In this document: piece by piece, positions 1 through 53,388 of the stretch | Numbering within the stretch: the first letter of the stretch is position 1 | Layout: the number at the start of each line of letters is the position of its first letter | Source: Acidobacteriaceae bacterium | GTDB taxonomy: Bacteria > Acidobacteriota > Terriglobia > Terriglobales > Acidobacteriaceae | Assembly: GCA_003139095.1 (NCBI GenBank) | Contig: PLHW01000055.1 | Location: 1-53,388 of the forward strand | Reading direction: 5' to 3' | DNA length: 53,388 bases | The notes under the pieces: model-generated | What the model was told of the DNA's origin: nothing | Database searches by the model: none | The model's input: the letters and a program-made list of their open reading frames with translations, nothing else | Position numbers and translations under genes: made by a program

Positions 1-512
1 TTAGGGACACGGATGTGCTCTCCCGCGATGAAGCGGGCGCGGGGGTTCAAGCGCTTGAGCAGGGCCTGGGCCGAGTGGAATTTCCCGGCCAGCTCTTCCA
101 ACACGGATGTGTAATAAAGGCCCGGCAGTTTCGACTGCTCCGTCGCGTCTTCCGGAATCGTCTTAAGAAACGGCCCGGCGGCGTCTTCCGCGGTGATCGT
201 ATAGGACACGATCGGTTTAACGGTACCGGCGCCGAGCGCTTTGAGCAGCGCCTTGCGGCTCCGCGCACCTGGAGCAAGCCCGCGCGCGGTTTGAAACGCC
301 GCCAGAGCCTCGCGGCTGTTCTTTCCCCCCTTGCCGTCGATCTCACCCGACGAGAAGTTGGCTCGATCAAGCAGGACCTGCATTTCGAGCTCTGTGGACC
401 CGACTGACCGAACTGCTGGAGCCGAGCGGTTGGCAGCGATCGAGGTGGACGTGCCGAGAAGAATCACCGCGCTTGCGACAAAATACGATAAGGTCTTAAG
501 CCTAAATATCAT
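1..512 (-). CDS. Peptidoglycan-binding domain protein, probable L,D-transpeptidase N-terminus (partial)
   Basis: The reading frame is open from an ATG at 512 to the window edge, so only about 170 N-terminal residues are visible. Residues 1-25 form a signal peptide (basic start, hydrophobic run, small residues before SIAAN). Residues about 40-80 resemble a PG_binding_1 fold: LQ-like start (MQVLLDRANFSSGEIDG) and REALAAFQTARGL. The last visible residues, GEHIRVP, resemble the short LysM-like stretch that in YbiS/ErfK-type proteins precedes the YkuD transpeptidase domain, which would lie outside the window. A GGGAGG Shine-Dalgarno lies about 6 bases before the ATG. The role in cell-wall crosslinking is inferred from family; the catalytic Cys cannot be seen. 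Confidence 0.75.
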   Translation of the reverse strand, partial: MIFRLKTLSYFVASAVILLGTSTSIAANRSAPAVRSVGSTELEMQVLLDRANFSSGEIDGKGGKNSREALAAFQTARGLAPGARSRKALLKALGAGTVKPIVSYTITAEDAAGPFLKTIPEDATEQSKLPGLYYTSVLEELAGKFHSAQALLKRLNPRARFIAGEHIRVP

Positions 513-698
513 GGTGCCTCCCGAGCGACGATGCGACTGCTTCTGGTCATAACGTAGAGAACCACGCAACGCAAAGTTATCAGGCCGCAATCTGACGCGT
601 CTGTTCAACACCGCTCAACTTCACTGTTCGATTCATCGTCCGTTGGAAGTGGTATGACGACTGACTCGACTGGCTTTCCCAGACTGACAACGTCGCGT

Positions 699-1550
699 TC
701 AGGAATGGCGTCGTGGAACGCTGGGGAGGGGCGGCCTCCGGGCACGATCTTTATCAGGGGCCTCGCCGGGCTCCCGAGGCGGTTCTGAACCCTTCCGGAT
801 ACCCGCGGCCGGGTTCTTGCCTCCCGCAGTCACGCTTATTCCGTCATCATCATGGAGAACGACGTTAAGCAGCGAACTGTGGACGTGCAAGTTGTCTCCC
901 ACGTCATAGTTGATAAAGCCGAGTTTCCTGAACCGGTTCATGAAGAAGCTGACCCGCGAGCGTGTCGTCCCTACCATCTCCGCCAGGGTCTCTTGACTCA
1001 ATCTTGGAACCGACATTTCCGACACTCCTTCCTCGCCGAACTGTGCCATCAGCAGAAGAACTCGCGCCAGACGTTTTTCGCTGGAATTGAAAAGTTGATC
1101 CACCAGATCGTCCTGATATCGGATGTTCCGCTTCAGCAGGTACTTGACAAACATCGCCGACAATTTCGGCTCACGGCTCATGGCCAACATCATCGCCTTC
1201 CTCTCAACATGCAGAAGGACGCAGTCTGTCATTGCGACTGCAGATGACATGCGATGAAGCTGACCGGCGAGACCACCTTCTCCAAAGAAATCGCCTTCGC
1301 TCAAAATGCCAAGCGTTGCTTCTTTCCCCGCTTCCGATACAACACTGAGCTGCACCTTCCCCGTCTGGACGAAAAATAGCCCGTCCGTCGAATCGCCTTG
1401 AGAAAAGATCGTTTGCTTCTTTTCAAAAGACACCATATTCCTGCCCTTTCCAATCGTTGAAAGAAAGGTGTGGGCATTGAAGTCAGGTTTCTTCTTCGCG
1501 GTCGTGATTTGCTTCACTGGAGGCCGTCCTAACTGGAGATCTCTTACCAC
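699..1550 (-). CDS. Crp/Fnr-family transcriptional regulator
   Basis: A 283-residue protein with an N-terminal cyclic-nucleotide-binding-like beta-roll (about 30-140; FSQGDSTDGLFFVQTGKVQLSV and EGDFFGEGGLAG are typical) and a C-terminal winged helix (about 160-235; SQETLAEMVGTTRSRVSFFM is the recognition helix). The Cys cluster of Fnr-type oxygen sensors is absent, so the ligand is unknown. About 45 extra C-terminal residues rich in Gly, Pro and Arg extend beyond the usual family length. The first 38 residues are poorly conserved in character, so translation might start further in (for example at the Met of NMVSFEKK). It is a single gene with no obvious partner; the next gene on the same strand ends 206 bases upstream. 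Confidence 0.85.
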   Translation of the reverse strand: MVRDLQLGRPPVKQITTAKKKPDFNAHTFLSTIGKGRNMVSFEKKQTIFSQGDSTDGLFFVQTGKVQLSVVSEAGKEATLGILSEGDFFGEGGLAGQLHRMSSAVAMTDCVLLHVERKAMMLAMSREPKLSAMFVKYLLKRNIRYQDDLVDQLFNSSEKRLARVLLLMAQFGEEGVSEMSVPRLSQETLAEMVGTTRSRVSFFMNRFRKLGFINYDVGDNLHVHSSLLNVVLHDDDGISVTAGGKNPAAGIRKGSEPPREPGEAPDKDRARRPPLPSVPRRHS

Positions 1551-1756
1551 CTCGATTCTGGGGCACCGGGACGTACCTACGCTGATCAGTTATGCTCACA
1601 ACGACTGATGCGACCAGCGGCGGCGGTCTTCTTGCCGCGAGACAAGGAAAAAGGAACCGAAGGAGTGGCGGCTGGCGACGTCCGGGTTAGAGAATATTCG
1701 ATAGCTCGAGCGAGTCGGGGCTTCCCATCCCGAGCTGACTTCTAATACGGCCATGC

Positions 1757-2161
1757 TCAGGCCGTGATTCTGGTTTGTTGGAACCCGGAGGGGTATTCGC
1801 CGCAGATTCGAGTGATCACAGGCAACAAGCGGCGGGGCGCTTCGTTCTTAGAAACGAAGGCATCCACCACATTCAATGCGGGTTCTGAAATTGCGTCGTC
1901 ACTGGAAACCATGACTATTGGCATTTGTGGCTTAAGGCGCTTCACTTCGGTCGCAAACTCAAGACCATTCATTTCCGGCATGTGGTAGTCGACGACCACG
2001 GCAGCAACCTCGCAGACTGCCGCAATTCTTAAGCCTTGTCGGGCGGAGACGGCAGTAAGCACCTTATATCCGCGTCTTTCGAACAGCGCTCTTTGATAAC
2101 GCAGCATGCCGTCATCATCGTCGATGCACAAAATCGTTCTATGTCCCGGGTAATTGAACAT
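1757..2161 (-). CDS. Single-domain response regulator (CheY-like receiver)
   Basis: 134 residues, essentially one receiver domain. The acidic pocket is in LCIDDDDG (Asp14/Asp15), the phospho-acceptor is Asp58 in VVVDYHMPEMNG, the Ser/Thr position is in VMVSSDD, and the conserved Lys105 is in FVSKNEAP. No output domain follows, so it should act by protein contact or in a phosphorelay. An upstream in-frame Met at 2251 exists but the 30 extra residues do not look like receiver sequence, so ATG 2161 is preferred. No histidine kinase is present in the window, so it is an orphan here. Confidence 0.85.
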   Translation of the reverse strand: MFNYPGHRTILCIDDDDGMLRYQRALFERRGYKVLTAVSARQGLRIAAVCEVAAVVVDYHMPEMNGLEFATEVKRLKPQMPIVMVSSDDAISEPALNVVDAFVSKNEAPRRLLPVITRICGEYPSGFQQTRITA

Positions 2162-2329
2162 CGTGATCTCTTTAGGCCCACCGCTATGATCACCGATGTG
2201 CGTCGGCCAAGGCTGGTCAAATTTGCACACTTTGCGACAGTTGTTGAACATGTTGATTTAGCCGAGCTTCCAAGCAAGAACCAGTGCACTGGAAGGTGTA
2301 TGGCAGGATCGAGAACGGCAAGACAGAGG

Positions 2330-2524
2330 GAGTCACGTGAGCCCGTCTTGTTGGGCGAACGGACTGCCGAATTCTTGCAGGAGTGGCACTGCCAGACTCC
2401 CTATGCCGGAAAGGGCATCCTGCGCCACACCGACGCGGGCCTAACCATGAACATCTACACCCACGCTCAGGACCCGGCCAAGCGGGCTGCGCTGGAGCGG
2501 TTCGAATCACGCTTGGTGCAGTAG
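2330..2524 (+). pseudogene. Tyrosine recombinase/integrase remnant with internal deletion
   Basis: The last residues, LRHTDAGLTMNIYTHAQDP followed by KRAALERF, match the C-terminal end of phage-type integrases, including the nucleophile Tyr (codon at 2456) in NIYTHA. Upstream, in the same frame, LLGERTAEFLQEWHCQTPYA resembles the earlier segment of these integrases (typically LLEWRxxTPYA, followed by a long stretch holding the R-H-x-x-R catalytic residues). Here TPYA is joined to LRHTDA by only three residues, so roughly the whole catalytic core between them is missing. No valid start lies close by. It sits 92 bases from the 3' end of a tRNA gene, the usual address of integrative elements. 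Best read as a scar of a lost element. Confidence 0.65.
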
Positions 2525-2615
2525 AACACAGGTAAAAACAGGCAACACAGGTAAGAAATCACAGGTAAGACCTTCGGGATCAAAATGGCGATGGGAGCTA
2601 AACCATTGAGAGATT

Positions 2616-2691
2616 TGGTGGACCTGGTCGGGATCGAACCGACGACCTCTTCCATGCCATGGAAGCGCGCTCCCAGCTGCGCCACAGGCCC
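2616..2691 (-). tRNA. tRNA-Ala (anticodon GGC)
   Basis: A 76-nt cloverleaf on the minus strand. The acceptor stem GGGCCTG pairs with CAGGTCC and contains G3:U70, the alanine identity pair. The anticodon arm is CTTCC-ATGGCAT-GGAAG, giving anticodon GGC for GCC codons. The T arm carries GGTTCGATCC. The terminal CCA is encoded. The 3' end faces the integrase remnant. Confidence 0.97.
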
Positions 2692-2724
2692 ACATGGGGT
2701 TTCGGGGAGATCAGCTAACATTTC

Positions 2725-2753
2725 ATTCTCGCCCAGCTTTCGCGTTGCGTCAA
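2725..2753 (-). promoter_or_regulatory. Probable sigma-70 promoter of tRNA-Ala
   Basis: Reading on the minus strand, TTGACG (2753-2748) is followed after 17 bases by GAGAAT (2730-2725). Transcription would start near 2718, about 27 bases before the mature tRNA 5' end. Prediction by consensus only. Confidence 0.45.
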
Positions 2754-2803
2754 ACTCATCTAGGATATTGGAGCACATCAAAAGAGGACAATTGGGAACC
2801 CTC

Positions 2804-3700
2804 ATGTGGAATTCGCGGAAAAATCGCGCTCCGGCTCCAGGACCACTCTCGGTAAAACGGATTTTTTTTCGGCAAGCGCGCTCGGGGCAAGCGAGCTCGG
2901 GGCGATCCAGTTCGCGCCAATCAGTCTTGCACTGGCCGCGCACTCTCGCGGCACTCCGGCTCTCCGCAGTGGCCGCGATCGCGCTCGCTGGAACCGCGCC
3001 CGCGGTGGCACAGGATGCGACGGCCCCGGCGGCGAACACATCCGCTCCGAACCCGATCGCTCCGAAACCAGCCGCTCCGGTGGCGTACGCTTCGGTAAGC
3101 GAGTTGAATGGCATTCTGGCGCAACTGAAGACCACCGCCGCGTCCATGCAAACTGACGTGGAGAGGCTGCGGATCGAGAAGTGGAAAACGGACGGCAACA
3201 CCAAGCGGCAGACGCAGGCGAACTGCGACTCGATCCGGCGCAACCTGCAATCGGCGCTGCCGGAGATCGTGTCGCAGGCGAGCGCTTCGCCGGAGGACAT
3301 GGCGGCGAGTTTCAAGCTCTACCGCAACCTCGATGCGCTCTACGACGTGTTTGGGTCGGTGGTGGAATCGGCGGGCGCGTTTGGATCGAAGGACGAATTT
3401 CAGAGCTTGACGAACGACATGACCGGTCTTGAGAACGCGCGGCGCGCCATGGGCGAGCGCATGCAGAAACTGGCGGGCGCGAAGGAGGATGAGATCGCGC
3501 GTTTGCGGGCGCAGGTGAAGACGCTGAGCGCGGCGCCGCCTCCGCCGCCGAAAAAGATTATTGTGGACGACACGGAGCCGGAGAAGCCCGTCAAGAAGAA
3601 GAAGGCATCGACGACTTCGACCAAGTCGGGCACAAACAAGAAGTCGAGCGCGCCGGCGAGTTCGTCGCAGGGCGCGGCGCAGAATCCTCCCAGCCAATAG
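2804..3700 (+). CDS. Secreted coiled-coil protein with Lys/Ser-rich tail, function unknown
   Basis: 298 residues from ATG 2804. An open frame extends further upstream but would read through the antisense of the tRNA, so that longer start is rejected. Residues about 45-68 (LRLSAVAAIALAGTAPAVAQ) look like a signal peptide core ending in A-Q; the N-terminal 40 residues before it are unusually long and Arg-rich, so a downstream TTG (in SVLHWPRT) is an alternative start. The mature part begins with an Ala/Pro-rich stretch, then helical sequence with heptad character, a PPPPPP hinge and a Lys/Ser/Thr-rich tail. I do not recognise the family. No clear operon partner. Confidence 0.6.
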   Translation: MWNSRKNRAPAPGPLSVKRIFFRQARSGQASSGRSSSRQSVLHWPRTLAALRLSAVAAIALAGTAPAVAQDATAPAANTSAPNPIAPKPAAPVAYASVSELNGILAQLKTTAASMQTDVERLRIEKWKTDGNTKRQTQANCDSIRRNLQSALPEIVSQASASPEDMAASFKLYRNLDALYDVFGSVVESAGAFGSKDEFQSLTNDMTGLENARRAMGERMQKLAGAKEDEIARLRAQVKTLSAAPPPPPKKIIVDDTEPEKPVKKKKASTTSTKSGTNKKSSAPASSSQGAAQNPPSQ

Positions 3701-3890
3701 AAAATGCGACGTTACCGCGAGACTAAGCGATTCTGAGGGGACGTGTGCGCGCATACTCTTGTCTCTTCTGCAAACTTGGCGGTCTGCGCGGGCAGGATTG
3801 TCGGCGCCGCATAGCCCAACTCCGCCACCTGCGCACTGCTGTTGTGGTCCACCATGCTGATTGCTTAACAAAACACAGCATTTACGGCTT

Positions 3891-3919
3891 GGAACCCCAA
3901 CCCGTGCCTCGGGGTCTAA
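3891..3919 (+). promoter_or_regulatory. ECF-type promoter upstream of sigma factor gene
   Basis: GGAACCC (3891-3897), exactly 15 bases, then GGTCTAA (3913-3919). This closely matches the classical sigma-E pattern GGAACTT-N15-GGTCTAA. It lies 90 bases before the ECF sigma start and suggests autoregulation. A separate TATAAT at 3989-3994, 14 bases before the ATG, could be a housekeeping -10. The rest of the 308-base gap 3701-4008 holds no ORF or strong hairpin that I can support. Confidence 0.6.
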
Positions 3920-4008
3920 GTAACTAAGCGGGGAACTGTGAGGGGGATCGATTGCAGAGATTCCCGCGCTGCCGGGCCAAACTGACTTTATAATGAGGCA
4001 ACGCCGTC

Positions 4009-4734
4009 ATGGCGGGAGCAACTATCTTGGGCGATTTTGCAGGCGCGATCGGGGCTCGGCTCGAAGAGTCGGCCGTCATTGCGGAGTTGAAGGCCGGCTC
4101 TGAGCAGGCCTACGCCTGGCTCATTGGAGAATTTCATCAGCCCATCTACGGCCTGATCTACCGGCTGGTCAACGATCCTTCCGACGCGGCGGACACCACA
4201 CAGGAAGTTTTCCTGAAAGTATTTCGCGGCATGAAACATTTTCATGGCGAGTCCAGCCTGAAGACGTGGATCTATCGCATCGCGCTGCATGAGGCGTCGA
4301 ATCGCCGGCGCTGGTGGTTCCGGCACAAGGCGCAGGAGACGCCGTTCGAACCCGTCCCGGGAGGCGAGGGCCAATATGGCGGAGACGATCGGCTCGTCGA
4401 TACGGGCGATTCGCCGCTCGAGCAGTTTGCGCACGGTGAAGTGAAGGCGGTGGTGACGGCGGCGCTGGAGCGCGTGCCGGAGCCGTATCGCACCGCGATC
4501 ATCCTGCGCGATCTGGAAGAAATGTCGTACGAGGAAATCGCGGAACTTCTGCAAGTTTCGCTGGGAACGGTGAAGTCGCGAATCACGCGCGGGCGCGATG
4601 CGCTGCGGAAACGACTGGCGGCATACGTTCAGGAAGTGGGTCCGGAGCTGGGACTGAATGCGCCGGAGGGTCAACGCCGTTCCAGCGCGGAACCGGGATC
4701 GAGTAGTGGCAGAGAAGTCGAGGTGACGCCATGA
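4009..4734 (+). CDS. ECF-family RNA polymerase sigma factor
   Basis: 241 residues. Region 2 spans about 28-100 (SEQAYAWLIGEFHQPIYGLIYRL, DAADTTQEVFLKVFRG, LKTWIYRIALHEASNRRRW) and region 4 about 145-205 (LERVPEPYRTAIILRDLEEM, SYEEIAELLQVSLGTVKSRI). The order and spacing are those of the RpoE/SigW class. The C-terminal 35 residues are extra and low in complexity. The stop overlaps the next ATG by 4 bases (ATGA), so it is translationally coupled to the anti-sigma factor that follows. A sigma-E-like promoter at 3891-3919 indicates self-regulation. Confidence 0.93.
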   Translation: MAGATILGDFAGAIGARLEESAVIAELKAGSEQAYAWLIGEFHQPIYGLIYRLVNDPSDAADTTQEVFLKVFRGMKHFHGESSLKTWIYRIALHEASNRRRWWFRHKAQETPFEPVPGGEGQYGGDDRLVDTGDSPLEQFAHGEVKAVVTAALERVPEPYRTAIILRDLEEMSYEEIAELLQVSLGTVKSRITRGRDALRKRLAAYVQEVGPELGLNAPEGQRRSSAEPGSSSGREVEVTP

Positions 4735-5408
4735 AGTGCGCCGAGTACAACAGGCTCTTGTCTCCGTATCTCGACGGGCAGGTGAGCGGGGCCGAGATGT
4801 TTGCGCTCCAGGATCACATGAAAGATTGCGCCCCGTGCGCCCGCAAATATGCGGAGGTGCAAAGCGCGTTGCAGTTGCTGGTGGCGGCAAATAAGCGGAA
4901 GACCAAGGCGCCTCCCGACCTGGCGTTGCGGCTGCGGCTGGCGATTTCGCGCGAGTCGGCGGAGGCGCGGCGCCGCCGGTTTGAAGGCGTGATGGTGCGG
5001 CTGAGCAATGCCGTGCACGCATTCATGGTACCGGCCACCGCGGGTGCGGTGAGCGCGGTGCTCATCTTCGGAATTCTGCTCGGCTTCTTCGCGCTGCCGC
5101 AACAGTTGCAGGCGAGCAGTGCGGACGTTCCCCTGATGCTCTACATTGGCCCGCAGCTCAAGCAGTCGGTGTTTGGCACGTCGCTGGGAATGGTGGGCGA
5201 GGATTCGGTTTTGATCGAGGCCTACGTCGATGCGAACGGACGCGTCGAGGACTACCGCATTCTGTCGCAATCCGATAATGCCAAGGCCGAACTGCCGGAG
5301 GTAAAGAACCTGCTGATTTTCACGACCTTCAGCCCGGCGCTTTCCATGGGAGTGCCGACGCCGGGGCGGGCGGTGATTTCCTTTTCGAAGATCAGTGTGA
5401 AGGGATAA
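4731..5408 (+). CDS. Anti-sigma factor with N-terminal zinc finger and one TM helix
   Basis: 225 residues. The N-terminus has the ZAS/zf-HC2 signature: Cys3, His29, Cys33 and Cys36 in DHMKDCAPC. A single TM helix lies at about 105-127 (AGAVSAVLIFGILLGFFAL). The outer domain of about 95 residues (DVPLMLYIGPQLKQSVFG, DSVLIEAYVDANGRVEDYRI) resembles the TonB/AgmX-type C-terminal fold in which a partner strand follows GRV; this resemblance is tentative. It should hold the upstream ECF sigma at the membrane. It overlaps the sigma gene by 4 bases. Confidence 0.87.
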   Translation: MKCAEYNRLLSPYLDGQVSGAEMFALQDHMKDCAPCARKYAEVQSALQLLVAANKRKTKAPPDLALRLRLAISRESAEARRRRFEGVMVRLSNAVHAFMVPATAGAVSAVLIFGILLGFFALPQQLQASSADVPLMLYIGPQLKQSVFGTSLGMVGEDSVLIEAYVDANGRVEDYRILSQSDNAKAELPEVKNLLIFTTFSPALSMGVPTPGRAVISFSKISVKG

Positions 5409-5558
5409 ACAGCGGTCAGGTCTCAACCGGCAGTGCGCCCCACAATGATGAACGCACGCTGTTTCGGGTCACCATTTCGTCCGGCTGCGTTGACCGCATC
5501 GTTCTCCACTCCGTAAACTACAGCCATCAACCTCTGCGCGGAATCTAGGAGGATTTAC

Positions 5559-7076
5559 CTGGGACAGCGTTTTCGACTGACGTTGGCATTCGTGCTCGCC
5601 GCCGCATTGGCCGCGCAATCCGGATGGTCGCAGAATTCTCCCGCAGTATCCCTTGAGACGAGCGAGACGCTCTTCACGGTCCTGACCGCCATCAACATGT
5701 GCGGCTACGATCAGGAACTCGCCAGCTCCGACCTGGTTCGCGCCCAGGTGCGGGCGGAGGTGGCAAAGGCCGTCGAGAATACGCCCGGAGCCGACAAAAC
5801 GGTTGCCTTAATGTGCGAGTTCTACAAGCATCACATTGTGGGGGAGCCTTCGCGTGAGCTGTCGCAATATGTTTCGCTGGCGCTCTATTTGGGAGAGGCG
5901 CCAACCTTCACTCCAAAGCTCAAGCCGGAAGAGTTGCCGCCAGATGCTGCCGGCGTGGTCGATTTCGTCCCGCTGATGAAGGCGTTTTACGAGAAGGTCG
6001 GACTGCACGCGATCTGGCAGCGGCACCAGTCGCGGTATCAGGAACTGACCGCCGTTTATCACGATCCATTGTCGAAGATGACATTCGACACCGAGATTTA
6101 CCTGAAGCTGCCGTCGGCCGGTTACCTCGGACGCCAGTTCACGGTCTACTTGGAAGCAATGGGCGCGCCGAGCGAAACTAATGCGCGCAACTACGCGTCG
6201 GATTATTATGTTGTGTTTTCGCCCTCGACGGGCACGGCGCTCAAGATGCAGCAGATCCGCCACACTTATCTGCATTATCTTCTGGACCCGCTGGGGATGA
6301 AGAACAACGCGGCTGTACTGCGGCTGAAGCCGTTGTTGAATGTAGTGCAATCGGCGCCGATGGACGAGGCGTTCAAAAGCAACATTTCCCTGCTCATCAC
6401 TGAGTGCATGGTGCGGGCCATTGAGTTGAGAACCGGCTCGACGAAAACCTCGGAGGAGGATCGGCAGAAGAGCCTCGATGAAGACGACCGCGAAGGCTAC
6501 ATCCTGACCCGCTCGTTTTACGACGGGCTGGCCAACTTCGAAAAGAACCCCACCGGGCTGCGCAACGCCTATCCTTCCATGCTGGCGGCGGTCGAAGTGG
6601 GCAAGGAGATAAAGCGCGCGAAAGAAATTAAGTATGCCAGCGAAGCCGAGCCCGAGCTGCTTCGGCTGGGGCATCCTCGCAATCAGCATCTTCTGCAAAA
6701 TGCGGAGAGAATGCTGGCGGGGGGCGATTCGCAAACCGCGCAGAAGCTGGCGCAGCAGGCGCTCGACGAGCAGGAAGAGGATCCCGGGCGGGCGCTGTTC
6801 ATCCTGGCGCAGGTCGCAACCGTGAATCGCGACATGGAGGGTGCTCGGGCATATTTCGAGCGCGCTCTCGCGACTGCCCATGAGGCCAAGGTAATTGCCT
6901 GGTCGCACATTTATCTGGGCCGCATCTTCGATCTCAAGGAAAATCGGGACGCGGCCATGAACGAGTATCGCGCGGCGTTGAGCGCTGCCGGTACCGCGAT
7001 CCCGGAAGCGAAACTGGCGGCCGAGCGCGGCTTGGAGAGCCCATACGAGCCACCGGTGCCGAAGCAGCCGGAATAA
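5559..7076 (+). CDS. Secreted TPR-containing protein, apparent CTG start
   Basis: About 505 residues. An AGGAGG Shine-Dalgarno at 5547-5552 is followed after 6 bases by CTG 5559, in frame, giving a complete signal peptide (LGQRFRLTLAFVLAAALAAQ, cleavage near GWSQ). The next start, TTG 5583, is 30 bases from the SD and loses the basic n-region, so CTG is favoured. Residues about 25-370 are unfamiliar; IRHTYLHYLLDPLG resembles a zinc-peptidase HExxH helix in which Glu is replaced by Thr. The last 110 residues (LLQNAERMLAGGDSQTAQKL, EDPGRALFILAQVATVNRD) form two to three TPR units. Function unknown. It ends 157 bases before another TPR protein. Confidence 0.72.
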   Translation: MGQRFRLTLAFVLAAALAAQSGWSQNSPAVSLETSETLFTVLTAINMCGYDQELASSDLVRAQVRAEVAKAVENTPGADKTVALMCEFYKHHIVGEPSRELSQYVSLALYLGEAPTFTPKLKPEELPPDAAGVVDFVPLMKAFYEKVGLHAIWQRHQSRYQELTAVYHDPLSKMTFDTEIYLKLPSAGYLGRQFTVYLEAMGAPSETNARNYASDYYVVFSPSTGTALKMQQIRHTYLHYLLDPLGMKNNAAVLRLKPLLNVVQSAPMDEAFKSNISLLITECMVRAIELRTGSTKTSEEDRQKSLDEDDREGYILTRSFYDGLANFEKNPTGLRNAYPSMLAAVEVGKEIKRAKEIKYASEAEPELLRLGHPRNQHLLQNAERMLAGGDSQTAQKLAQQALDEQEEDPGRALFILAQVATVNRDMEGARAYFERALATAHEAKVIAWSHIYLGRIFDLKENRDAAMNEYRAALSAAGTAIPEAKLAAERGLESPYEPPVPKQPE

Positions 7077-7233
7077 CGGTTCCGGGCGGTGAGGCCCCGG
7101 AGCTCCCGGCAAAATGTGGAGTTTCAAGCTGGTAAGCCCGCCGGTGATACATTTGAGGTGATTTGCGCAACTGAGTTGTTGCACACTTGAGAGTTGAGCC
7201 TTTGACCCTGAAACTTTCCTTCACGGAGACCTT

Positions 7234-8142
7234 ATGAAACGAGCGGCAATCATTCTCGGAATTCTGAGCATTGCGATTTCTGCGCCCGCGCAGAGTGCGC
7301 CGGCCGCGAGCCAGCCCGCGCAAGCCAAGGGCACCGCCACAACCGCGCCGGGAGCGGCCGCGCAGCCCGCGCAGAAGCGGCCTCCGCAAGCCAAGACGCA
7401 GCCCGAATTTGACGCATATAAAGCGGCGGCGGCATCCACGGACGCGGCTGCGCTGGAAAAAGCGGCCGACGACTTTGCGGCCAAGTTCCCGGACAGCGAG
7501 TTGCGCGTCATTCTCTACAAGAGCGCGATGCGCCTCTATCAAAACGCGAACAACGCGGAAAAAACCGAAGCCATGGGCCGCAAGGTTCTCGCGCTGGACG
7601 CCGACGATCCTGACGCGCTCTCCACCGTTGCCGAAGTGATCGCCGAGCGAACCCGCGATACCGATCTCGACAAAGATCAGAGATACGCCGACGGTATGAA
7701 GATGGCTGAGAAGTCGCTATCCACCGTCGACACCGACATCGCCGTGCCGGCGGGCACGCCGCAGGACAAGATTGACGCCTATAAAGCAGGCGTGCGCTCG
7801 CAGGCCTACTCGACCATGGGCACGATTCAGTACAACGAAAATAACTTCGCCGCCGCGCAGGAGAATTTCCAGAAAGCCATCGACGCCTTTCCGAGCCAGC
7901 CCTATGCGCCCGACGTTTTGCGCCTGGCGCTCTCGCTCGACAAGCAGCAGAAATATGACGAGGCGCTCAAGGCCTGCAATCGCGCAGTGGAATTGACCCA
8001 GGACAATACGCAGATCGGAAGCTCGGCCCGCCGCGAACGCGACCGTTTGCAGCAGCTCACGGGGCACCCGACCACTCCCGCCCCGCCAACGCCGGCTTCT
8101 CAGACGCCCCCTGCGCAGCCGCCGCAGAGTCCTCCCAACTAA
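7234..8142 (+). CDS. Secreted TPR protein with Ala/Pro-rich termini
   Basis: 302 residues. A signal peptide (MKRAAIILGILSIAISAPAQ) is followed by an Ala/Pro/Gln linker to about residue 60, helical TPR-like repeats (DDFAAKFPDSELRVILYKSA, NNFAAAQENFQKAIDAFPSQ, DEALKACNRAVELTQDN), and a Pro/Thr/Gln-rich tail. ATG 7234 has GGAGA six bases ahead. TPR proteins act as binding scaffolds; the partner is not evident. Adjacent to another secreted TPR protein and just upstream of rnc. Confidence 0.78.
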   Translation: MKRAAIILGILSIAISAPAQSAPAASQPAQAKGTATTAPGAAAQPAQKRPPQAKTQPEFDAYKAAAASTDAAALEKAADDFAAKFPDSELRVILYKSAMRLYQNANNAEKTEAMGRKVLALDADDPDALSTVAEVIAERTRDTDLDKDQRYADGMKMAEKSLSTVDTDIAVPAGTPQDKIDAYKAGVRSQAYSTMGTIQYNENNFAAAQENFQKAIDAFPSQPYAPDVLRLALSLDKQQKYDEALKACNRAVELTQDNTQIGSSARRERDRLQQLTGHPTTPAPPTPASQTPPAQPPQSPPN

Positions 8143-8179
8143 TACGGCGAATGGTCGGGCCGAAACGCGGCGCATTCCG

Positions 8180-8971
8180 ATGAACTCACGAGAACTCATG
8201 GCGCTGGAAGAAAGTCTGGGACACCACTTCGGGCGCCGCGAGTTGCTCGAACAGGCGCTCACTCACAGCTCGCAGGCGCGCGAAGTCGCCGCGTCCGGAG
8301 CATCCAACACACTGCCGGGACGCGGCGATAACGAGTTGCTTGAGTTCCTGGGCGACGCCGTGCTGGGCCTGGTTACGAGCGAGGCGTTATTTCATCGCTT
8401 TCCCGAGTTTCACGAAGGGCAGCTTTCCAAGCTGCGCGCACATCTAGTCGGGCAGCGGCATCTGTTGCATGTGGCCGAGGAGTTACACATTGGCGATTAC
8501 ATGCGCCTGGGCCGCGGCGAAGAAAAAAGCGGCGGCCGAAGCAAGGCCAGCCTTCTGGTCGATTCGCTCGAAGCAATTCTGGCGGCGCTTTATCTGGATG
8601 GCGGCTGGCAGGTGGCGCGGGATTTCATCGTGCGGGCGATCGTCGCGCCCGAACTGGCGCACATGAATCTTGAGACCACCGCGATGCCGGTGATGGATTT
8701 TAAGTCGGCATTGCAGGAGGCGTTGCAAGCCACTGGGCGCGCGCAACCGGTTTACGTGCTCGTGAAGGAAGAAGGGCCCGAGCACCGCAAGACTTTCACC
8801 GTGGAGGCGCGATTGTCGGAATCCGACGCCGCGCAATTCGTGGGACGCGCCCAGGGAGCTACCAAAAAGCGCGCGGAGCAGGAGGCGGCGCGCCAGGTGT
8901 TAGAACATCTCGCGGCATCACCGATTCCGCGCCCCGGAATTGGCGCGAAAAGTGGCGGCGCCGAATCGTAG
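8180..8971 (+). CDS. rnc: Ribonuclease III
   Basis: 263 residues, near family length. It cleaves double-stranded RNA in rRNA and mRNA processing. The signature NELLEFLGDAVLG lies at 51-63, with Glu55 and Asp59 matching the metal site, and Asp128/Glu131 in LLVDSLEAILAALYLDGG complete it. A double-stranded RNA-binding domain occupies about 170-245 (DFKSALQEALQATG, GATKKRAEQEAARQVLEHL). An insert of about 10 residues (ASGASNTLPG) precedes the signature. ATG 8180 is 37 bases after the TPR gene, so co-transcription is plausible. Confidence 0.96.
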   Translation: MNSRELMALEESLGHHFGRRELLEQALTHSSQAREVAASGASNTLPGRGDNELLEFLGDAVLGLVTSEALFHRFPEFHEGQLSKLRAHLVGQRHLLHVAEELHIGDYMRLGRGEEKSGGRSKASLLVDSLEAILAALYLDGGWQVARDFIVRAIVAPELAHMNLETTAMPVMDFKSALQEALQATGRAQPVYVLVKEEGPEHRKTFTVEARLSESDAAQFVGRAQGATKKRAEQEAARQVLEHLAASPIPRPGIGAKSGGAES

Positions 8972-9023
8972 TGCTCTCGTTGAGGGAATCGCGCTATCAT
9001 GATGGGCAACTGCGGGGGATGGC

Positions 9024-9923
9024 ATGGAGATATCGGCTCGACGCAAACCGGAGCCTGAGCTTGGCACTTGCGAGATCATCCGCAGCGCGCTGAACAATCT
9101 CGCTTACTTCAATCTGTTTTTGCCCAATCTGACCGAAGAAGGGCAGCGTTTACTCGCCGAGGCGGGCATCGTGGGAGCCGAGCAGTGCGCCGAGTTTCAA
9201 CAGATTCTCAACCTGGCGGCCATTGGAGCGGCGCAGCAGAACCCGTGTACGCAGGCGGTCCAGGAATTTACTTTGCAGCAACAGGTCGAAACCGCCCGCC
9301 AGCAGCTCGAACTGACCAAGACCCAACTGAAGCAGCAAGTGGAACTGGTTAGCGGCGACAAAGAACGCTTCAACGAGACCATGCGCGTCATTAAAGCGAT
9401 GAAGGACGGCTTGAGAAAAACCATCGAACAGATCGATCGCGCATTCACCTACACCATGTGGATGTACATCCTATCGTTCGTCATGGGCCTGGCATTGATG
9501 GTCGCCGCCATCTGGTCCGCTTTCTACGGAAAAAGTCTGCTGACGCTGGTGCTGGGAGGGTTTGGGACCGCCAACACTCTCACGTTCTTTTTCACTCGTC
9601 CGCCGGAACGGCTGCAGAGCAGCCGCGCCAGCCTGGCCCAATTACAGATTGCACTGCTGGCATGGTTTACCGACTTTTTCAATCAGAATGCGCTGATGGT
9701 GCAGGAGAATTCGTATCAGGTGAAGGCCGGGAAACTCGACAAGGCGCCTTTTGCCGAGATCTCAGAAACCATCATCGACCACACCGAAAAGATGATGATC
9801 ATGCTGCAAAAGTACTGTAAGCTGGTAGAAAATCCAGTGGAACAGGAAGACTCCGAACCGCTTGCTGTCGCAACCAAATCGACTCCATCGGCGGAAGCCG
9901 AGACCGCACCTCGCAAAGAATGA
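9024..9923 (+). CDS. Two-TM membrane protein with coiled coil, function unknown
   Basis: 299 residues with no signal peptide. A coiled coil at about 85-140 (QQQVETARQQLELTKTQLKQ) leads into two TM helices at about 146-170 (TMWMYILSFVMGLALMVAAI) and 175-195. After the second helix comes FFTRPPERLQSSRASLAQLQ and ALLAWFTDFFN. This arrangement, two TM helices then a conserved R/P-rich motif and a helical LAQLQ segment, reminds me of the TRADD-N-associated two-TM domain found in putative bacterial signalling or conflict proteins; that resemblance is from memory and uncertain. Both termini should be cytoplasmic. It starts 52 bases after rnc. Confidence 0.65.
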   Translation: MEISARRKPEPELGTCEIIRSALNNLAYFNLFLPNLTEEGQRLLAEAGIVGAEQCAEFQQILNLAAIGAAQQNPCTQAVQEFTLQQQVETARQQLELTKTQLKQQVELVSGDKERFNETMRVIKAMKDGLRKTIEQIDRAFTYTMWMYILSFVMGLALMVAAIWSAFYGKSLLTLVLGGFGTANTLTFFFTRPPERLQSSRASLAQLQIALLAWFTDFFNQNALMVQENSYQVKAGKLDKAPFAEISETIIDHTEKMMIMLQKYCKLVENPVEQEDSEPLAVATKSTPSAEAETAPRKE

Positions 9924-10051
9924 CGCGGCACCGCGTGCGGCTCTGACCCGGAAAACTCTGGTGCGTCCGCATTTTGACGGCACGCCATCTCCCATAGAAG
10001 GTTGCCTCGCGTGAGCATGCCCTCGCCTATCTTCTCGGTCACGGTCTAGCG

Positions 10052-10801
10052 ATGTCCTGGAGCGAAAAAATGTTGACCGGCGACTGGCCTGCGACGCTGC
10101 AATCGATCGCGGGCACGGTGGCCATCGCCATTTTCGTCGTCACGTTTATCGCGCAGGCTTTCACCATTCCCTCCGAATCCATGGAGCAGACGCTGCTGAT
10201 CGGCGACTACCTGCTGGTGGATAAGCTTTGCTATGGGAACGGTACCTTCGCGAGCCGGTTGCTGCCGTATCGCAAAATTCAGCGCGGCGATGTCGTCGTC
10301 TTCCACTACCCCATCAATCCTGCGCTTCACTTTGTGAAGCGCGTGATCGCTGTGCCGGGCGATCGCATCCGCATGGTCAACAAGCAGGTCTTTATTAATG
10401 GAGTTTTGCAGACCGAGAGTTTTACGCAATTCGTCACCCGGCTTCGCAATCCCTATCGCGACGATTTCCCGCGCACCGATTCTCCCGATTATGGCGTCGA
10501 TGCCCGGTGGTGGAAGCAAATGCCAAAGCTCGTGGAAGACCATCAGTTGATCGTGCCGGAGGAAAATTATTTTGTTTTGGGCGATAATCGCGACGACAGC
10601 GATGACAGCCGATACTGGGGATTCGTTCCGCGCGAAAACGTCATCGGCAGGCCGCTTTTGATTTACTGGTCATCGTCCAATCCGGTGAATGACCTGACGA
10701 GTACGCCGACCGCGGGTGATAGACTTTATCACCTTGCATACGCGGTTACGCATCTATTTCAAACGACGCGCTGGAGCCGGACTTTCCGGCTGGTGCGTTG
10801 A
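10052..10801 (+). CDS. lepB: Signal peptidase I (first of three tandem copies)
   Basis: 249 residues. It cleaves signal peptides from exported proteins at the outer face of the inner membrane. One TM helix (about 18-38) is followed by the catalytic Ser43 in IPSESMEQTL and catalytic Lys96 in HFVKRVIAVPGDRI; box E is FVLGDNRDDSDDSRYWGFVP. The C-terminus ends TRWSRTFRLVR, a tail shared by all three copies. It is the most divergent of the three. The start is the first Met that leaves a short cytoplasmic N-terminus; the SD is weak. Confidence 0.93.
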   Translation: MSWSEKMLTGDWPATLQSIAGTVAIAIFVVTFIAQAFTIPSESMEQTLLIGDYLLVDKLCYGNGTFASRLLPYRKIQRGDVVVFHYPINPALHFVKRVIAVPGDRIRMVNKQVFINGVLQTESFTQFVTRLRNPYRDDFPRTDSPDYGVDARWWKQMPKLVEDHQLIVPEENYFVLGDNRDDSDDSRYWGFVPRENVIGRPLLIYWSSSNPVNDLTSTPTAGDRLYHLAYAVTHLFQTTRWSRTFRLVR

Positions 10802-10855
10802 GAATTTAACTGCTCTGAGCCTGCATAATAGCGACCGCTCCGGTTAGAATTTTTA

Positions 10856-11647
10856 GTGACGGATAACCACGTGCCCGACGACGAAAAGCAAATCGCGCAA
10901 GACGAGAATCCGCCCGAGACCGCGGTCGAGTTTCTGGCCTCCCTCGCAGGACTGCTGGCCACGGTCCTGTTCATCATGACGTTCGTCTTCCAGACCTTTG
11001 CCATCCCATCCAGTTCGATGGAGAATACGCTCCTCATCGGCGACCATGTACTGGTGGATCGCGAGCAGTTCGCTCCGCCGACGCGATGGGCCGGACCTTT
11101 GCTTCCCTACCACGATCTGAAGCGCGGCGATATTGCCGTGTTCCTGTCTCCCGAACAGCCGGGACTTTTTCTCGTCAAGCGCATCATCGGCATTCCCGGC
11201 GACCGCATTCACCTGAAGGACGATGTGGTCTACCGCAACGGCGAAAAGCTGGATGAGCCTTACGTCAAGCACGCCGAAGGCGCGGGCTACAATCCTTACA
11301 CCGAGGATTTTCCCTCTATTGCTCCTGGGCGACTCTACGGCGTGCGCAACGATGCATGGCGCGAAGAAATGCCTTCGCATCTGGCAGGCGGCGACATTGT
11401 CGTGCCCCCCAACAGCTACTTCGCCATGGGCGACAACCGCGATGTGAGCTATGACAGCCGCTTCTGGGGCTTTGTCCCGCGTGCCAATCTCATTGGCCGT
11501 CCTTTATTCATCTACTGGTCGTTTATTACGCCGCCCGACGAATACGAAATGCGCGGCCTGGGTGATCGCGCTCAAACCATGGTGCATACCATCCTGCACT
11601 TTTTCGACGAAACCCGCTGGTCACGCACCCTGCGGATTGTTCGGTAG
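10856..11647 (+). CDS. lepB: Signal peptidase I (second tandem copy)
   Basis: 263 residues from GTG 10856 (a GTG at 10871 is also possible). A TM helix at about 30-48 is followed by Ser54 in IPSSSMENTL and Lys108 in LFLVKRIIGIPGDRI; the substrate-pocket box FAMGDNRDVSYDSRFWGFVP is intact. It is strongly similar to the third copy throughout, including the C-terminal DETRWSRTLRIVR, which indicates a recent duplication relative to the first copy. The gene starts 54 bases after copy one and ends 33 bases before copy three. Confidence 0.94.
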   Translation: MTDNHVPDDEKQIAQDENPPETAVEFLASLAGLLATVLFIMTFVFQTFAIPSSSMENTLLIGDHVLVDREQFAPPTRWAGPLLPYHDLKRGDIAVFLSPEQPGLFLVKRIIGIPGDRIHLKDDVVYRNGEKLDEPYVKHAEGAGYNPYTEDFPSIAPGRLYGVRNDAWREEMPSHLAGGDIVVPPNSYFAMGDNRDVSYDSRFWGFVPRANLIGRPLFIYWSFITPPDEYEMRGLGDRAQTMVHTILHFFDETRWSRTLRIVR

Positions 11648-11680
11648 TGGCTTGCTGCTTCAGAATGGCTAAGACTTAGA

Positions 11681-12502
11681 ATGGCTAAGACCAAGTTATC
11701 CGAAGAACCAAAAATGCCGGTAAAGCAAAAAGAAAAAGAAGTTGCAGAAAAGCCGCGCGAAACCACCATCGAATTTCTGGCGTCGATTGCGGGCGTGCTG
11801 GTAACGGGGCTTTTTATTATCACGTTTGTCCTCCAGGCGTTTGAAATTCCCTCCAGTTCCATGGAGGACACACTCCTGATCGGCGACCACGTATTTGTAA
11901 ACCGCGAGCAATTCGCCGCGCCCACGCATTGGCTGGGCCCGCTGATGCCCTATCGCGATCCTCAGCGCGGCGACATTGTGGTTTTCCTTTCGCCCGCCGA
12001 GCACGGGTTGTTTGTCGTGAAGCGCATCATCGGCATTCCCGGCGACCGCATTCACCTGCGCGATGACGCGGTCTACCGCAACGGGCAAAAACTCGACGAA
12101 CCCTACGCGGTCCACAAGAAAGACCCCACCGATCCTTACTCCGAGCGGCGTCCATACCGCGCCAATTTCCCCTCCGTTTCACCCTCGAACGTTGACAGCC
12201 TGGCCCCGGACTGGGAGGCCGAACTGAGCTCGCATATTGAGGGTCAGGATCTGGTCGTGCCCCCCAACAGCTATTTCGCCATGGGCGACAATCGCGATGT
12301 GAGCTATGACAGCCGCTACTGGGGCTTCATTCCGCGGCGAAATATCATCGGCCGCCCCATGTTCATCTACTGGTCGTTCATCACGCCGCCCGACCAATAC
12401 CAGATGCGCAGCGCGGGCGAGCGCCTGGGATTTGTTGCGCACATCGTCATTCACTTCTTCGATGAGACGCGCTGGTCGCGCACTCTGCGGATTGTAAAGT
12501 GA
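11681..12502 (+). CDS. lepB: Signal peptidase I (third tandem copy)
   Basis: 273 residues. The N-terminus is longer and Lys/Glu-rich (KMPVKQKEKEVAEKP). A TM helix at about 35-54 is followed by Ser60 in IPSSSMEDTL and Lys114 in VVKRIIGIPGDRI; FAMGDNRDVSYDSRYWGF is intact. The start region is locally duplicated: ATG GCT AAG ACT TAG (11665-11679) immediately precedes ATG GCT AAG ACC (11681), so a four-codon ORF sits in front of the gene. The stop overlaps the next gene's GTG by 4 bases, coupling it to the AsmA-like protein. Confidence 0.94.
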   Translation: MAKTKLSEEPKMPVKQKEKEVAEKPRETTIEFLASIAGVLVTGLFIITFVLQAFEIPSSSMEDTLLIGDHVFVNREQFAAPTHWLGPLMPYRDPQRGDIVVFLSPAEHGLFVVKRIIGIPGDRIHLRDDAVYRNGQKLDEPYAVHKKDPTDPYSERRPYRANFPSVSPSNVDSLAPDWEAELSSHIEGQDLVVPPNSYFAMGDNRDVSYDSRYWGFIPRRNIIGRPMFIYWSFITPPDQYQMRSAGERLGFVAHIVIHFFDETRWSRTLRIVK

Positions 12503-15165
12503 AGTTCTGGCGTTCCAAGGGCGGGCTGGCTGCGATTGCGGCGCTCCTGCTGATCCTGTTCGTTTACCGTCCCGGCGTGCACCGACTCAGCAATCGAATT
12601 GCGAACTCCATCGGATCCGCGCTCGGACGCCGCGTTGCAATCGACAATGTGCGCCTGCGCGTTCTGCCCCGGCCGGGCTTCGATCTGGAAGGCCTCGTCA
12701 TCTATGACGATCCCGCTTACAGCGCCGAGCCGATGATTCGCGCGCAAGATGTGACCGCCGCGATTCGTTTGCGTTCGCTGCTGCGCGGACGGATCGAAAT
12801 CGCGACCCTGAGCGCGACCGAACCCAGCATCAACATTGTGCGCAACCAGGCTGGCCGCTGGAACCTTACCGCCTTGCTGGAGCGCAATGCCCAAATCCCG
12901 GCGGCTCCGACCCAGAAGACTCTGTCCGAGCGCCGACCCGCATTTCCGTACCTCGAGGCAACCAGCGCGCGCATCAATTTCAAAATCGGTGCGGAAAAGA
13001 AATCGTACACGCTGATCGACGCCGACGTCGCGCTCTGGCAGGAATCCGAAAATACCTGGGGCGCTCGCATGAAGGCGCAGCCCGTGCGCACGGACTTTAA
13101 CCTCACCGATACCGGAAGATTGCAGATGAACGCCGCCTGGCAGCGCTCGACAAACCTGCGCCAGACACCGCTGCGCGTCAGCATTGCGTGGCAAAACGGT
13201 CAGCTCGGGCAAATCACGCAGTTGCTGACCGGCCTTGATCGCGGTTGGCGCGGCGGCCTCAGCTTCACGGCGGATTTGTCCGGTACGCCCGACGCGCTCG
13301 CAGTGGAAAGCCGAGTCTCCGTTGCCGGATTTCGCCGCTATGACATCGTCGACAGCCGCATCGTAAACCTCGCAACCCACTGCACCGGGAATTACGGTGA
13401 GACCCGGCAAGCCCTGACCGATCTGGTTTGCGAATCTCCCGTGCAGGAGGGCATGATTCGCGTGCGTGGCACGATCGGCGCGGGCGCGGCTGAGAACTCA
13501 GCGCCGGATCGTTCTTCGACGCACAACAATCCTCCCGTGCGCAATCGTGTTTCTGCCCGCGATCCTCAACGCCCGATTCCGCCGGTCAATCGTACTCCGG
13601 CATACGATCTCACCTTGAGCGCCGAGAAAATTCCTCTCGCCTCTCTGCTCGCGTTGGTGCATCAGGCCAAACAGCAACTCCCTCCCGATCTCACGGCAAC
13701 CGGATTGCTCGATGCCGAATTTCACGCCGTGAGCGATGGCTCTCGGCCGCCCGACGTGAGCGGTAATGGCGCCGCCAAAGATGTGCAGCTTCTCGCGAAC
13801 GGCGGAAAAGACGCGGTCGCTCTCGGCGACATTCCCCTGGCTCTGATCCCGGATTCCGGCTGTTGCCAATCGCGCGCCGCGAGTTCGAAGCGGGCCACGA
13901 AAACACCCGGGGATACGCAAGCCAGGGAAGCGGAGCCGGCCGCCGCCCATCTGCGGATTGGACCCGCGACCTTGCGGGTGAACACCTCTGCGCCCTTGAA
14001 TACCGCGGGATGGTTGTCGGCGAGCGATTATAGTTTCTTCCTGCGCGGCGACATCGCATTGAAAAACCTCTTTCGCCTGGAGAGCGTTCTTGGCTTGCCG
14101 TCGGTGCGTCCGGCGGCCGACGGCGATGCGCGGCTGGACCTGAGCATTTCCGGCGCGTGGAAAGGGTTGGCCGCTCCCAACGCGCTCGGCACGGCCCAAC
14201 TCCGCAATATTCGCGCTGAGACGCGCGGCCTGAACACGCCGATAGAGATCTCATCGGCAACCGTTCTCCTCGCTCCCGATGTTTTCTCGCTCCAGAAAAT
14301 ATCCGCGCAAACCGGCGTCACGAATTGGACCGGCTCGGTGACGGCCCCTCGCCACTGCGCTCCCTCCTGCCTGTTTGATTTCGATCTCACTGCCGACCAG
14401 CTTTCCAGCGACGATCTGGCCGGGTGGTTCACGGCGCATCCTGCGAAACACCCGTGGTACCGGCTTCTCAGTTCAAGCTCGCAGCAAGGGCCTTCCCCGC
14501 TCCTCCCACTTCAGGCGCGGGGCAGCTTGCATGTTGCGCAGCTTGCGCTCAAAAAATTCGTCGCCACACAGGTGAGCGCGCGCGTGAGCCTGGATCGCGG
14601 TAAAATCGCGCTCACAAATCTGCACGCCGCAATTATGCAAGGCACGCACCAAGGCAGCTGGACAGTGGATGCATCAAGCTGGCCGCTGAAGTACCGTGGC
14701 GACGGCGCGCTGCAAGGCATTTCGCTCGCGCAACTGAGCATGCTGATGAACGACGCCTGGATAGCCGGCAATCTTGACGGCACCTTCGAAGTCGAAACGT
14801 CTGGAGAGAATTTTCCCGAGCTGCTCGCCAACAGCGCCGGCAATCTTCGCTTCGCCATGCATAACGGCAGCCTCGCTCACATGCAGATTCCCGGCGCACC
14901 GGGGCCGATGCCCGTCCATCGCTTCGTCGGAACTCTCCAGGCAAAGAGCGGTGTGTGGAAGCTTGCCGATGGCCGGCTGGAATCGCGCGACGGCCTCTAC
15001 GAAGTGAGCGGAACCGCCGCGCCGAAAGCCATTCATTTTGTGCTCACGCGGGGCGACGAGCAATCGTGGAACGTGACGGGCACGTTGATAAAGCCTGCAA
15101 TCACTCCGACAGGCGAAGAGATCAGCCGCACCGAAGCCGGCGCGAAAACAGAGATCAAGCCCTAA
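12499..15165 (+). CDS. AsmA-family envelope protein
   Basis: 888 residues from GTG 12499, overlapping the third lepB by 4 bases. It has one N-terminal TM helix (GGLAAIAALLLILFVY) and the AsmA N-terminal motif LGRRVAIDNVRLRVLPRPGF followed by EGLVIYDDP. The C-terminal region (about 690-850; LSMLMNDAWIAGNLDGTFEV, VHRFVGTLQAKSGVWKLADG) fits the AsmA/DUF748 beta-rich repeat that can form a lipid-conducting groove in the periplasm. The middle has Pro/Ser-rich insertions. Inferred role: lipid transport or outer-membrane homeostasis, plausibly coordinated with the signal peptidases by operon. Confidence 0.85.
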   Translation: MKFWRSKGGLAAIAALLLILFVYRPGVHRLSNRIANSIGSALGRRVAIDNVRLRVLPRPGFDLEGLVIYDDPAYSAEPMIRAQDVTAAIRLRSLLRGRIEIATLSATEPSINIVRNQAGRWNLTALLERNAQIPAAPTQKTLSERRPAFPYLEATSARINFKIGAEKKSYTLIDADVALWQESENTWGARMKAQPVRTDFNLTDTGRLQMNAAWQRSTNLRQTPLRVSIAWQNGQLGQITQLLTGLDRGWRGGLSFTADLSGTPDALAVESRVSVAGFRRYDIVDSRIVNLATHCTGNYGETRQALTDLVCESPVQEGMIRVRGTIGAGAAENSAPDRSSTHNNPPVRNRVSARDPQRPIPPVNRTPAYDLTLSAEKIPLASLLALVHQAKQQLPPDLTATGLLDAEFHAVSDGSRPPDVSGNGAAKDVQLLANGGKDAVALGDIPLALIPDSGCCQSRAASSKRATKTPGDTQAREAEPAAAHLRIGPATLRVNTSAPLNTAGWLSASDYSFFLRGDIALKNLFRLESVLGLPSVRPAADGDARLDLSISGAWKGLAAPNALGTAQLRNIRAETRGLNTPIEISSATVLLAPDVFSLQKISAQTGVTNWTGSVTAPRHCAPSCLFDFDLTADQLSSDDLAGWFTAHPAKHPWYRLLSSSSQQGPSPLLPLQARGSLHVAQLALKKFVATQVSARVSLDRGKIALTNLHAAIMQGTHQGSWTVDASSWPLKYRGDGALQGISLAQLSMLMNDAWIAGNLDGTFEVETSGENFPELLANSAGNLRFAMHNGSLAHMQIPGAPGPMPVHRFVGTLQAKSGVWKLADGRLESRDGLYEVSGTAAPKAIHFVLTRGDEQSWNVTGTLIKPAITPTGEEISRTEAGAKTEIKP

Positions 15166-15197
15166 CGCCAGCCATCCATGCGCACACACAGCAAACG

Positions 15198-17792
15198 CTA
15201 CCGCGGCTGCAACGTCATCTCGTGCGTTCGGTGCCGCTCCACGGCCGCCGCCGAAAAGGGCAACGCAAATGTCGACCCTTCGTACCACGCTGCCCACTGG
15301 TCCATGTAATGTGGACTGAGAAAAACTCCACTCTCTCCCGTCACCACATTCAGCGTGCTGTCATCAAAATCGGCAAAATTCCACGTCAACCGTTCTGACG
15401 GCCCAAAGTGACGGCCCGCAGCCTTCACCGTGTAGGAGTCGCCGCTCTGCGCATGTGATCCGGGTCCGGTCAATCGCCCGATCAGCGGCAATTGCCCCAG
15501 CACCGGATGATCGATCTCCACAGGAAAAGTCTTTCCCCATTTCCATTGCGCGAGGTCGGCAGGAGCGTCGCTCTGCTTCAGCGCGCTCTCCACCGCAGCC
15601 GTCAGCAGCGCACCATAATCCGAGTAGCCCGGCGGCAGCCACCGCGCCGGCTGCTTGCTGAGCACATTCTCAAGCCAGACCGTCGACATGTCCCAGCGAT
15701 AGCGTTTCCAGTTCAACGCGCCATCATCTTTGACTTTTGCGGCGCTTGCCGCCGCGCCGGAAGCCTTGGTGGTCGCGCCTTTCGACGCATCGTCCGGCGC
15801 CGCTCCCAACTTCGGCTCCAGCAGCATCCTCACCAACTCCATGCGCGCTTTTGTCTCGATCGTGGGCGCCGGAGAATCCGCCGACATTCGCCCATCCCAA
15901 TCGCGCAAAATATCCGCCGCGCGTTTCGCCCGGTCCGACAGCTTCGGCGCGTGATCGAGCGCATAGACAAACTTGTCGGCGCAAAGCCGGTCGAACGTCG
16001 ACGAAATATCCATTTGCAGCGCCAGCATATCCGCGGACGAAAATTTTTTCCCCGACTCCAGCACGCGATCGATTCGATCCGTTCGCCAGGGCGCGGCCCA
16101 ATCCGTGCTGATCGAATATTTGTAATTGTCGGGCACAACTCGCCCATTCGCCGTCGCAAGAATTCCGTCCGGCGGATCGTAAACGCGCGGCATCTCGTCG
16201 AACGGAATATATCCCTTCCACTCGTGCGCGTCGTCCGCGCCGTTCACCGGCAGCGCGCCGTCGCCCGCGCGAATCGGCACATGCCCCGTCGCCTGGTAGC
16301 CGATGTTTCCGTCGACATCCGCATACACCACATTCTGTCCGGGCGCGTCCAGCTTCGAAAATGCGGCGCGAAAACTATCCCAGCTATCCGCCGCGTTCAC
16401 GTCGTACAAAGGCAGACTGATTCCGTCATGCAGCGTCCAGCGCAGCGCAATCGGGCGCGTCTCCCCCGGAATCAGATCCGTAATAATCGGCCCGTGCCGC
16501 GTCGTCACCACGTCCAGCCTCACATCCGGCTTGCCCTTGACGTGAATGATCTCCGGCCGATGTTGCGCGTCCACCCATCCCGCCGGCGTTTTGTATTGCC
16601 CCTGCGCGTTGAACTCCTCGATGTAATCGTCTTCCACCGTCGGCCCAAGATTCGTAAATCCCCACCCGATGCGCGCATTGTGCCCAACGACCACGAACGG
16701 CACGCCCGGCAACGTAACTCCCGCCACATCGAAGGCGCCGCTTTTCAAATGGAGTTCGAACCACATGTTCGGCATCTGATGCTCAAGGTGCATATCGTTG
16801 GAGAGCAGCGGCCGGCCCGTCGTCGTATGCGCCCCCGAAACCACCCAGTTGTTAGAGCCCGGTCGAAACGTCTCCAGGTCCAGATCTTGATCCGGCAATA
16901 AATCACGCACCAATAAACTCGCTCGTTCGCCTGCCGAAACGACGCTGCGCGGCAGAGACGAGACCTGCGCGGGCTCATCCGGTTGGGCCGAAGTAATATG
17001 CGTCGGGTCGCCCTCCGGATCTACGTCATCATCGTCGTCATCGTCGCTGTCGCCGCTCTGCGCCGGTTCTTCATCGATCCCGCGCCGCTCCATCGGCGGA
17101 CGATCCCGCCACGACGAATTCACATACAGGTCGGCGGTCAATTCCGGCCCGATCTTCGCCAGAATTTTCTCTCGCGTCAACGCCCGCTGATAACTGTAGT
17201 GATTCAGAAACTGCACCAGCCGCGCGCCCACCAGAATCGAATCGGTCACTGTCCACGGCTTTGGCTGGTACTTCATCAGGCGAAACTCCAGCGGCAGCCG
17301 GTCGCGATGCGCTTCCATGAACGCATTTACGCCCCGCGTGTATGCCTCCAGATAGGACCTGTCCCGCGCGGATAAATTTTTCTCTGCCTTCAGCGAGTAG
17401 TTGCGCAATCCCAGGATGCGCTGCTCGCGGTCCACTTCGAGCGTTTCCTCGCCCACCACTTCTGACAAGTCGCCCGCCGCCGCACGCCGCAAAATATCCA
17501 TCTGCCACAGCCGGTCCTGCGCCGTCACGTAGCCCTGCGCGAAAAACAAGTCCTCCAGCGTGCCCGCCTCAATCGTGGGCACGCCCTGCTCGTTGCGCAC
17601 CACGCGCACCTTCGCGGAAATCCCCGGCACGGCAACGCTGCCATCGAGCTGCGGCAGCGCCGAACGCGCAATCCACCACGCCCACGCCGCCGCGCCCGCA
17701 ATCGCGAGCAGAAGAAGAAGAACGATGACGGAAACGACCCGCGACAGCCCGCCCCTGGAGCGGATTTCAGGTGTACTGGCAATCGTTGACAT
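15198..17792 (-). CDS. Penicillin acylase (S45) family Ntn-hydrolase
   Basis: 864 residues. A TM or signal anchor at about 18-40 is followed by the alpha chain (PGISAKVRVVRNEQGVPTIE, AQGYVTAQDRLWQMDILRR), a linker, and the beta chain beginning at Ser313 of GSNNWVVSG, which after autocleavage is the nucleophile. GRPLLSNDMHLEHQMPNMWF and the Asn in GYQATGHVPIRAGDG also fit the family. The linker before Ser313 holds an unusual Asp run (residues about 249-259). The family hydrolyses amides, including beta-lactam side chains and acyl-homoserine lactones; the substrate here cannot be told. It converges with the AsmA gene and is divergent from the Fur-family gene. Confidence 0.92.
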   Translation of the reverse strand: MSTIASTPEIRSRGGLSRVVSVIVLLLLLAIAGAAAWAWWIARSALPQLDGSVAVPGISAKVRVVRNEQGVPTIEAGTLEDLFFAQGYVTAQDRLWQMDILRRAAAGDLSEVVGEETLEVDREQRILGLRNYSLKAEKNLSARDRSYLEAYTRGVNAFMEAHRDRLPLEFRLMKYQPKPWTVTDSILVGARLVQFLNHYSYQRALTREKILAKIGPELTADLYVNSSWRDRPPMERRGIDEEPAQSGDSDDDDDDDVDPEGDPTHITSAQPDEPAQVSSLPRSVVSAGERASLLVRDLLPDQDLDLETFRPGSNNWVVSGAHTTTGRPLLSNDMHLEHQMPNMWFELHLKSGAFDVAGVTLPGVPFVVVGHNARIGWGFTNLGPTVEDDYIEEFNAQGQYKTPAGWVDAQHRPEIIHVKGKPDVRLDVVTTRHGPIITDLIPGETRPIALRWTLHDGISLPLYDVNAADSWDSFRAAFSKLDAPGQNVVYADVDGNIGYQATGHVPIRAGDGALPVNGADDAHEWKGYIPFDEMPRVYDPPDGILATANGRVVPDNYKYSISTDWAAPWRTDRIDRVLESGKKFSSADMLALQMDISSTFDRLCADKFVYALDHAPKLSDRAKRAADILRDWDGRMSADSPAPTIETKARMELVRMLLEPKLGAAPDDASKGATTKASGAAASAAKVKDDGALNWKRYRWDMSTVWLENVLSKQPARWLPPGYSDYGALLTAAVESALKQSDAPADLAQWKWGKTFPVEIDHPVLGQLPLIGRLTGPGSHAQSGDSYTVKAAGRHFGPSERLTWNFADFDDSTLNVVTGESGVFLSPHYMDQWAAWYEGSTFALPFSAAAVERHRTHEMTLQPR

Positions 17793-17804
17793 TGTTCACG
17801 ATTG
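17780..17804. promoter_or_regulatory. Inverted repeat at start of acylase gene
   Basis: CAATCGT (17780-17786), 11 bases, then ACGATTG (17798-17804): a perfect 7-bp dyad centred on the start codon of the minus-strand acylase gene and 150 bases before the divergent Fur-family gene. It could be an operator; the regulator is unknown. Confidence 0.35.
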
Positions 17805-17808
17805 TAGC

Positions 17809-17830
17809 GTAGCGCCGGCGTCTCGCCGGC
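17809..17830 (+). repeat. GTAG-headed REP-like hairpin
   Basis: GTAG (17809-17812) is followed by CGCCGGCG-TCT-CGCCGGC, a 7-8 bp stem with a three-base loop. A GTAG head plus a GC-rich imperfect palindrome is the layout of REP elements mobilised by RAYT (TnpA-REP) transposases. No such transposase is in the window. Confidence 0.5.
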
Positions 17831-17953
17831 CGGTCCGCGAGTTCTTCGCGGCCCTTCCTCGGCCGTTTGCGATTCTCGCTTTTGCTCCAACAGGTTGGCG
17901 TAACTCAACCCCGCCCAGTATCATGTTTCCAACCCAAGACCCGGAAAGTTTTT

Positions 17954-18526
17954 GTGACTGCCCGCATGCTGCAAAAGCGCATCGACGATCAGCCCAGTAT
18001 CTCGCGTGAGAACATCCGCGAGGCCGAGGCAATTTTTCTCCAGCATCTGCGCCGCGTCGGCCTCAAGCAGACCGGGCAGCGCAACACTATCCTGCGCACG
18101 TTTCTAGAAACGCGCGAACATCTCTCCACCGACGAACTGCACCGCCTCGTCAAGAAGAAAGATGCCGGGATAGGCTTCACCACCGTCTATCGCACGCTCA
18201 AACTCCTTGCCGGGTGCGGCCTTGCCAGCGAGGTCGCTTTCCACGACGGCATCGCGCGCTATGAGCACCAGTACAACCGGCGCAGCCATCACCACATGGT
18301 GTGTACCGAATGCGGCGCATCGGTGGAATTTTTCTCCCCGGAGGTGGGAGAAGTGGAGCGTGAGATCGGCGCCAAACACGATTACCTGACCACGCGTCAC
18401 ACCTTTCAGATTTATGGTCTGTGCGCCGATTGCCGCGAAGAGAATAACCGGCGTGAGGGCAGCCGGAAAGACGATCTCCGCAAGGAAGATGGCCGAAGAA
18501 AAGCCGAGGGCCGCAGAATTGTCTAG
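17954..18526 (+). CDS. Fur-family metalloregulator
   Basis: 190 residues from GTG 17954, which has GGAAAG five bases upstream; ATG 17966 is an alternative, and the longer frame from 17867 lacks an SD. The winged helix is at about 25-95 (RRVGLKQTGQRNTILRTFLE, STDELHRLVKKKDAGIGFTTVYRTLKLL split by the turn). The dimerisation domain has HHHMVCTECGASVEF and YGLCADCREE, giving two CxxC pairs for structural zinc. The tail is highly charged. Whether it senses iron (Fur) or peroxide (PerR) cannot be decided. It overlaps the next gene by 38 bases. Confidence 0.93.
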   Translation: MTARMLQKRIDDQPSISRENIREAEAIFLQHLRRVGLKQTGQRNTILRTFLETREHLSTDELHRLVKKKDAGIGFTTVYRTLKLLAGCGLASEVAFHDGIARYEHQYNRRSHHHMVCTECGASVEFFSPEVGEVEREIGAKHDYLTTRHTFQIYGLCADCREENNRREGSRKDDLRKEDGRRKAEGRRIV

Positions 18527-18977
18527 TGCGATCGAGTCATCCGCGACGGGCGCGAACGCAGGCGACGCGTCGCGCACCTGTCCGCATTGTGCAACCGTGA
18601 TGCCGGCGAGTGCGGCGTTTTGCCCGGCCTGCGGCTGGTCGATGAGGCCTCTGCCCCCGGGCGACCGCCTCGCCGCCGCGTTTGCGTATTTCACGTTCGT
18701 GCCGGCAGCAGCCTTCTTGCTTTTGCCCGCATTTCGCACCCATCGTTTTGTGCGCTTTCATGCCTGGCAAAGTCTTCTCATCTGGGCCGTATTCCTCGTG
18801 CTATCGGTCGTTGCCGTGATCCTCTCCAACATCGCCGCCGCGATGGTCTTTCTGCTCTTCGGAGTCCTGGCCCTGCTCGCGATGGTGTTTCTCTGGCTCG
18901 TGCTCTCCATCAAAGCGTGGCAAGGCGAGCGCTTCGAACTGCCGTGGTTTGGCGCGCTGGCCGCGCGCATGCGCTAG
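18489..18977 (+). CDS. Zinc-ribbon plus Tic20/DUF4870-like membrane protein
   Basis: 162 residues from ATG 18489. A zinc ribbon (TCPHCATVMP...FCPACGWSM) near residues 32-57 is followed by three hydrophobic helices: FAYFTFVPAAAFLLLPAF, LLIWAVFLVLSVVAVILSNI and MVFLLFGVLALLAMVFLWLV. The motif RTHRFVRFHAWQSLL between helices one and two is typical of DUF4870/Tic20-like proteins. The 5' end overlaps the 3' end of the Fur-family gene in another frame, so the two are probably one operon. Function unknown. Confidence 0.75.
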   Translation: MAEEKPRAAELSSAIESSATGANAGDASRTCPHCATVMPASAAFCPACGWSMRPLPPGDRLAAAFAYFTFVPAAAFLLLPAFRTHRFVRFHAWQSLLIWAVFLVLSVVAVILSNIAAAMVFLLFGVLALLAMVFLWLVLSIKAWQGERFELPWFGALAARMR

Positions 18978-19024
18978 GATCCAAGAGGAAGTTATTCCAC
19001 GCAGATTTGGCGTAGATTGAGACA

Positions 19025-19082
19025 CGCCTTCCACCGGGAAGCGGAAGGCGCCCCACACATCGCGTTTTGCGCGATGCGTGGG
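19025..19082. terminator. Two adjacent hairpins between convergent genes
   Basis: Hairpin one pairs CGCCTTCC with GGAAGGCG (19025-19050). Hairpin two pairs CCCACACATCGCG with CGCGATGCGTGGG (19052-19082, one mismatch). They sit between the converging Tic20-like and CoA-transferase genes. There is no long T run, so bidirectional termination is inferred from position. Confidence 0.45.
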
Positions 19083-19096
19083 ATTTACGGGGAAGG

Positions 19097-20644
19097 TTAG
19101 TTTTCCTCCCGCACCCGCATGTTGCCCGTGCGCAAGTACCGGCTATGCCAGCCCAGCGACTCCGTCAGCAAATGCGGCGTGTGCTTGCCGTAGGACAGCC
19201 GCTCCGCCCGATTCAGGTAATCCAGCAACAGCGCCCGGTAGTCGTCATTCGCGCATTTCTCGATAATCAAGTGCGCACGCTGCCGCGGCGAAAGTCCGCG
19301 CAGATCGGCCAGTCCCTGCTCGGTCACCACCACCTGCACATCGTGCTCCGTGTGATCGACGTGCGACACCATCGGCACAATCGTCGAGATCGTTCCCTTC
19401 TGCGCAATCGACGGCGCCATGAAAATCGAAAGATACCCGTTGCGCGCAAAGTCGCCCGACCCGCCAATGCCGTTCTGAATGCGCGATCCCATCACGTGCG
19501 TCGAGTTGACGTTGCCATAAATGTCGGCCTCAATCATCGCGTTCATCGCGATTACGCCCATGCGCCGGATGATCTCCGGATGATTCGAGATCTCCTGCGG
19601 CCGCAGCACAATCCGGTCGCGATACTTGTCCATGTTGGCGTTCACTTCGTCCATCATTTCCGGACTGAGCGAAAATGCCGTCGCCGACGCCGAGGTCAGC
19701 TTGCCCGACTTCAGCAGCCGCACCATGCCATCCTGAATCACTTCCGTGTACGAGGTCAGCCCTTCAAACGGCCCTTCTTCCAGCCCAAACAACACCGCAT
19801 TCGCAATGTTGCCCACGCCCGATTGCAGCGGCAGCAGGTTCGCCGGCATGCGGCCCTTCTTCACTTCCCAGCTCAAAAATTCCAGAATGTGTCCGGCAAT
19901 GCGCTTGGAAGCCGCGTCCGGCGCCTTGAATGGGCTGTTGCGGTCGGGCGCGTCCGTCAGCACCACCGCTACCACTTTCTCCGGCGGCACTCTCAAGTAC
20001 GGCGTGCCAATCCGCTGTCCCGTACGCACCAGTGGAATCGGCCCGCGATTCGGCGGCGGCTCCAGCCCGTAGTAAATGTCGTGCATCCCTTCCAGCGCCA
20101 TCGGCTGCCACGAATTCACCTCCAGAATCACTCGGTCCGCCTGGTCGATCCACGTCTTGTTGTTGCCGATCGACGAGCTCGGCACCACGCGCCCATCCTC
20201 CAGCACCGCCGTCACCTCGATCAGCGCCACGTCCAGCTTGCCCAAAAATCCATACTCCACAAATTGCGCCACATGGCTCAGGTGGATATCCATGTATTCC
20301 ATCTCGCCCGCGTTGATGCGCTTGCGCGTCTCCGGATCCGACTGGTACGGCAGCCGCAGGTGAATGCCGCCCGCCATGGCAAGCGCGCCATCCAGTTCGG
20401 GGCCGGTGGAAGCTCCCGTAAAAACGCTGACTTGGAATTTTTCGCCGCGAAAATTCGCATCCGCAATCCGCCGCGCTAGTTGGGTCGGCACCGCCTTCGG
20501 ATAGCCGGACCCTGTAAATCCGCTCATGCCAATCTGATCGCCGGAGTTAATCAACGCCGCCGCTTCTTCGGCGCTCATGATCTTCTGCGCGATATCGGAA
20601 TTCAAAACTCGGGTCGTAGTGGAGGGCTGGAGGGTAATCGTCAT
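19097..20644 (-). CDS. Acetyl-CoA hydrolase/transferase family, succinate/acetate CoA-transferase type
   Basis: 515 residues, the length of class I CoA-transferases of the AarC/ScpC/Cat1 type. The catalytic Glu301 lies in SYTEVIQDG; the CoA-binding loop is LQSGVGNIANAV, and IGGSGDFARNGYLSIFMAPS is characteristic. It moves CoA between succinyl-CoA or acetyl-CoA and an acid, serving acetate or propionate metabolism or a TCA bypass. It is a single gene on the minus strand, with convergent hairpins downstream. Confidence 0.92.
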   Translation of the reverse strand: MTITLQPSTTTRVLNSDIAQKIMSAEEAAALINSGDQIGMSGFTGSGYPKAVPTQLARRIADANFRGEKFQVSVFTGASTGPELDGALAMAGGIHLRLPYQSDPETRKRINAGEMEYMDIHLSHVAQFVEYGFLGKLDVALIEVTAVLEDGRVVPSSSIGNNKTWIDQADRVILEVNSWQPMALEGMHDIYYGLEPPPNRGPIPLVRTGQRIGTPYLRVPPEKVVAVVLTDAPDRNSPFKAPDAASKRIAGHILEFLSWEVKKGRMPANLLPLQSGVGNIANAVLFGLEEGPFEGLTSYTEVIQDGMVRLLKSGKLTSASATAFSLSPEMMDEVNANMDKYRDRIVLRPQEISNHPEIIRRMGVIAMNAMIEADIYGNVNSTHVMGSRIQNGIGGSGDFARNGYLSIFMAPSIAQKGTISTIVPMVSHVDHTEHDVQVVVTEQGLADLRGLSPRQRAHLIIEKCANDDYRALLLDYLNRAERLSYGKHTPHLLTESLGWHSRYLRTGNMRVREEN

Positions 20645-20804
20645 CGGGCAAAGCCTTTCAGGGCATAGAATGCCTCATCCACCATAAAAGCCCGCCCCTT
20701 CGTGGTCTGTGAGCGCCATCACCTCCACTCCCGTCCGTTGTCACCCGCGCGATTTGGCGCACTTCCAATCTGCTCATACAACCCAAGCCTCTTTGATTTA
20801 CCTT

Positions 20805-20839
20805 CGAGATTTTCTCTGTGGCTCTGTGTCTCAGTGGTG
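20805..20839. repeat. 35-nt dispersed repeat (copy 1), about 7-bp phase
   Basis: On the minus strand it reads CACCACTGAGACACAG then AGCCACAGAGAAAATC. It matches 29 of 35 bases of the segment at 28483-28517 in the opposite orientation. Internally it has roughly 7-bp periodicity (actgaga, cacagag, ccacaga). Intergenic, between the CoA-transferase and fabH. Confidence 0.6.
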
Positions 20840-20957
20840 AAGAGAACAAATGAGGACGCTCAGCCCCCTCCGCCCTCAATCTCGTTAGACTTTCTCGCGC
20901 TCATCGTTCACAATAACTGGTTCAATTTCATCCAGCTCTGCATACCAGGAGACTTCA

Positions 20958-21956
20958 TTGAGCACGCTCAAGCGCGTCAAGATCAGCGCTCTCGGCACCT
21001 ACGTCCCGCCTCGTGTTCTCACCAACGCCGATCTCGAAAAAATGGTCGACACCACCAACGACTGGATCATGACCCGCGTCGGCATCAAGGAGCGCCATCT
21101 CGCCGGCAAAGGCGTCGGCACCAGCGACCTCGCCGCCGAAGCCGCCAAGATCGCGCTCGCCCAGCGCGGCATCGAGGCCAGCGAACTCGACGCCATCATC
21201 GTCGCCACCGTCACGCCCGACATGATGTTTCCCGCCACCGCTTGCCTCGTGCAGGACAAAATCGGCGCGAAAAAAGTGTGGGGATTCGATCTCTCCGCCG
21301 GATGCTCGCAGTTTGTCTACGCCCTGCAAGTCGGCGCGCAATTCATCCAGACCGGCGTCCACAAAAAAGTCATGGTCATCGGAGCCGATGTCATGTCCTC
21401 CATCATCGACTACACCGACCGCGCTACCTGCGTGCTTTTCGGCGATGGCGCCGGTGCCGTCATCCTCGAACCGACCGAAGATGACTCGGTCGGGCTGATC
21501 GATTTTTTGCATGAAGTCGACGGCTCCGGCGGCTGTTCGCTGTTCATGCCCGGCGGCGGCAGCCTCAACCCCTCTTCGCACGAAACCGTCGACAAAAAAA
21601 TGCACTACGTTCATCAAGACGGAGCCGCCGTCTTCAAGTTCGCCGTGCGCAAAATGGCCGAGTCCTGTCTCGAGATCCTCCAGCGCAACCATCTCACCGG
21701 CGACGATCTTGACCTGATGATTCCGCATCAGGCCAACCTGCGCATCATCAATGCCACCGCTGACCGGCTCAAACTCGCGCCCGAAAAAGTCCTCATCAAC
21801 ATCGAGCGCTACGGCAATACCACGGGCGCAACCATTCCGCTGGCCATGCACACCGCCATCGAAGAAGGCAAATTGAAAAAGGGAGACCTGGTGCTGCTCG
21901 CCGCGGTGGGCGCGGGCTTCACGGTAGGGACAACTCTACTGCGCTGGGCTTTCTAG
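20958..21956 (+). CDS. fabH: Beta-ketoacyl-ACP synthase III
   Basis: 332 residues from TTG 20958, with AGGAG six bases upstream. It condenses acetyl-CoA (or a branched acyl-CoA) with malonyl-ACP to begin fatty acid synthesis. The Cys-His-Asn triad is Cys116 ([13 protein letters not shown]), His257 ([10 protein letters not shown]) and Asn287 ([12 protein letters not shown]). No other fab gene is adjacent; fabI is 22 kb away. A heptad repeat array begins directly after its stop codon. Confidence 0.96.
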
Positions 21957-22024
21957 ATCGGTCGTAAGTCGTCAGTTATCGGTCGTCAGTCGTGTTTGTT
22001 TGCCAACGACCAACGACCGACGAC
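21957..22024 (+). repeat. Heptad repeat array with inverted right arm, abutting fabH stop
   Basis: Six 7-bp units: atcggtc, gtaagtc, gtcagtt, atcggtc, gtcagtc, gtgtttg (21957-21998), then a complementary right arm of aacgacc-like units (22003-22024). The two arms can fold back. It starts at the base after the TAG of fabH. Confidence 0.65.
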
Positions 22025-22043
22025 AACTCGGCCCGCTTCCCTC

Positions 22044-22295
22044 TTAGTGGTGATCGTGATCCATGTCGTGGTGCTCATCGCGGCCGCAACGGTGCCTCAC
22101 CTCGTCCAGTTCGCGGCGCCGTTTCTCGGCTTCCCGGCTGTGTTCTCCGTGCTTGTCCACTGCCACGCGGAGTCTCTCCTCCGCCCTGTGAATATCTCTG
22201 TCGCACTTGTCCTCTGCCCGAACCGGCACAGATGACCCCACCAATCCAACCACCGTCAGCAAGGCGACACAAAGAACTCTGATGATGCGATTCAT
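22044..22295 (-). CDS. Small secreted charged protein with His/Asp-rich C-terminus
   Basis: 83 residues. A signal peptide (MNRIIRVLCVALLTVVGLVG, cleavage near VRAED) is followed by a single amphipathic, strongly charged helix (HRAEERLRVAVDKHGEHSRE) flanked by two Cys residues (about 31 and 70), then a tail HHDMDHDHH that could bind metal. An SD-like GGAGAAG run precedes the ATG and a good promoter lies at 22398-22426. I do not know the family. Two lone Cys residues suggest a disulfide after export. Confidence 0.65.
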   Translation of the reverse strand: MNRIIRVLCVALLTVVGLVGSSVPVRAEDKCDRDIHRAEERLRVAVDKHGEHSREAEKRRRELDEVRHRCGRDEHHDMDHDHH

Positions 22296-22397
22296 TCTCT
22301 TCTCCTCTTAAAACGCTGAATGGAAACGCCAACTCGGCTCCGCTGCGCCCGACATTGCACGAATAAGCCCAGGTTCGATGCGGAGCGTCTGAACATT

Positions 22398-22426
22398 GTT
22401 GTATTCGAGTTTCAAGGAGGGGTCAA
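22398..22426 (-). promoter_or_regulatory. Probable sigma-70 promoter for the small secreted protein
   Basis: Minus strand TTGACC (22426-22421), 17 bases, TACAAC (22403-22398); transcription would start near 22390, about 95 bases before the ATG. The remainder of the 354-base gap 22296-22649 holds a 10-bp palindrome TCCACGTGGA near 22440 and no ORF I can support. Confidence 0.5.
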
Positions 22427-22649
22427 GCCGCCAAACGTTCCACGTGGAGCATTTTGTGCATATTGTGTTATATGTACACACACGTTAACTGCTTTGACTG
22501 GAGCGGTTTAGGACCAAAAAACGGGCTCCGGTGTTCTTTTCGGAGTAGGCGGGGACAGGCAGTCGTTTTGTACATTGATTTATGTATGTACGATTGAGGT
22601 TAAATTGCGCGGCTACAGCGAGTCGCTTCGGGCACGGCCCGCCGGACAA

Positions 22650-23780
22650 TCAGTCTTCCTGGCGGGTGATGGCGTAGTAGCCGCTGCGGGATTGAATCTT
22701 GTAGTCGCCCTGTTTGGACTTGATCTCAACCTTGCGGAAGCTGCCGTCGCGGACGGTGTTGGTGGGGGTGTAGCCGATGTTGTACTGGCTGCGGAGTTCG
22801 GCGGCGATGTCGTCGAATGCCTTACGGAGCTTATCGGGCTTATTGCCAACCTCGATTACGCGCCCGCCGGTCTCCTGCGTGAGCTTCTTCATCTCCGAGT
22901 CACCGGAATATCCGAAGCTGCCGAGGCCGTAGAATCCGCGGTCGGCGATGAGCAGCACGTAGCAGATGGTGTCGGCTTTTTGCGCGGCCTCGATCGCGTC
23001 TTTGATTTTGAGCCGGCTGCCTTCGTCCTGCCCGTCGGTGAGGAGGACCATGGCCTTGCGCCCGACTTCGTGGCTGAGTTCGTCGTGCGAGGCGAGATAG
23101 ACGGCGTCGTAAAGCGCGGTGCCGCGGGGACCGGTCGAGGAGCACGGAATGGGGCCTTGCGGGCCGATCGGGCCGCCCGAGCAACTCACTCCGCCGGTAT
23201 TGATCTTCGCCTCATTGAGCGCGTGCCGCAAGCGGCTCACCGAGTTGGTGAAGTCTTGCAGAAGATTGATATCGATATCGAAGCTGATGACGAAGGCCTC
23301 GTCTTTGGGGCGCAGGATATTTTCGAGGAACGAGGCGCCGACCTCTTTCTCCATGTCGAGTACGCGCATCTGGCTGCCACTGGAGTCGATGAGAATGCCG
23401 AGGGTCAGCGGCAGATCGGATTCGGCCTTGAAATATTTGATGGTCTGCGGCTTGCCGTCTTCAAAAATGTCGAAATTGTCTTTGGCGAGGTTGGGAATGA
23501 GCGCGCCATGCTTGTCTTTAACGTTGAAGAAAAGCTGGACGACCTCGACGTTGACCTTGACGGTCTCCGTCGACTCGTTTTGATCCGGGGATTGGTCGCC
23601 GGGTTTCGCGGCTGGCGAAGCGCCGGCCTGAGAAGCGCCGGGTGCGGCCTGTCCCGCTGCGTTTGGACTGGCGGAGGTTTGCCCCGAGGCGGGCGCGGCG
23701 ATCGCCGTCGAGAGGGCAAGAAGGGTCGCGATGGCGAAGACAGGGGCAAGTTTGTTCCGCTTATAGTGAGAGAAGTGCAT
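22650..23780 (-). CDS. VWFA-related Acidobacterial domain protein
   Basis: 376 residues from ATG 23780. A signal peptide (KLAPVFAIATLLALSTAIAA) is followed by a Pro/Ala/Gln linker, the family opener VNVEVVQLFFNVKDKHGALI and NLAKDNFDIFEDGKPQTIKYF, then a von Willebrand A domain. The MIDAS motif is intact: Asp132-Ser-Ser134-Gly-Ser136 in GILIDSSGSQM. The C-terminus has YNIGYTPTNTVRDGSFRKVEI and ends in SRSGYYA. The family (TIGR03436) is common in Acidobacteria; its job is unknown, though a metal-dependent adhesion role is likely. Divergent from a paralog, with 140 bases between them. Confidence 0.9.
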   Translation of the reverse strand: MHFSHYKRNKLAPVFAIATLLALSTAIAAPASGQTSASPNAAGQAAPGASQAGASPAAKPGDQSPDQNESTETVKVNVEVVQLFFNVKDKHGALIPNLAKDNFDIFEDGKPQTIKYFKAESDLPLTLGILIDSSGSQMRVLDMEKEVGASFLENILRPKDEAFVISFDIDINLLQDFTNSVSRLRHALNEAKINTGGVSCSGGPIGPQGPIPCSSTGPRGTALYDAVYLASHDELSHEVGRKAMVLLTDGQDEGSRLKIKDAIEAAQKADTICYVLLIADRGFYGLGSFGYSGDSEMKKLTQETGGRVIEVGNKPDKLRKAFDDIAAELRSQYNIGYTPTNTVRDGSFRKVEIKSKQGDYKIQSRSGYYAITRQED

Positions 23781-23920
23781 GGGTGTTTTATCCGGAGACG
23801 TTGCTAGTTTATCCTGTAAGGGTCTGTGGGGGTTAGATGCGCCCCCAGAGATGGGGACAGCATCCAACCCGTAGAAAAAGGCGTAAAGTTGAAAAACCCG
23901 GCGGGCGCGGATTTTAACGA

Positions 23921-25369
23921 GTGAGGCGGATGAAAACAAAAACGCAAGATGAGAAGATTCGGGGAAGGTCCGCGATTGCCAGGAATGCCGGCGCGGTATT
24001 GATGGTTGGGCTCAGCCTGGCACTTTGTGCGCTCATGGCGGCGCAGGATCCGCAGAAGCCGCAGGATATTCCGGACGCACCCTCGGCCACCCGTCCCATT
24101 CCTCCGCCGGAACCGGCAAGCCCACGGCCGGGCGCGGACCAGGCGAGTGAGGACCAACCGGGACCAGACCAGACTAGCCCCGGCCAGTCGAACCCCGGCC
24201 AAGCTTTGCCGTCCGACACCGCCACCCAGGGCAGCGGCGACAGCAGCTCGAAGGGAAACCCGCAGGAACCTCCGCGCAGTGACACGGAACTTCCGCCGGC
24301 AAACCAGAATCAGACTCCACCGCCGCCCATGCCTGCGGTGAAGACCGTGCCCGCGGGCAGCGTGCCCAAGGACAAGGACTCCGGCGAAGACGTCGGCTAC
24401 ACATTCAAGAAAAATGTGAACCTCGTGCTGGTGCCGGTTACGGTGAAGGACGGCGACGGGCGCATGGTAAATGGGTTGCAGGCGCGGGATTTCGTAGTTT
24501 TCGAAAATGGAGAGAAACAGCAGCTGCGGTTTTTCACCAGCGATCCGTTTGCGCTTTCGGCAGCGGTCGTCATCGATCTTGGCATGCCGGACGTGGGCGT
24601 GCGCAAGGTGCAGGAAACGCTCTCCGCCCTGCAAGGCGCGTTTAGTCCCTTCGATGAAGTCGCGCTCTATACGTATAGCAGCACGGTCGGCCACTTGTCG
24701 GAGTTCGGGGCCACGGGCAAGGCGATGACGGCGGTGCTGAACCAGGTAAAGAGTTACAGCGGCGCCAACAATGGGCCGCCCGTGACAAGCGGACCGCTCG
24801 GCCCGCAGGGGCCGATCATCAATGGAATTCCGGTGGACCAGCCGGTGGTGCCGGTAAGCTCGCCGCCGCGCGTGGCGCATGTGCTCAACGACGCGATTCT
24901 GATGGCTGCGCGGGACCTTTCGAAGCGCGACCGGACGCGCCGCAAGATCATCTTCGTGATCAGCGACGGGCGCGAACTGGGATCTTCGGCCAGCTACAAG
25001 GACACGCTGAAGGTGTTGCAGACGCAGCAAATCACCGTGTACGCAATCGGGCTGGAGGGGGCGGCGATTCCGGTGTATGACAAACTGCAACGCATCCATC
25101 TGCCCAAATCAAATGCGCTGCTCGGCTACAGCGACATTCTGCCGAAGTACGTTTCGGCGACGGGAGGCGGTACGGTCTACAACGAGGTGACACCCGCGGA
25201 AATTGAGCACGCCTACAGTGCTGCCCTGGGAGATGCGCGCAATCAGTACACGCTGGGCTATAGCAGCAAGGGGATCGGCGGATACCGAGAGATCGAGGTG
25301 CGGGTGCGGCGGCCGAACGTGAAGGTGTATGCGAAGCAGGGGTATTATCCGCTGCCGGCTCCGAGATAG
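23921..25369 (+). CDS. VWFA-related Acidobacterial domain protein, MIDAS-degenerate
   Basis: 482 residues; ATG 23921 or 23930. A signal peptide (NAGAVLMVGLSLALCALMAA) is followed by a 110-residue Pro/Gln/Ser/Asp linker, the family opener NLVLVPVTVKDGDGRMVNGL and DFVVFENGEKQQLRFF, and a VWA fold ending YTLGYSSKGIGGYREIEVRV and KQGYYPLP. Where the paralog has DSSGS, this protein has VVIDLGMPDVG, so the metal site is lost. It is divergent from the intact paralog, suggesting shared control and perhaps a heteromeric pair. A heptad array overlaps its stop codon. Confidence 0.9.
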   Translation: MRRMKTKTQDEKIRGRSAIARNAGAVLMVGLSLALCALMAAQDPQKPQDIPDAPSATRPIPPPEPASPRPGADQASEDQPGPDQTSPGQSNPGQALPSDTATQGSGDSSSKGNPQEPPRSDTELPPANQNQTPPPPMPAVKTVPAGSVPKDKDSGEDVGYTFKKNVNLVLVPVTVKDGDGRMVNGLQARDFVVFENGEKQQLRFFTSDPFALSAAVVIDLGMPDVGVRKVQETLSALQGAFSPFDEVALYTYSSTVGHLSEFGATGKAMTAVLNQVKSYSGANNGPPVTSGPLGPQGPIINGIPVDQPVVPVSSPPRVAHVLNDAILMAARDLSKRDRTRRKIIFVISDGRELGSSASYKDTLKVLQTQQITVYAIGLEGAAIPVYDKLQRIHLPKSNALLGYSDILPKYVSATGGGTVYNEVTPAEIEHAYSAALGDARNQYTLGYSSKGIGGYREIEVRVRRPNVKVYAKQGYYPLPAPR

Positions 25370-25444
25370 CTGAGAGCTGTCAGCCATCAGCAAAGGCAGT
25401 CCCGCGCGGGTGTCGGGCGTCGGATGTCAGATCTCAAGTCTGGG
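25368..25444 (+). repeat. Heptad repeat arrays at 3' end of VWFA gene
   Basis: First array, beginning inside the stop codon: agctgag, agctgtc, agccatc, agcaaag (25368-25395). Second array: gtgtcgg, gcgtcgg, atgtcag, atctcaa, gtctggg (25410-25444). Same 7-bp period but different words. Confidence 0.6.
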
Positions 25445-25542
25445 TTCCTGAGGGCTGAGAGCGAATGGCTGGGGCTGACCGAAGTAACCCGAGTAACCTG
25501 CGCCGGTGGCTTGCGGTATGGTATAAGACGGAAAGGAATCCG

Positions 25543-25620
25543 ATGGCCAGTTGGAAGGAATTAGAGCGAGAAGCCGCGCTGAGGGCGTGGCTCGCAATCG
25601 CCTGCGTGGCCGGTTCCTAG
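25543..25620 (+). CDS. Small ORF (25 aa) just upstream of mglA
   Basis: ATG 25543 with AAAGGAAT ahead, encoding MASWKELEREAALRAWLAIA plus five residues and ending TAG at 25620, ten bases before the TTG start of mglA. A TATAAG-like -10 lies at 25522-25527. It may be a leader peptide coupled to mglA or a relic of a gene; no family is recognised. Confidence 0.35.
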   Translation: MASWKELEREAALRAWLAIACVAGS

Positions 25621-25629
25621 GGGAGCTTT

Positions 25630-26217
25630 TTGAGTTTCATCAACTTCGCCGCACGCGAGATCAACTGCAAAATCGTCTACTATGGCGCCGGGTTGGGCGG
25701 CAAGACGACTAACCTGCAGTTCATCTACCAGAAGACAGCCGAACAACAAAAGGGCAAGATGATCTCGCTCGCGACGGAGACGGATCGAACTTTGTTCTTC
25801 GATTTTCTGCCGCTCGATCTGGGCACGGTGCGCGGGTTTAAGACGCGGATTCACCTTTATACGGTGCCCGGGCAGGTGTTCTACGACGCGAGCCGCAAGC
25901 TGATTTTGCGCGGCGTGGACGGGATCGTTTTCGTCGCCGACTCGCAGCAGGAGCGCATGGACGCCAATGTCGAGGCGCTGGACAATCTCGCGTCGAACCT
26001 GAAAGAGCACGGCTACGACTTCAATAAAATTCCCTACGTACTGCAACTGAACAAACGCGATCTGCCGAATATTCTGCCGGTGGATGCGCTCTCGAAAGAA
26101 CTGCGCAAGAAGAACGAGCCGGTGGTGGAAGCCGTAGCCTTCCAGGGGCACGGCGTATTCGAGACGCTGAAGGAAATCGCGCGCCAGGTGCTGATGGAGC
26201 TGAAGCAGGGGGGATAG
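25630..26217 (+). CDS. mglA: MglA-like Ras-superfamily GTPase
   Basis: 195 residues from TTG 25630, with AGGGGAGC upstream. MglA sets cell polarity and powers gliding or twitching in Myxococcus; relatives are widespread. The P-loop is GAGLGGKTT (19-27), the switch region includes [20 protein letters not shown], and the specificity motif is LNKRDLP. The Thr/Val-Pro-Gly-Gln in place of the Ras DxxG is typical of MglA. No MglB/Roadblock gene is adjacent. A type IV pilin is 3.5 kb away, consistent with a motility role but not proof. Confidence 0.93.
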
Positions 26218-26220
26218 GGC

Positions 26221-26255
26221 TTCAGTTTTCAGTTGCCAGTTGCCAGTTGCCAGTA
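26221..26255 (+). repeat. Heptad repeat array after mglA
   Basis: Five exact-phase 7-bp units: ttcagtt, ttcagtt, gccagtt, gccagtt, gccagta, followed by aga. It starts 4 bases after the mglA stop. The word and the ending CAGTAAGA match the array after glpX. Confidence 0.75.
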
Positions 26256-26275
26256 AGAACCTAAAACAATCGACT

Positions 26276-26332
26276 GTAGAGATACGCTTGCCGCGTCTAG
26301 GTTTAGGAGTGGTGGGGACGGGCGCCCCCTCG
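26276..26332. repeat. REP-like hairpins between mglA and ABC-F gene
   Basis: GTAG at 26276-26279 is followed by a degenerate stem (GATACGC-TTGCC-GCGTCTA), then by a second GC-rich hairpin, GGGCG-cccccT-CGCCC, near 26310-26325. Resembles the GTAG-headed hairpins elsewhere in the window but less perfect. Confidence 0.35.
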
Positions 26333-26375
26333 CCCGCCCGAGCCGAGCGCAGTTCGGCAGCCTGCCGGCCAGTCA

Positions 26376-28400
26376 TCAGGCCAGAGATGACGATAATTCT
26401 TCCCATTCGGCCATTAAGTCCTGGAGGTCGCTTTTTCGGGTGGCGAGTTCCTGGGTCTGGCGCTGAGTTTCTTCGGAGCTGACGAAGGATTGGAGCTGGG
26501 TTTCGCAGAGGGTGATGGCGGCTTCCATGCGCGTAATTTCTTCTTCGACTTCGCGCAGGCGGTGCTGAAGGTGCTGGCGCTTGATGGGGTTGAGGCGGCG
26601 CGCTTTGGAATCGGGCGACTCGGGATTGGGGGCGTCGCCGTTGGTGGGCGCGGAGGCGGCATGGGGGCTCGTCTCAGCGGGCGCGGCGGGCGCTGGAGCG
26701 GCATTTCGATTCGCGGGCGCGCGCGTGGCGGCCAATTCGCCGACGAGTTCATTCTGCATGGCGGCCTGCTGGGCGGCGGCTCCGCCCTGTTTGCGCCAGA
26801 GGTAGTCTTCATAATTGCCGGGGTAGAGCTCGACCTTGCCGTCGCCGATTTCGAAGATGCGAGTGGCCAGTTTGTCAATGAAATAGCGGTCGTGGGAAAC
26901 GAAAACGACGGTGCCGGTGTACTTTTCGAGCGCTTCGAGCAGAACGTCTTTGGCGCGCATATCGAGGTGATTGGTGGGCTCATCGAGGAGTAGGAAGTTG
27001 GCGGGATGGAGGAGCATTTTGAGGAGCGCGTAGCGGTTGCGCTCGCCGCCCGAGAGCACGCCGATGCGCTTGAAGACGTCGTCCCCGGAGAAAAGGAAGC
27101 AGCCGAGCAGACTGCGGAGCTGGGTTTGAGTGGAGGAAGGCGAGAGTTCGCCAAGATCGTCGAGGATGCGCGCGTCGGGGTCGAGCTCTTTGTATTGGTC
27201 CTGGGCGAAGTAGTCGGGGTGGACCTCATGGCCGAGTTTGTATTCGCCGGAGGTGAGCGGCTCGGCGCCGGCGAGGAGTTTGATGAGCGTGGACTTGCCC
27301 GCACCATTGACGCCGACTAGAGCGATGCGCTCGCCACGCTCGATCAGGAAATTGACGCCGGAAAAAACAGGGTGCTCGGTGGGGCCCGGTTTGCCGTAGC
27401 TTTTGGCGACGCTGGCGAACTCGGCGACGATGCGGCCGCTGGGCTTGGGTTGCGGGAAGGAGAAGTGTACGGTTTTCTCTTCTTCGGGAATTTGGATGCG
27501 CTCGATTTTTTCCAGTTCTTTGATGCGGCTTTGAACTTGCTTGGCTTTGGTCGCGGTGTAGCGGAAGCGGTTGATGAAGACTTCGAGCTGCTCGATGCGA
27601 TCGCGCTGGGTTTTGTAGGCGGATTCGAGCTGCTCTTTGCGTTGGGTTTTGGCGGCGAGGTACTGATCGTAGTTGCCGACGTAGGAGTGCAGGCGCTTGT
27701 TCCAGATTTCGACGATGCGATCGACAGTCACGTCGAGGAAATAGCGGTCGTGGGAGATCAATACAAAGGCGTACGGATAATTGCCGAGGTAATCCTCCAG
27801 CCAGTTGCGGGCTTCGAGGTCGAGATGATTGGTGGGCTCGTCGAGGAGGAGAAGATTGGGCTTTTGCAGGAGGAGTTTGGCGAGGGCGATGCGCATTTGC
27901 CAGCCGCCGGAAAATTCTTCGGTCTGGCGGGTCCAGTCGTCGCGCCGAAAGCCAAGCCCGGTGAGGACTTTGCCGACTTCGGCTTCGAGCGTGTAGCCGT
28001 CGCGCGCGCGGAATTCATGCTCGAGTTTCTGGTAGCGGTCGGCGACGGCGGCATACTCCTGGCTCAGGTGGTCGAACTCGGACATGTTGTGGGCGAGGGA
28101 CTCCATCTCTTTTTCCATGGCGTGGAGATCGTCGAAGACCGACATGCACTCGGCAAAGATGGAGCGACCGGAGAGGGTGAGGCCGTCCTGCGGGAGGTAG
28201 CCGGCGGAAATGCCCCGGGTGCGCGAGATGGAGCCATAGTCGAGCGTTTCAAGTCCGCCGAGGATTTTCATGACGGTGGATTTGCCGGTGCCGTTGGCGC
28301 CGACGAGGCCGATGCGGGACTCAGGCGTGATGAGCCAGTCGGCATCTTCGAAGAGCAATTTGTGGCCGTAACGCTTGCCGGCGGATGAGAGCTGAATCAT
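26376..28400 (-). CDS. ABC-F family ATPase (Uup/EttA-like, ribosome-associated)
   Basis: 674 residues with two ABC cassettes and no TM helices. Cassette one has Walker A GANGTGKST, signature FSGGWQMRIALAKLLL and LLLLDEPTNHLD; cassette two has GVNGAGKST, LSGGERNRYALLKMLL and LLLDEPTNHLD. The helical linker between them is about 75 residues, rich in Lys/Gln/Glu. The C-terminus has an Ala/Pro linker and a coiled coil (about 610-674), as in Uup. ABC-F proteins act on the ribosomal E site in translation or antibiotic protection; which one here is uncertain. Confidence 0.93.
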   Translation of the reverse strand: MIQLSSAGKRYGHKLLFEDADWLITPESRIGLVGANGTGKSTVMKILGGLETLDYGSISRTRGISAGYLPQDGLTLSGRSIFAECMSVFDDLHAMEKEMESLAHNMSEFDHLSQEYAAVADRYQKLEHEFRARDGYTLEAEVGKVLTGLGFRRDDWTRQTEEFSGGWQMRIALAKLLLQKPNLLLLDEPTNHLDLEARNWLEDYLGNYPYAFVLISHDRYFLDVTVDRIVEIWNKRLHSYVGNYDQYLAAKTQRKEQLESAYKTQRDRIEQLEVFINRFRYTATKAKQVQSRIKELEKIERIQIPEEEKTVHFSFPQPKPSGRIVAEFASVAKSYGKPGPTEHPVFSGVNFLIERGERIALVGVNGAGKSTLIKLLAGAEPLTSGEYKLGHEVHPDYFAQDQYKELDPDARILDDLGELSPSSTQTQLRSLLGCFLFSGDDVFKRIGVLSGGERNRYALLKMLLHPANFLLLDEPTNHLDMRAKDVLLEALEKYTGTVVFVSHDRYFIDKLATRIFEIGDGKVELYPGNYEDYLWRKQGGAAAQQAAMQNELVGELAATRAPANRNAAPAPAAPAETSPHAASAPTNGDAPNPESPDSKARRLNPIKRQHLQHRLREVEEEITRMEAAITLCETQLQSFVSSEETQRQTQELATRKSDLQDLMAEWEELSSSLA

Positions 28401-28482
28401 GCGACTGCTTTTATCGTCTCATGAAATCGCGATCATGGAGTCCGCCCAGCCACGGCAATGTGGCGGTCTGCTTTGCCTTCTC

Positions 28483-28517
28483 CACCACAGAGTCACAGGG
28501 TCGCAGAGAAAATCTCA
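28483..28517. repeat. 35-nt dispersed repeat (copy 2), about 7-bp phase
   Basis: CACCACAGAGTCACAG then GGTCGCAGAGAAAATC: 29 of 35 bases match the element at 20805-20839 in inverted orientation. It lies in the 190-base gap before the ABC-F gene. Confidence 0.6.
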
Positions 28518-28590
28518 ACCGGTGAAACGAAAAAGCTGAGGGTTCGAAAGTCAAGGCTTCGCGGCCGAATGCACGGAGGCTTCCAGGGAT

Positions 28591-29091
28591 TTAAACAGAG
28601 TTCCCCTTGGCGGCGAAGGCGTAGCGCGCCTCGCCGATTTGTTCGAGGGCGCGGTCGATGACGGCTTGCAGTTCGCGCGCATACTTCACTTCGCGGCCCT
28701 TAGCGAGGATGACGCGGGCTTCTTTCGCCTCGAACCAGGTCGGATTGCGATCATCTTCGTGCGGCTCGCGAGTCTGACGAACCTCCATGAGGAACGCTTT
28801 GACGACATATTCCTGCACGCCGCTGGGCTGCCAGAACACGCCTTTGGAGTGGATGTAGACGTGGAAGTGGCGCGGCTCAATGACGCCCAGGGCCCCAGCC
28901 TCTTCGCGGGCCTCGCGCTCGGCGGCCTGGCTGTGGGAGAGTCGAGTGTCGGGGGCGCCTTTGGGAAAAGTCCACTTGCTGCCGCCGTTGGTGTTGACGA
29001 GGAGGAATTCGGCGTGGGAATTCAGCCTGCGGTAGCAGACGGCAGCCACCTGCAAGGGCAGAGCAAAACGCGATGAGCGCGTGGAAGGCAT
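28591..29091 (-). CDS. Nudix-family hydrolase, Nudix box incomplete
   Basis: 166 residues. Nudix enzymes cleave nucleoside diphosphates linked to another moiety. The core REAREEAGALG and the preceding FPKGAPDTR fit the Nudix box GX5EX7REUXEEXGU, but the first Glu (five residues after Gly) is Leu here. The catalytic EE pair is present, so activity remains possible. The fold is otherwise recognisable (AVCYRRLNSHAEFLLVNTNG, PTWFEAKEARVILA). The best match is to the diphosphoinositol-polyphosphate/Ap4A class, but the substrate is uncertain. Confidence 0.82.
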   Translation of the reverse strand: MPSTRSSRFALPLQVAAVCYRRLNSHAEFLLVNTNGGSKWTFPKGAPDTRLSHSQAAEREAREEAGALGVIEPRHFHVYIHSKGVFWQPSGVQEYVVKAFLMEVRQTREPHEDDRNPTWFEAKEARVILAKGREVKYARELQAVIDRALEQIGEARYAFAAKGNSV

Positions 29092-29204
29092 GCGAAGTCC
29101 AAAAGTAGTTTACTGCAACGATATTTCTGTAGTGTTAAACAGCACTGAAAATGGTGCACGAAGGTAGGAGGGACGGGCCACTAAAGCGGGCCAGCTTTCG
29201 CCAA

Positions 29205-29235
29205 AATGAGAAAAGCAGAGGATTGCTCCTCTGCT
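29205..29235 (-). terminator. Rho-independent terminator after pilin gene
   Basis: A perfect 9-bp stem AGCAGAGGA/TCCTCTGCT (29214-29235) with a TTGC loop; on the minus strand it is followed by TTTTCTCATTTT. It lies 48 bases after the pilin stop. Confidence 0.7.
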
Positions 29236-29282
29236 CTTTCTCGGCTGTACCCTCCCCCAGGTACGTTGCCAAGCGTGGATCG

Positions 29283-29765
29283 CTACTGGTTAATCGGTGT
29301 CTGCGTGGTATCGCACGTGGAGATCGCAGAGGTCGGATTTACGCGGATCACCGCATCCTGGAACGAGCAAAAATAGCGCACGCCGCTCTGCGCGGGCTGC
29401 ATAGGCGAAGCGATGACCTGATAAGAGGTGTTGGGCGTACTGGACGAGCCATTCACGGAAAACGAATAGCCGCTCTTAATGCCCGAGGCCAACTGCTGGT
29501 CTAGGAAGCAAGAGCCGCTGCTGGTGGGGGGGTAACAACTGGTGCCGCCAAGATTGGCCAAGTTGCCGGAAAAACCGACAGTCGGGTACGTATTGGTGTA
29601 GGAAATCTGAGCCGTATTGACGAGGCGAATGGAGGCGACAGCGGAAGATTCGTTGGCGGCGATGCGGGCGCGAATCATGCTTGGAATTGCGATCGCCGCA
29701 ATGACCAGGATGATCGCCACAACAATCAACAGTTCGATGAGTGAGAAACCCGATTGTTTCCGCAA
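29283..29765 (-). CDS. pilA: Type IV pilin/pseudopilin
   Basis: 160 residues from TTG 29765, preceded by GGAGGGGGG. A class III leader MRKQSG is cut before Phe; Glu is at +5 (FSLIE), followed by the hydrophobic helix LLIVVAIILVIAAIAIP. The globular part is small, Ser/Thr/Gly/Tyr-rich, and has four Cys (SCYPPTSSGSCF and YFCSF...STCDT), enough for two disulfides. It is assembled by a type IV pilus or type II secretion machine that is not in the window. A strong terminator follows. Confidence 0.93.
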   Translation of the reverse strand: MRKQSGFSLIELLIVVAIILVIAAIAIPSMIRARIAANESSAVASIRLVNTAQISYTNTYPTVGFSGNLANLGGTSCYPPTSSGSCFLDQQLASGIKSGYSFSVNGSSSTPNTSYQVIASPMQPAQSGVRYFCSFQDAVIRVNPTSAISTCDTTQTPINQ

Positions 29766-29948
29766 GGACGACCCCCCTCCGTTCCTCGCCTACAAAATTG
29801 GAGCGGTATGTCCTAACTATGGCATTGAAAGTTCGGTGACCCAAATTACGAAAGTCATTTACAACTTGATGACTCCCCGGTGGTGGCGAAGGCTAGAGAC
29901 AGGGATCATCGTGTGGCGCGTGCCTGAACAGCGGGACTCGTGATCGGA

Positions 29949-31217
29949 CTAACTGGCGGCTTTTGATTTGTCTTCTTGAAGCAGAAATCGGGCGAACACT
30001 TCATTGGATAAGAGGCGGCCGCGCGGCGTCAGGGAGATGGTAGGGCCGCAGGCGTCGAGTAGGCCGTCGCGCTGACATTCCTCGATGATGGGCTGGTAGG
30101 CGAGACGCGAGAGCGAATGGGCTGCGGCGAGGGCGGTGAGGTCGACGCCGCGGTTGAGGCGGAGGCCGAGGAAAAGGGCTTCCTCGAGGGCAGCGTGCGC
30201 GGACACGCGCGTCACGGTGTGCGGAACGCGATTCATGTACCCGTCTAACGAGTCGGGGGAGGCGAAGCGGATGGCGTCAAGATCGGAGTGATTGGCAACG
30301 AGCATGGAATGAGCGTCGACGCCGAAGCCGAGATAGGGCTGACGCGTCCAATATTTCAAGTTGTGGCGGGATTGCCCACCGACGGGCGCAGAGGTGGAAG
30401 CGCGGACGCTGCCCGGCGCGGCGTGATTCGTGCTCGCTTGAGGGGCGCCGGGTTTGGAATGGGCGAAGTTTGAAATTTCATATTGCCGGACGCCGGCCGA
30501 ATCCAGAACCTGGCAGGCCTGCTCATAGAAGTCGGCGGTGGCCGCGTCATCGGGGACAAAGTGGGCGTGGTAACGCGTGCCGCCGGCGAGCACTTCCCTA
30601 CCCAAGCGTGAATCTTCGTCGACTTCGAGCATGTAGACGCTGACGTGCGGAACAGCGAGGGCGATGGTTTCGTCCAGCGAAAAGGTCCAGCTTTCTTTCG
30701 TCTGATGCGGCAGGCCGGCGATCAGATCGACATTGAGGTTGTGGATGCCGGCCTGGCGAAGGCGGGCGACCTCTTCGATCACGGTGGAACGATTGTGCTG
30801 GCGCCCGACGGAGTGCGCCTCCTGATCGACGAAAGACTGCACGCCCAGACTGACGCGATTGACGCCGGCGGCGAGCAAGGTTGCGATCAGCGGATCGGTT
30901 AACGTTCCGGGGGCGCACTCGACGGTGATCTCGGCATCCGGCGTGAGTTGAAATTGATCGCGCACGGCCTGGAAGATGCGCAACAACTGAGTGGACTCGA
31001 GGATGGAGGGCGTGCCGCCACCGAGATAGATGGAGTCGGCGGTTTCGTCGAAATTACCGCCAAGTTCGGCAGAGAGGGCGCGGGCGTGCGCGACGTCCTC
31101 GATCACGCTCGCGACGTAATTTTCATAGGCCTGACGGGAAAAGACGTCGGAAGCAAAGTTGCAATAGCTGCACTTGGTGCGGCAGAAAGGGATGGAAATA
31201 TAGAGACCGAGAGGCAC
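29949..31217 (-). CDS. hemW: Radical SAM heme chaperone HemW (HemN-like)
   Basis: 422 residues from GTG 31217. The [4Fe-4S] motif is CRTKCSYCNF (Cys12, 16, 19), with the HemW-type CNF rather than the HemN extra Cys. Other family motifs are SIYLGGGTPSIL, NRVSLGVQSF and DLIAGLPHQT. A longer frame starts at 31343 but adds about 42 residues unlike the family, so GTG is chosen; a TACAAT -10 (31232-31227) ends only 9 bases before it, implying a nearly leaderless mRNA. HemW binds heme and passes it to target proteins. Divergent from a small zinc-ribbon gene. Confidence 0.9.
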   Translation of the reverse strand: MPLGLYISIPFCRTKCSYCNFASDVFSRQAYENYVASVIEDVAHARALSAELGGNFDETADSIYLGGGTPSILESTQLLRIFQAVRDQFQLTPDAEITVECAPGTLTDPLIATLLAAGVNRVSLGVQSFVDQEAHSVGRQHNRSTVIEEVARLRQAGIHNLNVDLIAGLPHQTKESWTFSLDETIALAVPHVSVYMLEVDEDSRLGREVLAGGTRYHAHFVPDDAATADFYEQACQVLDSAGVRQYEISNFAHSKPGAPQASTNHAAPGSVRASTSAPVGGQSRHNLKYWTRQPYLGFGVDAHSMLVANHSDLDAIRFASPDSLDGYMNRVPHTVTRVSAHAALEEALFLGLRLNRGVDLTALAAAHSLSRLAYQPIIEECQRDGLLDACGPTISLTPRGRLLSNEVFARFLLQEDKSKAAS

Positions 31218-31283
31218 GTTGGATCTATTGTATGCGCGCGGGGTGACCCGGTTGGGGCAGGCATTCGCATAGAATGGAAATGC

Positions 31284-31478
31284 ATGCCAAGACATGAGGA
31301 TGTGAGCAAACGCGGGGATTCGATCGATACCCTGTGCGAACACTGCGGCCAGACGTTTACAAGATTCCTACATCAAATGGAAGAGCACAACGAGAAAGTT
31401 GTGTGCCCGACGTGCGGAAAAGAACACGGCGCCGCGCCGGAGGGTAAGAAGGCGAAGCAGCCCGCAAAAAAGGGCTGA
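31284..31478 (+). CDS. Small zinc-ribbon protein
   Basis: 64 residues from ATG 31284 (GGAAA just ahead). Two CxxC knuckles, LCEHCGQTF and VCPTCGKEHG, about 20 residues apart, form a zinc ribbon; the tail is Lys/Ala-rich (KKAKQPAKKG). Probably nucleic-acid binding or a structural zinc module; no function assignable. It is divergent from hemW with only 66 bases between starts. Confidence 0.65.
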   Translation: MPRHEDVSKRGDSIDTLCEHCGQTFTRFLHQMEEHNEKVVCPTCGKEHGAAPEGKKAKQPAKKG

Positions 31479-31567
31479 AGCAACGGCAGATCGTGCGATT
31501 GTGGGCAGGGCATGCCGACGGCGTATTTACATCCTCATACGTACGCTAGCGTATTTCGGTTGCGTAC

Positions 31568-32365
31568 CTACGCGCGCGACTTGAGCGCTGCAATGGTGCG
31601 GGCGCAGATGTCGTCTGGAGTTCCGATGGCGGCGACGGCCACGAGCAAGCCAAGCGCTTTGTAGAATTCGATGAGCGGCGCGGTACTGCGCTCGTAGGCG
31701 GCCATGCGCACGGTGATCGATTCGGGCCGGTCGTCGTCGCGCTGGAAGAGCTTGCCGCCGCAGCGATCGCACACTCCTTCGACCTTGGGCGGCTGACCGG
31801 TGATGTGGAAGACCGCCTTGCACTTCTCGCAGGTGCGGCGGCCGCTGAGGCGAGCCACAATTTCGGCCAGCGGCAACTCATAATTCACGACCGCGTGAAG
31901 CGGAATCCTCTCGGTTTCCATGAGCTGTTTGAGGGCGTCGGCCTGGCCGAGCGTGCGCGGAAAGCCATCGAGCACGAAGCCGCTCGAGCAGCGCAGACAG
32001 TCGGCGCGCTCGCGCACCATCTCCCACACGGTGGCGTCGGGGACCAGTTCGCCGCGCCGCATTTGCTCCATGGCGGCTCGCATGGCGGGGCTTTGATCGC
32101 ATTCCTTCTGTTTGGAGGCGGCGCGGAAAAGATCGCCGGTGGAGAGATGGCAGGCGTTGAGGCGCTGGTTGAGCAGATCGGCCTGCGTTCCCTTGCCCAC
32201 GCCGGGCGCGCCGAGCAGCACGAGCCGCCAGGGCTTTCCGTTTGAATGAACGTCGGCGCAGTTCGACGCCGATGCCTGGAACCAACCGCAACGCGGGATT
32301 TTCGTTGGCGCGACGGATTTTTCTACCGAAGTGTCTTTTGGTTCGGAAATGTGGTGGGCGCTCAT
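31568..32365 (-). CDS. adk: Adenylate kinase with N-terminal extension and zinc LID
   Basis: 265 residues from ATG 32365, with a perfect AGGAGG six bases before it; longer upstream starts are rejected for that reason. The P-loop GAPGVGKGT is at 52-60, so the protein carries about 45 extra residues compared with ordinary Adk. Also seen are LSTGDLFRAA, GFVLDGFPRTLGQAD and a zinc-type LID with CEKC...CDRC. It interconverts ATP+AMP and 2 ADP. The extension is Ser/Thr/Lys-rich with two Cys (CGWFQ, NCAD). A 12-bp palindrome lies 15 bases past the stop. Confidence 0.95.
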   Translation of the reverse strand: MSAHHISEPKDTSVEKSVAPTKIPRCGWFQASASNCADVHSNGKPWRLVLLGAPGVGKGTQADLLNQRLNACHLSTGDLFRAASKQKECDQSPAMRAAMEQMRRGELVPDATVWEMVRERADCLRCSSGFVLDGFPRTLGQADALKQLMETERIPLHAVVNYELPLAEIVARLSGRRTCEKCKAVFHITGQPPKVEGVCDRCGGKLFQRDDDRPESITVRMAAYERSTAPLIEFYKALGLLVAVAAIGTPDDICARTIAALKSRA

Positions 32366-32611
32366 GAAGCCTCCTGTCATGGCAGACAAGTACCGGAAAA
32401 TGTAGAAAAATACCTTACTTCGAGCGGTGACCGCAATCACATAATGGTGTTCAGGGTGCGATGGCGGAGGGAGGCGGTCGACGCGGGAGGCTGCCTGGGC
32501 GGGGCAAAGCTTTTCCATCGTTCGGCGCTTTGCGCCATCTATTTAAGGTAATCTTTACTTTCAAGCGTTACTTTTCGATCTTTACTTTTGGACGCCAGCT
32601 GCACGCAAAGA

Positions 32612-34579
32612 ATGGCCAATCAGGAAGAGGAAATAGTAGGTAAAGCATACGACGGACGCCTGATGCGGCGTCTGCTGGGCTATTTGCGTCCCTACAAATG
32701 GCACGTCATTGTGGCTCTGGTGGCGATTGTGCTGAAGTCCGTGGCCGACGTGCTTGGGCCATTTCTGACCAAGATCGCCATCGATAAATATTTGGCGAAA
32801 TCTCCGGGTGCGCACAGCTGGATTGGCGATCGCCTGAGCGACTCGCCGCTGCGGGGCATTGGGCAGATTGGCGCGCTTTACGTTGGGCTGCTGCTTTTCA
32901 GCTTTGCGCTCGAATTCGTGCAGACCTATCTAATGCAGTGGACCGGGCAGAAGGTGATGTTCGACTTGCGCAGCCAGATTTTCCGTCACCTGCAAAATAT
33001 GCACATCGGCTTTTTCGACAAGAACCCGGTGGGCCGGCTGGTGACGCGGGTGACGACCGACGTGGATGCGCTCAACGAAATGTTCACCGCGGGCGTGGTC
33101 TCGATTTTTGAGGATGTGTTCGTGCTCACGTTCATCCTCGCGATCATGCTGGAGATGAACTGGAAGCTCGCGCTGCTGACGTTCACGGTGCTGCCGCTGA
33201 TCGTGTATGCGACGAAAATTTTCCGCGATAAGGTGCGGGATTCATACCGCCGCATCCGCACGGCGATTGCGCGCATCAATTCGTTTCTTCAGGAAGCGGT
33301 TTCGGGGATGCTGGTTCTACAGCTTTTCAACCGCGAGAAGCGCGCCTACAACCAATTTTCCGACATCAACGCGTCGCACATGGAGGCTTACAAAGACGCG
33401 ATTCTTGCCTATGCGATTTATTACCCGGTGGTGGAGATCCTGTCGTCGGTGGCTGTGGCGAGCATTATCTGGTTTGGCGGAAACGGTATTCTGCGGCACC
33501 TCTCGGTGTCCACCGTTTCGCTCGGCGTCTCGTGGAGAACTTTGTTCGCCGTGCGCGGCACGCAATCGATAATGACGATCGGCGTGCTGGTGGCGTTCAT
33601 GCAATATGCGCAACGGTTTTTTCGCCCGATTCAGGATTTGAGCGAGAAGTACAACATACTCCAGTCGGCGATGGCAGCAGGCGAACGCGTCTTCAAGCTG
33701 CTGGACACGAAAATTGAGATCACGTCGCCGGCGGTGACGAAGAAGGCGACGGGGCCGGGCCGGATCGAATTCGATCACGTATGGTTCGCGTACAACACGC
33801 GCGAGTCGGCGGAAGGGGGGAACGGACACGAGACGCCTACTCCGGACTGGGTTCTACGCGACGTCACTTTCACGCTCGAACCAGGCGAGACGATCGCGGT
33901 GGTCGGCCATACGGGCGCGGGAAAGACGACGCTGATCTCGCTGCTGATGCGCTTTTACGATGTGCAACGCGGCGCGATCCGCATCGATGGCGTCGACATT
34001 CGCGAGATGAACCTGGAAGAGTTGCGCAGCCGCTTCGGCGTGGTGCTTCAGGATCCATTCTTGTTTTCGGGCACGGTTGCGGGGAACATCCGGCTGGGCA
34101 CGGCGCGCATTCAGGACGTGGATGTGGAGCAGGCGGCGGAAGACGTGAATCTGGCCGACTTCATCCGCACTTTGCCAGGGGGCTTCCAGGAAGAAGTGCG
34201 GGAACGCGGCTCGACGCTCTCAACCGGGCAGAAACAGCTGATTTCTTTCGCGCGCGCGCTGGCGCACAACCCGAAGATCCTGATTCTTGACGAGGCGACG
34301 TCGAGCGTGGATACGGAGACCGAATTTCGCGTGCGCGACGCGCTCAGCCGCATGGTGCAGGGCCGGACTTCGCTGATCATCGCGCACCGCCTGTCGACCA
34401 TCCAGCGCGCCGATCAGATCATCGTCATGCATAAAGGGCAGGTGCGCGAAATGGGGACGCACCAGCAACTGCTCGGCCAGCGCGGGATTTACTACAAGCT
34501 CTATCAGCTCCAGTACAAGGATCAGGAGATCGCGGCCGGGGAGTCGGCCGCGCCGCAATCGGTCGCAGCGAACGATTAG
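32612..34579 (+). CDS. ABC exporter, fused TM and ATPase domains (MdlB/MsbA-like)
   Basis: 655 residues from ATG 32612 (TTG 32588 is an alternative). The six-helix TMD spans about 20-350, with MDLR-type FDLRSQIFRHLQNMHIGFFD. The NBD has Walker A VGHTGAGKTT, Q-loop VVLQDPFLFSGTV, a signature reading LSTGQKQLISFARAL (Thr where Gly is usual), Walker B ILILDEATSSVD and the H-loop IAHRLSTI. It should function as a dimer exporting lipids, drugs or peptides; the substrate is unknown. Single gene, 61 bases before the ICMT-like gene. Confidence 0.93.
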   Translation: MANQEEEIVGKAYDGRLMRRLLGYLRPYKWHVIVALVAIVLKSVADVLGPFLTKIAIDKYLAKSPGAHSWIGDRLSDSPLRGIGQIGALYVGLLLFSFALEFVQTYLMQWTGQKVMFDLRSQIFRHLQNMHIGFFDKNPVGRLVTRVTTDVDALNEMFTAGVVSIFEDVFVLTFILAIMLEMNWKLALLTFTVLPLIVYATKIFRDKVRDSYRRIRTAIARINSFLQEAVSGMLVLQLFNREKRAYNQFSDINASHMEAYKDAILAYAIYYPVVEILSSVAVASIIWFGGNGILRHLSVSTVSLGVSWRTLFAVRGTQSIMTIGVLVAFMQYAQRFFRPIQDLSEKYNILQSAMAAGERVFKLLDTKIEITSPAVTKKATGPGRIEFDHVWFAYNTRESAEGGNGHETPTPDWVLRDVTFTLEPGETIAVVGHTGAGKTTLISLLMRFYDVQRGAIRIDGVDIREMNLEELRSRFGVVLQDPFLFSGTVAGNIRLGTARIQDVDVEQAAEDVNLADFIRTLPGGFQEEVRERGSTLSTGQKQLISFARALAHNPKILILDEATSSVDTETEFRVRDALSRMVQGRTSLIIAHRLSTIQRADQIIVMHKGQVREMGTHQQLLGQRGIYYKLYQLQYKDQEIAAGESAAPQSVAAND

Positions 34580-34640
34580 CCGGCAGCGCGGACGACGTGC
34601 TGTCATCTGAGGACGCGCAGGTTCGGCTAACAATAGCACT

Positions 34641-35126
34641 GTGAGAAATGCCTCGCCACTGTTGAAGACCGCGCTCTTCACCGTTTTCGTCCCGGGAACT
34701 GTAGCGGGTTATGTTCCGTGGCGGCTGCGCAATGGCGCTGGGGTTGGAGTGCATGGCGCCGAGGAAGCGGCCGCATGCGCGCTCATCCTTGCGGGCATTC
34801 TGATCTACCTCCACACCGCTTTCTGGGGCTTCGCCTGGACGGGGAGTGGCACGCCGGCTCCGATCGCGCCGACGAAAACTCTGGTAGTGAAGGGGCTCCA
34901 TCGTTTTGTGCGCAACCCGATGTATGTCGGGGTCGCCCTCGTGATTGCGGGACAGGCATGGTTGTTCCACTCGCGCGACATTGCAATTTACCTGGCCTGT
35001 GTCGTGACGGCTTTCCACCTTTTCGTCTTGCTTTATGAGGAACCGGCGCTGCGCAGACAGTTCGGCGAAGAGTACGACCGCTATCGCACGCGCGTGCCGC
35101 GGTGGATTCCGAGAATCGGTCGTTAG
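34641..35126 (+). CDS. Isoprenylcysteine carboxyl methyltransferase-family membrane protein
   Basis: 161 residues from GTG 34641, with four to five TM helices. The C-terminal SAM-binding signature is present: GLHRFVRNPMYVGVAL and LYEEPALRRQFGEEYDRYRT then VPRWIP. Bacterial members methylate phospholipids or unknown small substrates; the family name does not imply protein prenylation here. It follows the ABC exporter by 61 bases. A heptad array overlaps its 3' end. Confidence 0.85.
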   Translation: MRNASPLLKTALFTVFVPGTVAGYVPWRLRNGAGVGVHGAEEAAACALILAGILIYLHTAFWGFAWTGSGTPAPIAPTKTLVVKGLHRFVRNPMYVGVALVIAGQAWLFHSRDIAIYLACVVTAFHLFVLLYEEPALRRQFGEEYDRYRTRVPRWIPRIGR

Positions 35127-35187
35127 CTCTTGGGTCGTCAGTCACCGCAGTTCAGTGATCTCGTATCCCGTGGCTCGTAGCTCGCTG
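35115..35187 (+). repeat. Heptad-like repeats at 3' end of ICMT gene
   Basis: Units atcggtc, gttagct (overlapping the last codons and stop), then after an irregular stretch ctcgtat, cccgtgg, ctcgtag, ctcgctg (35160-35187). The first word is shared with the array after fabH. Confidence 0.5.
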
Positions 35188-35260
35188 GCATCGAAACCCC
35201 GCCATCTGCTACTTTGAAGAGTTTTCCATTCCTGTAGTCTGGTTCCGGGGTGACACGCAA

Positions 35261-36442
35261 ATGCCAGCCATTAAATTTCGCGGTGTGGACTTCATTCAGT
35301 TCGATTCCCTGCTGAACGACGAGGAGCGCCTGGTGCGCGACACCACCCGCAAGTTTGTCGAAGACAATGTGATTCCGATCATCGAAGAGTGCAATCGGGC
35401 GGGGCGGTTTCCGCGCGAACTGGTGAAGCCGATGGCGGAGCTGGGTTTTTTCGGGGCCTCGCTGCACGGGTACGGCTGCGCGGGCATGGGCAACGTCGAA
35501 TACGGCCTGGTGACGCAGGAACTGGAGCGCGGCGACTCGGGTTTACGTTCGTTTGTCAGCGTGCACTCGGCGCTGGTGATGTATCCGATTTACACGTTCG
35601 GGACGGATGAGCAGAAGAACAGATGGCTGCCCGCGATGCAGAAGGGCGAAAAGCTGGGCTGCTTTGGCTTGACCGAACCGGGCTTTGGGTCGAATCCGGG
35701 AGGCATGCGCACACGCGCGCGCAAGTCGGGCAAGGAATACGTGCTCGACGGCGAGAAGATGTGGATCACCTCGGGCTCCATCGCCGACGTCGCAGTGATA
35801 TGGGCGAAGGTGGAGGACGAGGGCGACAGGATTCGCGGCTTTCTGGTCGAGACCGACCGGGCCGGATTTAAAGCCGACGACGTGCACGGCAAGTGGTCGT
35901 TGCGCGCGTCGGTGACGAGCGGGCTGTCGTTGCAGGATGTGCGCGTACCGGAAGCGAACTTGCTGCCGGGGACGGGCGGCTTAAAATCACCGCTGATGTG
36001 CCTGAACCAGGCGCGCTATGGCATCGCGTGGGGCGCGATTGGCGCGGCGATGGCGTGCTACGACTGCGCGCTGCAATACGCGCTGCTGCGCAAACAGTTC
36101 CGCGATCAGCCCATCGCCTCGCACCAACTGGTGCAGGAAAAACTGGCTTGGATGATCACCGAGATCACGAAGGCGCAGTTGCTGATTCTGCAAGTGGGCC
36201 GCCTGAAAGACGCGGGCAAGGTCGAGCATCAGCATATCTCGATGGCGAAGCGAAACAACGTGTGGATGGCGCTGGAGTGCGCGCGCATGTCCCGCGATAT
36301 TCTGGGCGCGAACGGCATTGCGGACGATTACCCGATCATGCGCCACATGATGAACCTGGAATCGGTGAAGACATACGAGGGCACGCACGACATTCACACG
36401 CTGATTATCGGCGCGAGCGTGACGGGCGTGGACGCGTTCTAG
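35261..36442 (+). CDS. Acyl-CoA dehydrogenase, glutaryl-CoA dehydrogenase-like
   Basis: 393 residues. FAD-dependent oxidation of an acyl-CoA to the enoyl-CoA. Motifs include GCFGLTEPGFGSNPGGMRT, the flavin-binding MWITSGSIADVAVIW, RYGIAWGAIGAAMACYD, and the catalytic base Glu373 in KTYEGTHDIHTL. Overall it most resembles glutaryl-CoA dehydrogenase (lysine/tryptophan degradation), which also decarboxylates to crotonyl-CoA. No ETF or transferase gene is near. It converges with an AhpD-like gene. Confidence 0.9.
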   Translation: MPAIKFRGVDFIQFDSLLNDEERLVRDTTRKFVEDNVIPIIEECNRAGRFPRELVKPMAELGFFGASLHGYGCAGMGNVEYGLVTQELERGDSGLRSFVSVHSALVMYPIYTFGTDEQKNRWLPAMQKGEKLGCFGLTEPGFGSNPGGMRTRARKSGKEYVLDGEKMWITSGSIADVAVIWAKVEDEGDRIRGFLVETDRAGFKADDVHGKWSLRASVTSGLSLQDVRVPEANLLPGTGGLKSPLMCLNQARYGIAWGAIGAAMACYDCALQYALLRKQFRDQPIASHQLVQEKLAWMITEITKAQLLILQVGRLKDAGKVEHQHISMAKRNNVWMALECARMSRDILGANGIADDYPIMRHMMNLESVKTYEGTHDIHTLIIGASVTGVDAF

Positions 36443-36472
36443 GAAAGAGCGGCGGGGGCGCGATTCGGGCTT

Positions 36473-36871
36473 CTAGCCGTACAACTCCGTCAGCAGCTCG
36501 TAGGCGCGGCGCAGGTGCGGAATCACGATGCTGCCGCCGACGATCAGCGCTACGTTTAACGCTTCCTCCTGCTCGGCGCGCGTCACGCCCAAACGGCACG
36601 ACTGGATGATGTGGTAGTTGATGCAGTCGTCGCAGCGCAGGCACGCCGACGCCGCGAGTCCCATCAGCTCTTTGTACTTCGCTGGAATCGCGCCTTCCAG
36701 ATAGGTGTTGTGGTCGAGGTTGTAGAAGCGCTTGACGAGGAAGTTGTCGGCCTTATCGACATTGGCATTCAGGCGAGTGCGCGCATCCAGAAACCGGCGC
36801 GCGATCTCGCTCTTATCGGCAACCTGTTTCTCGGTGAGAAGGTAAGCAGGCTCTCGGCGTTCGGGATTCAT
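36473..36871 (-). CDS. Carboxymuconolactone decarboxylase/AhpD-like protein
   Basis: 132 residues, all-helical. The CxxC-plus-His motif SACLRCDDCINYHI corresponds to the AhpD peroxidase/relay site (Cys-X2-Cys-X3-His). GVTRAEQEEALNVALIVGG is typical. Likely a thiol-disulfide or alkylhydroperoxidase-type protein rather than a true lactone decarboxylase. It converges with the acyl-CoA dehydrogenase, leaving 30 bases. Confidence 0.88.
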   Translation of the reverse strand: MNPERREPAYLLTEKQVADKSEIARRFLDARTRLNANVDKADNFLVKRFYNLDHNTYLEGAIPAKYKELMGLAASACLRCDDCINYHIIQSCRLGVTRAEQEEALNVALIVGGSIVIPHLRRAYELLTELYG

Positions 36872-36946
36872 GGCAAGAGGTTAGCAGAATCGCCAACACC
36901 GAACGAGTTCTTCGCTCGTAGTTAGATGGTCATGACTTCCGGCCGT

Positions 36947-36998
36947 CCGAACTTCTGTCGTGCGAATTTTTGTCGTCCGAACTCCTGTCGTGCGAACC
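36947..36998 (+). repeat. 15-bp tandem repeat upstream of glpX
   Basis: ccgaacttctgtcgt, gcgaatttttgtcgt, ccgaactcctgtcgt, gcgaacc: 3.5 units of exact 15-bp period, possibly one more degenerate unit before. It ends 139 bases before the glpX start, so it could be an iterated protein-binding site. Confidence 0.7.
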
Positions 36999-37137
36999 GA
37001 TTCTGCCCTTCCAGAGTTCGTGTGTGAGTCGTGTGTCCTGTGCACTTCCATCCTCGCGCCGAAGGGCGTATATTGCGAGCTTTGCGTGGCTGGCTCGTTC
37101 GCGGCCATCATTGCACAAGCAGGCAAGAGGAGAAATC

Positions 37138-38202
37138 ATGGCAGCTCAAAGTCATCCTGTCGACGAGCATACCGCTCAGAACCGTCACGAACCGCACGCA
37201 AAATCTTTCGGGGAAAACATTGAGAGCGATCTGGCGCTGGAGTTTTTGCGCGTGGTCGAGAACGCGGCCATCGAGTCGGCGCGGACGATGGGACAGGGTG
37301 ATCGCCATCTGAGCGACCAGGTTGCGACCGAAGCGATGCGCAAAACCATGGACACGGTTCCGATGCATGGAACGATCGTCATTGGCGAAGGCGAACGCGA
37401 CGACGCTCCGATGCTTTATATCGGCGAGCAGGTCGGCGGAACTTTTCCCGACGGCTCTTCGGTTCCGCACGTGGACATCGCGGTCGATCCTCTGGAAGGA
37501 ACGAACCTGTGCGCGACTGGTTCGCCGGGAGCGATCACGGTGCTCGCGGCCTCGGAAAAGGGCGGCTTGCTGCACGCGCCCGATTGCTACATGGAGAAGA
37601 TTGTCGTCGGGCCGTCGTGCAAGAATGCGGTTGAGCTGGATGCGCCGGTCGCGGTCAATCTGAAGAACATCGCGCGCCGCTTGCATCGCGGCGTGGAAGA
37701 TCTGGTTGTCATGGTGCTCGATCGTCCGCGGCACGAAAAACTGATCACCGACATTCGCAAAGCGGGAGCGCGCATTAAGCTGATCGGCGACGGCGATTTG
37801 TCCGCGGGCATCGCGGCGGCCGTGATTGGAACGGGCGTTCACGCGGTGATGGGCTCTGGAGGCGCGCCTGAGGGCGTAATCACGGCGGCGGCGATTCGCT
37901 GCCTGAATGGATACATGCAAGGACGACTCGTCATTGATAAGCCGCAACTGGAAGAACGCATCGCGAAGATGGGGATCAAAGACAAGAACAAAATTTACGA
38001 GGCCGAAGACCTTGCGCCGGGCAAGCAATTGATTTTTGCCGCGACGGGCGTGACCGAAGGCGCGCTTCTGAAGGGCGTTCGCTTCTTCGGCGAAGGCACG
38101 CGCACCTCGTCAATCATTCTGACCTTGAAAACCGGCCGCGTGCGCTTTGTGGACAGCATTCTGCTGGATAAGGGGCCGGACGTGAAGGTGCGGTTCTCGT
38201 AG
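37138..38202 (+). CDS. glpX: Class II fructose-1,6-bisphosphatase (GlpX)
   Basis: 354 residues from ATG 37138, directly behind GAGGAGA; a longer frame from 36970 lacks family sequence. It hydrolyses fructose 1,6-bisphosphate in gluconeogenesis. Metal-site motifs: [28 protein letters not shown] and [20 protein letters not shown]. About 25 extra N-terminal residues (His/Glu-rich) precede the first conserved helix. Single gene; heptad array begins 2 bases after the stop. Confidence 0.95.
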
Positions 38203-38203
38203 G

Positions 38204-38273
38204 GCGGTTGCCAGTAAGGCAGTTGCCAGCTGTCAGTTGCCGGTTGCCGGTTATCAGTTCTCAGTAAGACCGT
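38204..38273 (+). repeat. Heptad repeat array after glpX
   Basis: Units include ggcggtt, gccagta, then in exact phase gccagct, gtcagtt, gccggtt, gccggtt, atcagtt, ctcagta (38225-38266), followed by aga. Consensus NYCRGTT, the same word and the same CAGTAAGA ending as after mglA. It is part of the 596-base gene-free stretch 38203-38798. Confidence 0.75.
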
Positions 38274-38322
38274 ATCTTTTCGGGTCCAGCTTGCTTTCTT
38301 TTTTTACCTTTTAGTCAAAATT

Positions 38323-38414
38323 GGGGGGGGCACCCCCTCCCCCCTGTTTTCTCGCGAAGTATTGAAGAATAAGCTACTTAACTTCAAAGTACTCAATAAT
38401 AAGGACTTAGCGGC
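38323..38414. repeat. G8/C-run hairpin followed by 30-bp imperfect tandem repeat
   Basis: GGGGGGGG-CA-CCCCC-T-CCCCCC (38323-38346) can form a strong hairpin. It is followed by two 30-base units (38355-38384 and 38385-38414) of the form CRAAGTAYTSAAKAATAAG, about 15/19 identical at their starts. Looks like one composite intergenic element. Confidence 0.5.
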
Positions 38415-38507
38415 GGCCTTTGCTTATTTCCGGCCATTTCGCTTACTTTCCGTGTAAACCATCGGTTGTCAAAGGGCGCTTTTCGGACCACTTTCTTGCG
38501 GGCTCGG

Positions 38508-38528
38508 GTAGCCGTCTCTGGAGACGGC
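38508..38528 (+). repeat. GTAG-headed REP-like hairpin
   Basis: GTAG (38508-38511) then CCGTCTC-TG-GAGACGG, a perfect 7-bp stem. Same architecture as the element at 17809. Confidence 0.5.
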
Positions 38529-38763
38529 GCACTTCTGCCTTGTCACAGGTCAGTGATTGTCGCGCGCGGCGGCGGTGGAAGTCTGTGATGCGGGCACGGG
38601 GGATTTGTGATGAAAGAGATTAGGAGTTCAAATTACGGAACTGCAGACACTCGCGGCATCCCAGGTCTGGGCACATGCCTGACCTCTGGAACCCTCGATT
38701 CCTTTCATAGTTCCATTGGCTTGCAGGTAATCCCTTCGGGGCTTCTCGCCCCGAGCATCTATC

Positions 38764-38792
38764 TTGCGTGTGCTCGGCAGTTCGCCTAAAAT
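38764..38792 (+). promoter_or_regulatory. Promoter of the antitoxin gene, probably leaderless
   Basis: TTGCGT (38764-38769), 17 bases, TAAAAT (38787-38792). Transcription would begin near 38799, which is the ATG itself, and there is no SD. A small hairpin (CGGGGC/GCCCCG) lies at 38737-38753. Confidence 0.45.
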
Positions 38793-38798
38793 TTGGCT

Positions 38799-39026
38799 AT
38801 GGAAATCTTGTTCGCCGCCGAGCTCGAAGCCAGGCTGAGCCGAATCGCCGCGCAGACGGGTAAGGGACCGGAAGATGTCGTGCGCGAGCTGGTTGCCAAC
38901 TATCTTGACCACGACGAATGGTTCCGGCAAGAGGTTGAGAAGGGCCTTGCCTCCCTTGATCGCGCCCAATTAGTTTCCCACGAAGAAGTGCGCCGCCAGC
39001 TGGGCCGTATCCTCGGCTCGCAATGA
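38799..39026 (+). CDS. Antitoxin-like protein of a ParE/RelE-type pair
   Basis: 75 residues from ATG 38799. MEILFAAELEARLSRIAAQT and KGPEDVVRELVANYLDHDEW resemble ParD/RHH-type antitoxins: a beta strand and two helices, then an acidic helix (FRQEVEKGLASLDRAQLVSH) that would mask the toxin. It overlaps the next ATG by 4 bases, the usual antitoxin-toxin coupling. The partner is broken, so the antitoxin may be an orphan. DNA binding is inferred. Confidence 0.7.
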   Translation: MEILFAAELEARLSRIAAQTGKGPEDVVRELVANYLDHDEWFRQEVEKGLASLDRAQLVSHEEVRRQLGRILGSQ

Positions 39027-39109
39027 ACGTCCGCTGGTCGCCCGAAGCTGCCGCTGACTTCGCGGGTATTGTCGAAGGGGCATCTCTTGCTTCGCAGGTC
39101 GCTGCCTAA
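39023..39109 (+). pseudogene. Truncated ParE/RelE-type toxin
   Basis: ATG 39023 overlaps the antitoxin stop (ATGA). The 28 residues begin MNVRWSPEAAADFAGIVEGA, closely like the first strand and helix of ParE/RelE toxins (usually about 95 residues), then stop at TAA 39107. No continuation of toxin sequence was found in the other frames downstream, so this is a deletion, not a simple frameshift. Confidence 0.65.
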
Positions 39110-39177
39110 ACTTCCTCAACCCCAAAACTGGCAACTCGCCGCTATTTCCCCTACAATCGCTAGCTCTATGATTCAAG

Positions 39178-39206
39178 GGAACTTCCTGCGCTACAGAAAC
39201 GTAAGT
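39178..39206 (+). promoter_or_regulatory. ECF-type promoter upstream of the second sigma factor
   Basis: GGAACTT (39178-39184), 15 bases, CGTAAGT (39200-39206). The -35 is a perfect sigma-E-type match, and CGTA-type -10 elements occur for several ECF groups. Start codon is 110 bases downstream. The -10 differs from that of the first ECF gene (GGTCTAA), so the two systems should be insulated. Confidence 0.55.
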
Positions 39207-39315
39207 ACTGTGTGTTGTTGAGGATGCTGCTCAACGCGGCAGAATGCATAGGTCCTTCGCTCGGCTCAGGATGACATGGGCGAGGATGGTCTGAATCGCG
39301 GTTCACGGAGTTGGT

Positions 39316-39915
39316 TTGGACGAGGCGCAAGTTATCGGATTGCTGGTCCGGCGCTGCGTGGGTGGCGATGCGGCGGCTTGGGAGGAGATCGTCCAGCGCT
39401 TTCACCGGCGCATTTATAACGTGTGCTACCGGTTTGCGGGGGACGCCGAGAACGCGCAGGACCTGACGCAGGAAGTTTTTATCAAGATGTACCGCACCCT
39501 GAACACGTATGACTCCGGTAAGGGCGCGTTTATGACCTGGGTGACGACGATCACGCGCAATTTGCTGGTCGATCATTTCCGCAAAACGAAGAGCGAGCGG
39601 CTGACGGATTCGCTGGATGGGCCGGCCTCGGAACACGAGGACGCGCAGCCGTTGAGCGACCGGATTGCCGACCAGAGCCGTGGGCCGGACGAGGCCGCCC
39701 AGAGCCGGGAGACGCGGGAAATGGTGCATCAGGCGCTGCAAAAGCTGTCTCCAGAGCTGCGGGAGGCGGTAATTTTGCGCGACCTGCAGGACATGGACTA
39801 CCGGGAAATTGCCACGGCTTTGCGGGTTCCGGAGGGGACCGTGAAGTCAAGAATTAACCGCGGGCGAGCGGAACTAGCGCGCCTGCTGCAACGTACATAT
39901 AGACAGGTGATCTGA
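39316..39915 (+). CDS. ECF-family RNA polymerase sigma factor
   Basis: 199 residues from TTG 39316 (ACGGAG ahead). Region 2: EEIVQRFHRRIYNVCYRF, NAQDLTQEVFIKMYRTL and MTWVTTITRNLLVDHFRK; region 4: LQKLSPELREAVILRDLQDM and YREIATALRVPEGTVKSRIN. Length is typical. The stop shares one base with the next ATG (TGATG). It heads an operon of four overlapping genes: sigma, anti-sigma, B-box/TM protein, DUF4097 protein. Confidence 0.94.
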   Translation: MDEAQVIGLLVRRCVGGDAAAWEEIVQRFHRRIYNVCYRFAGDAENAQDLTQEVFIKMYRTLNTYDSGKGAFMTWVTTITRNLLVDHFRKTKSERLTDSLDGPASEHEDAQPLSDRIADQSRGPDEAAQSRETREMVHQALQKLSPELREAVILRDLQDMDYREIATALRVPEGTVKSRINRGRAELARLLQRTYRQVI

Positions 39916-40745
39916 TGCCAGAGGAAACAAAACACGGGGCGAACTGCACAGAGTTTGAAGCCCTGCTGACGGAGGCCATCGAAGGGCGGCTGACGGGGGC
40001 GCAGAAGGAGAGCTTCGAGGCGCACCGGCGGACGTGCGGGATTTGCGGGCCGCTGTTTGCCGAGGTGCAGGCGGGAAGGGAATGGCTGCGCTCGCTGGAA
40101 GCGGTGGAGCCTCCGACATTTTTGGTGCACAACATTCTGGCGGCGACGAGCGGGGTGGTGAGCACGCGAGTGGCGGCGCCGGGCGCGCTGGGTACAACGC
40201 CAAGGCGAGAGCGTCTGCGGGAGTGGTGGGATTCGTGGTTTGCGCCGCTCAATGCGTTTGTGCGGCAGCCGCGGTTTGTGATGTCGTTCGGGATGATTTT
40301 CTTCTCGGGCTCGCTGGCGCTGAGCGCGGCGGGAGTGAAGGCGTCGGATGTGGCGAAGGTGAGCCTGCGGCCGTCGTCGATCCGGCACGCGTATACCGAC
40401 GCGCAGATCAAAGTGGTGAAGTACTACGACAATGTTCGATTCGTGTATGAGATTGAATCGAAGGTGCGGGAGTTGAAGCGAGCGGCGACGCCCGCCGAGC
40501 CCGCGCCGCAGGAAGAAAAACAAAATCATAAGAACGACACCAGTGGGCAACCACAGGAGAGACAGGACCGGAACTACTCGCGAGAGCAGGGCGACACGGT
40601 ACTTGCCGGATTGAACGGGTCAGAGGTGATCCCGGTCAGGCCGGTGGCGAGCGATGCGGGCACTGCGGATCTACGGATTCAAGGGTGCTCGCAGCCCGCG
40701 GCTCGGGGCTCGCGGGTGGTTTCAAACAACAGGAGGTTTGTATGA
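39915..40745 (+). CDS. Putative anti-sigma factor with zinc-finger-like N-terminus and TM helix
   Basis: 276 residues. An N-terminal zf-HC2-like part (NCTEFEALLTEAIEGRLTGA, FEAHRRTCGICGPL) supplies Cys11, His37, Cys41 and Cys44. A hydrophobic stretch at about 120-140 (FVMSFGMIFFSGSLALSAAG) may be the TM segment. The rest is low-complexity, charged and probably outside. It is coupled to the sigma gene (one shared base) and to the next gene (ATGA overlap). Anti-sigma function is inferred from position and motif. Confidence 0.8.
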   Translation: MPEETKHGANCTEFEALLTEAIEGRLTGAQKESFEAHRRTCGICGPLFAEVQAGREWLRSLEAVEPPTFLVHNILAATSGVVSTRVAAPGALGTTPRRERLREWWDSWFAPLNAFVRQPRFVMSFGMIFFSGSLALSAAGVKASDVAKVSLRPSSIRHAYTDAQIKVVKYYDNVRFVYEIESKVRELKRAATPAEPAPQEEKQNHKNDTSGQPQERQDRNYSREQGDTVLAGLNGSEVIPVRPVASDAGTADLRIQGCSQPAARGSRVVSNNRRFV

Positions 40746-41773
40746 ACTGCGCCTACCATGCTGATGCGTCAGCGGTGGCCTATTGCCGCACTTGCGGGAA
40801 AGCGCTGTGCGCGAATTGTACGCGGCCCGTAAGAGGAGTTATTTATTGCGAGGACTGCCTGGGAGCGCGGATGGCGAGCGCGGCCCCGGCAGCGGGATTT
40901 GTGGCGGGAGCGGGGTTTCCACCTCCACCACCACCGGGAGTTCCGGCGGGATATATTCCACCGCCCGTGCCGCCGCCCATGGCTCCGATGGCCGGCAGCA
41001 GCGGACCGAATCCGACAGTGGCGGGAATTTTGGCGGGATTCTTTCCCTTCGGCGTGGGCGCGGTTTACACCGGTCAGTACGCGAAGGGCCTGGCGCACCT
41101 GGCAATTTTTGGACTGCTGATCGCGGGCATCAGCAGCGCCGACCATGGGGGCGGCGAGGCGATCGGCGCCATCTGCGGCATCGCGCTGACATTTTTCTGG
41201 ATTTACCAGATCGTGGATGCAGTGCGGTCGGCGCGCGCGATTCAGGCGGGGCTGCCGGCGCCTGATCCGTACGGGCTGGGCGCGACGTTCGGCGGGGGCA
41301 CGAGAGTCGACGCCTCGAAGGTTCCGGTGGGAGCGTTCGTGCTCATTTTGCTGGGTGCGGTTTTCCTGCTGCACACGGCCGGTTTGTTTGAACACGGCTT
41401 CGACCGCTTTTGGCCGGTGCTGCTGATCGGGCTTGGAGCCTGGCTGTTTGCCCGCAACTATGGGCTGGTGGGAAACGCGGGCGATCCGCGCACCTGCCGC
41501 CGGAGACTGATGGGTCCGGCAGTGTTGTTCACGATCGGCACGCTGTTTCTTTTAGAGAATCTGGAGGTAGCTGGTTTCCATCGCACGTGGCCGGTGATTC
41601 TGCTGGTGGTGGGAGCGGTGAAGCTGTTTGAACGCAGTGGACTGGATCCGTACGCAGCGGCAAATCCCGCGTGCGGAGGCGTGATTGATTCGCAGCCTCC
41701 GCCGCCAACCGCGCCGCCTGGGCCTCCGCCACCGACTGCACCTGCTGCGTCGAGTGAGGTGAACAATGGCTAA
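40742..41773 (+). CDS. B-box zinc finger/TM protein with LiaF-like membrane repeats
   Basis: 343 residues from ATG 40742 behind AGGAGG. Residues 1-40 form a B-box-type zinc finger (CAYHADASAVAYCRTCGKAL, CANCTRP, YCEDCLG). A Pro-rich hinge is followed by a TM2-like segment (AGILAGFFPFGVGAVYTGQY) and then two LiaI/LiaF-type TM repeats (FWPVLLIGLGAWLF and TWPVILLVVGAVKLFERSG). This family of DUF5668 helices occurs in envelope-stress sensors. The last 8 bases overlap the next gene. Probably a membrane output or regulator of the ECF operon. Confidence 0.8.
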   Translation: MNCAYHADASAVAYCRTCGKALCANCTRPVRGVIYCEDCLGARMASAAPAAGFVAGAGFPPPPPPGVPAGYIPPPVPPPMAPMAGSSGPNPTVAGILAGFFPFGVGAVYTGQYAKGLAHLAIFGLLIAGISSADHGGGEAIGAICGIALTFFWIYQIVDAVRSARAIQAGLPAPDPYGLGATFGGGTRVDASKVPVGAFVLILLGAVFLLHTAGLFEHGFDRFWPVLLIGLGAWLFARNYGLVGNAGDPRTCRRRLMGPAVLFTIGTLFLLENLEVAGFHRTWPVILLVVGAVKLFERSGLDPYAAANPACGGVIDSQPPPPTAPPGPPPPTAPAASSEVNNG

Positions 41774-43304
41774 CCCTGGGGTACCAAATCCGGGAGCAGT
41801 TCCGCCCTACGCTCAGCCACCGCAGCCGCCGCTGCCTCCACGGCCGCCGCGCTCGATGGCGGGCGCGATCGTCCTGATCCTGATCGGCGTGCTCTTCCTG
41901 ATGGGAACGATGGGAGTTTTGAACTGGCACGGGCTGGTGGTGCTGTTTGGCCGTTATTGGCCCGCGCTGCTGATCCTTTGGGGAATCATCAAGCTGCTGG
42001 AGCACGAGCAGTATAAGCGGGCCGGACTGCCGAGCCGGGGCATTGGGGTGGGCGGCGTTTTCCTGATGCTGTTTGTCATTATGGGCGGACTGATCGCCAC
42101 CGGCGTTTCGCGCGTCGACTGGGGAAACATTCGCGATCATCTGCAAATCGACGACAACGACTTTGACAATATTTTTGGCGGGCAGTCGTTCGATTACAGC
42201 GGCGACCTCAATCGGGATGTGCCGGCGGGAATGACCGGACTGCGCATCAACGACGATCGCGGAACGGTGACCGTCAATGTGTCAGACGAAAAACAGATCC
42301 GAGTTTCATGGCGCAAGAAGGTTCACGCCGAAAATCAGACATCGGCCGATGACATCAACAAGAAGACCGACATCAGCATGAGTCCCGCGGACAAGATTGT
42401 GACGCTGAACGCCAACAACACTGCGGCGGGCGATAAGGGCGTGAGCGTCGATATGGACGTTTACGTTCCGCGCAACACGGACCTCTACATCACGTCGAAG
42501 CACGGCGACATCAACATCACGGGCATGGCGGGCGCGGTCGACATCAATCACCAGCACGGCGAAGTCGATATCACCGATTTGGCGGGCAGCGCGACCATTA
42601 CCGCCGAATCCAGCGGCGCGCGCATCGAGCACGTGAAAGGCGATGTGAGCATCCAGGGACGCGCCAATGAAGTTGATATCGAAGATATCGACGGGGCGGT
42701 GCACCTGAACGGCGAATTCATGGAGAGCGTGCGGCTGGTGCGGGTTTCGAAGACCGTGAGCTTCCATTCGTCGCGTACCGACATGGAGTTCGCGCACCTC
42801 GATGGCCGGCTGGATCTCGATTCCGGCGACCTGCGCGCCGACTCGCTGACCGGCCCGATGCGGCTGACGACGCGCTCGAAAGACATTGCGCTCGAAGGCT
42901 TATCGGGAGACCTGCGGCTGGAAGACAGTAACGGATCGGTGGACGTGGGAGTGTACAAGCCGGGCAATTTGCAGATCGACAATCGCAAGGGCGATGTGCA
43001 GGTCACGATTCCACCGGGCGCGGCGTTGAAGGTGGAAGCACGAACTCGCGAAGGCGAAATTGAGAGCGACTTCGACGAGATTAAAGTCGAGAATCAGAAC
43101 CGGCAGTCGAGCGCCAGCGGTTCGATTGGAACGAATGGATCGAAACTGGCCATCAATTGCGACAAGGGCACGATTCAGCTGCGCAAGGGAACGGTAGCAG
43201 TGACGCCGCCTACTCCGCCGACGCCACCGTCGGTGCCGAACACGAGCAAGCCGGCCAAGGCCTTGCCCGCGCCAAAGGCCAAGCCGGTGGAGACGGAGAA
43301 TTAG
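41766..43304 (+). CDS. DUF4097 beta-repeat protein with LiaF-like TM helices
   Basis: 512 residues. A Pro-rich N-terminus is followed by three TM helices (AGAIVLILIGVLFLMGTMGV; YWPALLILWGIIKLLE; GVFLMLFVIMGGLIATGVSR). The rest is a regular beta-strand repeat typical of DUF4097 adhesin-like domains (LYITSKHGDINITGMAGAVD, VDITDLAGSATITAESSGAR), with about 20-residue period. A Pro-rich tail ends the protein. The fold suggests a surface-exposed beta-solenoid. Last gene of the second ECF operon; a hairpin follows. Confidence 0.85.
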   Translation: MANPGVPNPGAVPPYAQPPQPPLPPRPPRSMAGAIVLILIGVLFLMGTMGVLNWHGLVVLFGRYWPALLILWGIIKLLEHEQYKRAGLPSRGIGVGGVFLMLFVIMGGLIATGVSRVDWGNIRDHLQIDDNDFDNIFGGQSFDYSGDLNRDVPAGMTGLRINDDRGTVTVNVSDEKQIRVSWRKKVHAENQTSADDINKKTDISMSPADKIVTLNANNTAAGDKGVSVDMDVYVPRNTDLYITSKHGDINITGMAGAVDINHQHGEVDITDLAGSATITAESSGARIEHVKGDVSIQGRANEVDIEDIDGAVHLNGEFMESVRLVRVSKTVSFHSSRTDMEFAHLDGRLDLDSGDLRADSLTGPMRLTTRSKDIALEGLSGDLRLEDSNGSVDVGVYKPGNLQIDNRKGDVQVTIPPGAALKVEARTREGEIESDFDEIKVENQNRQSSASGSIGTNGSKLAINCDKGTIQLRKGTVAVTPPTPPTPPSVPNTSKPAKALPAPKAKPVETEN

Positions 43305-43324
43305 CGAGAACTAAAGTTGAACGG

Positions 43325-43350
43325 AAGCTGGAGCACGAGAGCTCCAGCTT
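43325..43350. terminator. Hairpin between convergent genes
   Basis: AAGCTGGAGC-ACGAGA-GCTCCAGCTT, a perfect 10-bp stem between the DUF4097 gene (+) and the DUF2277 gene (-), overlapping the latter's stop. Followed by TTTAG on +. Likely bidirectional. Confidence 0.65.
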
Positions 43351-43619
43351 TAGATTCCAAAGCGCTCGGCGGCGCGCAGTTTGGCCTTGGCGGCTTCCTC
43401 TTCGCGGTTCTTTGCGGGAGCGTTCGTTTCTAGCGAGCGCAGCAGGCGCATCGAGATCGCGGCCACGTCATCGACGGCGGCCAGAAACGCGGTCTCATTC
43501 GCCTTCGAAGGCTTGGTAAATCCGCTGATCTTCCTCACAAACTGGAGCGATGCGGCGCGGACTTCCTCGTCGGTCACTGGTGGATCGAAGTTGAATAGCG
43601 TCTTGATGTTCCTGCACAC
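43350..43619 (-). CDS. DUF2277 family protein
   Basis: 89 residues from GTG 43619. The opening MCRNIKTLFNFDPPVTDEEV and AASLQFVRKISGFTKPSKAN are diagnostic of DUF2277, a small helical family of unknown function found in several phyla. Length is full for the family. No partner gene in view. Confidence 0.9.
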   Translation of the reverse strand: MCRNIKTLFNFDPPVTDEEVRAASLQFVRKISGFTKPSKANETAFLAAVDDVAAISMRLLRSLETNAPAKNREEEAAKAKLRAAERFGI

Positions 43620-43862
43620 AGGATGCCTCGCTGGGAAAGTGGTCCTTCCAATCCTGTCATTCTAGCGGAGGGCAGAGGTGCGACGTCAGATTGCAGAGGT
43701 GAAAACTTCTTTTCCGCGGATTTACACGGAGGACCACCGATCAAAGCGATTGATATTGTATTCGGAAGCACAGATTCGAAGCGCTATGGCTCTGAACTGA
43801 ACCCGATCGTGCTCAAATGCTGATATCCTTTCCGTTTTCGGGTTGAGGAGCAATTTTCCAGA

Positions 43863-44633
43863 ATGTTCGACGATTTGAGGGGGAAAACGGCAGTCGTGTT
43901 CGGGGTGGCGAACAAGCGCTCGATCGCATGGGCGATTGCGCAGGGACTGCACGCGGCGGGGGCGAACCTCGCCCTAACCTACCAGAACGAACGCCTGGAG
44001 CAGGAAGCCCGGGACCTGATCGCTTCCCTTCCCGGCGCGGAAGGATTTATGTGCGACGTCTCAAACGACGGAGCGATTGCGGAGCTGTTTGAGAAGCTGA
44101 AGCAGCGCTATGGGAAACTGCACGTGATTGTGCATAGCGTGGCGTTCGCGCCTCCGGAAGAACTGAAGGGCGACTTCGTGAACACGAGCCGCGAAGGCTT
44201 TCGGGTGGCGCACGATGTGAGCGTGTACTCGTTGATTGCGGTGTGCCGCGCCGCCGCGCCGCTGATGGAGGACGGCGGGAGCGTGATCACGATGACTTAC
44301 TACGGCGCCGAGAAAGTGGTGCCGAATTACAACGTGATGGGAGTTGCCAAGGCGGCGCTGGAATGCACGGTGCGCTATCTCGCCTATGACCTGGGCAAGA
44401 AGAGGATTCGCGTGAATGCCATCTCCGCGGGACCGATCAAGACGCTGGCGGCGCGGGGGATTTCCGGGCTGGGAGACATGTTGAAGTCGCACGCCGAGCG
44501 CGCGCCGCTGCAACGCAACGTCGAGGTGGCGGAAGTGGGCAGCACCGGGGTATTTCTGGCGTCTGACGCCAGTTCCGGGATCACGGGCGAGATTGTTTAC
44601 GTGGACTGCGGCTACAACATCATGGGATTTTAG
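43863..44633 (+). CDS. fabI: Enoyl-ACP reductase (NADH), FabI
   Basis: 256 residues. It performs the last reduction of each fatty-acid elongation cycle. [13 protein letters not shown] is the FabI nucleotide-binding motif. The catalytic residues Tyr146, Tyr156 and Lys163 ([19 protein letters not shown]) fall at the same numbers as in the E. coli enzyme. The triclosan-sensitive class is therefore expected. A GAGGAG lies 13 bases before the ATG, farther than usual. Confidence 0.97.
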
Positions 44634-44689
44634 GCAGTTACTCCGGAGGGCCCAAGCACATATAATGGGCCCAGGTTCCCCCCGACCCC

Positions 44690-45937
44690 ATGGGCATGTT
44701 TATCGATGATCTGGCGCAGATCTTCCGCACGCTCTGGGCCCATAAGCTGCGCTCGTTTCTCACCATGTTCGGAATCGCGTGGGGAGTCGGTTCGCTGCTG
44801 CTACTGGTCGGGTTAGGGGAGGGTTTTCGCAACGGGAACAAGCGTGATCTCTCGGAAATTGGCGAGAACATCATGTTCGTATTTCCGGGGCGCGCTCCGG
44901 TGGTGCAGGGGAGCATGAATTCCGCGCGGTCCTACCGGCTCACTTACCAGGATTATCTGGATGTCCGCAGGGAGGCGCCGCATGTGCGGGCGGCCACGCC
45001 CGTGCTGGCGACCACGGAAGTACACGCGCTCAGCGAGTTTGGCAGCGCGAGCGGACAATTGACCGGCGCAGAGCCGCAATACAACGGCATTCGCTTCCTG
45101 CCGATGTTGCAGGGGCGCTGGCTGAACGACCTGGATGAGAGCCAGAAGCGCAACGTGGTGGTTCTGGGCGACGAGATGACCCATCACCTGTTCCCGGGAC
45201 GGCCGCCGATCGGCGCGTTCATCCTGCTCAACGGCTACCGCTTTGAAGTGGTGGGCACGCTCAAGCGGGTAGGGCGGGGGGACGACAATTCCACGAACAT
45301 GCGCGCTTATGTGCCGTTCCAGGTTATGAGGAGCGATTTCCCGCTAAAAGGAGAGAGCGAACGCGACGCCATCTCGTCCATCAACTACCAGCCTGACATA
45401 GCGGCGGACCACCTGCTGGCGCAGGAGGAGGTGCGCAAGGTGATTGCGCGCAACCACGGCTTCGATGTACACGACGAGGATGCGTTTGAAGGCTGGGACA
45501 CGGTGAAGCAAGCGGAGATGATGGGGCTGATCTTCGACGCGATGGACGAGTTTCTGGGCACGGTGGGATTTGTGACACTGGCGCTGGGGGCCATTGGGGT
45601 AATCAATATCATGCTGGTAGCGGTGAGCGAGCGGACGCGCGAAATTGGGTTGCGCAAAGCGCTGGGGGCAACCAATCGCAGCATTCTGTTGCAGTTCTTC
45701 GCGGAGGGCGTGCTGCTGACGCTGGTGAGCGGACTGATCGGGCTGGTGCTGGCGGGGGGCGTGATGTTCGCCTTCCGTAACTACAACGGGCCCGGAGGCT
45801 TCGATCCGCCGCGACTGGTTCCGATGACGGCGATTCTGGCGATCGGGAGCCTGACGCTGGCGGGAGTAATTGCGGGGCTGTATCCGGCGCGCAAGGCGGC
45901 CAAACTGGAACCGGTGGAAGCGCTAAGGGCGGAGTGA
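44690..45937 (+). CDS. MacB-type ABC transporter permease (orphan)
   Basis: 415 residues. An N-terminal TM helix (LRSFLTMFGIAWGVGSLLLL) precedes a MacB periplasmic-core domain of about 220 residues, then the FtsX domain with three helices (VGFVTLALGAIGVINIMLVA, TREIGLRKALGATNRSILLQ, LTLVSGLIGLVLAGG), ending LEPVEALRAE as usual. MacB permeases relay ATPase movement across the envelope in export. No ATPase gene is adjacent here. It is 56 bases after fabI and paralogous to the next permease. Confidence 0.9.
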   Translation: MGMFIDDLAQIFRTLWAHKLRSFLTMFGIAWGVGSLLLLVGLGEGFRNGNKRDLSEIGENIMFVFPGRAPVVQGSMNSARSYRLTYQDYLDVRREAPHVRAATPVLATTEVHALSEFGSASGQLTGAEPQYNGIRFLPMLQGRWLNDLDESQKRNVVVLGDEMTHHLFPGRPPIGAFILLNGYRFEVVGTLKRVGRGDDNSTNMRAYVPFQVMRSDFPLKGESERDAISSINYQPDIAADHLLAQEEVRKVIARNHGFDVHDEDAFEGWDTVKQAEMMGLIFDAMDEFLGTVGFVTLALGAIGVINIMLVAVSERTREIGLRKALGATNRSILLQFFAEGVLLTLVSGLIGLVLAGGVMFAFRNYNGPGGFDPPRLVPMTAILAIGSLTLAGVIAGLYPARKAAKLEPVEALRAE

Positions 45938-45976
45938 GGGAGAATTGGTAATTTGTAATTTGGCAATTTTAGATTG

Positions 45977-46110
45977 AGTAATTGGGACATTTAGTAATTG
46001 AGTAATTAATATTCAATCGCATTTAATCATAGTAAACTCGCACAATTACAAGTCATAAATTACAAGTCGCATATGTAAAATTGCTCAATTACTAAATTCC
46101 CCAATTACTA
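45977..46110. repeat. AT-rich inverted repeat between the two permease genes
   Basis: AGTAATTGGGACATTTAG with TAATTGAG (45977-46002) matches the reverse complement of 46085-46110 at 24 of 26 bases. The 82-base interior has a direct repeat AATTACAAGTC (46034 and 46048). The region is far more AT-rich than its surroundings. It may be a MITE-like or structural element. Confidence 0.6.
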
Positions 46111-46117
46111 ATTTTCT

Positions 46118-47359
46118 ATGTTACGCGACTTACTCACCGAGGCTTACACCGCCATGCAGCACAACCGGCGGCGGACGGCTTTGACCATGCTCGGCATGGC
46201 CTGGGGCATCGCGACGGTGTGCATGTTACTGGCGTATGGGGACGGATTTGGGCGCGCCATCGCCAACATTTTCGCGGCGTTCGGGACCAAGGTGATGATC
46301 GTGGTGCCGGGACGAACGTCGATGCAGGCAGGCGGCGACAAGGCCGGCGCGCAGCTTCGCTTCACGCTGGACGACGTCGATCTTCTCTCGTCGAACATCC
46401 CGCAGATCGCGCAGATCACACCTAGTTGCGACAAAACAACTGTCGTGCAGTACGAGAACCGCTCTTTTAATTTCGACGTGATCGGCGAATATCCGAGCAC
46501 GTACGCGATCCGCGCTATCGGTATGGATCAGGGCCGGTTTTACAACGGCCAGGATGAGTCGCAGCGGGCGCGGGTCGCGGTCATTGGCCCCGAGGTGAGA
46601 GACAAGCTGTTTTCGGGGCGCAAAGCGCTGGGCGAGCACATTCGCATCAATGGTCTTAGTTTCGAAGTGATCGGCGTTTATAGCCCCAAGATGGAAGCGG
46701 GCGACGACAACATTAACCGCATGGTATTTGTGCCCTTCACGACCATGGGCGACGTCACCGACACCCACTATCTGAATTCGATCTGGTTTAACTACGAGAC
46801 TAACGAATACGAGCAACTCGAGCAGACGGTGCGCAATGTGATGGCCGACCAACACAAATTCAATCCCGCCGACCGGCGCGGATTGATGGTGTTTAACCTG
46901 ATGACACAGTTGCATCAATTCCTGGTGATTACGCTGGGGCTGCGGATTCTGCTGGGGTTTATTGGGTGCCTGACGCTCGGCATTGGGGGCGTTGGGCTGA
47001 TGAATATCATGCTGGTATCGGTGACACAGCGCACGCGGGAGATTGGCGTGGAAAAGGCGCTGGGGGCGCGCCGCCGGCACATTTTTTTTCAGTTTCTTGC
47101 GGAAGCGCTCACGATCACTTTTATGGGCGGGTTGTTCGGGATCATTCTAGCCTATGTAGTTGCGCTGACGGTGGGCAGGCTGACGCTTTACAGTGCGATG
47201 GCCAAACATGCCGAGGCCGGCGACATCCGGCTGATGATCAATCCGATAACACTGCTCATCGCGATTCTGATTCTCGGCGTGGTCGGGTTGATCAGCGGAA
47301 TGGTGCCGGCGATTCGCGCCTCGCGGCTCGATCCGATCGAAGCCCTTCGTTACGAATAA
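46118..47359 (+). CDS. MacB-type ABC transporter permease (orphan, paralog)
   Basis: 413 residues, same plan as the previous permease: N-terminal helix (TALTMLGMAWGIATVCMLLA), MacB core, then FtsX domain (LRILLGFIGCLTLGIGGVGL, TQRTREIGVEKALGARRRHI) and a final LDPIEALRYE. The two permeases could form a heterodimer with an ATPase encoded elsewhere. A strong terminator follows. Confidence 0.9.
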   Translation: MLRDLLTEAYTAMQHNRRRTALTMLGMAWGIATVCMLLAYGDGFGRAIANIFAAFGTKVMIVVPGRTSMQAGGDKAGAQLRFTLDDVDLLSSNIPQIAQITPSCDKTTVVQYENRSFNFDVIGEYPSTYAIRAIGMDQGRFYNGQDESQRARVAVIGPEVRDKLFSGRKALGEHIRINGLSFEVIGVYSPKMEAGDDNINRMVFVPFTTMGDVTDTHYLNSIWFNYETNEYEQLEQTVRNVMADQHKFNPADRRGLMVFNLMTQLHQFLVITLGLRILLGFIGCLTLGIGGVGLMNIMLVSVTQRTREIGVEKALGARRRHIFFQFLAEALTITFMGGLFGIILAYVVALTVGRLTLYSAMAKHAEAGDIRLMINPITLLIAILILGVVGLISGMVPAIRASRLDPIEALRYE

Positions 47360-47389
47360 AAAGACGGGTTGCGGACCGTTACCAAAATT

Positions 47390-47432
47390 AAGAAAGCTCC
47401 GATTCGGTGTACCCGGTCGGAGCTTTCTTTTT
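47390..47432 (+). terminator. Rho-independent terminator after second permease
   Basis: Perfect 13-bp stem AAGAAAGCTCCGA/TCGGAGCTTTCTT (47390-47402 and 47417-47429) followed by T's to 47432. It lies 31 bases after the stop. Confidence 0.85.
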
Positions 47433-47479
47433 CGGTCTGCGTTTGACGATTGCAGAGTAAGCTGCCAAATTTGCGGGAA

Positions 47480-47507
47480 GATCGAGGCTCGAGCCTCGCA
47501 GCTGGTA
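47480..47507 (-). repeat. Heptad repeat array just past the FKBP stop
   Basis: Four 7-bp units gatcgag, gctcgag, cctcgca, gctggta, ending 2 bases from the stop codon of the minus-strand FKBP gene; read on that strand it begins right after the gene. Confidence 0.55.
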
Positions 47508-47508
47508 A

Positions 47509-48381
47509 CTACTTCTTTTCTTCCTGCTTATCCCGGTCCTTTGGCTTATTCTCGTCTTTCTTTTCCTGATCTTTACTCTGATCCTGATCTTTGCTCTTGA
47601 TCGAGATCAATTCAACTTCAAAGATCAGAGTGGCATTGGGTCCGATGTCGGCGCCTGCGCCGCGCTCGCCATAGGCAAGATCGGAAGGAATGAAGAGCTG
47701 CCACTTCGATCCGACCGGCATCAACTGGAGCGCCTCGGTCCAACCCTTGATTACGCCGCCGACGGGGAAGGTCGCGGGCTCTCCGCGTTTGTAAGAACTA
47801 TCGAACTCGGTTCCGTTGATGAGGGTTCCGCGATAGTTGCAGACGACGGTGTCGGTCGCGGCGGGCTTCGGTCCCTTGCCCTCGGTCATGATCTTGTATT
47901 GCAAGCCGCTGGGCAGGGTGACGATGCCGTCTTTCTTTTTGTTCCCGGCAAGAAACGCGTCGCCTTCGGTCTTATTCTTGGCGGCAGCTTCCTGCGTCTT
48001 TTCCTGCTGCTCTTTGCGAACCTCGTTCTGGACTTCGGTGAGGACAGCCTTGGCTTCCTCATCGGTCAGGCGGGTTTTTGATCCGGCTGCCGCGTCTTTC
48101 ATGCCCTGGGCAACAAGGTTCCAGTCGACTTCAACGGACTGCTTTTTGAGATTGGCTCCAAGACCGCTGCCAATGTTCATTCCGAGGGCGTAACTGAACT
48201 TGTCTTTGCGGGTGGAGAGAGGAGCTGCGCTTTTGGCGGTTGTTGTTGTCTTAGCCGGAGCTTTCGAAGAAGTGGCTGCTGATTTTGACGTCGTCGCGGC
48301 CGGTGCCTGCTGGGCATAACCATTGGTCACCAGCACGATTCCGGCGGCCAATAGGACCGCTGCGATGCGAGATTTTGACAT
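47509..48381 (-). CDS. FKBP-type peptidyl-prolyl isomerase, secreted (Mip/FkpA-like)
   Basis: 290 residues from ATG 48381. The frame runs back to 48501, but that extension is encoded by a heptad repeat and precedes the signal peptide (SRIAAVLLAAGIVLVTNGYA), so it is rejected. A Ala/Thr/Ser-rich linker, an FKBP_N dimerisation helix region (FSYALGMNIGSGLGANLKKQ, MKDAAAGSKTRLTDEEAKAV) and the FKBP domain (VVCNYRGTLINGTEFDSSYK, AYGERGAGADIGPNATLIFE) follow. The tail is Lys/Asp/Gln-rich. It folds periplasmic or outer-membrane proteins. Confidence 0.93.
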   Translation of the reverse strand: MSKSRIAAVLLAAGIVLVTNGYAQQAPAATTSKSAATSSKAPAKTTTTAKSAAPLSTRKDKFSYALGMNIGSGLGANLKKQSVEVDWNLVAQGMKDAAAGSKTRLTDEEAKAVLTEVQNEVRKEQQEKTQEAAAKNKTEGDAFLAGNKKKDGIVTLPSGLQYKIMTEGKGPKPAATDTVVCNYRGTLINGTEFDSSYKRGEPATFPVGGVIKGWTEALQLMPVGSKWQLFIPSDLAYGERGAGADIGPNATLIFEVELISIKSKDQDQSKDQEKKDENKPKDRDKQEEKK

Positions 48382-48435
48382 ATCTTCTATTGTCACATTG
48401 GATGGCGTTCCGCGCCAGAGGGGGAGGGAAAGCAG

Positions 48436-48559
48436 CCTCGAGCTGCGAGCCACGAGCTTCGAGCAAGCCAAAACGACCTGACGGCATTGCTCGAACCTCA
48501 TAGCTCGCGGCTCACCGCTGGTAGCTCATGGCCTATCGCTCATAGCTCCTGACTCAAGA
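48436..48559. repeat. Longest heptad repeat arrays of the window
   Basis: Array one: cctcgag, ctgcgag, ccacgag, cttcgag (48436-48463). Array two, nine units in exact phase: ctcatag, ctcgcgg, ctcaccg, ctggtag, ctcatgg, cctatcg, ctcatag, ctcctga, ctcaaga (48497-48559). It lies between the FKBP start and the RIC stop on the minus strand, ending 5 bases from the latter. Confidence 0.75.
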
Positions 48560-48564
48560 CCGCA

Positions 48565-49296
48565 TTATTGCCGCTGCGCCTGTGCCTCCATTGCCAGTGC
48601 GCGCGGGAAGAGAACGTTGTTTTCGAGGTGGATGTGCTGATGCAAGTCCTTCTCGAAATTGGTCAGTGCGGTGTAGAGCGCGCGAAAACTGGTGCAGGCA
48701 TCGGGGGGAGGAGTGTAGTCGTGGCTGGCCGCGCGGAGGGCTCGCAGGGCGGAGCCCGCGCTATCGTGCTCCTGCTCCATCATTCGCACAGGATTGGCGG
48801 CCGTGCCAAAAGGGGGTGGAAGAACGGGCTCGCGCTGGAGGACGGATTCTTCCATGCGCTCGATGTAGGGGAACAGGATGTTCTCCTCTTTCATGAGGTG
48901 CAGCGTAAGTTCCTCGCCCAGCGCGCGGAATGTGGAACGAATTTGCTGCAGTTCAGGATGGTTGGGGCCATGCTTGGTGTAGACCTTTTCCAGCAGGCTT
49001 CCGATTTCTGGAACCTGGGCGCGCACGAATGAGTGGTGGGTGCGGACAATGTGCGAGATCAGTTCGGCGAGCGATCCGGCGCGAAGTTCGCGGTCGCTGG
49101 GGCGGGCGGGCTCGGCGATGGCCGCATCCAGGGCCTGCAATACCTGGTCAATGTTGAGGTTGGCGGCGGCACAGGCTTCATCTAACGGACGGTTGCCGCC
49201 GCAGCAGTAGTCGATGCCAAATTTTTCGAAGACGGGGATGGTCTGGGGTGATTCGATGGCGTACTCGCGAACGATCTTGGTGACGGTCGGGGTCAT
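48565..49296 (-). CDS. Iron-sulfur cluster repair di-iron protein (RIC/ScdA/YtfE)
   Basis: 243 residues. The N-terminal ScdA_N (DUF542) domain has FEKFGIDYCCGGNRPLDEAC; a hemerythrin-like four-helix domain follows with His ligands in HIVRTHHSF, LHLMKEENILFPYIE, EQEHDSAG and HIHLENNVLFPR. It repairs Fe-S clusters damaged by NO or peroxide. AGAGGAGA precedes the ATG. A TGAC-N4-GTCA dyad sits 59 bases upstream, and a Crp-type regulator lies next, a typical NO-responsive pairing. Confidence 0.94.
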   Translation of the reverse strand: MTPTVTKIVREYAIESPQTIPVFEKFGIDYCCGGNRPLDEACAAANLNIDQVLQALDAAIAEPARPSDRELRAGSLAELISHIVRTHHSFVRAQVPEIGSLLEKVYTKHGPNHPELQQIRSTFRALGEELTLHLMKEENILFPYIERMEESVLQREPVLPPPFGTAANPVRMMEQEHDSAGSALRALRAASHDYTPPPDACTSFRALYTALTNFEKDLHQHIHLENNVLFPRALAMEAQAQRQ

Positions 49297-49354
49297 GGGC
49301 TCTCCTCTGGCTTGAATTCATAACCAGAGTAGAAGAAAGAGCGAGGCTTGCCGA

Positions 49355-49366
49355 TGACTTTTGTCA
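49355..49366. promoter_or_regulatory. Candidate Fnr/Dnr-type operator
   Basis: TGAC-TTTT-GTCA, a perfect dyad matching the core of the Dnr/NnrR site TTGAC-N4-GTCAA. It lies between the RIC start and the stop of the adjacent Crp-family gene, 59 bases from the RIC ATG. Confidence 0.5.
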
Positions 49367-49382
49367 CGGGGGCAACTTTCGG

Positions 49383-50090
49383 CTAGGGGGTAGGTTCGCC
49401 CTCCAATTCTTTTTCGAGCGCCTTCACGTTTACCACGATCTTCCGGCCATCCATCTGAATCAGCTTCTCCGATTGCAGACGGCTCAAATTGCGGGAGACC
49501 AGTTCGCGGACGGTGCCGATCTGCGAAGCTAATTCCTGATTGCTCATGGGCAGTGTGATCTCGAACCCTGCCTCGACGCGCGCGCCCTGGTGGCGCGCCA
49601 TGCGGACGAGGAAGGCGGCGAGACGATTGCGCACGGTGGTGAAGGAAAGCTCCTCGATAATCCCGATGAGCTTGCGGAGGCGGGCTCCGATGACGCGCAG
49701 AACCTTCAAAGCGACCTGCGGGTGGGCGACGCAGAGCGCATGGAAATCCTGTTTGGCAATGAAGAGCAGGGTGGAGTCTTCGACGGCAGAAACAGATGCG
49801 GGATAGCTGCCGCCGTCGAAGACGGGGAGTTCGGCGACGGAACCGCCGGGGCCGTCGATGCTGAGCACCTGTTCGCGACCGTCGGCGGAGGTCTTGAAGA
49901 TGCGCACGTGGCCGGCTTCGACGACATACATTCCGGCGCAGGGGTCGCCTTCGCTGAAGACGATTTCGCCGGAGGAAAACTTGCGCGCGACGGATCGCTC
50001 GGCGAGAAAGGCAAGTTCGGCGGCAGATAGTGCAGCGAAGAGGCTGGCGCGAGCGAGGGTCTCAACGGGCTTGGAGCGTGGCTCCGGCAT
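49383..50090 (-). CDS. Crp/Fnr-family regulator next to RIC
   Basis: 235 residues. The effector domain covers about 15-130 (FSSGEIVFSEGDPCAGMYVV, GGSVAELPVFDGGSYPASV) and the helix-turn-helix about 175-220 (MSNQELASQIGTVRELVSRN). The recognition helix carries E-x-x-S-R (RELVSRNLSRL), which in Fnr/Dnr proteins reads TTGA(C/T)-type half-sites, in agreement with the dyad upstream of RIC. No Fnr-type Cys cluster. It is likely to control RIC in response to NO or redox signals; inferred. Confidence 0.88.
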   Translation of the reverse strand: MPEPRSKPVETLARASLFAALSAAELAFLAERSVARKFSSGEIVFSEGDPCAGMYVVEAGHVRIFKTSADGREQVLSIDGPGGSVAELPVFDGGSYPASVSAVEDSTLLFIAKQDFHALCVAHPQVALKVLRVIGARLRKLIGIIEELSFTTVRNRLAAFLVRMARHQGARVEAGFEITLPMSNQELASQIGTVRELVSRNLSRLQSEKLIQMDGRKIVVNVKALEKELEGEPTP

Positions 50091-50133
50091 TGGGCCATTC
50101 TACAGAACGCGGCGAATCGCAAAAAGAAAGCAT

Positions 50134-50164
50134 AAAAAAAGGGAACGGAGGCGAGTCCGTTCCC
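50134..50164 (-). terminator. Rho-independent terminator of the secreted protein gene
   Basis: GGGAACGGA-GGCGAG-TCCGTTCCC, a perfect 9-bp stem (50141-50164), followed on the minus strand by seven T's (50140-50134). It ends transcription of the gene at 50187-50603. Confidence 0.85.
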
Positions 50165-50186
50165 TGGGGTGCCGCACGGTATGCGA

Positions 50187-50603
50187 CTACTGGAGGGAGG
50201 CCAGCATGGTTACGTTCTTTTCGGTAGCGTTCTGCGCTCTCAGTTCACGCTCCAGTTTGCCCGCCGGCAATTCATAGGTGACGTTTTGGCCCTGGCGGCT
50301 GACGCCCGCCAGAAAATAGCGGTCCCCGTACTGGTGAAAAATCAATACGGTGTTTGCGCTGGCCTTCCGCGACTCGCTGGCGTGTGGAAGGGCGATGACC
50401 GACTCACGTTCTGCGGCGATCCGCATAATGGGCTGTCCGTCGTTTTCAATTCTGACCCGGCATTCTCCCGCGAGCATAGCTTTGCCGTTGGCAAAGTAAT
50501 CGAAAGGTACCTGGGCGATGATCGTGGTTGCGGTTTGCGCGCAAACCAATCCAGTCAGTCCGGCTAACATCAAGATGAGAAGGGTAGCAGCATGCTTTTT
50601 CAT
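50187..50603 (-). CDS. Small secreted protein, acidobacterial type, function unknown
   Basis: 138 residues from ATG 50603 (AAGGAGA ahead; a longer frame to 50729 is rejected). A signal peptide (KHAATLLILMLAGLTGLVCA) precedes a small beta-rich domain: AQVPFDYFANGKAMLAGECR and VRIENDGQPIMRIAAERESV, then LIFHQYGDRYFLAGVSRQG. This VPFDF-GKAMPAGEYRV pattern recurs in many Acidobacteria proteins that I know only as hypothetical. Divergent from sodC. Confidence 0.75.
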   Translation of the reverse strand: MKKHAATLLILMLAGLTGLVCAQTATTIIAQVPFDYFANGKAMLAGECRVRIENDGQPIMRIAAERESVIALPHASESRKASANTVLIFHQYGDRYFLAGVSRQGQNVTYELPAGKLERELRAQNATEKNVTMLASLQ

Positions 50604-50782
50604 AAGTGTCTCCTTTTCAAGTTTGAACGCCGGGGAAGTTTCGTTCCTGAACACGAGTGTGATATTGCACCGGATGCGCGGAAAGGTCCATGGAGAGCGT
50701 ATGAATTGGTCTGAAGTTATATGAAGCAAGGTGCGCCGTGGGGCGGCGACTGTAAAGAGCTACTACCTATTTGCAGTTGGTC

Positions 50783-50788
50783 TATAAT
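50783..50788 (+). promoter_or_regulatory. sodC -10 element (TATAAT)
   Basis: A consensus TATAAT ends 8 bases before the sodC ATG, with no SD between them, so the message would be leaderless or nearly so. No good -35 is seen at 16-18 bases. Confidence 0.5.
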
Positions 50789-50796
50789 TTCCTTCC

Positions 50797-51330
50797 ATGA
50801 AAAACTCCATCGCATTTGCGGTTGCTCTTTCGTTGTTGTCGCTTGCGCTCGCCTCGGCGGGCTTCGCCAAGACCATCGTTCACCTTCAGGACTCGCAGGG
50901 TAAGAGTGTGGGGACGGTCGGGCTTTGGGAACAAAAGTCGGGAGGAGTTGGGATGGAACTGAAGCTGGAGAATCTTCCTCCGGGGGAACATGCAATTCAC
51001 TTTCACCAGAACGCGAATTGCACTGCGCCGGACTTTAAATCGGCGGGACCGCATTTCAATCCGGATGGAAAGAAGCATGGATTCGATAATCCGGAAGGAC
51101 ATCACGCGGGCGATCACGCGAACTTTACGGTCGGCGCGAACGGCAAGGCGAAGCTGAAGACGGAAAGCAAGGACATAAACCTTGGGAACGGTAAGCCGGG
51201 CGGCGACAGCCATTCGCTTTTCAGCAATGGAGGAACGTCGATCGTGATTCACGCGAAGGCGGACGATCAGAAGACCGACCCGTCAGGGAATTCGGGGGAC
51301 CGGATTGCTTGCGGGGTGATTACGAAATAG
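50797..51330 (+). CDS. sodC: Cu/Zn superoxide dismutase, periplasmic
   Basis: 177 residues. Signal peptide [20 protein letters not shown]. Metal ligands are His68 and His70 (HAIHFHQ), His86 (GPHFNP), His94 (KKHG), His102 or His103 and Asp106 (GHHAGD), and His152 (VIHAKADD); the disulfide would be Cys75-Cys172. It dismutates superoxide in the periplasm. It is divergent from a secreted unknown and close to RIC. The heptad array at 51332 starts one base after the stop. Confidence 0.96.
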
Positions 51331-51331
51331 C

Positions 51332-51366
51332 TTTCGAGCTTCGAGCCGCGAGCTTTGAGTTCCGAG
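51332..51366 (+). repeat. Heptad repeat array after sodC
   Basis: Five exact-phase 7-bp units: tttcgag, cttcgag, ccgcgag, ctttgag, ttccgag. Same word (NNNCGAG) as the first array at 48436. Confidence 0.7.
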
Positions 51367-51450
51367 TAATCTTGGGGCGGCGGTCTTTGCATTTGGACAG
51401 GCGGGGCGGCGCTTCCAACTTTCCTACCCACCCATGTTAGCGCGTGCGCG

Positions 51451-52830
51451 CTAATGGATGGCCGCGACTGCGGGCTCTGCCACTTTTACCGGTTCCAACT
51501 TGGCGGTGAAGTGGCGCAGGAACGGGGCTTCATAGGTTAGTTGCAGGCCCTTGATTTTTTCGCGGTTCTTCCACACTTCCAGGATCACTTCCACTACATA
51601 GTCGATGTGGCTTTGGGTATAGACGCGGCGGGGGATGGCGAGGCGGACTAAGTCCATTTTGGCCTGAGGACCGAACATGAGCGTGCCGATTTCTACGCTG
51701 CGGATTCCGCCTTCGAGATAAAGTTCGTTGGCAAGGGCTACGGCGGGGAAATGATCGGGCGCGACATGGGGCAGGAAAGCGCGGGCGTCAATGTAGATGG
51801 CGTGGCCTCCGGGGGGCTGCACGATGGGAACGCCCTGGGCCGAGATATGGTTGCCTAAGTAGGCAGTGGAGGCGATGCGGTATTTGAGATAGTCCTCGTG
51901 GAGAGCTTCTTGCACGCCAACGGCAATGGCTTCCAGGTCTCGGCCGGCGAGGCCTCCATAGGTTGGATAACCTTCGGTCAGAATGAGTAAGTTTTTTTCC
52001 TGCTGGGCTAGTACGTCGTCGTTGGTGCAGAGGAAGCCTCCGATGTTGGCCATACCGTCTTTTTTAGCTGACATGGTGCAGCCATCACCGTAGCCGAACA
52101 TTTCCTGGGCAATTTCTTTGGGAGATCTATTTTCGTAGCCTTTCTCGCGGAGCTTGATGAAATAGGAGTTTTCGGCGAAGCGGCAGGCGTCAAAGTAGAG
52201 TGGGATTTTGTTTCGGCGGCAGATCGCGCTTACCGCTTTCGCGTTCTCCATGGAGACGGGCTGACCGCCTCCGGAGTTGTTGGTGATGGTCAGCATGACT
52301 AGCGGGATGCGATCGCGGCCAACCTTTTCGATCAGGGCTTCGAGGGCGTCTACATCCAGGTTGCCTTTGAAGGGGTGATGTGTGCTGGGATGGCGGCCTT
52401 CTTCGATGACTAAGTCGACGGCTTCGGCGCCTACAAACTCAATGTTAGCGCGGGTGGTGTCGAAGTGGGTGTTGTTGGGCACGATGTCGCCCTTCTTACA
52501 CATGCAACTGAAGAGGATGCGCTCGGCGGCGCGGCCCTGGTGGGTAGGGATGACGTTCTTGTAGCCGAAGATATCCTGGACGGAGTCGCGGAAGCGGTCG
52601 AAGCTGCGGCTGCCGGCGTAACTCTCGTCGCCTTCCATGATGGCGGCCCACTGGTGGGTGGACATGGCTCCGGTGCCGGAGTCGGTGAGCAGGTCGATGA
52701 GGACGTCGTCGGCGGGGAGGAGGAAAAGATTGTTGAACGCAGCCTGGAGGAATTGCTCACGCTGGGCGCGGGTGGTCCAGTGAATGGGTTCGACAGACTT
52801 GATGCGGAAGGGTTCGATGATGGTGCGCAT
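51451..52830 (-). CDS. tnaA: Tryptophanase/tyrosine phenol-lyase family beta-eliminating lyase, tryptophanase-like
   Basis: 459 residues from ATG 52830 (GTG 52845 possible). PLP-dependent cleavage of tryptophan to indole, pyruvate and ammonia. The PLP-binding Lys is in TMSAKKDGMANIGGFL; other family motifs are IPTHQGRAAERILF, MLTITNNSGGGQPVSMENAK and YFDACRFAEN. The segment RSVEIGTLMFG has Ile where tyrosine phenol-lyase has the phenol-binding Arg, and LRHFTAKLEPV resembles TnaA, so tryptophanase is preferred. No tnaC leader or tnaB permease is visible beside it. Confidence 0.88.
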   Translation of the reverse strand: MRTIIEPFRIKSVEPIHWTTRAQREQFLQAAFNNLFLLPADDVLIDLLTDSGTGAMSTHQWAAIMEGDESYAGSRSFDRFRDSVQDIFGYKNVIPTHQGRAAERILFSCMCKKGDIVPNNTHFDTTRANIEFVGAEAVDLVIEEGRHPSTHHPFKGNLDVDALEALIEKVGRDRIPLVMLTITNNSGGGQPVSMENAKAVSAICRRNKIPLYFDACRFAENSYFIKLREKGYENRSPKEIAQEMFGYGDGCTMSAKKDGMANIGGFLCTNDDVLAQQEKNLLILTEGYPTYGGLAGRDLEAIAVGVQEALHEDYLKYRIASTAYLGNHISAQGVPIVQPPGGHAIYIDARAFLPHVAPDHFPAVALANELYLEGGIRSVEIGTLMFGPQAKMDLVRLAIPRRVYTQSHIDYVVEVILEVWKNREKIKGLQLTYEAPFLRHFTAKLEPVKVAEPAVAAIH

Positions 52831-53022
52831 GAGTCTAGCTGACACTTTGCGAGGAAGGGATGTCTGTGATAGCGGTCACGGCGGGAGTTCAGACGGACAG
52901 GGGAAGAAGAATCAATGATTTAGGGAAATTGTGCAACCGGTTACCACCGTCATTCGTCATATCAGTGTGGGTACATTCGTGACGTATTCGGCCGTGAGGT
53001 TGACGGCGTAGAGTAAACTGTA

Positions 53023-53238
53023 ATGGCTAGAACGAATCCAAGAAGGGGCTGCCGCGTGGCTACGTCGCCGCTGAAGCAAAAGAACGCAATGGACTCGCTG
53101 CTCGAGAGCATGGACGAACTTGCGGTTGCGGCCTCCAAGAAGATGAGCACCGAAGAAGTGCGCAAAGTGCGCAAGGAAATCAACGACCTGGTAGATCGGG
53201 CTGTTGAGCGTAAACCGCGTCGCGAAACTGCTTATTGA
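53023..53238 (+). CDS. Small helical protein, function unknown
   Basis: 71 residues from ATG 53023. A basic N-terminus precedes amphipathic helix sequence (NAMDSLLESMDELAVAASKK, STEEVRKVRKEINDLVDRAV). No SD is visible (gtaaactgta before the ATG), so the start is uncertain. I do not recognise the family. The remaining 150 bases to the window end hold no gene I can support. Confidence 0.5.
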   Translation: MARTNPRRGCRVATSPLKQKNAMDSLLESMDELAVAASKKMSTEEVRKVRKEINDLVDRAVERKPRRETAY

Positions 53239-53388
53239 CATTCGCATAATATAGGGACATTTGTCCCCGGGAACCGATCATAGCCCCTGGGTCTTTCCCG
53301 ACATTTGGACTTCGACGTGGCGTTGGTCAGCGCATTGTCGGATTTGTTCGATGATATTAGCCGGCGGATATCTCAGCCTTTGGCTCGC

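Follow-up and report, generated by a model that had tools for sequence, protein, structure and literature searches.

Period-7 Intergenic Arrays of an Acidobacterium as Probable Inverted Arms of a Family of Small Mobile Elements with S23p/IVP Genes

Introduction

Runs of degenerate heptamers stand between the genes of an Acidobacteriaceae bacterium (assembly GCA_003139095.1), many of them right behind a stop codon, and the question is what they are. We addressed it from contig PLHW01000055.1, where the window, that is, the whole stretch of DNA analyzed, comprises 53,388 nucleotides. A preliminary description had named at least ten such sites in it as one family of constant period, and had suggested that they may be a new class of 3'-end element with a role in termination, RNA stability, or slippage-based growth. 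The analysis reported here points elsewhere: the arrays are very probably the terminal inverted arms of a family of small mobile elements.

Results

Period and Arms in the Window

Arrays were detected as self-matching segments at lag 7, with a score of at least 12 for counts and at least 9 for the recovery of sites. At the higher threshold the window contains 9 segments at lag 7, 0–1 at each of lags 4, 5, 6, 8, 10, 11, and 13, and 2 at lags 9 and 12; the counts of 5 at lag 14 and 7 at lag 15 show that period 15 is raised there too. A genome sample of 1,146,377 bp (20.7% of the genome) holds 110 intergenic segments of this score at lag 7, compared with 25 at lag 8 and 1–11 at the remaining lags from 4 to 13. 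The constant period of one family above chance is thereby borne out, the controls for period and for stop adjacency being other lags and random placement rather than dinucleotide shuffles of intergenic DNA. Eight of the ten sites first named yield a lag-7 segment (score at least 9) at or near their coordinate; at 28483 the window scan gives none at that threshold, and 20805 proved to be a period-8 site, CTCTGTGG at 20814..20837 (no strand assigned), which appears to resemble the period-8 arm that flanks an IVP gene at locus L350 of another genome of the phylum.

The window holds mini-elements (arm, spacer, and inverted arm) and solo arms, with zero IVP (S23p, PF05635) genes. Four base pairs past the fabH stop lies the left arm of a mini-element (21961..21993, plus strand, TCGGTCG/TCAGTCG, score 12, gap fold z −2.8), and its inverted right arm (22003..22024, minus strand, word AACGACC) is separated by about 19 bp from the stop of a small ORF that converges on it and was read by eye. 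The 180-bp gap ahead of a MacB/FtsX gene contains a mini-element at 45943–46111, with the left arm AATTTGT (45943..45962, plus), whose inverted partner scores 12 in a gap that folds with z −5.4, and a right arm that is a period 8/16 stretch (46078..46111, minus). Between two minus-strand genes, an arm of the word GAGCTNC (48434..48464, plus; partner score 17, fold z −6.3) is matched by a partner arm (48490..48560, minus) 4 bp past the stop of the gene at 48565–49296. Solo arms follow an mglA-like gene (CAGTTGC, 26221..26254, plus, 3 bp past the stop), glpX (CAGTTGC/CGGTTGC, 38204..38265, plus, directly past the stop, with score 21 over 38220–38265), and sodC (GAGCTTC, 51333..51367, plus, 2 bp past the stop). 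Degenerate arms occur over the stop of a VWA-domain gene (Pfam VWA; 25365..25391, plus, score 10, gap fold z −0.8), with a further degenerate run of period 7 between the same two genes (25407..25441, plus, score 14), and 32 bp past an ICMT/PEMT gene (35158..35184, plus, score 10, fold z 0.7), the latter 43 bp beyond the coordinate first given, 35115. The weakest site, a short and partly palindromic arm GAGGCTC just past the FKBP stop on the minus strand (47477..47498, minus), has score 9 and fold z −1.1. The right arm of the fabH gap, the second VWA-gap stretch, both MacB/FtsX-gap arms, and the partner arm at 48490..48560 had not been named as arms originally. A search of the window with Rfam at the gathering threshold returned one tRNA, and at that threshold the arrays match no known RNA family.

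Position and Polarity

The proposed tie to stop codons is confirmed: 43 of 116 arrays lie within 4 bp of a stop, compared with 5.2 ± 2.2 (maximum 15 in 1000 draws) under random placement in the same gap. Only 10 of 116 lie within 4 bp of a start, where random placement gives 4.6 ± 2.0 (maximum 14, 1000 draws), and stops are favored over starts beyond what neutral insertion between genes would give, a point against the mobile-element reading. Density per kilobase is 0.21 in divergent gaps, which hold 9 of the 116 arrays, against 0.71 in codirectional and 0.45 in convergent gaps. Both the proximity to stops and the depletion of divergent gaps count in favor of the view that the arrays are 3'-end elements under selection for ending transcription or stabilizing mRNA; against it, 31 of the 95 oriented arrays are found at 5' ends.

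These 95 are what remains of the 101 arrays located no more than 60 bp from the edge of an ORF once six without an assigned family are left out. Polarity is fixed in 90 of them (with the family strand chosen by eye); read outward from the nearest ORF, the words have a common core near AG[T/C][T/C]. No single word describes all arrays: one position weight matrix fitted with free strand mixed two polarities, and families with their own strand fit better. The stop-codon content of the words, worked through by hand, gave no rule that would account for the polarity, and a conserved inner terminus was likewise rejected, the sole signal being a weak enrichment of A (AAA within 10 nt in 26 of 100 inner and 14 of 100 outer ends, and in 11% of random intergenic positions).

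Inverted Pairing and Folding

Pairing was assessed for the 107 arrays whose gaps are no longer than 1200 bp; the other 16 of 123 intergenic arrays, including arrays lacking a gene on both sides, belong to longer gaps, which were set aside. An inverted partner of score at least 14 in the same gap was found for 36 of the 107, and a direct partner for 10. As 71 of the 107 have no inverted partner of that score, we infer, rather than observe, that these are solo arms. Inverted period-7 pairs of score at least 16 that stand more than 300 bp apart number four in the sample, and all four enclose a PF05635 gene; a fifth distant pair (on C9, 334 bp apart, score 13, made of two different words) has no PF05635 gene inside.

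Strong folds in some paired gaps (z −5.4 and −6.3) would suit a 3'-end function, but among the solo arms the hairpin signal is faint or absent (z 0.0 at mglA, +2.1 at sodC, −1.9 at glpX). Terminator scans, which allow loops of 3–8 only, placed 0 of 34 terminator-like sites (20001–39900) and 0 of 14 (39901–53388) inside the arms, and one group of such sites lies at 38322–38346, beyond the glpX arm. With 0 of 48 within arms at these loop lengths, identity with intrinsic terminators (a GC-rich hairpin, then a T-run, after a gene) was rejected. A shared element core was also sought, by BLAST of the array gaps against all gaps; among the best 40 of 224 off-diagonal matches no spacers common to mini-elements appeared, and these matches and the 25 busiest gaps look like arrays and other dispersed repeats.

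IVP Genes between the Arms

A profile search of the genome found seven PF05635 genes above the cut-off (48–130 bits; C11, C10:30982, C7, C19, C31, C10:13543, and C48), and all seven lie between inverted period-7 or period-8 arms, one of the two arms at L315 being seen by complementarity only. A PDB match of the IVP protein is 2gsc (XCC0516; E 2.7e-23). To extend this to the phylum, the flanks of IVP genes were analyzed on both strands for 103 distinct loci (104 of 105 were placed, L337 being the exception) and for 140 control ORFs, long open frames taken from these same loci, some of which may be spurious genes. Inverted flanks of score at least 16 surround 85 of the 103 IVP genes versus 13 of the 140 controls; a period-7 or period-8 array is present on at least one side in 98 of 103 versus 28 of 140, and on both sides in 71 of 103 versus 1 of 140. 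Period 7 alone occupies both sides of 57 IVP genes and of one control, and periods 5, 6, 9, and 10 both sides of 0, 0, 1, and 0. In the wide flank an inverted score of 14 was reached by 31 of the 140 controls, some of them perhaps because arrays of neighboring gaps fall into the flank. The linkage extends to other phyla, where 29 of 30 loci could be placed: an array stands beside the IVP gene in 25 of 29 (controls 4 of 29), the remaining 4 having no period-7 or period-8 array, and inverted scores of at least 16 occur in 21 of 29 (controls 5 of 29). A gene enclosed by the arms of the long copies argues against a 3'-end element. IVP dN/dS is 0.01–0.14 in 15 of 16 pairs, with dS saturated in several, and one pair gave no estimate.

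The words tend to follow the lineage of the IVP genes: with the 101 loci that have an arm reduced to 54, one per site group, the Mantel rho is 0.211, a value reached by 0 of 2000 permutations. This tracking across sites, together with word families that recur across the genome, speaks against the arms being made on site by templated addition of 7 or 8 nt, in the manner of telomerase and of DRT10, which makes tandem-repeat cDNA, with IVP as a helper and nothing moved between sites. Such a process would account for elements that have their period, not their word, in common, and extension of ends would give inward polarity from both flanks; moreover, Avd partners a reverse transcriptase in diversity-generating retroelements (DGRs; PMC10053308), and a bacterial reverse transcriptase with telomerase-like repeat addition has been reported (PMC12632851, a preprint). 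We nevertheless regard on-site synthesis as rather unlikely.

Filled and Empty Sites in Congeners

Between nuoD and nuoE, 21 congeners comprise 7 with an empty site (at most 16 bp), 7 with mini-elements (96–115 bp), 5 with IVP elements (430–447 bp), 1 with a solo arm, and 1 other. Between nuoE and nuoF, 4 are empty (at most 19 bp), 16 have mini-elements (59–120 bp) of three word families, as judged by eye, and 1 has a solo arm. Comparison of filled and empty nuo sites by eye revealed no apparent target-site duplication.

At the loci of the window, recurrence in relatives held in part. In congeners, a CAGT-type array was seen by eye to follow mglA at 13 of 20 other loci, a point in favor of a 3'-end function; some congeners have no array or another word at the window loci, glpX being followed by other words, similar words, or nothing, and the sodC array being found at 1 of 16 congeneric loci, its own (by eye). 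The unit number after mglA varies between species at the same locus, as would be expected of plain slippage microsatellites that expand in selectively neutral DNA between genes, in steps of 7 bp dictated by the polymerase, a view that two studies attribute to Mrazek 2007 (PMC4692102; PMC4679880); in one study, heptamers also predominated among the long simple repeats of most genomes (PMC4679880). The fixed polarity (90 of 95, family strand by eye), the inverted partners, the IVP genes between arms, and the presence or absence of whole elements all oppose it, and although slippage may well adjust unit number after insertion, as a reading of the whole family it is already hard to keep and, in our judgment, highly improbable.

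The filled and empty nuo sites equally oppose a 3'-end element. Neither that nor simple slippage is supported as the main reading, because arrays also occupy 5' ends and divergent gaps, inverted pairs are many, congeners have no array or another word, nuo gaps can be empty, and an S23p/IVP gene is enclosed. Selection for termination or stability as the origin of the arrays is unlikely, and a secondary 3'-end role may exist at some loci.

Array Load and IVP across Genomes

A four-unit AGYT pattern occurs at least 10 times in 24 of 75 genomes with IVP and in 1 of 74 without; at least 5 matches are reached by 3 of the 74. The absence of any match in 37 of the 75 genomes with IVP would have to be put down to other words. 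Within the window's own family, 7 genomes with IVP have 73–237 matches and 8 without have 0–12. The sole congener of 24 lacking PF05635 (G022) carries an array behind neither mglA nor fabH, and its nuo gaps are 5 and 19 bp (L235, L252, L468). Outside the Acidobacteria, 40 genomes hand-chosen for carrying (CAGTTGC)3 have PF05635 over the cut-off in 30 cases (32 at E 0.001), versus 0 of 14 control genomes. An IVP ORF accompanies 2 of the 118 (CAGTTGC)3 loci in other phyla, in both at a distance of at most 103 bp and nowhere else in those loci, which is too few to weigh alone.

Discussion

In the mobile-element reading that we favor, a full element would have two arms built of degenerate 7-bp (in places 8-bp) units, inverted relative to each other, with one S23p/IVP gene between them, about 430–600 bp in total; gene-less copies of arm, spacer, and arm (about 60–220 bp) are far commoner and behave like miniature inverted-repeat elements (MITEs), and solo arms would be remnants. 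The elements occupy the spaces between ORFs, in most cases immediately past a stop; the word tends to follow the element's gene lineage, and the unit number drifts. The IVP protein may act in trans on the arms, mobilizing or maintaining them, and RNase III might cut the hairpin out of the mRNA, as it reportedly does with the S23p intervening sequence (IVS) of 23S rRNA, so that insertion inside operons would be tolerable.

The closest parallel in gene content is the Coxiella IVS, a 428-nt insertion with an S23p ORF between terminal inverted repeats (28-bp stem) and tandem heptamers GACAGAT before the S23p start, whose number varies between strains; it has been called a selfish element (PMC4990558). 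The long copies here, none of them in the window, similarly encode an S23p/IVP protein between inverted repeats. The Coxiella IVS, however, resides within 23S rRNA, from which RNase III excises it (PMC4990558), whereas the present elements stand between protein genes in many, mostly gene-less copies with many words, and their IVP genes have low dN/dS. The Coxiella S23p is reported as probably not made in vivo (PMC4990558), which counts against the mobile-element reading. Our elements are not assigned to the 23S rRNA group, since the copies examined were located between protein-coding genes rather than in a 23S rRNA helix.

Among intergenic heptamers, GGGNATC and GGGGA(C/T)T of Xanthomonas and Nostoc lie near stops on the coding strand and near starts on the noncoding strand, and in two Xanthomonas genomes the convergent inverted pairs number 70 and 75 (Rehm et al. 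2015, PMC4692102). They thus share with our arrays the heptamer unit, the intergenic position near stops, and the inverted pairs, and contradict the earlier statement that no counterpart tied to stop codons had been described. They differ in having been studied as quadruplex-forming sequences generally not found with mobile elements, and the words S23, helix bundle, and intervening are absent from the available text (PMC4692102). TAACTGA direct repeats occur in Beggiatoaceae, Cyanobacteria, and Bacteroidetes, mostly just before start codons (PMC4679880). Read on the other strand, this word becomes TCAGTTA, which is of the CAGTT type found here, and the polarity is the same. In Beggiatoaceae the repeats were proposed as sites of a post-transcriptional regulator, and S23p is absent from the text available; inverted pairs are rare there, given 169 direct sets and one indirect (PMC4679880), a point against the present reading.

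MITEs such as BrickBuilt (PMC4596501) are short and intergenic with inverted ends and no gene of their own, and the mini-elements resemble them as short, noncoding units with terminal inverted repeats in many copies (paired gaps; nuo mini-elements of 59–120 bp). Unlike MITEs, the ends here are degenerate tandem units without a fixed sequence, and spacers are apparently not shared. No target duplication was apparent by eye at the nuo sites, and the long copies examined hold a PF05635 ORF, no transposase partner being known. PF05635 is said to resemble Avd of DGRs, with a structural alignment of 4DWL and 2GSC (PMC10053308). The open-licence literature, as far as it was covered, contained no published link between S23p/PF05635 proteins and heptamer arrays between genes.

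A broader proposal, which we put forward tentatively and consider rather doubtful as a whole, is that these elements belong to a widespread transposase-free class in which an Avd/S23p four-helix-bundle protein would read a 7- or 8-nt register and inward polarity instead of a fixed sequence, copies being inserted behind stops via an RNA intermediate and a host reverse transcriptase. Equally tentatively, a single system could have as its branches the heptamer repeats in Cyanobacteria, Xanthomonas, and giant sulfur bacteria, the intervening sequences of rRNA, and the Avd proteins of DGRs.

The reading as mobile-element arms cautions against taking such arrays for regulatory 3'-end signals. It offers a single explanation for heptamers that recur close to the ends of genes in distant phyla, for orphan "four helix bundle" genes, and for the insertion of selfish S23p sequences into rRNA. 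With it the role of S23p proteins becomes a testable question, and it points to a mobile element without a known transposase, whose ends keep their period rather than their sequence.

Period-7 Arrays in the Genome

The window is one complete contig (C54) of a draft genome of 5.53 Mb, and self-matches at lag 7 are prominent in it. Among 118 named loci, seven align with the sampled part of the genome over at least one stretch of 150 bp: six come from Acidobacteria(ceae)/Terriglobia, with mean identities of 73.5–81.1%, and one from Hymenobacter, with one short match. The phylum is on this ground taken to be Acidobacteriota. Across 1,146,377 bp of this genome, 110 intergenic segments reach a score of at least 12 at lag 7; lag 8 forms a lesser class with 25 such segments, and each of the remaining lags between 4 and 13 gives 1–11. 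The period assigned to ten sites in the preliminary description held except at 20805 and 28483, which are not of period 7. A CTCTGTG repeat is present in two copies on opposite strands, at 20814–20837 (period 8) and at about 28480–28510; a locus from a different genome of the phylum (L350) has a similar period-8 arm adjoining its IVP gene. Lag 15 is raised in the window too, with seven self-match segments scoring at least 12 (e.g., 36944–36997), which as far as examined bear no relation to the arrays.

Position and Polarity of the Arrays

Gene calls come from a small codon model of our own making, so that starts are uncertain and small genes, such as the ICMT gene, are missed. On these calls, 43 of 116 arrays begin no more than 4 bp from a stop codon, where random placement in the same gap would give 5.2, and start codons are about twofold enriched for nearby arrays (10 vs. 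4.6 expected). A word family could be assigned to 95 of the 101 arrays lying no more than 60 bp from an ORF edge. Of these, 90 point away from the ORF (3' ends, 59; 5' ends, 31) and five toward it, a count that is not a clean test because the strand of each family was picked by eye. Orienting the arrays by position only gave a common word of 3.74 bits, still sharper than in any of 15 random orientations (maximum 3.33). A similar polarity is reported for the heptamers of Xanthomonas (PMC4692102), and TAACTGA repeats are located before start codons (PMC4679880).

Just inside the arms, A is slightly enriched in the own genome, AAA occurring within 10 nt on the inner side in 26/100 cases and on the outer side in 14/100. 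Other dispersed palindromes, of the types GTAGAGACGCGGCTTGCCGCGTCT and GACGGGCGCC...GCCCGTCC, lie at 26276–26340 of the window and after fabH and sodC in relatives (loci L254, L257, L263, L276, and L284), occupying the same 3' positions in congeners.

Inverted Pairs and the Enclosed IVP Gene

Within gaps of up to 1200 bp, 36 of 107 arrays have an inverted partner (score at least 14) in the same gap and 10 of 107 a direct one. Judged by eye, the word is common to both arms of a paired gap and varies between gaps. Folding is strong at 45938–46117 (z −5.4) and 48425–48564 (z −6.3) and less so at 21957–22045 (z −2.8); in the gaps where a solo array follows the gene, z is 0.0 (mglA), −1.9 (glpX), and +2.1 (sodC). 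Two observations speak against a single world-wide system: TAACTGA repeats almost lack inverted pairs (PMC4679880), and in Nostoc such pairs are rare (PMC4692102).

In the sample, four inverted period-7 pairs score at least 16 with more than 300 bp between the arms, and all four enclose a match to PF05635; a fifth distant pair, with a score of 13 and two different words, encloses none. PF05635 is the 23S rRNA intervening-sequence protein (IVP); the relative with a solved structure (2gsc) is Xanthomonas campestris XCC0516. The own genome has seven PF05635 genes, each of them enclosed by inverted arms, whose period is 7 in five cases and 8 in two. Of 103 distinct IVP loci tested in the phylum, the majority from the genus of the window, 98 have a period-7 or -8 array on one side or both (control ORFs, 28/140) and 71 have arrays on both (1/140); an inverted score of at least 16 is reached by 85 (13/140). 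Outside the phylum, in genomes selected for bearing (CAGTTGC)3, such an array adjoins 25 of 29 IVP loci and 4 of 29 controls; the flanking words vary widely, and the period stays 7 or 8. The highest number of PF05635 matches among 40 genomes examined, 21, is in a Thermoplasmata archaeon bin (G226, the genome of locus L117), which could reflect contamination or archaeal spread.

Separated by motif, the IVPs fall into subtypes A (78 loci) and B (25 loci). Words of subtype A include CAGTTCT, CAGGTCT, and GGTCGTT, with an ATCGGG-like word at one type A locus (L400); those of subtype B are AATTTGT, AGAAGTC/AGAGGTC, and the period-8 words CATTGAAT, ATCGGGCC, and ATTTTGTA. With one locus taken per site group, word similarity declines from 0.82 at protein distances of 0.1–0.2 (four pairs) to 0.53–0.54 beyond 0.5 (Mantel rho 0.211, matched by 0 of 2000 permutations; subtype A, P = 0.001; subtype B, P = 0.018, n = 7), and the element thus appears to carry its own word along. 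The dN/dS of the IVP is 0.01–0.14 in 15 of 16 pairs, with dS saturated in several.

Filled and Empty Sites in Congeners

We compared nuoD–nuoE–nuoF at 21 congeneric loci, judging words by eye; some gaps given as 0 may in fact be overlaps. In the nuoD–nuoE interval, seven loci have a gap of at most 16 bp, seven a mini-element (arm-spacer-arm) of 96–115 bp with period-8 arms, five a stretch of 430–447 bp, one a solo arm of 52 bp, and one an unrelated stretch of 95 bp. The long stretch of the own genome is an IVP element, and a profile search of the genomes placed PF05635 matches here in the own genome and three others (G003, G016, and G004), the one in G010 being a partial match that falls short of the cut-off. 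In the nuoE–nuoF interval, four loci have a gap of at most 19 bp, 16 a mini-element of 59–120 bp, and one a solo arm of 29 bp; the mini-elements belong to three word families, so elements of different families seem to have entered this boundary on separate occasions.

By eye, a CAGT-type array follows the mglA stop in 13 of 20 other congeners; after glpX and fabH there are various words, IVP elements, other hairpins, or nothing; and the array after sodC is found in the own genome only (1/16). Downstream of glpX, a conserved AATAAGGACTTAGCGG-type stretch (38320–38460), which opens with a terminator-like site (38322–38346), recurs in some congeners (loci L189, L195, and L214) even though the preceding arrays are different.

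Array Load and IVP Presence across Genomes

PF05635 matches occur in 75 of 149 genomes of the phylum, over the cut-off in 71. The four-unit AGYT pattern is present at least ten times in 24 of these 75 genomes vs. 1 of the other 74, and at least once in 38 vs. 9. In the window's family, seven IVP-positive genomes hold 73–237 AGYT matches and eight IVP-negative ones 0–12, the latter not being eight independent cases because seven come from one genus. The reversed word, used as a control, likewise makes a period-7 array, with a different word; it is high in several IVP-positive genomes and so a poor control there. It far outnumbers the AGYT word in G103, G108, G165, and G070 of the phylum, where other period-7 word families thus prevail. 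Within the window's genus, PF05635 is present in 23 of 24 genomes; in the one lacking it (G022), neither mglA nor fabH is followed by an array, and the nuo gaps are short.

Nature of the Elements

The arrays as first described were largely observed correctly; interpreting them as a 3'-end signal is not the best choice. The best explanation makes them the arms of mobile elements of the S23p/IVP type, for which the architecture, the IVP linkage, the filled and empty sites, and the genome-level association with IVP are demonstrated. The IVP would act on the arms, and transcripts would have the hairpin trimmed off by RNase III, in analogy to the rRNA element (PMC4990558). A resemblance of PF05635 to Avd of diversity-generating retroelements is stated in PMC10053308 and makes an RT-linked route of movement at most a reasonable guess. 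The elements work like MITEs and like rRNA intervening sequences, but lack the insertion site in 23S rRNA by which the latter are defined, and we class them as a variant related to the rRNA intervening sequences.
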